44,220 nt of DNA from Spirogloea muscicola (Eukaryota > Streptophyta > Zygnematophyceae > Spirogloeales > Spirogloeaceae): NCBI GenBank assembly GCA_009602725.1, contig WELB01000024.1:685502-729721 (forward strand). Direction: 5' to 3'. The notes beneath the pieces are model-generated. The model was given only the letters and a program-made list of their open reading frames with translations, had not been told where the DNA came from and did not search any database. The position numbers and the translations under genes were made by a program. This document shows, piece by piece, positions 1-44,220 of this stretch; the first letter of the stretch is position 1; each line of letters starts with the position of its first letter.

Positions 1-36
1 CCTTCTTCTATCCTCAATGGGCGAGCCCTTTCTTCT
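1..36 (+). repeat. 3' end of S-type retroelement copy
   Basis: This is the last part of a dispersed repeat, cut by the window edge. It shows the conserved 3' block (ATCCTCAATGGGCGAGCC followed by CTTTCTTCT) that ends many other copies in the window. The stem-loop part lies outside the window. Confidence 0.7.
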
Positions 37-46
37 TTCTTGTTCC

Positions 47-290
47 GGTCGAGTCGACATGGCCCCCGTCAGCACGGCTCCCCCCGCTCTGTGGCACCTC
101 CGGCCCTCCTAGTATAGGGCGTCTTTTCATGTAGCCACATTCTTTGCGCTGCATTCTTTGCACTTTCTGCATTTTCTGCCTGAACAATGTAATGGCTTGA
201 ATTGGCCTCGCTTTAATTTCATGCGCACCGCGCGCCTTCTCTCTTTGGGCTGGCTTTGCCAGCCCCTATTCTCAATGGGCGAGCACTTAC
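47..290 (+). repeat. Composite repeat, also found at 16281-16795
   Basis: Bases 47-95 match 16281-16332, and 96-230 match 16530-16715, including the phrases GTCGACATGGCCCCCGTC and TGTGGCACCTCCGGCCCTC. At 16333-16529 the second copy holds an extra S-type element, so this copy is the empty site. A T-motif (GAACAATGTAATGGCTTGAA, then ATGCGCACCGCGCGCC) and an S-type 3' end with its GGGCTGG/CCAGCCC stem follow at 184-290. Short open frames here are incidental. Confidence 0.75.
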
Positions 291-356
291 TTGCGATGAA
301 CTCTCCCCCTCGAGAGTGGCGCTGTGGGAAGCGAGGCCGGCGTCAGTTTCCTGTCA

Positions 357-475
357 GAGAAGGTGCTCGCCCATAGAAGAGAGGGGCTGGCAGGAGCCAG
401 CCAAAAAAAGAATGGACAAAATCCAAAGAGCTACAGGAGAATCACTCAGTAACCTCTGCTAAGCAGCCGCAGGTC
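357..475 (-). repeat. S-type retroelement 3' copy
   Basis: Read on the minus strand, 475-446 encodes DLRLLSRGY and a TGA stop. It is followed by the S-type 3' UTR, with the GGCTGG/CCAGCC stem and the terminal GGGCGAGCACC block near 360. It belongs to the subfamily whose stem is preceded by a variant of TTTGGATATTGTCCATTC. Confidence 0.75.
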
Positions 476-479
476 CTGT

Positions 480-960
480 CGGGCCCCGCCGCAGCCCCAT
501 CCGTCTGTTGTCCTCCGCAGCGCCTGCCGCCGCGCCGCGTCGCCTGCCGACCCGCGGATCCGCCGATGCGCCAACGCGCCTGCGCCACGGTCCGACACGG
601 CGGGGCCCAGCAGCGGCGGCCCAAGGCGGGCCCAGCAGCGTCGCCACTCGCGCCGCGAGCCGGACGGCGAGGCCACCGCCACCGCCAGCCGGCCTGCCCG
701 CAGGCGCCACGGGCGGAGGGCCTCTGCGGGGCCCACGGCAGCACAGGTGACGGCAGCGCAATCGACATCGGAGCGCGCTGGCGTGCCGGGAGCGGCCCGA
801 GCGGGAAGTAGATGCAGATACGGTGTGGGCCGCGTACGCAACAGTGGAGTTCGAGACGACGGGGCCGCCCGCTTTCAGTGTCAGGGCAAGCGGGCCGGTT
901 GTATCGGGGATACGTGTTTCGTTTCACGCCTGCTTTCGTGGCGGCGCTCCAACTCCCCAA
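480..960. other. GC-rich stretch without a recognisable gene
   Basis: This stretch is strongly GC- and CpG-rich and has overlapping open frames on both strands (longest about 170 codons, minus). All are Arg/Ala/Pro-rich as expected of GC-rich DNA, and none resembles a known family. Similar islands in this window sit at gene starts, so it may be the relic of one. I see no splice-linked coding exon. Confidence 0.4.
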
Positions 961-968
961 GTCAGCTT

Positions 969-998
969 GTCGGATTTGTGCTCACCCGTGGGTACTGA
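969..998 (+). repeat. Degenerate copy of the retroelement C-terminal motif
   Basis: The 30-nt block reads VGFVLTRGY followed by TGA. It matches the DLYVLTRGY block at 1272-1301, but its start is altered: an upstream S-L-S-D-L reading is in another frame, which suggests a small indel. Confidence 0.5.
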
Positions 999-1064
999 TG
1001 TCACCTTATGAACCTTAGTGTAGGTTCTCCGTATTATGCAGCCCTGTTTAGTTTGCCCAAGACT

Positions 1065-1400
1065 CTGCCTTGAACAATGTATCGGCTTGAACTGGCCTCC
1101 ATTTCAATTCATGCGCCCCGTGCGCCTTCTCTCTTTTCGCTCTTGCAACGACGAGTTTCGGCCTGTTTGCAGCGTGCTCAGGCTAGTGCCTTGCACCAGA
1201 AAGCTGGGCGAGCTCTAGGTGGTGGCAGAAGGGCTCCGTTTCTGGCATCTAGTATTCATGCATCGATCATGGACCTTTATGTTTTGACCCGTGGTTATTG
1301 AGCGGGTCAATCTGCTGTAGGTTATGTAGATCTTTAGATGTGCTTGCCTTTGTGCTTGGTCATTTGGCCTACATTCGTTTCTAGTACATGGATTTACTTT
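1065..1400 (+). mobile_element. Non-LTR retroelement 3' end fragment
   Basis: After a T-motif (1070-1135), an open frame runs to a TGA at 1299-1301 and ends DLYVLTRGY. Residues Q-K-A-G-R-A-L upstream of the terminus match K-A-G-R-A-L at about 28395, and the DNA from about 1155 aligns with 28350-28491. The 3' UTR shares TGTGCTTGCCTTTGT and CATTTGGCCTACATT with 28895-28950. A short hairpin with TTGACCCG/CGGGTCAA arms spans about 1284-1311. It is a 5'-truncated, non-autonomous remnant. Confidence 0.65.
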
Positions 1401-1935
1401 TTTCTTTTACACAGCTTAGAAGCCCCCCGCGCACACCCCCCCATGGCGGGCTTCTTCGCCGGCCACGCCGCCGCCAAGCCTGGCAACCCATGTGCTCGCG
1501 CCGCTCTCGCACGGCTTCCGCCGCACTCCTCGCCTCGCTTGGAGGCGGCCGCTCACCCTGCCTCGGCGCCTCTTGCCCCCCTGGCCGCAGCATCGCAGCC
1601 CGCGGCGCCCGCGACACTCCTCAAGCTCTCCTTCCCCCCGGGCTCAGAACATGCATGTGAACAGTCCTGCAGCGTCCTTTGTCCACGCGGCCCACGCTTT
1701 GCCCCCTCAATTGTCGCCATGTGCGGGTCGCTCTTCCCCATCATCAATTCCCGCCATGTGCGGGTCGCTCACCTCCCTAACCATCTCTCCCTCACCATCG
1801 CCATCCCTTTGGGCCGTGTGTTCATTTTCGTTGGGCTGGCCTTTTACAGCTGGCGCAAGTGTATCGAATGCGCCTGGCCGTCTCGCTGCAGAGGTCTATG
1901 GCCCGGGCGTTGCACCTTCGTGCCCTCCCTGCTGC
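1400..1935. other. GC-rich segment, no gene recognised
   Basis: An open frame of about 225 codons (1338-2015, plus) crosses this segment and ends in the adjoining S-type element in the wrong frame for its peptide. Its composition is Ala/Pro/Leu-rich without a domain. A 19-bp direct repeat (CGCCATGTGCGGGTCGCTC) occurs at about 1715-1733 and 1752-1770. I do not support a protein here. Confidence 0.4.
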
Positions 1936-1938
1936 CTC

Positions 1939-2146
1939 TGGCTCTGGCCAGGGGACCCACTTCCACGAGCCTAGCATCTCCGACCTGCGGCTGCTTAGCA
2001 GAGCTTTCTGAGTGATGCGTAGCTGCTTTGTTTCTCTGTGTGCTTGTTTTCGTAGCGCTTCCCCTGGCCCCCTTCTCGTACTCTGTTCATTCTTTTTTGG
2101 GCTGGCTTTTCCGGCCCCTATTCTCAATGGGCGAGCACTTTCTTCT
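1939..2146 (+). repeat. S-type retroelement 3' copy, near full length
   Basis: It starts at TGGCTCTGGCCAGGGG like the copies at 26414-26632 and 43217-43402. It encodes Q-G-T-H-F-H-E-P-S-I-S, then DLRLLSRAF and TGA (1982-2011). The 3' UTR carries a GGGCTGG/CCGGCCC stem and ends GGGCGAGCAC-TTTCTTCT. Only the last two residues of the peptide deviate from its relatives. Confidence 0.8.
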
Positions 2147-2159
2147 TTTACAGCCAAGC

Positions 2160-3280
2160 CCCGCTGAGGGAGCTTCTTCCTTCACCAGCTCATTCGGGCC
2201 CGTCATAGAGCATCGGCACATTCAAAAAGACCAGGCGTTCAAAAGGGCGCTGATTGCTTGACGGCCCACCAAGGTGCCCATGTCGGCTACTGTGCCCCTG
2301 CTGGCGCATGCCACTGTGGTAAGCAGCCCTTTGCAGGTTGTGTTTTTTAAATTTTCTCCAGAAGCATGACCATGGCATGTCATTGACTGTAAAATAACCC
2401 AGACCGCCACTATCAATCGCCAGTTTCGAAATCTCTCCAACGGTTGTGCAAGCAGCTACCATTCGGGCAACTCGAGGTAGCAGCAGTACGCTCATATTTG
2501 CTCAGCACTCAAGCAAACACTCTGTTTGCTCGCAAGAAGGGAGTGGCTCATGCATGTCAAGTATGTGATCCTAATGGCCAGCACTCAATCTGAAAGGACA
2601 TTGTTCCTTTACAGCCTTTCCAGCAGTAATTACACTGTCAATGTCCTGCCAGCGACTCTCAGTGTGCTGCCTTTGCCAGCAAGAAGCTGCTGGAGGACGC
2701 AACATGGCAGGCAAGTTAGTGTACGCTCTCATCACCATTTCGGCAGGAAGCAGACAGCTCCTTGTCACGTTGAACGCAGCCCTAGTGGTGGCCAGGACCC
2801 CGGACTCACTGTTCGCTGTATCTGCTGCAGCCAGGCTAGCCGTCACTCGGCCTGGCATTGTAAAAACCAGACTTTTGAGAACATTCATTCCGTCTGCTAC
2901 AAATATCCGTGGCGGCTACAGTAAGAAATGTTACCTTCTCCAGCATCTGATCCAGCTGGTGGATGCGCTTTGTCGTGGCCGGGGGGGCAGCTTGGGGAAA
3001 ACTAGCATTCCGGTCACTGCATGTTACAGAATGAGGCTTTCGCTAAGTTTGCAGCGATCCCAAGCTATGGCTGTTTACAGCTTGCTGAGCGTGCACTAGA
3101 CATTGGCAAGTCGCTTCCGTGGATTGCTCCGGCTCCTCAATGAAGCCTCTCCCCTTTGCGTATGCTCACTAGTGGGTACTGAGTCCCCCTTCAGCCGGCT
3201 TTCCTATCGCTACCTGAGCCACCTTAGCGTACGGCTTTGCCTTGTAGCCCCTCTTGTTGCACACTGGCTTTTGCCTGAAG
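2160..3280. other. Unresolved stretch with overlapping open frames
   Basis: Open frames of 100-152 codons overlap on both strands (plus 2641-3099; minus 2190-2495 and 2571-2888). Both strands offer plausible AG acceptors and neither translation matches a family I know. The stretch ends at about 3165-3190 with a decayed relative of the TGGGTACTGA retroelement terminus, so part may be retroelement-derived. No function is assigned. Confidence 0.3.
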
Positions 3281-4010
3281 ATATATTTGGCTAAATCTGG
3301 CCTCCACTTCATTCCATGCGCACCGTGCGCCCCTCTTCTTATCTGGCACGGCGCGAGCCGCTGGCGCCAGAGGGCTTAGGGGTAGGAATGTAGTTTGAAG
3401 GATTAGGCCTGCAGCGAGCCTGGGTGCCGAGTGGCTCATGCAGCGAGCCAAGCGGAGGCCCAGACGGGCGGCCAAACCAGGCCGGGCTCCCACGCCGTTA
3501 TCTGGCTGGCTGGCTCACGCTCAGCTGTGGCCTTGAGCTCATCGCTGCCACGCCGCTGCATGCATGGCCTGGCCACCGCGTGACCGCCCTGACTTCCGAG
3601 TGAGGGCGTTCGGGCGTGGACACGAGATTTCTGAGAACGGCTTTGCTCGCCAGCAGCCATAGCTTGCGCTCCTACCACCTGCAACTGGGACGACCGCAGT
3701 GACCGCCCTTGCCGCGCCGCCACTGTCTTGCTCCTCACACCGGCCTGGCTAATCTGCGGAAGCCTGAGACAGGGCGTCTACCTGTTGAGCGGTAGCACAG
3801 ACATCAAGTCGGAGGTGAGCAAGGGTGGAGGAGGCAGTATTGGTTAAAGTGTGCCATTACGGCAGCATGACTGCACGTTGCTCTCGCACGGGCTACAGCG
3901 CTCCTCGCCATCCCTGGATACTTAGGGTAACATCAGCCTGGACCCAACTTGTATAGAATCATAAAGACATGCATAGCTGTCCACAACAGTCACATGCATT
4001 TCAAGACCTT
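3280..4010. other. No gene seen; short T-motif fragment at 3290-3335
   Basis: Bases 3290-3335 are a fragment of the T-motif repeat (GGCCTCCACTTCATTCCATG, then CGCACCG). The rest has only short open frames on both strands. It may contain upstream sequence of the gene around 4.0-4.9 kb. Confidence 0.4.
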
Positions 4011-4024
4011 GCTTCATTGCGCAG

Positions 4025-4869
4025 GTAAAATCTGTTTCAGCACAGAGGAATTTGCTGGCTGCAGTTGTTGGTGTGCCTAGAGAATATACTGCTGATGGGT
4101 ATATTCGCCACAGTATCCTGTGAGGGGTTGCAGGTAAGTTCGTGACCTGCACCTCGATGAGCGAGGCAGCTCTTATGCTTCCTTCTGGAATTTGGTGGTA
4201 AGCTTTCTGGTGGAACACTCCACGTCATTGCAATTGCCGTAAGTCCATGCTGACTGCAAAGCACATTGCGAAAGGAGGCAGTCTGAAGTCGCATAAGGTC
4301 CATCCATCCAGGCTGACGATCACAAGCCTACTTTTACACAGCTGTGCTATCTTGGGCCTGCTATGGGCCTACTATAGATGTTGTTTCTGCCTTAGCACGT
4401 CATTTATATGCATGCTTGTCCACTTTTGTTTCAGTTTGTCAGAGCGGCAGCACGCAGTAGCATCCGTCAACCCGTAAGCCGGACTCCATGCTGGTTGGCT
4501 GGGGCTCCAGTTTCAGGCCTCACTTACAAGCAGCTGCAGGCAACATCAGCGGCTTGCTTCTCCACGATAATTTACTGCGAGACGTACTCGAAGCTGCAGC
4601 TTGGCCGCCCATCAGCTGCTGAGGCTTTCTCATCAAAAATGAAGGAGCTGCAGATCAGGAATCCTGCTGTGGACCACTATGTCTTCAACTGTTGCTCTCA
4701 GAACAATATGATCGCTGCCAATGGTTACAAGTACGGATTGACATGTGCGGATGATGGTTACGGTGACCGCAACGGCGTCACAATGGGGGACTTGGACGAG
4801 GACACCTACGGGGCGCAGCACACTATTCTGAACTTCGACTACTCTCCCAGAAGCAAGCTGCTGGAATGA
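4025..4869 (+). CDS. Unrecognised protein, C-terminal exons (partial model)
   Basis: I do not recognise this protein. The last exon is open from about 4444 to the TGA at 4867-4869, preceded by a good acceptor (TTTTGTTTCAG). Its C-terminal 75 residues are acidic, with NPAVDHYVFNCC, GYKYGLTCADDG and LDEDTYGAQHTILNFDY, a composition unlike incidental frames. A second probable exon at about 4025-4117 reads SAQRNLLAAVVGVPREYTADGYI, shown here as overlapping parts SAQRNLLAAVVGVPREY and REYTADGYI, and follows GCAG. The splice joining the two and the 5' end are not resolved. It could be a lineage-specific protein. Low to moderate confidence that it is a real gene. Confidence 0.4.
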
Positions 4870-5583
4870 CATGGGCACACACACGGTAGTGCCCATGTCT
4901 ATACAACCTACTATGTGGCAGGAGCACCGAAGAAGAGCTGCACGTTAACAAACAGATGAGGACATGCAGCAACATGTAAAGGTTCCACATGATAAGACGC
5001 TTTAGCGTCAGACAGAGTTGCACACAGATCAAAGGTGTCACCACGGCCTTACATCACTCGACTTCACATGCCTCGGCGTTTCAGTAGTAATGCAGTTCAA
5101 TTTTGCTTAGTCGAATTTCAGCATTGACAGCAACAGCATGACTGCAGGACGGTCTTGCATCAAGTCCTGTACTGAATCTTAGGCTTCAGCTGAGAGATCG
5201 GCGCCTGTGTGTACACTGCAGCACATATAGCACATCAGTGAACAAACTGCACCTTTGATCCCCATGATGCTCTGCATTCATACGCACTGAGCAAGGAGGC
5301 TGCAGCTACTGTGCATGCATGCTGCAGCTGATAATGGTGGAGATGCGGCTCAGGACGGACTCTGAAGTACATGCCAACGTCCTGTAGTATACACGCGCCT
5401 GACGTGGACTGTGAATCTGGGTAGCAAGCTAGCATGCCTGTCATCATTGACATGAGATCTCGTGCTATGCATTTGCATTGAATAGCAACTGCATTACATA
5501 GCAGCCTCCAAATGGGGGGCCTTCGATTTGATAGTAGAGCGACCGATAGGAGCGTCATAAAGCATCACAATCTGTGTATACAG
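4870..5583. other. Convergent intergenic region, no gene
   Basis: This lies between the 3' end of the unrecognised plus-strand gene and the 3' end of NOT3 on the minus strand. There are only short open frames and no repeat family member. Confidence 0.5.
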
Positions 5584-8500
5584 TCATGCTTGAATACTGC
5601 CATCCTCCAGGTATTTGTATTCAAAAGTGAAGCTGTTTTTGATGCGTGTGCACCTGCATTGACGGGCATGCACCAACATGCACACCTCAATCTGGGTAGA
5701 CGTACTCACAAAAGCACAGGACGACTGCAACCTACTAAGGAGGCATGACCGATACACCTAGACTTAAGCTGCATAGAATGTGGTTCCTATTTGAGCAGGC
5801 TATCAACAGAAACTGAAGAGCTCTCCAACAGCAACATGCTGACTAGAAGTGGGGCTTACCACCCGCTCGTCTGCCTGTTAGCACCTTCCACTTGGTGCAA
5901 GTTGAAGTCAAAGTACACGTAGCTACCCTGCTCCGACTCGTCTGTTGCTGTCTGCAAATGAGCATCAAGATTTCATTGCTCAGTGTCTATAGACAACTAC
6001 AGCAGTACTTTAATTGAGCCGTCACTGTGCCTCATCACGACAACAGTGATCAAATAATGCATCAAGTAGCATATGCATGCAAGTTCCGTGATATCACACA
6101 AAGCTTAAGTACGTAAGGTTGGGCGCTGCATTTGGAATCTGAAGTAGGTAACTAACATGAGGACTGGAATGGCGCTGAAACCAAGTGTTGTAGCGTGTGT
6201 GGTACCTCCACGCCTGCTTCTTAAGCTCCCGAGAAGCAAGGTACTGCAAATACGTGCCCTGTACAAGCAAAGGAAAGCACTCAAATGTCAGTGATGAATT
6301 GCTTATGCCAAGATCAGCATCTCTGATGCTCATCAGAGTGGCTCGCCTGAAAAGCTTCACAAATAAGGAGTACCTTTGGCAAAGTCTTATCTGCTTCGAG
6401 CCACAGGTGGTGCAACATCTTTATTTGCATCAAGTACGTCAAACACTCTTCCTATAGATTTATTTGAATTGAAGCAAGGATTGCAGATGCCGGTAACTGG
6501 CAGGATGATGCTTAGAAGCAAACGACTAAGCATGTTCAGCTTGATTGAGATGCAGCTTCATATCACTTTCCTTGCACCTGCTGGAAGTAGAAAGCGAAGA
6601 ACAAGGCATCAGTATCGAGCTTCTCAAACAGTGCATGAGCGTTTTGAGCTGCCACTGGCGCTTGCGGCCAGCTGCAGGGCAACTTCAATGGCTTTGAAGA
6701 TGCGAACGTTGGCCTTTTGTCAGCACAAGTCAGCGAACATTTGATTAGTACTTGATCAGCATAAGCTGGTATTGATAGTGGCTTTTACGGTACTAAGTCA
6801 TCTGAAGATTATGCTGCATGCTCTCGATGTTATATCCCTTCAGTATGATAGCTCACATGTGCTTGTATACAAGGTCGAAGAGGGTAGTATTTGGTGAACA
6901 AGAGAATGTTAGGCATCTATCAGCTATTGAAAGGTTACCATGCATCGCCTTGATTCGGCATTCCATTTGCTTGAGTCGGACTCATGTGCCTCAGCCCACT
7001 AATAAGCAGGGCGTCGGCCTCGTCAAGCGGTCCCTTTGTACACTTTGCAGGGTCAGGGAGCTCATGAGTTGCTAAGCTGGAGCGTGCGGAGGTGTCAATA
7101 TGATCCAGCCAACCAGGTGGAAATGACGGCTGAGAGTGCTCCGGAGGGGCTGCTGGCGTAAGTTGTTGATCTCGTTGGTGTTGAGTCAAGAACCTGTTAG
7201 GGTGGTCAAATTTGGGATTGAAGCCCAGCTCCCAGTCTTTCCGCAGCTTTTGTCCAACCTCCACGTCATTACCTTTCTCCTTTGCATAGATAGCAAGGCG
7301 AAGAGTCAGTCAGAAGCTGGACTCCTTGACATATTGTTCAGCTTTGATTTGTCCCATTCCACAAGTTGCATGCTCCATTTGCTAATCTCTACTGACCTCT
7401 GAGCCCAACTCCGCTTCCCTGGTATCTATGAATCTGAAAGCCTGATATTCTTTTTTTCTCTGCTTCTTTACCAAGAATCGAGATCGAAAGAGCTTGTTGG
7501 GGGTTGAATGATACGGTGTGCAGGATCAGAGATGTCGCCAGTGTGTGCATGAGTTGCTTGAGTCCGTATAGAACCTGAAAGTGGGGAAGGATGACTGGTA
7601 CGTACTTCACTCCCGCTTGTCTGGCTGGAATTGTCACTTTGCGGGTCAGTGGCTACTGTTTGCAAAGTTGCTGTAGAGGCCTGTACCCTGCTTCCACCTT
7701 TGGAAGAAGTTTCATGTGAGTCTAAGACATTAACCCCGATGTCACGAAGGACCTGCTCTTGCATCTGCAAGCAATAGAGATCGATACAATGAGTAAGTCG
7801 ATGCTGTTTGCAGCCATCCGCAGAGGATAAAAGATTTTGAAAATGCCGTACTATAAGTAAAGGCATCAAAAGGACACCGCCTCAGCCAAAAATGAGCATT
7901 TGCTGGAGCAATTGCTCATTTTGGTAGGTTGCACGCTGTCACTTTCTGATTACTTGTATCCACAGCCCTGAGCAATGAGGACAAGTTGCAATTAACTCAC
8001 TTGAGGAGGCTCATTACTCTTGGACGGACTAGCACTTGCATGTTGGGAGCTGGCCTGGGAGGTTCCATCGCTGACTTTGTCACCTTGGCTATCGAGTTGC
8101 CTTGTCTTCCGCAGAGTTGGCACAGTGCCTTTTATTCCAGAAATACTGCGAGAGAACAGCATGCTACTGGCCCTTGTACCAACTGGCGCAAGCCGTTCTC
8201 CCTGTCTCGACATCATTGATGAATGCACAGATGCATCCCTCCGCAAAAGCTCAACAGTCCCATCCTTTGTGTCCCTTTCACGAACCTGCAATGCCACAAA
8301 AAGAGAAAACTTCATGCATTGCAGAGTTTCTAGTCAATACTAGTCTCTGACGACTATATACTGCATGCACTGAGTGACGCAATTAAGCTTTGCAGAGTAT
8401 CTAGCCATTGCTCTTCTCTGACAAAGTAAGCTGCAGGCATCTCACTCAAGTCCAAAGCTTGTCATGTTCTACCTGTGCCAGACCTGTTCTATAGCAGCGT

Positions 8501-11500
8501 CTTGTGGTACCAAACGGCTGGATTCAGGAGGGCTTTCCCGCCCAAATGCTGCAGCCAGAAGTGAGGCTCGTCTTCGTGTAGCTAGCATCTGTGACTAGCA
8601 CAAGTCAGTCGTAGTGTTACTGCTTAATCTTGTAAGATTTGGCTCGTCCTACTGACGTTGCAGGCCGCCGGAGTGGCTGGTGTAAATCTAAATGACACAA
8701 CTATAAATGGACAAGTCGAGTATGCGATGAGAACATACAGATTGCGGAGAATGAGCAAGGTTGCAAGGAGACAAGGACTTGTTTCTTTTCCGTGTGTTCG
8801 ACATGTCTTCAGAGCATCCAGCGGCGGTTGGGCTGTATGCGCTGTCGGGTATTTGCATCGGCGATGGACTGCCCATGGCATCTGGCATTAACGATCCATG
8901 TGAGTGATTCAGATAAAAATATTTGCACGTCTTTTGAGTTGATGATCGAGATGTTATGTCCTGGGAATCACTGGCACCAACATAGCAGAAGCGTAACGAG
9001 CACTTTCAGCAGCTGAACACCTGTCAAGCAGGAAGAACGACACCCTGCTCGAATGCAACCAGTATCCTTCATGTAGCGCATAAGTAGGCACCTCAGTCAT
9101 AGACCCAAGCCTTGGTGTGCACATTACCTGTAACTTGTGGTGGAAATGCATCTGCCATAGTTGCTTGAAGCTCCTGTACAACCAACATAGGCCACATATT
9201 CAGCTACCATGCCCTATGCTCACAGAATTGCAAAAGATGCTGCTGTCAACTTGCAGTACACTGCTAGCTTTTTCCATAGAGATTAAGACAAGGTACAGTT
9301 ACTGCATGTTGACATTGTCAAGCAGCATACTAGACCTCCCATCAGTGTACGACTTGCGGGACTCAATCCTTTGGCCAAAGATTGGTCGACTGGCACCTTC
9401 AGCGAAGTACCACTTGTTGGTGAAGTGGCTGGCACAGCAGCTGCACTCTTCGGGCTGAGACCAGGTATAGCTTTGGCTGCACGTCAAGCACACATCTCAT
9501 CATTCGTTCTGTCCTCTAGATGCAGCCATCAGAAGCAGATACCCATGTTCAAGTGTAAGTCTCCAGGCTTCCATGGCTGCAGAAACAGATGCTTCAGGCC
9601 ACCATGCACAGATATCACAACATGATGCGAATATGCGCTGGTCGACTGATTAACACCGTATGTAAGGGTGTTTCCTGATATGGCAGCCAAAGCGCAAGCC
9701 TATTTCTGAGGTAGCATAATAGATATGCTGACAGTGATTTTGCACGACCTGCGCGCCCAATGCTAAGTTCTTCTCCAACTTTGCTGTCCAGCTTGTCAAA
9801 TGGGAGGTGACTGTAAACCGTCTCGTCATGCATGTAGTCTGGGTCCTGCATCCAGAAGTATGGGTGGTTCATATAAGCATGTTTAGGACGAAGCTACACA
9901 GCATTGAGAGGCTTGGTGGTACTCAGCTGGCATGCCTAAGAGACATATCGACCTTCCTTCAAAAGCTAAATAGCTGAACACGTGCTCGTACTTCCAGCAT
10001 CGATCTGCAACACAGCATAGACTGTAGCTGCAAGTACATGACGCCCTGCAACAGCCATCATGTACTTCAGAATGCACCAAGACATAGAACCTATGTTCGA
10101 ATCAGGTAGCCACCTGATTCATGTCAAGGTAATATTCCAGCGTGTCTCTCAGGTCGTCAACCTCTTGACAGGCAATCTCGTTGTTCTCCAGCAACCTATG
10201 TACCTGTGTAATACAAAAACAGGGTAAAGAGGTCGCCATCAGCAAGAGCAGGCTGTGAAACCAGCAGTACCTGTACAGTTGCTTGATTCTACACCATGTG
10301 CTGCTCCTGGTACTAGTTTCTTATGTGGGAGGCTTAAGCGAGCATGGAAGTAGAGCTTGCTAGGTAGAGTGTGAGATAGCACTGTGGTCATTACTAGGAC
10401 GACTCGACCCCGATGCAACCTTCAAATAACTTTGATACCTGTTCCAACTTTGCACGGTGCCACTTGTTCTGCACAGCAACACATGAATGTGAGAGCGTGA
10501 AAGCACACTGATGTGGGAGTGGTGCACTATTGAGATGTCTTCGGCATGATTGCAGACAGACATGCATCAGTGTTTGGAGGCTCTATCCAGAAGCTTTTGT
10601 TGCTTTCAGAAATGGCTGACGAGGCCAGGATGAGGACTGAAGAATGTTACGGCTTTCAACTACTGCTTCCTGGGTACTGAGCTTCCATCTGCATCTTCTC
10701 GTGTCTAGTTGTTTAGTTTTCCTTTTCGGCACCAATTTTGGCTTTGGATATTGTGCATTCGTTATGGGCTGGCTTTGCCAGACCCTCTTCTCTATGGGCG
10801 AGAAATTTCTTCCAATGGTGCAGAGATACTTTTCTTACCCTGTCAACCATGCACTCCAGCTCGGAAACCCTTGAATATGTCTTCTTGTTACTCCTTCCTG
10901 AATGGGAGCAGCCAATTGCAACAATGATCTCAAATTGCTGCCAATTGAAGGTCAGCATTGCTGTCCACAGTTTGTATTAGCTCAAGGGCTTGCTGCAGCT
11001 CCTCTACTTTGAGCCTCGAATCCGTAGGACCAAAATGAAACCCTCTGAGCTAAGTATTTTCTTCCAGAGATTATAAGTTCGTCATAGATGACATCGGATG
11101 CATGCAGTGCCTCACCTGGCCCTATGATTTCAATCTCTGCTTCAAATGCATCAATTTGCAGCTGAAGCGCATCAATTGTCTGTAGAAGCACACCACAAAG
11201 GTATCATTCCGATCCACTGTAATGAGGTCCAGCTGCAGCCAGTCTGTTCGAACAGGTGTGCCATGCATGATGCTGAAGCGCTGCTTACAGACTCCAAAGT
11301 ATGCTAGCTTACCTTATTGAGGAAGGTTGCTGCTTCGGCCTTCCCCTGCTCCTCTGGGTCCAATTTAGGCTTTGCCATGAACCGCATGACCAAATTTCGA
11401 ATCAAAAGTATTCAACAGATGCAAATGATGTCAATTGACAAGTCAGTGGGCATGACAAGTTCACAAGCACAATCCTCTCAGTACTAATACCAGTGTCCAT

Positions 11501-12281
11501 GAGCTGTCCAGCCGTGTACCTGCTGAACAAGCCCTTCCTTGGAGAATGCTTTTATTTTAGAGGCCTTTTCGCACTGCTTAAAGCGCTCCATTTCCTGTTC
11601 AATCTGCTTCCGTGCGCTCTCGAGCTGGTCTGACAGCGCTATATCTTGAGTGGACAGCCATGTTCGGATCTGATCTCGATATCTGTCGACAGTATGGCCA
11701 CCGCACAGCCAGAGAGGATCTCTCCACTTCTAGGACTAGGTGACCACATGTATCGATGCTGGCGCGCTTTGCATTCAAGTTCCACGAGATCATGACTCTG
11801 GAGTACGACACAGTCGCTTGCAGAATGCACATGCACGTGCAAGAGGTCAAGGATGATGGTATGTTGGTTTATGGGTATGTCAGTCGACTACGAGTCCGTA
11901 AGACAATGTGCTCGTACCTCTGTAATTTCTTAAGCTCCTTCTTCAGCTCGTTTTCGAATTTGTCCTTCTTTGCTGCCTGCTAATTCAAAAAGTGTCAAGT
12001 CATGGAGGCGTCGTAGTCATACTCCAGCTGCGCTAACAGATGTACCTAATTCAACACGTCTGCATGCAAGCTGTTGACTCATGTGACAGATGACGAAGCG
12101 CAGGCGTGGCTTATTGCTTGACAAAGAGAGGAAGGTCTAATATGAGCTTGCTCGCAAGAAGCTTACTACGCACATTGGTGGCTTGGTCCATCTTCTCCCA
12201 AGTCCTGCCGAATTCGTCCAGCCCTTCTTGGACCTTCTTCAGGGTCCTCTCTACCTCCAGCTGCATCTTCTTGGTTCCCAT
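5584..12281 (-). CDS. NOT3: CCR4-NOT complex subunit 3 (NOT3/NOT5)
   Basis: This is a scaffold subunit of the CCR4-NOT deadenylase, which shortens mRNA poly(A) tails. The ATG is at 12281. The N-terminal coiled coil is spread over exons 12281-12174 ([20 protein letters not shown]), 11979-11918 ([15 protein letters not shown]), 11682-11520 ([19 protein letters not shown]), 11369-11313, 11179-11116, about 11010-10965 and about 10467-10434. Then come 10203-10114 ([25 protein letters not shown]) and 9845 onward ([11 protein letters not shown]). The middle (about 9.7-7.0 kb) is Ser/Thr/Gln-rich and only partly resolved. The C-terminal NOT box lies in an exon ending 6578 ([17 protein letters not shown]), 6258-6157 ([20 protein letters not shown]), 5951-5860 ([10 protein letters not shown]) and 5653-5584 ([10 protein letters not shown], stop TGA). 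An open frame appears to stop at 5856, but a GTAAGC donor just before it leads to the final exon in phase. Confidence 0.93.
10742..10813 (+). repeat. S-type 3' end inside a NOT3 intron
   Basis: A 5'-truncated S-type copy sits antisense in a NOT3 intron. It has TTTGGATATTGTGCATTC, the GGGCTGG/CCAGACC stem and GGGCGAGAAATTTCTTCC. It shares its leading block with the copy at 16172. Confidence 0.7.
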
Positions 12282-12600
12282 CGAGCAGGCGGGCTGCTCG
12301 GAAGGCGCCGGAGAAGTACGCAAGCAAGTGTGTTACAGTCTTTCCTGAGTATGAGCAGCTCCACAAGTGGCAGACGCAGCCGCAGCCGCAGCCGAATGGA
12401 GGAGCGCCGCATTCGTGTCCCTGCCACGCGCTAACAGGCAGGCCGGTGGTGGAAAGGAGGGCTGCGGAAGGGGCAGATTAAGGCCGCGGCTTTGGGGGAC
12501 GGCGCTGCTTGTCCTGTGCCTGCAGTTGAGACGTCGCCAACAGCAAATTCCCCGGCCGAGGGACCCCCTCTGCCCCTTAGACCCGGATAACGGCGACAGC
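12282..12600. promoter_or_regulatory. GC-rich upstream region of NOT3
   Basis: The sequence upstream of the NOT3 ATG rises in GC, like the regions before the other genes in the window. It presumably holds the 5' UTR and promoter. No specific element is recognised. Confidence 0.4.
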
Positions 12601-12602
12601 TA

Positions 12603-12830
12603 GCGGTCACGTTTTTGGGGCCCAATCTGGCGTGGCCAGACCGCGGTCTTGTGAGCCTCGCCCTCTCCACTCAGCAGCTGCAGGTGAGCGACAAGTAGAG
12701 ATCCGGAGAAGTTCAGGTCTGCAAGGTTGCAAACCTTGGAGCAGTTAATGGCTGCCTCGTAATCAGTGCCAACATACCCCAATGTCTCAGCAATCCAGCC
12801 CACAATACTCGTAGTACAACTTAGTCACAA
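12603..12830 (-). CDS. Unassigned exon-like open frame
   Basis: On the minus strand this stretch reads GWIAETLGYVGTDYEAA, then INCSKVCNLADLNFSG and SLLVAHLQLL. This is well-balanced composition, unlike incidental frames nearby. An apparent CACCTGCAG junction lies near 12680. I find no clear partner exons between 12.83 and 13.72 kb and do not recognise the family. It could be a lone exon, a decayed gene or part of the NOT3 upstream transcript. Confidence 0.3.
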
Positions 12831-13722
12831 GATACAGCTTCAAGGTGAGAGTACGTTGAGTGAAGATGCAGACGACAGTAAATCACTACCCTATAGCTGT
12901 AATCAGTTATTAGTATTGAGGCAGCATGCGAGCGGACATGTACATGCTGCAGGGCCAGTGATATGGCAGGGCACCGAGTGCCTCCAAAGTATGTGCATGC
13001 TACATGCAAAAGCAGACTACACGTGCAATAGCAATTGTTGCAGCACCTAATGGCGTGGCTGTTGACAGGGAACAAATGGCGCCACGATCACATGTGGCTA
13101 GAGTAGAGCATGCAGATAACCCAGGCCGCGTCAAGTAGTAACTATAGTTGCACAATTGAGCTTGGCTCTTGCTCTTGCCATATGTTAGCTTGTTGAGATA
13201 TCTGCGACATTCATTCCGACAGGTTCCCCACAGAGCTGGCAGGATACTAGCACATTGTTTCTGCCAGGTTTACTGGCATTAGTGGCAGAAGTGGCATGCT
13301 TGACAACACCCGCAATGCTGGCGATGCTGGCAATACCTGCCAGCAAGCACTGCCTAGCAAGCAGTCATTTGCTTATTTATTTAAGGCTGTCATCGTGGAC
13401 ATATTCAGAAGAACTCTGCACTGCAAGGCGATCTGGAATATTCCCTCTGCCCGGTTGCTATATACAATACTGGCCACTTGCTCATTCAGTTGGCGGTGAT
13501 GTTGCCTTGAGTGCTTATCCGTATCATGTCCTCCATGTCTCCAGTGCTGCAGCAGCCAATGAGGCATGCATGCATGAGCCAAGTCTCAGTCGTACACCAT
13601 TTGCTTACGTGCATATTTGGATGCACTTCCAAGTCCAGATTCAAAGTCAACAATCTAACAATCTTCTGATTATTGCCCTTCGCTTAATTGCGGAGCGATG
13701 CACATCTTGCGATACACCATGT
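12830..13722. other. Intergenic stretch, no supported gene
   Basis: There are only short frames. A 219-codon plus-strand frame beginning at 13255 runs antisense through the verified last exons of the TSJT1-like gene, so I treat it as incidental. Confidence 0.45.
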
Positions 13723-15669
13723 TTACCTGCTTGCACGAAAGAGGGTACCACAAAGCTGGCCATGGCTGTTGATACGATTCACTCCCTTCATTGGCTGCCC
13801 AAGCTTCACATAACTGCAGCATATGGGCAAGCTTGTCATTATTTGTGCCGGCCAGTCAGCAACCTGAACAATGTACAGGTCTGCATGTCAGCAAACCATC
13901 AGCATACCTTCTAACATGGCCATCTTCAGAAGTGCTATCTCCCTCAAAATAAGATCCTGCAGGAAACTCTGACGCAGCTCCGGGTCCTGAAGTGCACTCC
14001 TCGGAGAGTATACGCAAATTTGACGACAACAACAGAGCTCCTGCAAGCACAACCCAGCCACTTGAAAGGCTGCCACCTAGCTAATCACACCCCTGAAAAT
14101 GACAACTAAAAGTGGTAATGTATAAATCAGGACCGCTTGTGATCACTTCACATTTCCGCCCTTGCAACCAGAAACCCAGATCCAGTGTACTTCTGGCTTG
14201 TCACTGAAGTGGAAATGGGGTCCCAAGTCAGCCAAGCTTGAGCGTACCCAATGGGGAGCAGCCCCAGAAAAGGGGTGCTCCGGCTGATCTGGCAGCGAGT
14301 ACGTAGTTGCAGGATGCATCATAAAGAATGAACGAGTATTGGCCCTGCACCAGCAAGTCATTGTGTACGATGGTGGTGAGACCATAGCACCTCACATTGC
14401 TATGGACTTGCGTAAAGCCTGCAATTGGACACCTTAGATAAGTATATGCAGCATGTTGTGCCTTGGGAGTTGACTGCAACACTTGAGAAAGTTTCTTATT
14501 CAGCAATGACAGTTGCTTGTAGAGATTTGTAATGAATACTTGCCCTGATAGCGTCAAGACAAGTCTGTGGCTGAGCACTTTGATCACCATATGCATCAAC
14601 AAAGCCCTGCAGTACAAAGTGAGATTTACTACTGAGACAGACCTGCAAGGGATGAAGTGCGAATTACTCAATGCCAGTGCGATGTAGGTCTTGTTCAGAG
14701 CAGATGCTTCTCAACAGATGTTATACCTAGGCAGCGCTTCTGACCTTGCAGTACAAAGCCAGGAGGAGCTGAGCGCTCGTAGAGGTGAAAGTGCTGAAAG
14801 TATCAGTTGCTTGAAGACTAGCTGGTAGGAGGCCGTACAGGTCTCTCATCTCTTCGTCATTGTCTATCCTCCAGAACATTACAAGAAATGCTTTCTGCCC
14901 ATCCCTGCACCATCATAAAACGTGTTCATGAAGGCATGTCTAGAGTTCAAAAGCATGTGAACCCTGTGCATGCCAGCATAGAAGCGTACTTATGCAGAAA
15001 ACACATTTAGCTTGTCATGGTGCCTAGAAAGAGGTACTCATCAGATACAATAATTTAGTAGAGCGGTAAATCAGTATAGGCAGTGCAGATGAAGTGGCTA
15101 AGTTGGACGTACAGCGAATTGGTACATTCTGCGTAACTTACGCTCTTGTCAAGTCCATCGTAGGCAACAGCAGCTCCTCCAGCCATGAGGTCTACAACCT
15201 GATTATCACGCAGTTGCCTCAGGACATCAACCCCAGAACACATGAGGGTAGCTTGGTGGTGGTTGACAGAATCACCACAAAGCAACCAGCATCAATGATA
15301 GCACCAGCATTGCTGCTTCCAAATGTCAAACCTTCTTGTGCATGTGATCGGGAAGGCACATCCTCATTCTTCTCATGGTGTCCTGTACTACTTCATCACC
15401 ATCAAATCCCAGCCTGCATGTGAAATTTGCAAGACATTCCAACAATGTGATATTGTGCAGTAATCCACAGAACCACAGCAATGCTCGTTTGAAGTATCAG
15501 CCTTCTGTGAATCCAATGCCATCAGAACCACAGATATACATCAGAATATGCCACAGGTGAGGTCAATCAGTCTTGAGGTGTACCCAAAGTGACTGTCATC
15601 AGCTCCCGCTCCCCTTTTGTCCATAGCAGAAGGTGGTTGCACACACATATTTGAGATGACGGCGAACAT
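13723..15669 (-). CDS. TSJT1/AILP1-type glutamine-amidotransferase-like protein
   Basis: This belongs to the plant stem-specific TSJT1 / aluminium-induced AILP1 family, which has a class II glutamine-amidotransferase-like fold of unsettled biochemical role. The start at 15669 gives MFAVISNMCVQPPSAM; the family characteristically opens with a short MLA[IV]F-like segment. Later pieces read VDVLRQLRDNQVVDLMAGG, AVAYDGLDKS, IDNDEEMRDLYGL, QGQYSFILYDASCNYV, LAARSAGAPLFWGCSP, SDKPE, SEFPAGSYFEGDS and QPMKGVNRINSHGQLCG. The last exon 13813-13723 joins the previous one in phase and ends in TAA. The join between LFWGCSPLG and SDKPE near 14235 is not in frame with any GT-AG intron I can see. No neighbour hints at a role. 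Confidence 0.78.
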
Positions 15670-15980
15670 GGTGGAAGCTGTCAAAGCGTGCCAAATTTTG
15701 CGGGTTGACCAAGAGGTGCCAAGGAGGCAACAGAGTGCCAAGGCAGGGAGGTCCGGCAGTGCAAGCCTGGCCTGACAGCGAGTAAGCGCAGCGTCACAAT
15801 AGGCAGGCCCGCGGGCGCAAGCGGAGCGGGTAGAGCATCGACGCCCTTGGCGTGCCCGCAGCTCCTCCGCGTGCCGGGGGCGAGCAGCCCGGCGAGGCCT
15901 GGGAGCGGAGGTTGCTGCGTTTGTGCAGTGCGGAGGACTGCAGCAGCAGCGCCACCTCCCTTCGCACTCAGGCTCCCTCA
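15670..15980. promoter_or_regulatory. GC-rich upstream region of the TSJT1-like gene
   Basis: A GC island of about 200 bp lies directly upstream of the ATG at 15669. By analogy with the other genes here it is the probable promoter and 5' UTR. No defined element is recognised. Confidence 0.4.
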
Positions 15981-15983
15981 GAC

Positions 15984-16270
15984 TGTCCATTCCTTTGGGC
16001 TGGCCTTTCCCAGCCACCAGTCAATCTGGCCGCGCTTCTTTTTTTCCCTTGAGGAAACTCCGCAGCCGGCGCGGATTCCGTTGGGAAAAAGCTCCTTCCT
16101 TTAACAGCCTATTGTCCATTCTGTTTGGGCTGGCTTTGCTAGTCTAGATGCCTAGCTAGTGTTGGAGCTCTTTGGATATTGTCCATTCTTTTTTGGCTGG
16201 CTTCTGCCAGCCCCTCTCTTCTATGGGCGAGCTCATCTTCTTTGCTAGCCCCTCTTCTCTATGCAGCTCT
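15984..16270 (+). repeat. Cluster of truncated S-type 3' ends
   Basis: Three partial copies lie in tandem: 15984-16020 (GGGCTGGCCTTTCCCAGCC), about 16110-16145, and 16172-16242. The last begins TTTGGATATTGTCCATTC and has the GGCTGGC/GCCAGCC stem and GGGCGAGC. They appear to be nested, 5'-truncated insertions. Confidence 0.65.
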
Positions 16271-16280
16271 ACAAGCGGTA

Positions 16281-16550
16281 CAGGTCGAGTCGACATGGCC
16301 CCCGTCAGCACGGCTCCCCCCCGCTCTGTGGCGTTCTGTGGGGACCCACTTCCAGGAGCCCAGCATCTCTGATCTGCGGCTGCTTAGCAGGGGTTACTGA
16401 GTGTCTCGTAGCAGCTTTGTTTCTGTTAGTTAGCGCTTCCCCTGGCCCCCTTCTCGTACTCTGTTCATTCTTTTTCGGGCTGGTTATTCCAGCCCCTATT
16501 CTCAATGGGCGAGCACTTTCTTCTGTGGCACCTCCGGCCCTCCTAGTAAT
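16281..16550 (+). repeat. Composite repeat carrying an inserted S-type element
   Basis: Sequence on both sides matches the uninterrupted copy at 47-113. The insert 16333-16529 is an S-type element encoding GTHFQEPSIS then DLRLLSRGY and TGA (16371-16400), with its 3' UTR ending GAGCACTTTCTTC. It is bounded by the direct repeat TCTGTGGC at 16325-16332 and 16522-16529. The empty site at 88-95 has one TCTGTGGC. Confidence 0.8.
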
Positions 16551-16577
16551 AAGGAAAACGTGTGTATTAAGATAGGG

Positions 16578-16910
16578 TGCCTAGTATAGGGCGTCATTGC
16601 ATGTAGCCAAATTCTTTGCGCTGCATTCTTTGCACTTTCTGCATTTTCTGCCTGAACAATGTATTGGCTTGAATTGGCATCGCTTCAATTCCATGCGCAC
16701 CGCGCGCCTTCCCTCTGTGCGCAAGCCTTTTCCTTCTGTTCATTCTTTTTCGGGCTGGTTGTTCCTATTCTCAATGGGCGAGCACTTTCTTCTTCTTTTC
16801 CTTCTTCAACTGGCCACCCTTTCATTCTCATGCGCAACGCTCTCCACTCTTGGAAGAAAGCGCGCGGTGCGCATGGAATTGGAAGAGAGGCCAATTCAAG
16901 CCTTACAAGA
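16578..16910 (+). repeat. T-motif repeat with inverted partner
   Basis: Bases 16578-16715 repeat 108-245. Arms 16666-16710 and 16858-16902 are inverted copies of one T-motif of about 45 bp (GGCTTGAATTGGC then AATTCCATGCGCACCGCGCG). An S-type 3' end sits between them at about 16736-16795. The layout suggests two insertions in opposite orientation or a foldback element. Confidence 0.65.
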
Positions 16911-16962
16911 GTCCCCTAATAATAAAAAACAGTGGGAAATGAGCTGGCTAAGGTTGGCACAA

Positions 16963-16983
16963 ATATCCTCGAGTGAGCACATA
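16963..16983 (-). repeat. Retroelement C-terminal motif without stop
   Basis: The minus strand reads YVLTRGY, continuing into LCQP without a stop. It is a decayed relative of the ten stop-ending copies. Confidence 0.4.
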
Positions 16984-17099
16984 ACTGGCGACCCCGAGCT
17001 CGGGCGCCTCGTGGGGATTTGGCGCAGCCGACGTGGCGGGCGGCCGGGATTGGCAGCCGCCCACGTGCTGCGGCGGGCCCATGCCTCTGGTTGCGTCTA

Positions 17100-17984
17100 G
17101 GCCAAACGCCACAATATCCGGCCCCACCCCCATTTCCGCCTACACGTCCTTCTCCCGTTCAAAAGCCATAGCTCTGCTAATGAAAGGCAATGGCTGTGTC
17201 TGGATTTAGGCTTATCATGCCCCGGCTTCCAAAGCGGAGCTGTCGAGAGGGAGCTGTAGAGTCCTCAATCGGGCTTCTGCATTTTCTCCCGAGGACCAGC
17301 ATTCCACCCTCGTCAGCAGCCCAGATGCAGATCTGCTCATTGTGGCACACAGAGATCAGACACTCAGATACACCGACAGCTGAGGCTCCGCCCTCAGTCA
17401 GCCACACAGCCACACAGTCGCACAGTACACAGTCACACAGACGGCACAGGCTCCGCTCTCGATCAGAAATCAGCCACAAGGTCACACAGACAGCACAGGC
17501 TCCGCCCTCACTCCGTGGGTGGCTGCTATTGCTAGAGCGACGGGAGCAACAGCGTGATCGCCTCAGATCCACATCTGAGAACGAAGCCCGATGTGCCAGG
17601 GCACCCCTCCTAACAGGGAGCGCTCCCATCGCCCACAAGGCTGAGTCAGATGGTCATCCAGCCCTGGCTGGATGACCATCCGCTGATTCACATAATCCCG
17701 CAGAATGGTTCCCCGGCCCAAACTGCTGAATCACCTACATGCAACATCCTCAACACAATTACTCCCGCCTTCAGCCTCCATGGCAGGCGCCCCTACCGCC
17801 GCCAAACACCCGACGTACCATACTTGACAGGATAAGAAGAGGCCAGCTCGTCCAGCAACTGCTGCTGTCTAGGCTATCAGAGGCAGGCAGATGATGGGCC
17901 AAGCTTCAAATGCTCCTTCATTGCCCCCTAGCCTAGGGAACTGCCTGGTCCCAGGAGACCAAATAAGGTGGGCAACATTGAGAT
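17100..17984. other. Low-complexity stretch with palindrome, no gene recognised
   Basis: Bases 17390-17515 contain imperfect direct repeats of CACACAG and of GGCTCCGCCCTC/GGCTCCGCTCTC. Frames of about 150-160 codons run on both strands and are explained by this repetition. A near-perfect palindrome lies at 17649-17680. Confidence 0.4.
17649..17680. repeat. Perfect 15-bp inverted repeat with 2-nt spacer
   Basis: GATGGTCATCCAGCC at 17649-17663 is the exact reverse complement of 17666-17680, separated by CT. It could extrude as a cruciform or be the footprint of a foldback element. It is not part of a recognised gene. Confidence 0.85.
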
Positions 17985-20862
17985 CTACATGGTGGTGGTG
18001 CCTCGTCTTTCGGGCTTGTTGGAGTTGATGAGGGCACTCACTTTCTCTAATGCCTGTCACAGGAGGAGCTAATGTCAAGAGGTCATCTAATAAAGGATAT
18101 GGCACGGCGAAGACTGAGCAACCATATGCAATCTATCGATGTGAGAGAGAACATAACAGGAACAGAAACTAAACAGGAAAGATGTCTTGGATGTTGAACT
18201 GGTCGGAGATTACTTATAAGTACCTCCAATGCCACTGCTCCAGAGTTGACAGAAGACAAGCTTTCCAAACCCAGCGAGGTTGCCAAATCTGCAGCAAGTT
18301 TTGCCTGTGACTACTTATCAAAAGGCATGGCACATGCTCTTTGCTCCACCTTCGTGAGCTTCTTAATGCTTGGGAATGAGGAGCAACTCCGTTGAAGAGA
18401 TCCGACTTTCTGCTGAGTGTGATGACGTTCAGCTGCTCTGCTGTTACTAGAGAGAGACTGGATTTGGCTGAAGCTCATGACCAGGAGAGCGACCCTACCC
18501 TCCAATCTGAGTGTAGCATCTGCTTGTGCGTACATATCCCGGCGATCACACAGGAGCTGGTTCAATCTTTGCAACAACTGCAGCAAGATAAGTTAGCAAC
18601 AGCAGATTAGTAGGGACCCACAAGAGTGAGCTCCTATTACAGAGCCTCTTAAGTGAGCCTTTTGAGGGCCCTAGCCTGCAACTACAAAAGGCCGCGCACC
18701 TTAGAGTGCTCTTCAACCTCTGTGGTTTCTCCAGAGCTCAGTAATGGACGTGACTTAGTCCCAGCAGATAGCAGACGATCAGCAAGAGCACCTACAGGAA
18801 CATCGAGCCATACTGTGATATGGTCTCTCATTTTTGACCTGCAAGCGTAATTGCTTCCTGTTAAGTTGTGCTTGCATATCTAAGTCAGCGAGAATGACCA
18901 CAGTTTGAACAAGCATGAAGAAGATGCACTCCTGATTTTCTAGTCTTGTCGAATTTGCAACCTTCTAAAAGTTGCGGCGATCATTGGCCTTGCTGATACT
19001 GACCAGTTAGTTGGGCGCGTCACTGCACCACCACCAGTTGCAACCACAAGCCGGCCGTTCGACGAAAGCTCTGCAATTACTTTGCTCTGCACAGACATGA
19101 ACGGTGACACGGCTGTGGAAGGCCAGCAATAAGCAAATGAGGTGAGCCTGCTGTGTTTCACTACAGCGGATTGAGAACTGAGATTATTAGATTGATTACT
19201 CTGATGTTTCCAGCATAGATTGGATAGTTTCTATAGTAGTGGTAGTGGTTCTATTAGTGATTCTCTATCACAAGTGGCGACCTGCTAGCTTGTAGAAGTA
19301 TTGGGGTGAAGCTTCAAATTAGTCATTGTCGTTGCACCACACCAGAGTACTGATGAAGCTTGCAAGCTCTACGAGCGAGATATGTATGCTTCAGACGCTT
19401 GAAAGCTTGCAAGAGCCAGATGTGTGAGGAAGTGGGGGCAGTAAGGACCTCAAGTTGTCGAAAGACCTCCTCTCCGCACTCAGCAAAGATCTCAGCAACA
19501 GATGCTCCACCTGCTACTTGTACTACCACCTGGTCACTGATATTATATCAGACTTGATGTGAGACCTTGATGATTGTAGTGACAAGATGGATTCATCTAT
19601 GTCAAAGCTGGGTCCACAAGCCATCACTCTTGTGCCCGCAACTATGCACAACAACCTGTTGCATGTCTTATGATGGACTCTTAGTATCAGCAGGGCCACG
19701 GGCTGTCACAGCTATTAGGCAGCCATCACATCTACAGTAGTGCACTATGCTGCTGCTTCACTTGTGGTTGCAGAACTGGCTAGTACCAGTCAAGAAAGGA
19801 GTAGTGTAGAGCATCCGCAAGAATTCTTCCAACAGTGGTCTTACCGCTGCCCATCATGCCTGCATTTGCCCAAATGGTTCGAACAAAGTCAAAATAGCTA
19901 TGTCTTCTTCGACCACAGACATGCCTCTGCACACACAGGCTGCCTGTCCAACAACATCCACACACACTAAATACGTTGTCTATCAGTGCATGTAGATTCA
20001 AGTTTTGTCAAGTGAGCTGCAATCACCGAGCCCGCGGTTTCATCGCATCACTGACCAACAAGGAAGATGCTAGTTCCCCTCAAGTCACCCACAACTTCCG
20101 CTGCCTTCCTCTGCAACAGCACCAAGGCATACCATATAACCTTGACCTTTACATCACAGATCAACTCTGATATTGGAATGCCAGTAGCGGAACAGTCAAT
20201 GACGAGACCAGTGTAAACTTCCAGTTCAAAAAGCACTCCCGTGACTTGTAGAGTGGGTGACTCGCTCAGTAAGCAGCATTCTGTATGTTGAGAGACTCGT
20301 GGACTGACACGGAATGTTGAGCATTAAAGCTCAGTAGACAAGGCGGGAGAGAACTGCTGGACGTCAGGCTCGCGCAGGACCTCAGTTTGGAACAATGAGC
20401 AAGGTTGTTAGTTTGGAACAATGAGCAAGGTTGTTACCTGTAATGCTGAAGTCTCCTCCTCTGACAGTGAGTTCGCCTGCTGATTGTTTCCAATAACTGC
20501 CAAGCGAACAGAAACACTGATATTCCACGTTTGTCTCGACTGCTGGGAAACTCTACTTACTTCAGTGTGCACTGAAGCTCCCGGACCGGGGGTTAGTGAA
20601 CAAAAAGGGCACGTGCGCATCCTCCCGACCGTCCACAGTACGTACCAAAGCAGCCGTCCCGTTGCTGCTGCCGCCGCCTACGGAAAGGCCGTTGCGCATT
20701 ACGGCGCAGGGGGCTCGGGCACCTTACGAGAGAGCTCGACGGCCACTGCTGGGGTGGTGGTACCTCCAGAGCAACATTTGCAAGGCCGGCTGCAGCGGGA
20801 CAGCGTCGGAGCTCGTGCGGCGTCGCACAGCAGGCGGCTCCGAGGAGGGAGAGTGCGGCCAT
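17985..20862 (-). CDS. SK: Shikimate kinase, plastid
   Basis: It phosphorylates shikimate to shikimate 3-phosphate, the fifth step of the chorismate pathway, in the plastid. Exon 1 (20862-20646) begins MAALSLLGAACCA and looks like a transit peptide. Exon 2 is 20550-20438. The kinase domain reads RKAAEVVGDLRGTSIFLVG, then Walker A GMMGSGKTTVGRILADAL, substrate-binding FLDCD, GGASVAEIFAECGEEVFR, SSNGRLVVATGGGAVTRP, HITVWLDVP, lid motif SRPLL, and DRRDMYAQADATLRLE. The last exon joins in phase as ALEKVSALINSN and ends TAG at 17985-17987. All key motifs (P-loop Lys, DxD-like DCD, GGGA, RPLL, lid-side Arg) are present. An N-terminal segment (VLFELEVYTGLVIDCSA) before the kinase domain is not a standard part of the family and could be a longer targeting or linker region. 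Confidence 0.92.
20384..20435. repeat. 26-bp tandem duplication beside a splice donor
   Basis: The unit AGTTTGGAACAATGAGCAAG plus GTTGTT is present twice without mismatch (20384-20409, 20410-20435). On the minus strand it begins right after the GT donor that follows shikimate kinase exon 2 (ending 20438). Confidence 0.85.
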
Positions 20863-21700
20863 GGCTGCGCCTGGCGCGCCAAGCGCAGCCTCGTCCCGGG
20901 GGCGCAGCCAGAGAGGCGCGCGAGCGCGGCAAGCGGGCCTCGGGCTGGCGGACGTCGCCTCAAGGAGTTCAGGTGTAGCCTTAAACCCAGCTCATACCCC
21001 CAAACCCCCCTTCAAGCCTTAAACCCCACCCCACCATTCACCCAGCTGGCCCAGCTGAACGTGCGCAGCAGCCGATCCTCGCCCGCTGCGCAGCGACGGT
21101 GCCAGTCCGCCCCGCCGCGCCGCCCCCTTCTCGGTCTCGCGCTTGCCCGCCGCCAGGACAGCCGCCAGCCTCCACGCGAGAGCGGCGGGACGGACGTCGC
21201 GCCTGCTGGTGCACCTTCTGGCAGCGCACGGGCCTCGGTTCCGACGCCGCTGCCACAGGGAAAGGCTGTGAAGGATTGCGGCGTCAGGCGGCACAGTGGG
21301 CGTGGCGTGTGCCCGCTGTGCCATCTGCCTTCGGGTCAAGACGCCTGCGCGGCCCCCTCCGCTCGAGACGAGCTTGACTGGCTGGTGCCGTCGCCTGGGC
21401 CAGCAGCCATGTATGGAGTGCTGGCTGGGGCCACGCTCGGTGAAAGGGCAGGGGCGCTGCTGGAGCCCGAGGGCCGACCGGCGCACCTCGTCAAGCGGCA
21501 AGGCCCCAGTGGCTGGCCAGCGCGATGGAGCGTGGCTGCGCCTCCCGCTCCCGCCGGTGTACGGTGTGCGAGGCATGGGGGCATCCTTCGCCGCGCAGGT
21601 TATTGGCAACCGAGTCTCTGGCCGGCACTACGTCGTGGTGCACGTTTGCCGGCTTTCTCTTTCGCCTCGCTTTCTCGCGGGTGCGGCCCATATCGTCGGA
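20863..21700. promoter_or_regulatory. GC-rich divergent promoter region, SK and RsmD
   Basis: A CpG-rich island of about 0.8 kb separates the start of shikimate kinase (minus) from the first identified exon of RsmD (plus). The long frames crossing it, including one of 382 codons from 20596, are Arg/Ala/Pro-rich, run antisense through the SK transit-peptide exon and match nothing. The first exon of RsmD probably lies in this island. Confidence 0.5.
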
Positions 21701-21716
21701 AGGGGCCGTCGTCTGA

Positions 21717-23975
21717 CGCCTTGGACGCTGCCATGCAGCAGTGAGGAAGGCCGGCAGCGGCACGAAGCCGCGCAGAGGCCCCAGGAAGCAGGAGGCCGAG
21801 GAAGGGCGGACAGGTGAGCAGAGGCGAGGGGCTGGAGGTCGACTAGCCGCGGCCGACGCAGAGAAGGAAGAGGATGTGTACACTCTGGAGCGCGGGTGGC
21901 TTGTGGACCCCAGCACGCTGACCTCAAGGGAGGTGTGTACTGTGCCTTCATATCCTCTCTCGCTCCGTGTAAGTCCGCATCCTTTGTAGTCCTTACAGGT
22001 GATGCTCCTGCATATTCTGGTGTGTTGTGAAAGTGTCTGGTAGGTCCTACTTCAAGCATAAGGAATCGCAACACAATGCTCCTGAAAGCTGAGAACCCTT
22101 CCTTGCATGCCACATTGACCGCCTTGACAGAGTACAACCGGCACAGGCCCGAACATCCCACTCAAAATCCGCAAGCAGCTCGAAAAGGAGGCAGAGAGCA
22201 AGAGTGCGTCTGACCTCAGGGTTGAGGCGCCCCCACAGCGTTCCACGCATCGACATCTGAGGGTGACCAAGCTTCACTCCTCTGCCACAATTGGGCATGC
22301 AGTTGCACATCCATTGCTGCATGCTTACATATGATGAGGCCAGAAGTCATGTATCATGTGTGTGGAGATTGCACAGCTGTATTTAGTAGCACAACATTGC
22401 TCACAATGTGGCGGTCATGCAGGTAATGGGTGGGCGCCAAGGTGGCCGGAAGCTGCTTTCTCCTGCTGACGCCAATGTCCGGCCTATGATGGAGGTTGTC
22501 CGTGGAGCGGTCTTTAGTATGCTGCAGGTTTTTGCACATCCTCTCAGAACCTCTGCCAACCTTCAGTGCTCTTTCTGTCGTCCTGCTAAAGAAGCAGGGT
22601 GACAAAGTCGGTGTCTGTCACTCGATCGCATGCTGAAGAGGTTGGGTACCTTCGCTGGATTAGCACCACTACTGATTTCTCTCGTGGGCAGTGCTTGGCA
22701 GGATCACCTGGCTGTTTGCCGGGCGGCAGGTGGTTGGACCTGTACAGCGGAACAGGCTCCGTTGGGATAGAAGCCATGAGCCGAGGGTGTGACACTGTAA
22801 GGCAGAGGAGTTGGGGGTGTATCACACCGTGTTGGCTACTTCTTGGGTTGCTTAAGCTTGAAACAGCAATAGGTGCTCATGGTGAAGCAGTTTAGCTCTA
22901 CGGTGCCAATGACCAGTCTCTTGTTTGCTTCAGGCACATTTCGTTGAAATGGACCCATGGGTTGTCAGCAACGTGCTTGGGACCAACCTATCCTCCTGCG
23001 ACCTGGCTGGCCAAAGCGTGATTCACACTGTGCAGGTGGAGGCCTTCTTGAAACGTGCCGAGGAGTGTGGTGGTATGCCTCTACTTATACGCGTTGCCTT
23101 TCCCTGGCAGAATGCAAGGTCTTGCACCTTAGCAGTCCCACTAATTACTGCTTGGGGTTCTGCACAACAGCTGTGCAAAATTATATGCGTATAACTTCCT
23201 GCATCTGCTCGATGCTCCTGCAAGGTTTATGTACACGTCTTGGACAGGGTCCAGTACCTAACTTCAGCAGTACTTTGCTGCAGCGGCCTTTGCTGGAGGG
23301 ATTTTTGACTACGTGAGTGTCACACCTCCGTACGAAGCTGTGTCCTACTCGGAACTTCTTACGAAGCTTGCCATATCTCCCCTTATTGGATCAGATACCA
23401 TATGTGTACGTATCACACGAGATTGATGCGCTTGCGAGCCATGAGCTTTGTAACCCATTCTTCCATTGATGAGTTTTTCAAGATTGTCCATCCATATGTA
23501 GGTTTTATCTTGTAAAATCATTGAGTGTCTGTTATCCACCTTACCTTGTGGTCAAAGCCTTGAGCCTCAAAGCGCAAGCAGCACGCAATCTTAGGTGCTG
23601 TGTAAGTAAGTTTAAGACAGTGCCTGAGCCTGATGCGTAAGTTCTCGTCAGGTGATCGAATACCCTTCCCGGTCAAAAGCAGACATCCTGGACCAATGTG
23701 GCCCTCTTCACCTGGTACGGATTTTTCTTTGATACAGCTGATGCTAAGCTGTAAGATACATATTTGCGGGGCTTGCTACCAGGCTGCATCTCAAGTTCCT
23801 GCCTCCAAGTAAGTCCGACAAGTATGATCGACCACATAGACTCTGAAGCCAATGATTTTGAACTTTATACAGCATCTGACTGTCATAAGTTCTTTTTTTC
23901 TCGCAGATACGAGATCGACGCTACGGTCGCACTAATGTTGCCTTTTACGGGCCTGAATGGGCAAAGCCCAGTTAG
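21717..23975 (+). CDS. RsmD: RsmD-type 16S rRNA (guanine-N2) methyltransferase, plastid
   Basis: This is a SAM-dependent methyltransferase acting on 16S rRNA, in plants of the plastid. Exons: up to 21932 (VYTLERGWLVDPSTLTSRE), 22423-22527 (VMGGRQGGRKLLSPAD, RPMMEVVRGAVFSML), 22692-22796 (GGRWLDLYSGTGSVGIEAMS, SAM-binding motif I), 22934-23072 (AHFVEMDPWVVSNVLGTNL), 23299-23405 (FDYVSVTPPYEAVSYSELL, catalytic motif), 23652-23714 (VIEYPSRSKADILDQCG) and 23907-23975 (RDRRYGRTNVAFYGPEWA, TAG). All junctions from 21932 on agree in phase. The motif is TPPY where bacterial RsmD has [ND]PPY; as far as I recall this is usual in the plant family. A TGA in frame at 21714 and the lack of an ATG after it mean the start lies in an upstream exon not resolved here. 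Confidence 0.92.
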
Positions 23976-24375
23976 CATCGCACTGCCTCATGATCAATTA
24001 AACACGCCACATTGCTATGTGTGAGCAGCTCACCAGGCACTGAAGTTTTCCAACTTGTCACATTCACAAGCGATGCTTGCATTGTATACACACTGATAAT
24101 CGAAGCAGAAAATCACCAAAACTTGAAGTTATTGGCTCAATGTTCTGTATCGGGAAAAGGATTAGGTGCGGACAATGTCTCGACCACTGTACGAGGGTGT
24201 GCATTTATGCTGAGCAGTCCTGCACTTGTAAATCAAAGAGTGACTGAGCTATCCATGTGCCACCTGTTGTATTCATATTGCAATATGAATACAACAAAGA
24301 TTCACAAAGAGGAGCTGCAGCCGTGGTGGTTTGGCAAGGTACTCGACTTCACACTTGACCAAATATATGGAGCAT
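23976..24375. other. Convergent intergenic region, no gene
   Basis: About 400 bp lie between the stop codons of RsmD (plus) and the dioxygenase (minus). There is no repeat-family member and no gene-like frame beyond shadows. Confidence 0.5.
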
Positions 24376-26054
24376 TCATGCTCGGAGCCCATGCCCAAAA
24401 GAGTAAGAGGCCATGCTGGTGCTCATCCTCCTGGCTGAATGAAGCTTCAGACCCGGCGAATTGCCAGCAGCGCCAATGGCCACATGAAAGGGAAGGAGAT
24501 GCTCCAGTGTGGGATGTGCTCGCTTAACTTGAGGCTGTTGCTCCAAGCCTATGAGAGCAGTTTCATAGTCTTAAGATGTTGACAAGCAGCTAGATACAGA
24601 GGTCAAGGTATTGACAAGCAGCTAGATACAGAGGTCAAGGTGTTGCACATTGGAATGCTTTGATACACGTACCAATTGCTCTTTCTTTGCGGTCTGAAGC
24701 ATCAGTGGTCTCGAGGGCTACAGCATCCAATGCGTCATCAAAAAGGCCAACATACTCTGGCACCTACACAGAGAGGTGCAATATGCCTGCGAGTTAGGCA
24801 GCTGCTGCGAATATTTATCGCCAAGAAACAGACACACAGTATTAAGGTCACACATGACGCACTCTTTGACAAGTATAGGGGGTATACTTCTCAGACCTTC
24901 TGATTATCAAGGTACTTGCGCATCTCCTGCAGATTATGCACTGTCGTGCCGCTGCAGATGAGTAACACTCCTTCGTCCCGCAGGACAGACAGGGCTTCTC
25001 CTATAGCCACATGGTCCCTCATTGAGCCTCCAGCCAACAACGAAAGCTGAAGATTGAGCAATTATGAGCACAACTTAGTAAATACATCCAATACTCCTGA
25101 GTGACTGGGTGATGTGAAGCACTAAGCCCTAGATATAATGCAGCTCTTGCTGTGAATGACTGAACAAATAAGCACCCGCCTGAGACACATCTCAGTACTG
25201 TCAATTTGACTTCAGAGCCGCAACTGACAGTAAGTGGCCGGTTGACCTGAACAACTGGAATGTCAGCCTGTGGGAGCATCACGTGCAGTGGGACCCATGC
25301 TCCATGATCCAAACCATGGGAAGCATCCTCAGTGGCAGCGATTCTCTTCTCAGGAGCTGTACGGAAGCCCAGAGGAGTCGTTGATCAGTAGTAGCTGTGG
25401 GACACTTGATCATTGCCTGCCAAGTCGCTATGTTCCTCCCAAGCTGGGAGTCGTAGTCAAGCTGGCCTAGGAGATGGGACCTTTGCTGGGTGAGAGGCAA
25501 CTGCAGTGAAAAAGATCGTATGATAATCTGTAGCCCCTTCTGATGCTTAGCAAATCAGTATACTGGGCACCCATGTACTTCTTCTCAACCAGCTCTCAAC
25601 AGTAATAGCACCCTACACGTCGGTTTGGCCGTCACATTGACCTCAATAGCTCGTCTGGCGACGTCAGGATGGCCGCGCGCCGGGTACTTGATCTTGTACA
25701 TGGCTGACGGAAAGCCGTAGAAGTCATGGATCACAGTCGTTGTGGCAGAGGTGTTCACGTGGATTGTGCCATGGGTCTCCCAGTGGGCGCTCACGACAAC
25801 AATCGCTTTTACATTTGGAAGCTCCAGCACCTGCCTCGTGGAAGAAAAGGCGAGGCCGGACGAGTCAGAGCGGCCTGATGTGCACACGAGGTCCTCGTGA
25901 AGAGGTTCACTTTCTGCACCACTGTTGTGGGAGAGGCACGGCAGCTGGCCCTCACCTGGCCGCCGAGCTTCGCAAGGAACGCGGAGGTGGGGCTCTGCTC
26001 CAGCGCGAGCATCGGCGAGCCGTGCGAGACGAACAGCACGGGAAGCTCCGCCAT
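24376..26054 (-). CDS. LigB/DODA-type extradiol ring-cleavage dioxygenase
   Basis: It is a class III extradiol dioxygenase of the LigB/DODA (YgiD) family, non-haem Fe(II) or Zn-dependent, which opens catechol-like rings; the natural substrate in algae is unknown. Exons: 26054-25956 ([20 protein letters not shown]), 25830-25642 ([37 protein letters not shown]), 25356-25247 ([20 protein letters not shown]), 25046-24897 ([20 protein letters not shown]), 24763-24673 ([15 protein letters not shown]) and 24527-24376 ([19 protein letters not shown], stop TGA). The His residues of the SHGSP, SAHWE, HDFYGFP, LDHGAW and AHPTxEH motifs are all present, so it looks catalytically competent. One short exon between 25642 and 25356 is not resolved. 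It has no clear transit peptide and is probably cytosolic. Confidence 0.9.
24579..24642. repeat. 32-bp tandem duplication in a dioxygenase intron
   Basis: A 32-bp unit containing TTGACAAGCAGCTAGATACA is present twice (24579-24610 and 24611-24642), with a difference only in the last two bases. It lies in the last intron of the LigB/DODA gene. Confidence 0.85.
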
Positions 26055-26392
26055 GCTCGCGCGCCCGGCGCAGCCAGAGGCAGCCAGAGGCGCCCAGCCC
26101 AGCCAAGCCGGCGGCGGCGGCGGCGCGCCCGCGCACAAGGCGAGGCCGCGGCCTGAAGGTGCGGCGCTCCCGGCGCTGGCTGGCGACTGCGCGCGCCGCC
26201 GACTGCGGTGCCGCTGCGGCGCTATGAGCGGCTTGGGCGCAGGAGGCCGCCATGGCGGGTGGTGGGGGGAGCCTTCGCCGAGCCGGGCGTGGAGGTCGGC
26301 TCAGGAAGGTTCGACAAGGCGATGGCAGGTGACGACGGGGGCCCACGAGCAGCCGCCGTGTGCAGACCTCAGCGAGGCCGAGCAGACGGTGG
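26055..26392. promoter_or_regulatory. GC-rich upstream region of the dioxygenase
   Basis: A CpG-rich segment upstream of the ATG at 26054 probably holds the promoter and 5' UTR. Frames of 100-290 codons across it are compositional. Confidence 0.4.
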
Positions 26393-26653
26393 GGTTTGGC
26401 TAATCCTACCATCAGAAGAAAGGGCTCGCCCATTGAGGATAGGGGCTGGACAAGCCAGCCCAAAAAAGAATGAACAAAGAACGAGAAGGGGGCCAGAGGA
26501 AGCCAGAGGAAGCGCTAAGAAACCAAAGCAGACAAAGAAAGAAAGCAGCTACAAATCACTCAGTAACCCCTGCTAAGCAGCCGCAAATCAGAGAGGCTAG
26601 GGTCCTGGAAGTGGGTCCCCTGGACAGAGCCAGGTTTGGCTAATCCTACCATC
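26393..26653 (-). mobile_element. Complete S-type element with 21-bp target-site duplication
   Basis: The 21-bp direct repeat GGTTTGGCTAATCCTACCAT plus C flanks the element at 26393-26413 and 26633-26653. The element itself (26414-26632, 219 bp, minus) starts CTGGCTCTGTCCAGGGG. It encodes G-T-H-F-Q-D-P-S-L-S then DLRLLSRGY and TGA (26589-26560). It continues with a 3' UTR bearing the GGGCTGG/CCAGCCC stem and ends CCCTTTCTTCT directly at the repeat. Long target duplications and a fixed 3' end are the signature of target-primed reverse transcription. Confidence 0.88.
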
Positions 26654-26683
26654 TGCTTCACATTCGCACTCCGGCTCCTTCAG

Positions 26684-26912
26684 ACCTTGGGCTGGCTTTT
26701 TCAGCCCCTATCCTCAATGGGCGAGCACTTTCTTCTTGTCCATTCCCTTGGACTGGCCTTTCCCAGCACCTTCTTTCCCAGGCTCCTCCGTCATTTTTTT
26801 ATTTTTTCATTTGGCCCCTTCGAACCCTTGTCGATTCTTTTTGGGCTGGCTTTTCACAGCCCTTGCCGCCATTGCAAGAGCCACTTTCTCCCACAAGGGG
26901 CGAGGGCTGTCC
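26684..26912 (+). repeat. Truncated S-type 3' ends
   Basis: Bases 26684-26738 carry the stem and the GGGCGAGCACTTTCTTC terminus. Bases 26738-26775 and 26830-26912 are more diverged relatives; the last has GGGCTGGCTTTTCACAGCCC. Confidence 0.65.
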
Positions 26913-26973
26913 ACCAGAAGTGGCTCTGTCCACAGCCTCGCCCCCTTTCGGATGAGCTTGCTTCTTTTATTGT

Positions 26974-27030
26974 CTGAACAACGTATTGACTTGAGATGGC
27001 CACGCTTTCATGTGATGCGCACCGAAGAAA
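26974..27030 (+). repeat. T-motif fragment
   Basis: A diverged T-motif: GAACAACGTATTGACTTGA followed by GATGCGCACCG. The closest relatives are at 184, 1070 and 16654. Confidence 0.6.
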
Positions 27031-27149
27031 CAGCGCGTCCGAGTCCTGGTGGCTGTGAGAGGCGAGCCCAAAGGAATGGACAAGGTCTGAGGGGGCCAGA
27101 TGGCGTAAGAAGCAAGAGACTAATTGCTAAGACGGCAGCAAGGGGGCTC

Positions 27150-27179
27150 TTAGTAACCTCTGGTCAGGAGATGCAAGTC
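27150..27179 (-). repeat. Retroelement C-terminal motif, TAA-ending copy
   Basis: The minus strand reads DLHLLTRGY then TAA. It is the only stop-ending copy that uses TAA, which supports independent codon-level divergence. Confidence 0.65.
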
Positions 27180-27454
27180 GAAATAGCTAGCACCGCGCAC
27201 GTTCTCTCCAATCTAAAGCCATTCCCGTAGATTGAAAGAGCTCACTTCCTCGCCATGGCCTCGCCATTGGCGGCAAGTCTCAGCGATGCCGGCCTGCGAA
27301 CTGGGGAGAAGGATACTCCCCCAGGCTGCTTCCAGCTGCAAAGTTACTCCGACTTGCGGCAGCTCTGACTCGGAGTTACTAAGCTCCCACTCAATGTAGT
27401 CATTTGCGTTGCTGTGTGGTCTTAGCACCTTCCGGCCCTTGAACCTTTGGACCT

Positions 27455-28510
27455 TTGGACCATGTCCAACCCTTCTGGCTGGATTCAACAGCCCCCCACC
27501 CCTTTGACAACCAACGCTCCATGCAACTCCTCCTCACTCCTTTCTCAGCGCTTGGCCAAGCACCGGACGAAGGGGCACAGGCAGGACTTATCGCTGCAGT
27601 CAAAAATGAGCGTCGAAAGAAGCTGAGGAGGATGCCAGAAATGAGGACCAACGCAAAGAGTCTGGCACGACTCATCTCTCTGGCAACACCTGGGGCTACC
27701 GACTGGCTCACGACTCACGCCATCCACAATGCCTTCGAGATCAGCGCCGAGGCCTACTGGACGCTCCTCCAATTGTTCCTTGGCCTGCCCCCCACCTGCC
27801 TGACCGGAGTATGTCTGTGTAATTGCGGCTTTCACACGGAGGGCGGAGACCTCGTTATGCATATCCTGCAATGTCCCACAGGCCCTGAAGCGGTGGGCTT
27901 TCAATGTCCACTACGTGATGCCCTGGCGGACTTATTGCGTGACGCCAGCTACCGCGCCATTGTGGAAGTGAACAACATTATGCCCATCAACACGGATGCT
28001 CAGGGACGCCATCACCATCGCACCCCAGACATTATGTGTGTACAACCTGGCGGAGGGCCACGAGCCTTGGTCGATGTGGTTGACGGAGGCGTACAAGAGT
28101 CCAGCATCAACCCACATTGCTGGCCACGCATTGGGAAGTGCAAGAGCGAGGAGGCTGCAGCACTACTCTGACTACCCCCGCAGTGATCACCTCCTACTAG
28201 TTGCAATTAACACCTTTGGCTGCATGGGTCCTCGTTTTCATACCCTACTTGAGATCATTGCAAGTCTCGGATATGCACAATGTGAGAATATGCCTCCAGC
28301 CCAGATGGGCATGCCGGCAGCCTATCTGTCGATTTGCGACGTCATGTGATAGCCTATTTGCAGCAAGCTCAGACTCATGCTTGCACTAGAAAGCTGGTCG
28401 AGCCTTAGCTGATGGCACGAGGGCTTGTCAACTGCCGTGCGGTTTTCGAGGATCAGTTAGCGACCTCTATGTGCTGACTCGTGGTTACTGAACGGGGTGA
28501 TGTACATGTG
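27455..28510 (+). pseudogene. Non-LTR retrotransposon ORF, 3' half, decayed
   Basis: Frame 1 (27455-28171) contains a zinc-knuckle-like C-x-C with H and C (CLCNCGFH, then HILQCP) and an R-T-P-D-I-M-C-V/A-L-V-D-V-V nuclease-like motif. This arrangement is typical of the C-terminus of some plant and algal retroelement polyproteins. Homology then continues in frame 2 (27996-28349: RARRLQHYSDYP, LLLVAINTFGCMGPRF) and again in a third frame to a terminal DLYVLTRGY-TGA (28462-28491). There are at least two frameshifts and one in-frame stop (about 28386). No reverse-transcriptase domain is present, so the copy is 5'-truncated and inactive. Confidence 0.72.
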
Positions 28511-28731
28511 TCAATGCGCTTGAATTCGTACTTGGCCACTCAGGCCCTCCATTACTTGAGTTCACACTCCATTCCCCTTTAGTATTGCCACTATCATTCT
28601 GAAACTGCTCCCTCTCGCCGCGGGCCTCCCCCCGTCACAGTATACATAAGGAAAGAAAGCATACAGCCGAAGGGGGAGGATGCTGTAAAATGCCAGCCCG
28701 ATAATAAATGACAAGGTATATATGCACTTCA
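28511..28731. other. Retroelement 3' UTR and unassigned sequence
   Basis: The first 70 bp resemble the 3' UTR after the copy at 1301 (a CTTGGCCACTCAGGCC-like block). The rest shows no gene. Confidence 0.35.
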
Positions 28732-28800
28732 GAAGAAAGAGCTCGCCCATAGAAGAGAGGGGCTGGCAGAAGCCAGCCAAAAAGAATGGACAAAAGAATG
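28732..28800 (-). repeat. Truncated S-type 3' end
   Basis: The reverse complement carries GTCCATTC, the GGCTGGC/GCCAGCC stem and GGGCGAGCTCTTTCTTCT. The upstream block GTCCATTCTTTT is duplicated. Confidence 0.7.
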
Positions 28801-28884
28801 GACTTCTCTCTCCGCCGAATGTGTTTATCTATGTGCCTACAGCGGGCCCAGGCGATTGCTTTGCATCGCCGGGCTGGTCGCGCC

Positions 28885-29190
28885 CTTAGATTTTTAGATG
28901 TGCTTGCCTTTGTACCTGGCCATTTGGCCTACATTTCTTTCTAATACACGATCTTTACCCTTGAAGCAGCCTCTGGTTTGCGCAGCGGGGTTGCTCTTCC
29001 TCCCCTCAGCTCATCTGACTTCCTACTGCTGACACGGGGGTATTGAGGGCGCCCTGTCTGCCTAGCCTTTGGCTTCGCCATGAACACCTGTATGCATCTG
29101 GCTGGCAGTTTACAGCCGATTCTTTGTTCATTCTTTTTTGGGCTGGCTTGTCCAGCCCCTATCCTCAATGGGCGAGCCCTTTCTTCTATT
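28885..29190 (+). repeat. Retroelement 3' end plus S-type 3' end
   Basis: Bases 28890-28950 match the 3' UTR block at 1330-1395. The following frame reads LSSSDFLLLTRGY and TGA (29017-29046). An S-type 3' end with GGGCTGG/CCAGCCC and CCCTTTCTTCT lies at 29124-29188, with a possible 6-bp target duplication ATTCTT. Confidence 0.65.
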
Positions 29191-29261
29191 CTTCAACATC
29201 AGCAGCTGCTTTGGTGCTGGGCTGGGCCAATAACAGCTATCGCCCTCGGCTGGAAGAGAGA

Positions 29262-29345
29262 AGGCGCGCGGGGCGCATGAATTGAAAGAAGAAAGTGCTC
29301 GCGCATGAATTGAAAGGGAGGCCAATTCAAGCCAATACATTGTTC
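29262..29345 (-). repeat. T-motif repeat, minus orientation
   Basis: The reverse complement reads GAACAATGTATTGGCTTGAA, then GGCC, two tries of TTCAATTCATGCGC, and CCGCGCGCC. It lies just upstream of the GC island before CHLH2. Confidence 0.7.
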
Positions 29346-29542
29346 AGGCTGGAAGAGAGTCTCTCGCTGCGCGGCCACGCACGGAGGCTCGTGACTCCGC
29401 TGCCACCATTTAGCTCCGCCAGGTCGCGCAGCCTGCGCTCGCGCAGCCGGAGCCGCCCGGGGTGCCCTCGCAGAGCGGCCGGCGGCCACGGCGCCTCTGC
29501 CTCGAGGCGCCGGAGAGCCGCCGGCATTGCATTGCGCAGCCC
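29346..29542 (+). promoter_or_regulatory. GC-rich upstream region of CHLH2-like gene
   Basis: This GC island directly precedes the ATG at 29543, as at the other genes in the window. It presumably holds the promoter and 5' UTR. No specific element is recognised. Confidence 0.4.
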
Positions 29543-32500
29543 ATGGCTGCAGCGGCGGCGGCTGTGCCGGCCACGTCCAGATGTGGCTACCGCCTCGGCC
29601 GCTGCTCTGTGGCGCACGATCGGCGCGCCCAGCCCGCCTGCCGGGCGGAGCAGCTTAGCTGGCGGCACGGTGGACAACAATTGGGGCGGCCGGTCCGACT
29701 GAGGCCCCTGAAGATCAAAGTCCGGGCAGCCTGCCATGCACATGTTCCTCGGGCAGTGCTGGCCGACAAGCCAGCGGCTGAATCCACCCGGGCGACGGAT
29801 GCTTCGGATGAAGCAAGTCCGATTAGCAATCCTGCAGGTGTGGAGGACGTGACACTGGATAGTACCGCCATAATTTGCAGCAGCAAGCACTGCTCAATCA
29901 GCACAACATTATATTGCAGGGATAGCAATTTGTTCGGGGTAGGACCAAGTATGTACTTTGTGTCCTCTAGCGCCGCTCCTACGCTCTACTGTCTGTCCGT
30001 CACGTATTTACTGCACAGCATGTCACTGCTCGCAGAGTTGTTCATGGCTGCCATTGAGGCCTCCGAGGAACTGGCTCAGGATCTCCAGCACAAAATCGAT
30101 GCAAAGATGTCCCAGATACAGCAACTCCAGGAATCCATTGACTTTCTGTACAGCGATACCTTCTCCAATGTGCCCGTCAAGGGGAAAGGCCTAGCTGCAG
30201 ACGAGCGACAGGCCCAGGAGGGGTTCACAAAGGTCTTCAGTGAAGTAGATGAGGGCCTGTGGATGGAGTTGGGCAGGTCTGAGCCCTTGGTTTTGAAGGC
30301 TCTCATTGGTGAGTAGCGAGTCTCTGCGCACCTTGAGGGTACAGGCTGTCAGTGTTCTGTCAGTCAGGGCCCAAATATGCCAAATGAATGCATCATCTCC
30401 AGTGCCTCTGCCTGACAACAGATGGCAATGTCCATGTGATGCAGCACATCAAACCCCATCTCTCCATATTCTTTGAGTAGTCTTTCCTGTTACAAGCATG
30501 ATGTTGTGGTGTTTCGACCACAAATACAGGATTGTGTGGCCTGCCTACATACATGTCAGCAGCCAGTGTTGCAAGGCCATGCTTAGTGAGCCCGTGCTAA
30601 GACAACTGGATACCCTTTGGTCTACAATGACAGGCTCGGTAGACAAGGCCAAGTGGGCAGAATTCCAGAGGCAGATCCACCCAAAATCTCTCACAAGAGA
30701 CAGGGCACGCAAGGTTTGCCTCCCCTACCATTCAAAGTATGACATGCAGACAATGCAGAAGACATATCCTGCACTCATTGATGTACATGCCGCTTGTAGA
30801 TTTGCAAGTCTAAGGCCGGGATTGCTCCGTCTACAGTTGCTGTGCGAGCAGGTTGCAGCTATCTACCAGCCTTCTACCAGCTGATGAAGTATGAGACATC
30901 TACTCAACTCCTTTGCACACTAACTTTGGCTATCGTTTCAAGTGGAGCAGGAGTTGCTGCTGCTGAGGACTCAGCTTGAAGAGACTTTGGCTATCACAGC
31001 AGCGGTGTGTAGTGCATGCCTCATGACACCCTGCTCTATCTGGCACTACGCATAAAGCACTCCATCCGGCTGTTCAGCTGTCTATGGAGTTGATCAGCCC
31101 AAAGCTAAAAACCAGCAACAGAGGAGTGACAAATGACAGTCCTCTTCGCATGTCCACAGCCTATCAGTGGGGACGATGTGGGTGATGAAGCTGACAGTTG
31201 GACCAAGGATGGCAAGAAGCAACAGGCGGGTGCACATGGCTCAAGAACAGACAGGCTTTCAACACCGGAGACAAACATTGTCCTGATTTCAGGATTTGAA
31301 TCGTTCAATGTTGAACTTTACAAGAAAGCTGGGGCTGCTTTCACTTCTATCTGCCCAGGTGGACTGCCGTGGAGAAGAATGTCCAGATCAGTCAGCATCG
31401 TCATGGGTGCCTGTAGTGTTCCTTGTGTGATATGGCTGCCTCTCTTGAACCACGATTGGTGTCTTCACAAAGCAAGTGCTTTGGAGGAGAGACAGATTGA
31501 TGTGACTCTCTGAAGACTGGATGCCGCGCTATTTATATCATTTGACAACCTTGATGTTTTCAACTAAACTGCAGATGTCAAGGTTCACATCTTCAGTGAC
31601 AGAGACCTTCTAAGCAAGCGCCAAGAGGTGTGGCCTTTATCCAAGTCACTCCTGTAAGTCTGTGATCTACTAACAGGTCCTTGTACCTTTGTGAATGTCA
31701 AGCATCGACTCAACCTGACCTTCCTGATAGTGATGTCTTTGTAAAGTGTCTACACACCCTACAGCATAAAATGTACACCAATTATGCCAGACGCCTACCT
31801 TGTGTGCTCTGTTTATTGTGCATCTTTCCCCTGACAGGTAGAAGCAAAGTTGGCCCAAGCAGATGTCTTCTTTGGTAGCTTGCTCTTTGACTACGACCAG
31901 GTAAGACCAGCAACCACCATGTGCTCACCCAGCATACCATAGTTCGTGTAGATCAGCCCCCCTCAAATCCAGATGAGCATAAGTGGAAGGAATACATTAC
32001 GTCCTGCTATGCCAGAAGAAGCAGATTGCTTTGTCTACGAGCTCCTATGTCCTTGTGATGTTGAGCTTGCTGATTTCTTCTGCAGCTTAGGTAGCTTCTC
32101 AAGGTCACCCAAAAGTCTTCCTTACTCTTGCCAGCATAGCATCCTCTTTCAGGCAAGTGCTTGATATGTTAGCTTGTCTTGACTGGTGCCTGCAGTGTGA
32201 GTGGCTGCAAGCAAGAGTGGATCACATACCAGTTCGCCTCTGCTTTGAGTCTTCCCTGGAGCTGATGTCCACAACAAAGATTGGCAGGTGCTCCTTGCAA
32301 CTGCAACAGCACCCAAATGCTTGGATCTTACCTCCTCCCATATGGCACCGACTTAAGATCAATGTAGGCCTATGGGAGATGATGAAGACCTTCCCTTTTG
32401 CAGTGTAGCTCTTGAGATGGTATATGATACTCTGCATTTCCCACTTTGATAATTCCCGAGTCACCCAGTACAAGAGTAAGTAAGATCAATGTAGGACACG

Positions 32501-35500
32501 CCAAGCAAGAAAGGTCCACTGACTGAAGGGCCTGCCTGCTGTTCTGAACACCTGGGGCCTCTGCAACTTGCGCTACAGCTTCACAATGGGTGGTAAAGAG
32601 CAGAAGAAGGGCATGCCTGCTCCAATCAAAGCAATCCTTGCCAAGTTTGGGGGAGGAAAGGAGGAAGACAAGATGGTCTTCTTTCACCCTATATTCCCTC
32701 TTCCTTTTGTCTGCCATACTTCTCTTCATGATGCATGTAAGCTATCTTTGCATCCTCAGCGTGCAATCAGTTTTGCAGTGAGGCGTTTTTAGATGTAGTG
32801 AAGCAAGATCGTTGTCTGTACTAGGGTTCATCTATGACACAAGTGTTCTCTCATGCGTGACCAGGTGGGCTACTTGAGCTTTCTGAAAATTGGGCCAAAG
32901 CTTCTACGATTTGTTCCTGGGCAGAAGGTCCGCGACCTGCGTAATTGGCTCACAATCTATGGGTACTGGAATCAGGTGTAGTGCCTGAACAACTCGCTGC
33001 TCACTTGCTTCTAACCTCCAGATACTCTTCGTGTAGACGCTCTTGTGATCAAGCAGTACTGTCTGATTGATACCAGTAACAGTGTACCAGAAGAGATGCT
33101 GCAGCACTCAGGAGTCAGCTTTTCGTTTGAAATTCTGATTGTAAGCATCGCCTTATTTGGTGCTAAAATTGACTTCAAAGATTTTACAGGGAGGCATGGA
33201 AAATGTGATGAGCTTGTTCAGCTATCTGGCGGCTGAGTACCTTGGCAAGACTGGCTTGCCTAAGGTCACCGTGAAGGAAACTCCAGCCCTGGGAGTCTAC
33301 CATCCTGATCACGGTCTGCCTGCATTTCGCACATCCGCGACCTTGGACTGCACTTACTTTAAGTATATTAAGCAACCCAGGAGGCCAGTCATTGAGGAGC
33401 CTCTGAAAGACTTGAAGTCGAAGCTATCTGACTACGTTGTGAAGTAGGTCTTGAAGGGCCATAAAATGACTGGCCTGAGTGTCTGCTTCTTAGTGCGAGA
33501 ATCTTAGTCACAGTTGGTCTCACCAATGTCTTACTGATGCCAGGGGATTACTTCACGAATGCTCAGGAATACTTGAAGTGGCACAAGAGTTTCTCAAGAT
33601 TGCCTCAAAATGCCCCAGTGGTGGCTGTCCTGCTATACAGAAAGCATGTCATTACGAAGCAAAACTACATACCCCAGATGATCCAGATGTTTGAGAAGGA
33701 AGGCATCCGGCCTGTCCCCATCTTCATTAATGGCGTGGAAGCTCACACGGTTGTCAGGGATTTGCTGACATCAGTGCATGAGCAGGTAATCATGCAGCTC
33801 AATCTAGTATCCAAAGGATAATTACGACATTGGGCGAGTATGTAGGATGTACCGACCATCCTCTTCTTTGCCTTGCGCTGAAGGTTGTGCCATATCACTT
33901 GCCACAAACCCTGGTTTTGAGCACCACTTATGCAGGAATCTAGGAGGAATGGGATAAAGGCAATAACGTCTTTAAGCAAGTCTGCTGTCACAGTGGACGC
34001 AATTGTCAGCACGATAGGTGACCCACCACTGACAAGTTCAAGGGCCCTGTACGAGCATGAAGTGATCAGCTGCTGCGATGAAGCAAAGCAATGCTTGTCT
34101 CCTGCTATTTTGTCCTAGACTGCTGGAGATTGTTGTGGTCTGTTAAGTTAGTCAACATCACAGTGATGTATGTGTGCATGAAGACTATGCCATGTTTCCC
34201 ACTTGGTTGCAGGTTTCCCTCTGGTAGGTGGGCCTGCAGGCACCATGGAGGGTGGACGGCAGGCAGAGGTATATATTGCTTTATTCTGCTTCCCTGCAGT
34301 TTCAAGATTATCATACTGCATACATCGCTTTCACAAACACCCTATGACAGGTGGTCTTGTAAGCGTTGCTGGAGTGCTGACTAGGTACTAATCGTACACT
34401 GCATGTTCCAGATTGCCAAGAGCATTCTCCAGGCGAAAAATCTTCCGTACATTGTGGCGGGGCCCCTCCTGATACAGGACATTCGCAGCTGGCAGAGGGA
34501 TGGTGTGCAGGGACTGCAAAGTGTTGTCCTTTACGCCCTGCCGGAGCTCGATGGGGCAATAGACGCTGTGCCTCTTGGTGGGCTTGTTGGGGATGGCATA
34601 CACCTGGTACTGACTCGCTTTTGGTCTTTCGCATGCTGAACGGTAGCTGTCTGGGACTCGTCTTGCTGTGGCAACAACTGTGCATCGGTTGTCTTCTGTA
34701 GCAGAAGTTGAGAGGATACATGCCTTTTGATAATTAGTCAGTCAACAATTCTGCTTCAAGCACGCGCAAAGAGGGCAGAGGAACACCAGGTGGTGTGCTT
34801 TGTATGCTTCTTGAATTCGGGGGGCAGGGGTCCCGGCTTAGCTTCAAGTGAGCGACACTGCTTGCAACACATATGCAGACTCTGAGATTGCTATCAGATT
34901 CCTCAGAGCGTTGAGTATGTCTACATAGTCATGGCTGTGTAGGTGCCTGAACGGGTTCGGAAGCTTACGGCGAGACTAAAGAGCTGGGTCAGTCTGAAGA
35001 GAACGCCAGTCTCCAGGCGAAACGTGAGATCCAATAGACAGTCTGGCGTGCAGATGGATTTTGCCAAGCTGGTTCTGGTATATGTTGTGCTAGATTACAG
35101 ATGTGTGCTTGACCATGTCCATTCCATACCTCTGAGAAGCAACTTGCAGGAACGTGAGAAAAGGCAGTGCTACTGAATCTGTTGTCTCATTGTTGTGCAT
35201 ATCAAGACTCCTTCCTGCCTTAAATGTGCAGGTTGCCATTGTTCTGTACGGCTTTCCTCCCGGTGTGGGAGCAACAGGCACAGCAGCACTGCTGAACGTG
35301 CCAAAGTCGCTGGAGAGACTTCTGCAGAGGCTTAAGTTGGAGGGGTGAGTGCAATGGTCATCCAAATGTATCATCACTAGCCAGATCGTTGGATGATTGA
35401 TTGTTGTCGCTTATCTCCAATCGCTGGCCTGCATAGTATCTTCGGTGCATGACTTATTGCCTTGTCGCTCATTAATGTACAATGGGATGCGGATCTTGTT

Positions 35501-38500
35501 GCAGGTATGATCTGGGAGACATGGAAGAGTCAATCAGCGGCGAAGACCTCATCCTCCTTCTCAAGGAACTCGACAAAGACAGGGTGGTCTCCCTGGGAGA
35601 GCAAGGGGCGGAGGTGGCCTCGAAGACAGTGGAGGGGGGCGCTTTGTCGGGCGTTCAACCAGTGGCTTGCTCAGTAGGATGGCAGCAACTAAAAGGTTGG
35701 ATTGGGTGAGTGTCACACACGAGCCTAAGGGACTGGAACATACTCTTTGGATGCAGTTGCCATCAATAGGTAATCTCAAGCATGCCACATCTGGTGCTCC
35801 TTTGGTAGCTTACTCTTGTATACAGATGATTTTCACAGTCACCATACTGTCTCATGTTGTGCCAGTGAAACACTGACTGGGCGCATGGAGAAGGCATGGG
35901 GTCCCCTGCACAAGTACCGTGGCATTTGCACAGATGCAGACGGGAAAAGTGTGGTCAGTGGTCTCCAGCTAGGGAATGTCTGGTATGTTTTTTGAAGGTC
36001 AAGCACTGCTGCTTCTTGCTGTCTTATTTGCATCTCTTTAAAGTTGGGCTAGCTCGTTGGCAACACTATGTCAAAGTACCGCCATCTCGCGTGGTCTTGC
36101 TATTGGCCACATGCAATGCTCACCTTCACATACATGTCTCTCTGTGGGTGTGCGGTCTTGTTCTGCAGTATGAGTAGAGCTGATATTGCTAGATCAACAT
36201 GACAGCGTTGATGGTGGTTGTGCTCAGGATTGGTGTGCAGCCACTTCTGGGCCTTGAGGGCGACCCCATGCGTCTTTTATTTGAGAGAGACCTCACGCCA
36301 CATCCACAGGCATGTAATCTGTTCTTAGACATTCCTGGAACCTTCTGCAAGAGGCTGTAGACAGACTGCAGCACAATGTCAAGTGCCAGTGCTCATTGTT
36401 ATGTACCCTTCTCTGTGCAGTACGCAGCATTCTACAAGTGGTTGCAGAATGACTTCAGGGCAGACGCCCTGATACACTTCGGGATGCATGGGACTGTAGA
36501 ATGGTTACCAGGCTCCCCTTTGGGAAATACTGGCTACTCATGGTCTGATGTTCTGATGGGCAACATTCCAAATTTGTAAGCAATGACACAAATAAGACAT
36601 GGACACAGTGGGCCTTCAGCCTGGTCACAACCTGCGGTATCTTGCCAAATGCTTGTGCCTTATGTCTTCATAGCTCCATTTTGATGTCTTTGGCACTGTC
36701 CTATGGCATGGCGTTGTGGCCATATTGCGTTGTGGCAATGATAGTATCTAGCTTTTGACGACTGCAGGTATGTCTACGCAGCAAACAACCCCTCAGAGTC
36801 CATTGTTGCAAAAAGGAGGGGTTATGGCACCATCATTTCATATAATGTTCCACCCTATGGAAGAGCTGGTCTTTACAAGGAGCTTGCCACCCTTCGTGAG
36901 CTGGTATCTGCAGCATCAGGCTTTTGTGGCTACTGATTCTCTGTGTAGTCGGCTGTGCTAACAATCGAGTCCTGAATCGACTGGCACTTGCGCTTGCAGA
37001 ACTCCTCTGACTTGTTTGAGGGCATCTCATATGTGATAGAAGGTTACCAATTGCAGCACATTTGCAGGCACCTCAAGGTAGCCCCTCATGGTTGCTTGCA
37101 GATAAGCGAGTACCGCGAGGATCCCACCAAGAACGGTGCCTTAAAACCCGTCATCATCTCCACACTCCTCTCATCTGGACTCCAGAGCGACTGCCCTTTC
37201 CAAGAAGCTCCATCAGCAGGAGAGCAGTCCATTATGCTGACAAACCCAGAGGAGGAAGTCAACATTGCAGACTTTGATGCGTACTTGGGCAGGCTTCAGA
37301 GCTACTTGGTACAGCTCAATAGACCTCCCACAGGAGATTGCTAAGAGTACGCTGTGACAAGAAGCACTAACTGTGTTTGTGCATGTCCTAGACTCCACAC
37401 ACTCGCATTGTCTCTTTTAATCACCACCTTGTCAGACTAGCTTTGCAAGTGCTGGTATTATTCCATTATATCATGGCTCCTATTCCACTTCATTTCCACG
37501 TTGATGGCATGCATAAAGATCATGTCGCACATTGCTCGTCTTGTACATAGGCTGTTATTGAGAGCCGTCTTTTCTCTGAAGGCCTCCACACCCTTGGTGA
37601 AGCACCTTCTGAGGCGCAGGTAGTTATCTAGACTGATATGGCAAAGTTTCATCTGCAGCTTCACATCATTGCCATTGCCACATGGTTGGGGAAGTGAACT
37701 GTCAGATGCGAGTAAGCCATGAGTCCTGCAACACTGCAGAAGTTGTTGTGCCTTAGAGGTCAACCAGTATGTTAAGTCGACAAATGGGTCACTGATCAAT
37801 CAAGTAATTCCCACCTGCTAAGCAAAAGTTACTAATGATGACTATGTGGACTCATGTATCTGCGGGCTTTGCCAGACGAGCCAGTACTTGAGTGCCTACT
37901 TTGGAGATGACATCCAAGAGGAAGTTGTGGAGGCGGTTTCCACTACTTCCGGGACCACAGCTGAAGTAATGTGTCAAGTGCTGATAGTTCATGTGAACCT
38001 GCCCTGTGAACTTGTTGGCACACTGGCAATGTGTGATGAGATGACAGAGTATAGTCCTTCATGGAATACAACCTGCAGACATATGTGCAAAATCTGATTC
38101 TTGTGCATGTTTTCATGCTTTGTGCACAAAATGCAGGTGAGGAGAAAGTTGGAAGAGCTCTTCCTCCAGAGCAATGACAGATATCAATGCCGAAGCGAAA
38201 GCTTAGACAAGAGGATGGAGGTTGCTGTGATGATTAGGGATCTGCTACAGCAGAACACGGATGAGATGGCAAACCTGATCAAAGGTCTCAATGGTAGGTT
38301 ATGTGTGCCAGCAACTTAAGCAGTCCTCAAACTCTATCCTTTCCTGATTACCCTCTGCTGCTTTGTAGTGTTCCCTCAGGGCACTCACACTTGCTTCGCT
38401 AATGTGGTATAAGAGATTGTGCCACTTTGTTTGACAGACAAAGTGTATCTTGCTTTCTTGCTTCACCAGAAAGTACTTTTGAATTTGAAGTATCTTCTTC

Positions 38501-41500
38501 TGTCCTTTTCCTAGGTGATTATGTGCCGTCAGCTGTGGGTGGGGACCTTCTCAGAGATGGACCAGGCGGGCACTCTTGCACTTGCGGCAGCTTTTCTGTT
38601 TAGCTTATCACTGCAGCTCGGCCGCAACTCCCCTGCACATGCATCCCCGAGAAGCAGTGTACATGCAAGTGTTCTTCAATGATTCAGAGGTTGCGGTCAG
38701 CTGAGGGTTAGTGGTGTCGTTACTGGCAGGTGTACTGCCAACTGGTCGAAATATTCATGCCCTTGACCCATACCGAATGCCTTCAGCAGGTAGTCTGCTA
38801 TGCCATGTACTTAAATTACCCTGTAAGTATGTGTAAGTTGTTCGAGATTGCACAGCCGTGCAAACTGTGACAGTCACCAGCTCTGTACATCCTGCAATAA
38901 GGTAGAGGTCAGCGCATGGTGAAGGTGCAATAGTAAACATGCATTGTGATCAAGCAGAATATGTTAGCGGCCTTACCAGCGGCCTCATGCGCCGAGAAGG
39001 CACATGCATGTCATTCTGCAAGTCTGACCTCTCCTGTGCTGGGCTCCTTCTTGCGGGTGGCCTTGCCAGCTGCCTGGGAGAGGGGATGTGCCTTGGCAAG
39101 CAACATCATTAACCAGCACAGAGAGCAGAATGGCGGACAGTATCCAGAAACAATTGCAGTCATGCTCTGGGGCTTGGATGCCATCAAAGTAAGGGCCAGA
39201 GCTCGTTGCAGTCTGATGTTGTCCACTTCCTTCTGCAAAAAATGTGCCATGTAGCAAGGAGGATGGGGCCAACTAAGAAGCGCCTCAGTATATGTTCGAT
39301 TTTGATTACAAGTTGGGCTGCTCTATGCAGTATGTGGTAGTCGTCCCTCTTTGTCACTGTCATCCACCAAAGGCAGGTACTTAAGCTCATAATTGTGTGA
39401 CTCATCCATGCTGGCAGACAAGAGGCGAGTCTGTTGCCATTGCCTTGGCATTGGTGGGAGCTCACCCTGTCAGAGAGGTCAGTTTGCAGGCACCATGTCC
39501 CTGAAGGTGACACTATCTCTAGTACGACTGACTGAGCAGAGGTGTGGAAGGCACAGTACATGTGGACTGTGTTAGGAGAGTCCATCTGTATGCTGTGACA
39601 AGATGCTGTACAGCTGCATGCTGTCAATGAGCAGGGCACGGGCAGAGTAGTGAGGTTCGCGCTTACGCCACTGGAGGAGTTGAGAAGGCCTCGTATTGAT
39701 GTCCTCGCTAACATGTCTGGCATCTTCCGAGACAGGTATCACATTCACCTTCACTTCCTCTTTCCAGCATCCCTCTTATCCCTCTTTGGAGGTTTGCGTT
39801 ATGTTGTCCTCATTGTGTCCAAAGGGCATGGAGGGTTCTGTACTGCTCATTAGATCTCACGGATTTTGAGTAACCAAAGCTTACATGTAATCTGTTTGTG
39901 CTTGCCGTGCAGCTTTGCCAATGTGGTTGAGTTGCTGGATGATCTCTTCCAGCGGGCGGGCGAGGCAGATGAGCCTTTGGAAATGAATTTTGTCCGAAAG
40001 CACTCCTTAGCACTAAAGGTACCCTTTGCCTCCTCGTCTGATTTTCAATACTTCGAAGCTCCTGCTGGTAAATGCAATGATCTCAAGGAGATCATTTTGG
40101 CAGTCTTAGCTTGAACATTTGATTCATCTTCACTCCAATATGATGCAAATGCACGCATTCTTGTGATACATGAGAAAACATGATGTCAAGCATGTCTTTT
40201 GACTCTTGAGAGCATGCCAGTTGTTGCCGTGGTCTATGAAGTAGTTCAATTTGAGCTCAATGCACCCAAGATTTCATTCTCTCCTCTTTGCACTATCAGG
40301 CGCAGGGTGTTGAGGTTCCAACGGCTCGTATATTCTCCAATCCGGCTGGTGACTATGGTTCGATGGTCAATGAGAGAGTCGGAGCTGCAGACTGGTGAGC
40401 CACTTGTCTTGTAGTATCCACTGTAGCTCAACAAAAGAGGGCCAGCAATTAGTGCACTTCATGCAGGTTATAGAGACAAATATTACCATCAAGACCAAAC
40501 GTCAAAGCTTGTAAGCTTGACCACTTTTCCACAGGGAAAGTGGAGCCGAGCTTGGTGAGACTTGGCAGTCACGAAATAGCTTCAGTTACGGCAGGGGGGA
40601 TCGAGGCACTGCTCGACCAGAGGTTAGTCACAGTCAGCGTAGAATCACGAAGTAAATATTCAAAATTTCCAGCATATCAGGTGACTCACTGATTATATAG
40701 TCCTTTCTGTCTTCCAGAGTACTGTTTTTGTTGCTTCCTCTGGTGTAGGTTCACTCCTGACGCACCGTCTGCCCATGTCATCTTCCAGGTTCTCCAAGAA
40801 CTTCTTAGAACAACAGACCGGATTGTACAGGAGATTGACAGCGTTGAATACGGCCTGACTGACATACAGGTGAGCTAGACTAATCAGTTCCGTTTGCAAA
40901 ACAGAAGCTGGCAGGTTAGAGCAGGGTGATTGAAATGCCATTAAGCGTGGAGAATGTTCTTTCTGTGTGATGTTTAATCAGCAGCAACCATTCTCCTCGT
41001 GGAAAGGGATGATGTTCTGCTGAAGTAGATACAAATATTCACTCATAATCCTATTCTTGTGGCAGGAGTACTACGCAAACACTGGGGCAATGAAGAGTGC
41101 AGCAGAGACGGCTCGCTCAGGGAGAGAGGTGCAGTACCTCGCCCAGTCAACTGCCTCGCATTTGCATTCGCGTGACAGCTGCGGGTGCCTTAGGTGGCAA
41201 CAGATGTGCTGCATGTAGCAAGTCACTACATACTGTTGTGCATGATGTAACAGGTGTGTTGCAGTGTTGTCGAGACTTATGGAAAGGACCTTATACCCCG
41301 TGACTTGAAGTCCACTCTCAAAATTGAGTATCGATCCAAGGTGAGAGTGGGCTAGCAATGCGCGAAGCTTACAGCGTCAGGAAGGAGAGCTTGCAGAATT
41401 GTATTTCACTGTTTAAATCAAAGTGACCTGCTGATAATTGGGATTTCTAGCAGCATGAAGTTCATTCTAGTACACTGACATAGTACCGTCCAAGCCTTAC

Positions 41501-42490
41501 ATTCAGACATGTACGTCTATCTTTAGTAGCTGCTAGCAAAATCACGAGCATCTTGGCTACGAAATCTTATACTTCTGCCTCACTTGTCAGCTTCTAAATC
41601 CCAAGTGGGCAGAGAAGATGGCTGCAGCTGGCTCAGGTGGTGCTTATGAGATTTCTCAGGTGCTTCTCTATACTGGGACAGTGCGCCAATAGCACATCAC
41701 CAGTTGATTACCCTTGATGAGCCTTGATGCGCCAGCTAAGGCAGATTGATGTTCTATCAATCAATTGGGTACACGAATCATTTGCTACAATATGAGCACA
41801 TGCCAACATGTGACATGAGTCCAGCAGTATGATGCGCACGTTTGCTGAGTGGAGGATTCGATCACGCAGTTCACATGCGTCTGATGCTTATCTATCCAGA
41901 GAATGACTGCACTGCTTGGCTGGGGAGGGACTGCAAATTTCAGGGAAGATTGGGTCTACAACCAGGTTTGGCTGTCCTCTCATGCTGGTATGATCTGCTC
42001 GTGTCTTCTTGCTGCTGGCTACAACATGCAGACATTATGGGCTACAGAATAGGAAGTGAGGTGAGGCTTCACTACAATGACAGGCCTCAGAGACCTACGC
42101 GTTGGATGACAAGATGGCTGCTCAGCTTAGGAAGAACAACCCTCAGGTATGCCTCTGACATGGTCAAACTAGCTTAAGTTGGGCATGCATAAGGGAAGGT
42201 TCGTTGCTCTTACTGGCTCTGCAGTCGTGAACTTTGAAGGTATAGATTCCTCCTGAATGCCCACACCTCTGCACTGGGGTAAGCGATCAGGGTTCTCTGT
42301 TTGTTGTTACCGCCCATTCATTACAGCCCACCTTCTCGGCCTGCAGGCATTCCAAAACATTGTGAAGAGGATGTTGGAGGCAGCTGGCCGTGGCCTGTGG
42401 GAGAACCCGGACCCTTCTACACTTGAGAGGTTGCGGACCCTCTATGCCGAAGTGGACGAGGAGCTAGAGGGAGTAAAGCAACTTGCCTAG
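29543..42490 (+). CDS. CHLH2: Magnesium-chelatase subunit H, BchH-like isoform (CHLH2 type)
   Basis: This is the large porphyrin-binding subunit that, with ChlI and ChlD, inserts Mg2+ into protoporphyrin IX in the plastid. The core is spliced from 31160 to TAG 42488-42490 in 37 exons (3,975 nt, 1,324 residues) with consistent phases. Landmarks: [16 protein letters not shown] (31160-31358), [11 protein letters not shown] (31838-31900), [13 protein letters not shown] (32865-32975), [20 protein letters not shown] (33544-33785), [18 protein letters not shown] (34213-34268), [13 protein letters not shown] (34412-34606), [20 protein letters not shown] (35232-35344), [20 protein letters not shown] (36421-36575), [19 protein letters not shown] (36768-36903), [12 protein letters not shown] (37551-37619), [14 protein letters not shown] (38730-38789), [16 protein letters not shown] (39070-39188), [16 protein letters not shown] (39635-39735), [12 protein letters not shown] (40535-40622), [11 protein letters not shown] (41591-41659), [19 protein letters not shown] (41900-41965). 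These motifs are closer to bacterial BchH than to plant ChlH1/GUN5. The 5' part (29543-31004) has a plastid-like leader and coiled-coil exons; that it belongs to the same protein is inferred. Confidence 0.93.
30036..31004 (+). CDS. Coiled-coil exons, N-terminal extension or separate gene
   Basis: Exon 30036-30308 reads [31 protein letters not shown] and [12 protein letters not shown]. Further exons read [20 protein letters not shown] (about 30585-30713), [14 protein letters not shown] (about 30806-30850) and [20 protein letters not shown] (about 30943-31004). Heptad-like Leu spacing suggests coiled coil. The last exon ends in phase 0 at a GT donor (31005) and can join directly to the first BchH-like exon at 31160. 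One junction between 30308 and 30590 is unresolved. I know no such segment in standard H subunits. It could instead be an independent upstream gene. Confidence 0.5.
36310..36420 (+). other. GC-AG intron in CHLH2
   Basis: The exon ends ...ERDLTPHPQ with CAG|GCATGT and the next starts TACGCAGCATTC (YAAFYKW). Family alignment requires [10 protein letters not shown], so the donor is GC, with a normal AG acceptor. Confidence 0.75.
38566..38729 (+). other. GC-AG intron in CHLH2
   Basis: The exon ends GGDLLRDGP with CCAG|GCGGGC and the next starts GTGTACTGCC ([11 protein letters not shown]). The conserved [11 protein letters not shown] string forces this junction, and no GT lies near enough to replace it. 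Confidence 0.7.
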
Positions 42491-43149
42491 TATGCACTAT
42501 TGTCGGGCAGAATACCTGCATCCTCCCAACTGCTTGACATTGTTGAGTTCCAGGCTTTTGACTGGAGAGGTTTGATAAGTCAACTGCCTTCGTGGGACAC
42601 AGCAGCGAAGTGCCTTTAGAACCAGGACTTCAAGCAGCCCCTTGATGGGCTACCATATGCCAGTCAAGGATGGAATTGCTTTATAAAGGGCGGATGCAGT
42701 CAAGGGGTTGCACGGAAGAGTGCACCTCCTATCTACTTCAAAGTGGGTGCCACACAGTAGGTGCCACTCAGAGAATCAGCTGTGGTGGCAGTACCGTGTA
42801 GCGCTGCAGCAGCTACACCATGGTGGGCTTGGGTCGTTGCCACAAGAAGGTAGCAGACTTGGCTGCAACTGCGGGCGTTGAAAGTTGGCTGTCGAAGCCA
42901 GCAAAGTGCGCACGCTCGCTGGGCGTGCTCCTACAAGAGCGGAGGCTGTGATGGCAGCCACCGCTCGAGAAGGTAGACAGCAGGGAAGAGGTCGGGACTG
43001 CAGACGAAAGAGTCATCGGGGCCTGCAAGGACGGGGCGAGCAGGGGCGCGCAGCAAGAGACGGTGGTTGTTGATACCTGGACGTGGTGGCGGAGGCCAGC
43101 TGTGTGGGCAAGGTGGTTGGGGCGGAGGCTGTGTCTGGGCGCGTATGGG
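42491..43149. other. CHLH2 3' flank and GC-rising region, no gene recognised
   Basis: The first few hundred bases are probably the 3' UTR and intergenic. From about 42,880 the sequence becomes GC-rich like a gene start, but frames on both strands are short and unrecognisable. Confidence 0.4.
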
Positions 43150-43159
43150 CCCTCCCGCT

Positions 43160-43402
43160 ATCATAGAGAGAAGAAGAGCTCGCCCATAGAGAAGAAGGGG
43201 CTGGTATAGAGAGAAGGGCTCGCCCATGGAGGATAGTGGCTGGGAAAATCCAGCCCAGAAAGGAATGAACAAAGTACGAGAAGGGGCCAGGGGAAGCACT
43301 TAGATCAACGAGCACAATAAGAAATTAAGCAGCTCCGAAGCACTCAGTAACTCCTGCTAAGCAGCCTCAGGTCAGAGAAACTTGCCTCCTGGAAGCGGGC
43401 CC
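43160..43402 (-). repeat. S-type element, minus, with nested second 3' end
   Basis: The reverse complement starts near GGCCAGGGGGCCCGCTTCC and encodes Q-G-A-R-F-Q-E-A-S-F-S then DLRLLSRSY and TGA (43373-43344). The 3' UTR carries TTCTCGTACTTTGTTCATTC, a GGGCTGG/CCAGCC stem and GGGCGAGCCCTTCTC. A second GGGCGAGC terminus lies at 43166-43203, so one copy interrupted or followed another. Confidence 0.78.
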
Positions 43403-43409
43403 CCTGGCC

Positions 43410-43960
43410 AAGTGCGCTCAGCTCGAGTAGCCGAAGCGAGGCAGAATAACGGGGCTGCTAACATCGAAAGAAAGTGGCTCTCCCAAGCCAAGTGGCTTTC
43501 ATCTGGGCATCTGGGGAAGTGCCGGAAAAGCGCGGCTGTGAAAGAGCGGCTATGATAGCCAGCCAGGTGCATACATAAGGGTGTTGATAACTGTACTAAC
43601 GGAGCCCTAAAAGAGCGCAATAGAAAGGGCGGTGAGCGGGCCGCAGGAGATGGGGGTTGTGGCGTGGGGGCTGTTAGGGGGGCCAAGTGAGGCACGCGAT
43701 GAGGGTCACGTGACTGCCGCCCAGGCGAAGGTTCGGGGCGCGGCTGTCAGATCTGCCGTCCCCGGGCGGAGCCTCCACCGGGGGCACGCCGCCCGGGCGG
43801 TTCACCGGCCGTACACCGGGCTGAGTCAACGGCGGACCCCCCCCCCCGCGGCTGTCGCCGCCCGACACTGGCGTGTCGGCTTCCGGGCCAGGGGCCCCCG
43901 GCTCGTGCGAGCGCCGGGGAGCGTAGCCTCGGGGGGAAGCTGCTGGCCCCAGCGGGTCGG
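43410..43960. other. GC-rich stretch, no gene recognised
   Basis: GC rises steeply after 43,630, with a 12- to 14-base C run near 43,838. Frames up to 141 codons are Arg/Gly/Pro-rich and unlike known families. Confidence 0.4.
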
Positions 43961-43966
43961 GTTATC

Positions 43967-44073
43967 CGGACCTTGTCAATTCTTCTCGGACTCGCTGTTC
44001 ACAGCCCCTCTCGCCTCGTTGGAAGAAGGGGGCGAGGGCTGCGAACAGCCAGCCTAGAAATTGACAAGGTCCG
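43967..44073. repeat. Foldback element related to the S/T repeats
   Basis: CGGACCTTGTCAATT (43967-43981) is the exact reverse complement of 44059-44073. Inner arms CTGTTCACAGCCCC (from 43995) and GGGCTGCGAACAG (to 44048) also pair imperfectly, around a short GC-rich loop. The inner arms resemble the diverged copy at 26830-26912. Confidence 0.7.
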
Positions 44074-44220
44074 ATAAGGGCCGAGGAAGAGCTCACTCTA
44101 CTCCTTGCTCCCCTACCAAACGCCATCCGCACCCCAGGCCCGGGCACCCACTCCGCTCCCTTTTAACCCCACAGCCCCTCCGCCCACCCCGTCCCCCCCC
44201 AACCCCTCCCCTCCCCCCTT

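Follow-up and report, generated by a model that had tools for sequence, protein, structure and literature searches.

A recurrent C-terminal peptide in the DNA of Spirogloea muscicola and the probably R2-like LINE families whose reading frames end in it

Terminal blocks in the window and the copies to which they belong

The stretch of Spirogloea muscicola DNA analyzed here (44,220 nt, hereafter called the window) contains ten dispersed blocks of 30 nt, each reading as ten codons that include a terminal stop, at the coordinates and on the strands given in a preliminary description of the same DNA. A six-frame scan of the window with the motif D-[LF]-x-[LV]-[LVM]-[TS]-R-G-[YF]-stop, which has nine scored positions, returned a score of 8 or 9 for nine of the ten and a score of 7 for the block at 969. 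Chance sites scoring at least 7 had a mean of 0.07 (maximum 1) in 100 first-order Markov simulations of the window, and none scored at least 8; the recurrence of the block in the window is far above chance. The block at 969 reads VGFVLTRGY and has, by eye comparison with the C parent fetched from the genome, a 4-nt deletion inside the block, so that only its 3' half lies in the ancestral frame. Three weaker sites with score 6 emerged from the same scan, at 3153, 10651 and 15024: the first two are decayed blocks that were absent from the earlier list of ten, and the third, on the minus strand, matched none of the families.

Each block could be assigned to a copy of a repeat family (table 1). 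Given that five of the ten blocks belong to family B, we are dealing with six families (A, A2, B, C, D and G) rather than with ten independent ones. The identities of the copies to their fetched parents extend from 76% (the G copy) to 99.5% (16340–16524), and the insertions in the window are therefore of different ages. Mosaic tails are present in two of the ten copies, namely that with the block at 446, in which an F/G-like tail comes after the B block, and the D copy, the tail of which is B-like from 29120 onward. The D copy is also split at 28887–28949 by a 63-bp A2 tail that is 100% identical, and the D matches flanking this inserted tail overlap by 5 nt. The element which the preliminary description had recognized at 27.4–28.5 kb does end in the peptide, being a decayed copy of family A with an open frame at 27443–28171 and a broken frame thereafter.

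Table 1. Copies and terminal blocks mapped in the window. Extents are relative to the stop codon; every block is followed by a stop.
Feature	Position	Strand	Extent	Block (position)	Identity and remarks
B terminal block	446–475	-	-29 to +3 (match 443–475)	DLRLLSRGY (446)	copy begins at the block
F/G-like tail after B block 446 (mosaic copy)	365–428 (match)	-			
C-family copy	929–1133	+	-73 to +133	block with 4-nt deletion (969)	87%; C-type 3'UTR
A2-family copy	1137–1388	+	-164 to +87	DLYVLTRGY (1272)	93%
B-family copy	1849–2146	+	-171 to +124	DLRLLSRAF (1982)	87%
Old C-like copy	2890–3180	+	-308 to -2	PLRMLTSGY, decayed (3153)	69%; C-like tail 3262–3331
Decayed block joined to F-like 3' tail	10651–10800	+	-12 to +134 (match 10668–10800)	GFQLLLPGY (10651)	78%
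Young B-family copy	16340–16524	+	-60 to +124	DLRLLSRGY (16371)	99.5%
B-family copy	26414–26633	-	-73 to +124	DLRLLSRGY (26560)	81% to B parent
G-family copy	27026–27190	-	-40 to +124	DLHLLTRGY (27150)	76%
Decayed A-family copy	27518–28550	+	-977 to +75	DLYVLTRGY (28462)	80% over 1054 aligned positions
D-family copy	28815–29187	+	-156 to +79	DFLLLTRGY (29017)	
B-family copy	43214–43410	-	-66 to +118	DLRLLSRSY (43344)	79%

Five other 10-kb stretches of the genome contained no block scoring at least 8 of 9 and two scoring 7 (in 35.6 kb without N from four stretches, the fifth, L047, being all N). The window is enriched in blocks, and a genome-wide density extrapolated from it is therefore rejected.

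Parent reading frames and truncated copies

The genome assembly (153.1 Mb in 471 contigs) contains 68 matches to light-harvesting (chlorophyll a/b-binding) domains, as befits a photosynthetic host. Uninterrupted parent ORFs without N, spanning 1196–1521 codons, were found for six families in loci that were read whole: A (1267 aa, ending in DLYVLTRGY), A2 (1350 aa, DLYVVTRGY), B (two parents of 1328 and 1350 open codons, DLRLLSRGY), C (1292, DLFVLTRGY), D (1278, DFLLLTRGY) and G (two parents of 1196 and 1521, DLHLLTRGY). These lengths are counted from stop to stop and may include some flanking DNA in their initial codons, which is the case in the B copy L011. Since intact ORFs with matching terminal peptides exist, every block of the window has a parent family; the preliminary description had named beforehand the lack of any full-length ORF ending in the peptide as evidence against its reading, and such ORFs are present in all six families. 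A seventh family, F, is represented by C-terminal fragments only, with no verified intact parent.

The search with the decayed element at 27443–28168 yielded 4957 candidates, the best 150 of which were scored; 27 of these had an equal score of 313.6 bits, and nine of the 150 were A matches with a 1267-codon open frame, one (L009) having been read whole. The C-terminal peptides of A, B, C, D, F and G-like copies each served as a query in turn; in every case the best 150 of 11,094 to 15,635 first-look candidates were scored, these totals being approximate and partly shared among families. Many tails lie beside very long open frames (2,000–9,600 aa), but the three fetched (L013, L014 and L015) turned out to be N stretches, either assembly gaps or withheld sequence, read as X, as did frames of about 1,300 codons at L037, L039 and L043. 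Because N stretches translate as X, the length of an open frame in the search tables is no proof of an intact ORF, and only loci read whole were counted as parents. Relatives were also looked for in viral contigs (viral_contigs), where none of 13 pattern matches was confirmed.

The anatomy of the copies could be followed best in families A and B. All eight long A copies have one 3' end in common, about 100 nt past the stop and ending ACGCATTT, beyond which their flanks are unrelated. A common 5' end, located about 100 nt upstream of the ATG, is found in six of them. By eye, the 5' and 3' ends are unlike each other, which fits elements without LTRs. The 3'UTRs differ among families. For family B, the best 40 of 1293 candidates for the tail were scored and 20 near-identical copies were fetched, five of which were dropped (gap or contig end). 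The 5' ends of the 15 evaluable copies lie at -44, -45, -60, -67, -68, -90, -108, -117, -162, -165, -330, -474, -517, -717 and beyond -730 with respect to the stop, ten of them starting within 170 nt of it, in a sample restricted to copies long enough to contain the block, which was part of the query.

One might suppose that the short copies form a separate, non-autonomous SINE-like family in which a LINE 3' end is attached to a fixed 5' head, given that many copies are just 170–300 bp long and that three B copies of the window start at -60 to -73. Yet the 15 near-identical B copies have no fixed head, their 5' ends being spread from -44 to beyond -730 with differing flanks, and the window contains neither a tRNA gene (ARAGORN) nor an Rfam match at gathering scores. 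We have consequently rejected this alternative, to which very little probability can be assigned. The absence of a fixed head, as seen in the spread of the 5' ends, fits reverse transcription that starts at the 3' end and is not completed.

Short target-site duplications are recognizable at the insertions. In 20 of these (14 B and 6 A), the longest string shared by the two flanks had a mean of 5.65 nt vs 3.81 nt after exchanging flanks between insertions, a value reached in none of 1000 such shuffles; the flanks share at least 5 nt in 15 insertions and fewer than 5 nt in the other five. (From this comparison were additionally dropped L063, a B copy reaching past the stretch at its 5' side, and L020 and L026, A copies with an altered 5' end.) Insertions of A and B are flanked by diverse sequences, so there is no single fixed target site. 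The preliminary description had proposed active non-LTR families ending in the signature. The families are real, six of them having intact ORFs, and present activity is indicated only indirectly, by B tails that are identical over 154 nt (24 of the best 40 scored), by the nine 1267-codon A frames and by the duplications. Among A tails, 130 of the best 150 scored are 100% identical over 59 aa.

Conservation of the peptide with respect to its nucleotides

In the C-terminal region of the parents, a conserved helix-like segment (RMRLSxSLQRSxAxALHxRAGRAL) is succeeded by a variable linker, after which come the tail SD[L/F]x[L/V][L/V][T/S]RGY and the stop. Across the 15 pairs of the six families, the proportions of synonymous and non-synonymous differences (pS and pN) are 0.75 and 0.18 in the last nine codons, 0.66 and 0.53 in the linker, 0.79 and 0.32 in the helix-like region, and 0.70 and 0.38 over the main body of the ORF. 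In most family pairs, dS is saturated. The closest pairs are A–A2, with 77% identity, and B–G, with 62–67%; in their last nine codons pS and pN are 0.56 and 0.05 (whole-ORF dN/dS 0.15) and 0.85 and 0.13 (whole-ORF dN/dS 0.22), respectively. The terminal nine residues are conserved without being exceptional, for 109 of 1222 nine-column windows in the alignment of four families are more conserved.

A comparable pattern is found in the blocks of the window itself. In 35 comparisons between families, which take in the frame-damaged block at 969, pS is 0.73 vs a pN of 0.28, and the differences fall on the first, second and third codon positions in numbers of 105, 84 and 190, with the third dominant. 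The two shifted frames show no synonymous excess (pS/pN of 0.45/0.44 and 0.20/0.46). The earlier proposal that the ancestral blocks were protein-coding under selection is thus borne out by the excess per site, by the shifted frames that do not show it and by the intact parent ORFs; the wording 'mostly synonymous' holds per site but not by raw count, which is 186 synonymous vs 193 non-synonymous changes. The test of synonymous excess, put forward in advance as capable of overturning that proposal, gave such an excess.

It may be asked whether the block is instead a conserved nucleic-acid element, for instance an RNA or DNA signal recognized by the reverse transcriptase, lying in frame by coincidence. 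Its location close to the 3' end, a region that harbours LINE RNA signals, would suit such a role, as would its retention in short truncated copies (retrieved, as noted, with a query that included the block). We therefore compared the observed identity of the 27 sense nucleotides in the six families with that obtained when the peptides are kept fixed and their codons are drawn anew according to the usage of each family. The observed value of 0.662 is what peptides and codon usage predict (0.659, sd 0.020; 2270 of 5000 simulations reach the observed value), and the outcome was equal with five and with four families. Because nucleotide identity equals this expectation, there is no sign of any constraint other than that on the peptide; with differences concentrated at third codon positions as well, an RNA or DNA element is rejected, its probability being slightly smaller even than that of the SINE-like family. 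The conserved entity is the peptide. Its recurrence by convergence or chance in unrelated repeats, which the shortness of the block and the differing 3'UTRs might suggest, is the least credible possibility and practically negligible, considering the 0.07 sites expected at 7 of 9 or more and the homology of the parents, which align between families over 1082–1318 residues with 39–77% identity.

The blocks very probably represent the 3' termini of the one ORF possessed by each of six related non-LTR (LINE) families, scattered by 5' truncation, with a peptide that is conserved across families, presumably as a needed C-terminus. In LINE biology, target-primed reverse transcription yields 5'-truncated copies with target-site duplications. 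By analogy, the protein would nick DNA and prime cDNA synthesis at the 3' end of its RNA, and reverse transcription would often stop early, so that many insertions would hold only the 3'UTR and the last codons; the terminal block would for this reason be the part that is scattered. Working parents would need the peptide as the C-terminus of the endonuclease-side domain, a role that may explain its conservation across families, and the scattered copies would decay after insertion. Target-primed reverse transcription is documented in R2 (PMC3636483; PMC7650587).

Protein architecture, affinities and nested insertion

The parents have a single ORF with a proline-rich N-terminus. All five that were scanned (A, A2, B, C and D) match the RVT_1 family of Pfam, and all five contain an N-terminal C2HC-type zinc-finger motif by pattern match, which Pfam recognized only below its cut-off (zf-C2HC_2 in one of five parents and zf-C2H2_4 in one of five). 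APE, RNase H and protease families were unmatched in the same five parents (Pfam, E<=0.1). A profile built from the five parents retrieved R2 proteins first in PDB, with a best E of 2.4e-14, followed by other kinds at 7.3e-7 to 9.6e-6, mostly LINE-1 (an RNA-directed DNA polymerase entry at 7.3e-7, LINE-1 at 1.4e-6); R2 and LINE-1 were the only LINEs among its PDB matches. The A protein alone retrieved bacterial group II intron-type reverse transcriptases first (2.9e-4), then R2 (7.2e-4) and LINE-1 (3.5e-3), so that the preference for R2 among PDB entries is a property of the five-parent profile and not of the single protein.

Downstream of the reverse transcriptase (RT) lies a CCHC knuckle with its four residues invariant in position and the spacing CX1CX11-12HX3C, which falls outside the published CX2-3CX7-8HX4C for the knuckle between RT and endonuclease (PMC5678591). 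There follows a D-x14-D motif with an invariant lysine (D1113, D1128 and K1155 are all invariant), residues that are candidates for a PD-(D/E)xK-type endonuclease fold. No match to the C-terminal 300 aa was obtained from Pfam (E<=1) or PDB (E<=10), and for this reason the assignment of a putative restriction-like endonuclease to the parents is made at the level of motif and position. The fold predicted for the decayed endonuclease-region fragment of the window had a pLDDT of 35.8, too low for use. We infer that the tail peptide is a structural tail of the endonuclease-side domain.

These properties can be compared with those of R2-type LINEs (CRE, R2, R4, NeSL and HERO), which similarly have a single ORF, an N-terminal zinc-finger motif, a CCHC knuckle and D-x14-D after the RT, no APE domain and 5'-truncated copies, with R2 being also the nearest of the solved structures to the RT profile. 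The present families differ in the spacing of the knuckle, in being inserted at many unrelated sites with short duplications rather than at one fixed target, and in the conserved tail peptide beyond a variable linker, a feature not encountered in R2-type LINEs as described in the portions available of PMC5678591, PMC4640811 and PMC3636483. Site-specific insertion is usual but not universal in the group, for the HERO clade includes many non-specific elements (PMC4640811). An Ulp1-like protease or RNase H, a hallmark of NeSL/Utopia that is variable among Utopia families (PMC4640811), was found in none of the five parents (Pfam, E<=0.1). Dualen/RandI elements, which carry both APE and restriction-like endonuclease (PMC4640811) and occur in relatives of Chlamydomonas (PMC8226300), are likewise green-algal LINEs with the latter enzyme (putative here), but no APE family is matched in our five parents (Pfam, E<=0.1). 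Zepp and Zepp-like elements of green algae resemble the present families in being clustered algal LINEs; they are of the L1 type (PMC8226300), whereas the RT profile here favours R2 and no APE was found. We regard these as new LINE families, probably of the R2-like, restriction-like-endonuclease group, a placement to group rather than to clade. A literature search of partial coverage, without most subscription papers or Repbase, yielded no description either of these families or of a tail of this kind.

The blocks are real and coding in origin, but belong to a broadly known kind of element. The striking scatter of one peptide finds its explanation in LINE tails, the block becomes a convenient probe with which short LINE fragments of this genome can be annotated, and attention is drawn to a conserved C-terminal tail in R2-like proteins, which are of interest for gene insertion (PMC13188248). 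A bolder proposal, which we regard as possible yet rather doubtful, is that the families constitute an undescribed lineage of LINEs with restriction-like endonuclease, marked by an obligatory C-terminal tail (SD[L/F]x[L/V][L/V][T/S]RGY, its carboxyl end being free) that would serve the endonuclease-RT complex as a module for docking or gating, and inserting with a preference for the 3' ends of relatives, either within or next to them, which would produce nested graveyards. If true, this preference would be a natural case of self-sequence targeting.

An insertion site was taken as the 60 nt flanking a copy on its 5' side together with the 30 nt on its 3' side (L051 was also dropped). Tails or C-terminal coding sequences of relatives are present in 8 of 19 such sites, as compared with 85 of 2000 random 90-nt control pieces from four other 10-kb stretches (the all-N stretch L047 having been dropped) and 196 of 2000 from the window. 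The sample is small, three of the eight nested sites rest on short exact matches of 18–21 nt, and clustering of repeats could produce the excess. Nesting is found outside this count in the A2 tail lying within the D copy of the window and in the B copy L011, the 5' flank of which is a D-like C-terminal coding stretch. Of note, a tail in the 5' flank of L011 has 99% identity to the window at 26416–26555.

Stem-loop in the 3' tails

The LINE families B, G and F (the last known from C-terminal fragments), in spite of their differing ORFs, have in common a GGGCTGG...CCAGCC stem-loop in their 3' tails, which in B and F is enclosed by an outer stem, either TTCATT/AATGGG or GTCCAT/ATGGGC. This stem-loop is a candidate 3' recognition structure.

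Features in the window and at other loci of the genome
Feature	Position	Strand
Stem-loop tail	240-292	
Stem-loop tail	2084-2146	
Stem-loop tail	10752-10812	
Stem-loop tail	16170-16241	
Stem-loop tail	16462-16524	
Stem-loop tail	29122-29187	
Stem-loop tail	365-428	-
Stem-loop tail	26414-26477	-
Stem-loop tail	28731-28793	-
Stem-loop tail	43214-43275	-
Insertion in or adjoining a related 3' end	28887-28949; loci L050, L056, L057, L059, L064, L065, L022, L009	
Additional block relative	27351-27382	+
LigB-type ORF	25588-26514	-
B-family copy	26414-26633	
Diverged direct repeats	17350-17513	
Tandem repeat	20384-20436	
Tandem repeat	24579-24645	

Insertion beside related elements

Insertions often lie within or adjoining the 3' ends of related elements, as found for 8 of 19 sites (60 nt of 5' and 30 nt of 3' flank) versus 85 of 2000 random 90-nt pieces from four other 10-kb stretches of the genome. 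An additional relative of the 30-nt terminal block, its frame broken (gacttgcggcagctctgactcggagttactaa), lies immediately upstream of a family A copy.

Dioxygenase ORF and a B tail

One ORF matches PF02900 (E 4.6e-10), a dioxygenase domain of the LigB type. Its open frame begins within a B-family copy, which thus positions the B tail 5' of a gene, and this tail might form part of the gene's leader.

Repeats and assembly gaps

The direct repeats are three 50-nt units. Open frames thousands of codons long, listed for this assembly (at loci L013, L014, L015, L037, L039 and L043), are N runs translated as X; several assembly gaps start within copies of these LINE families.
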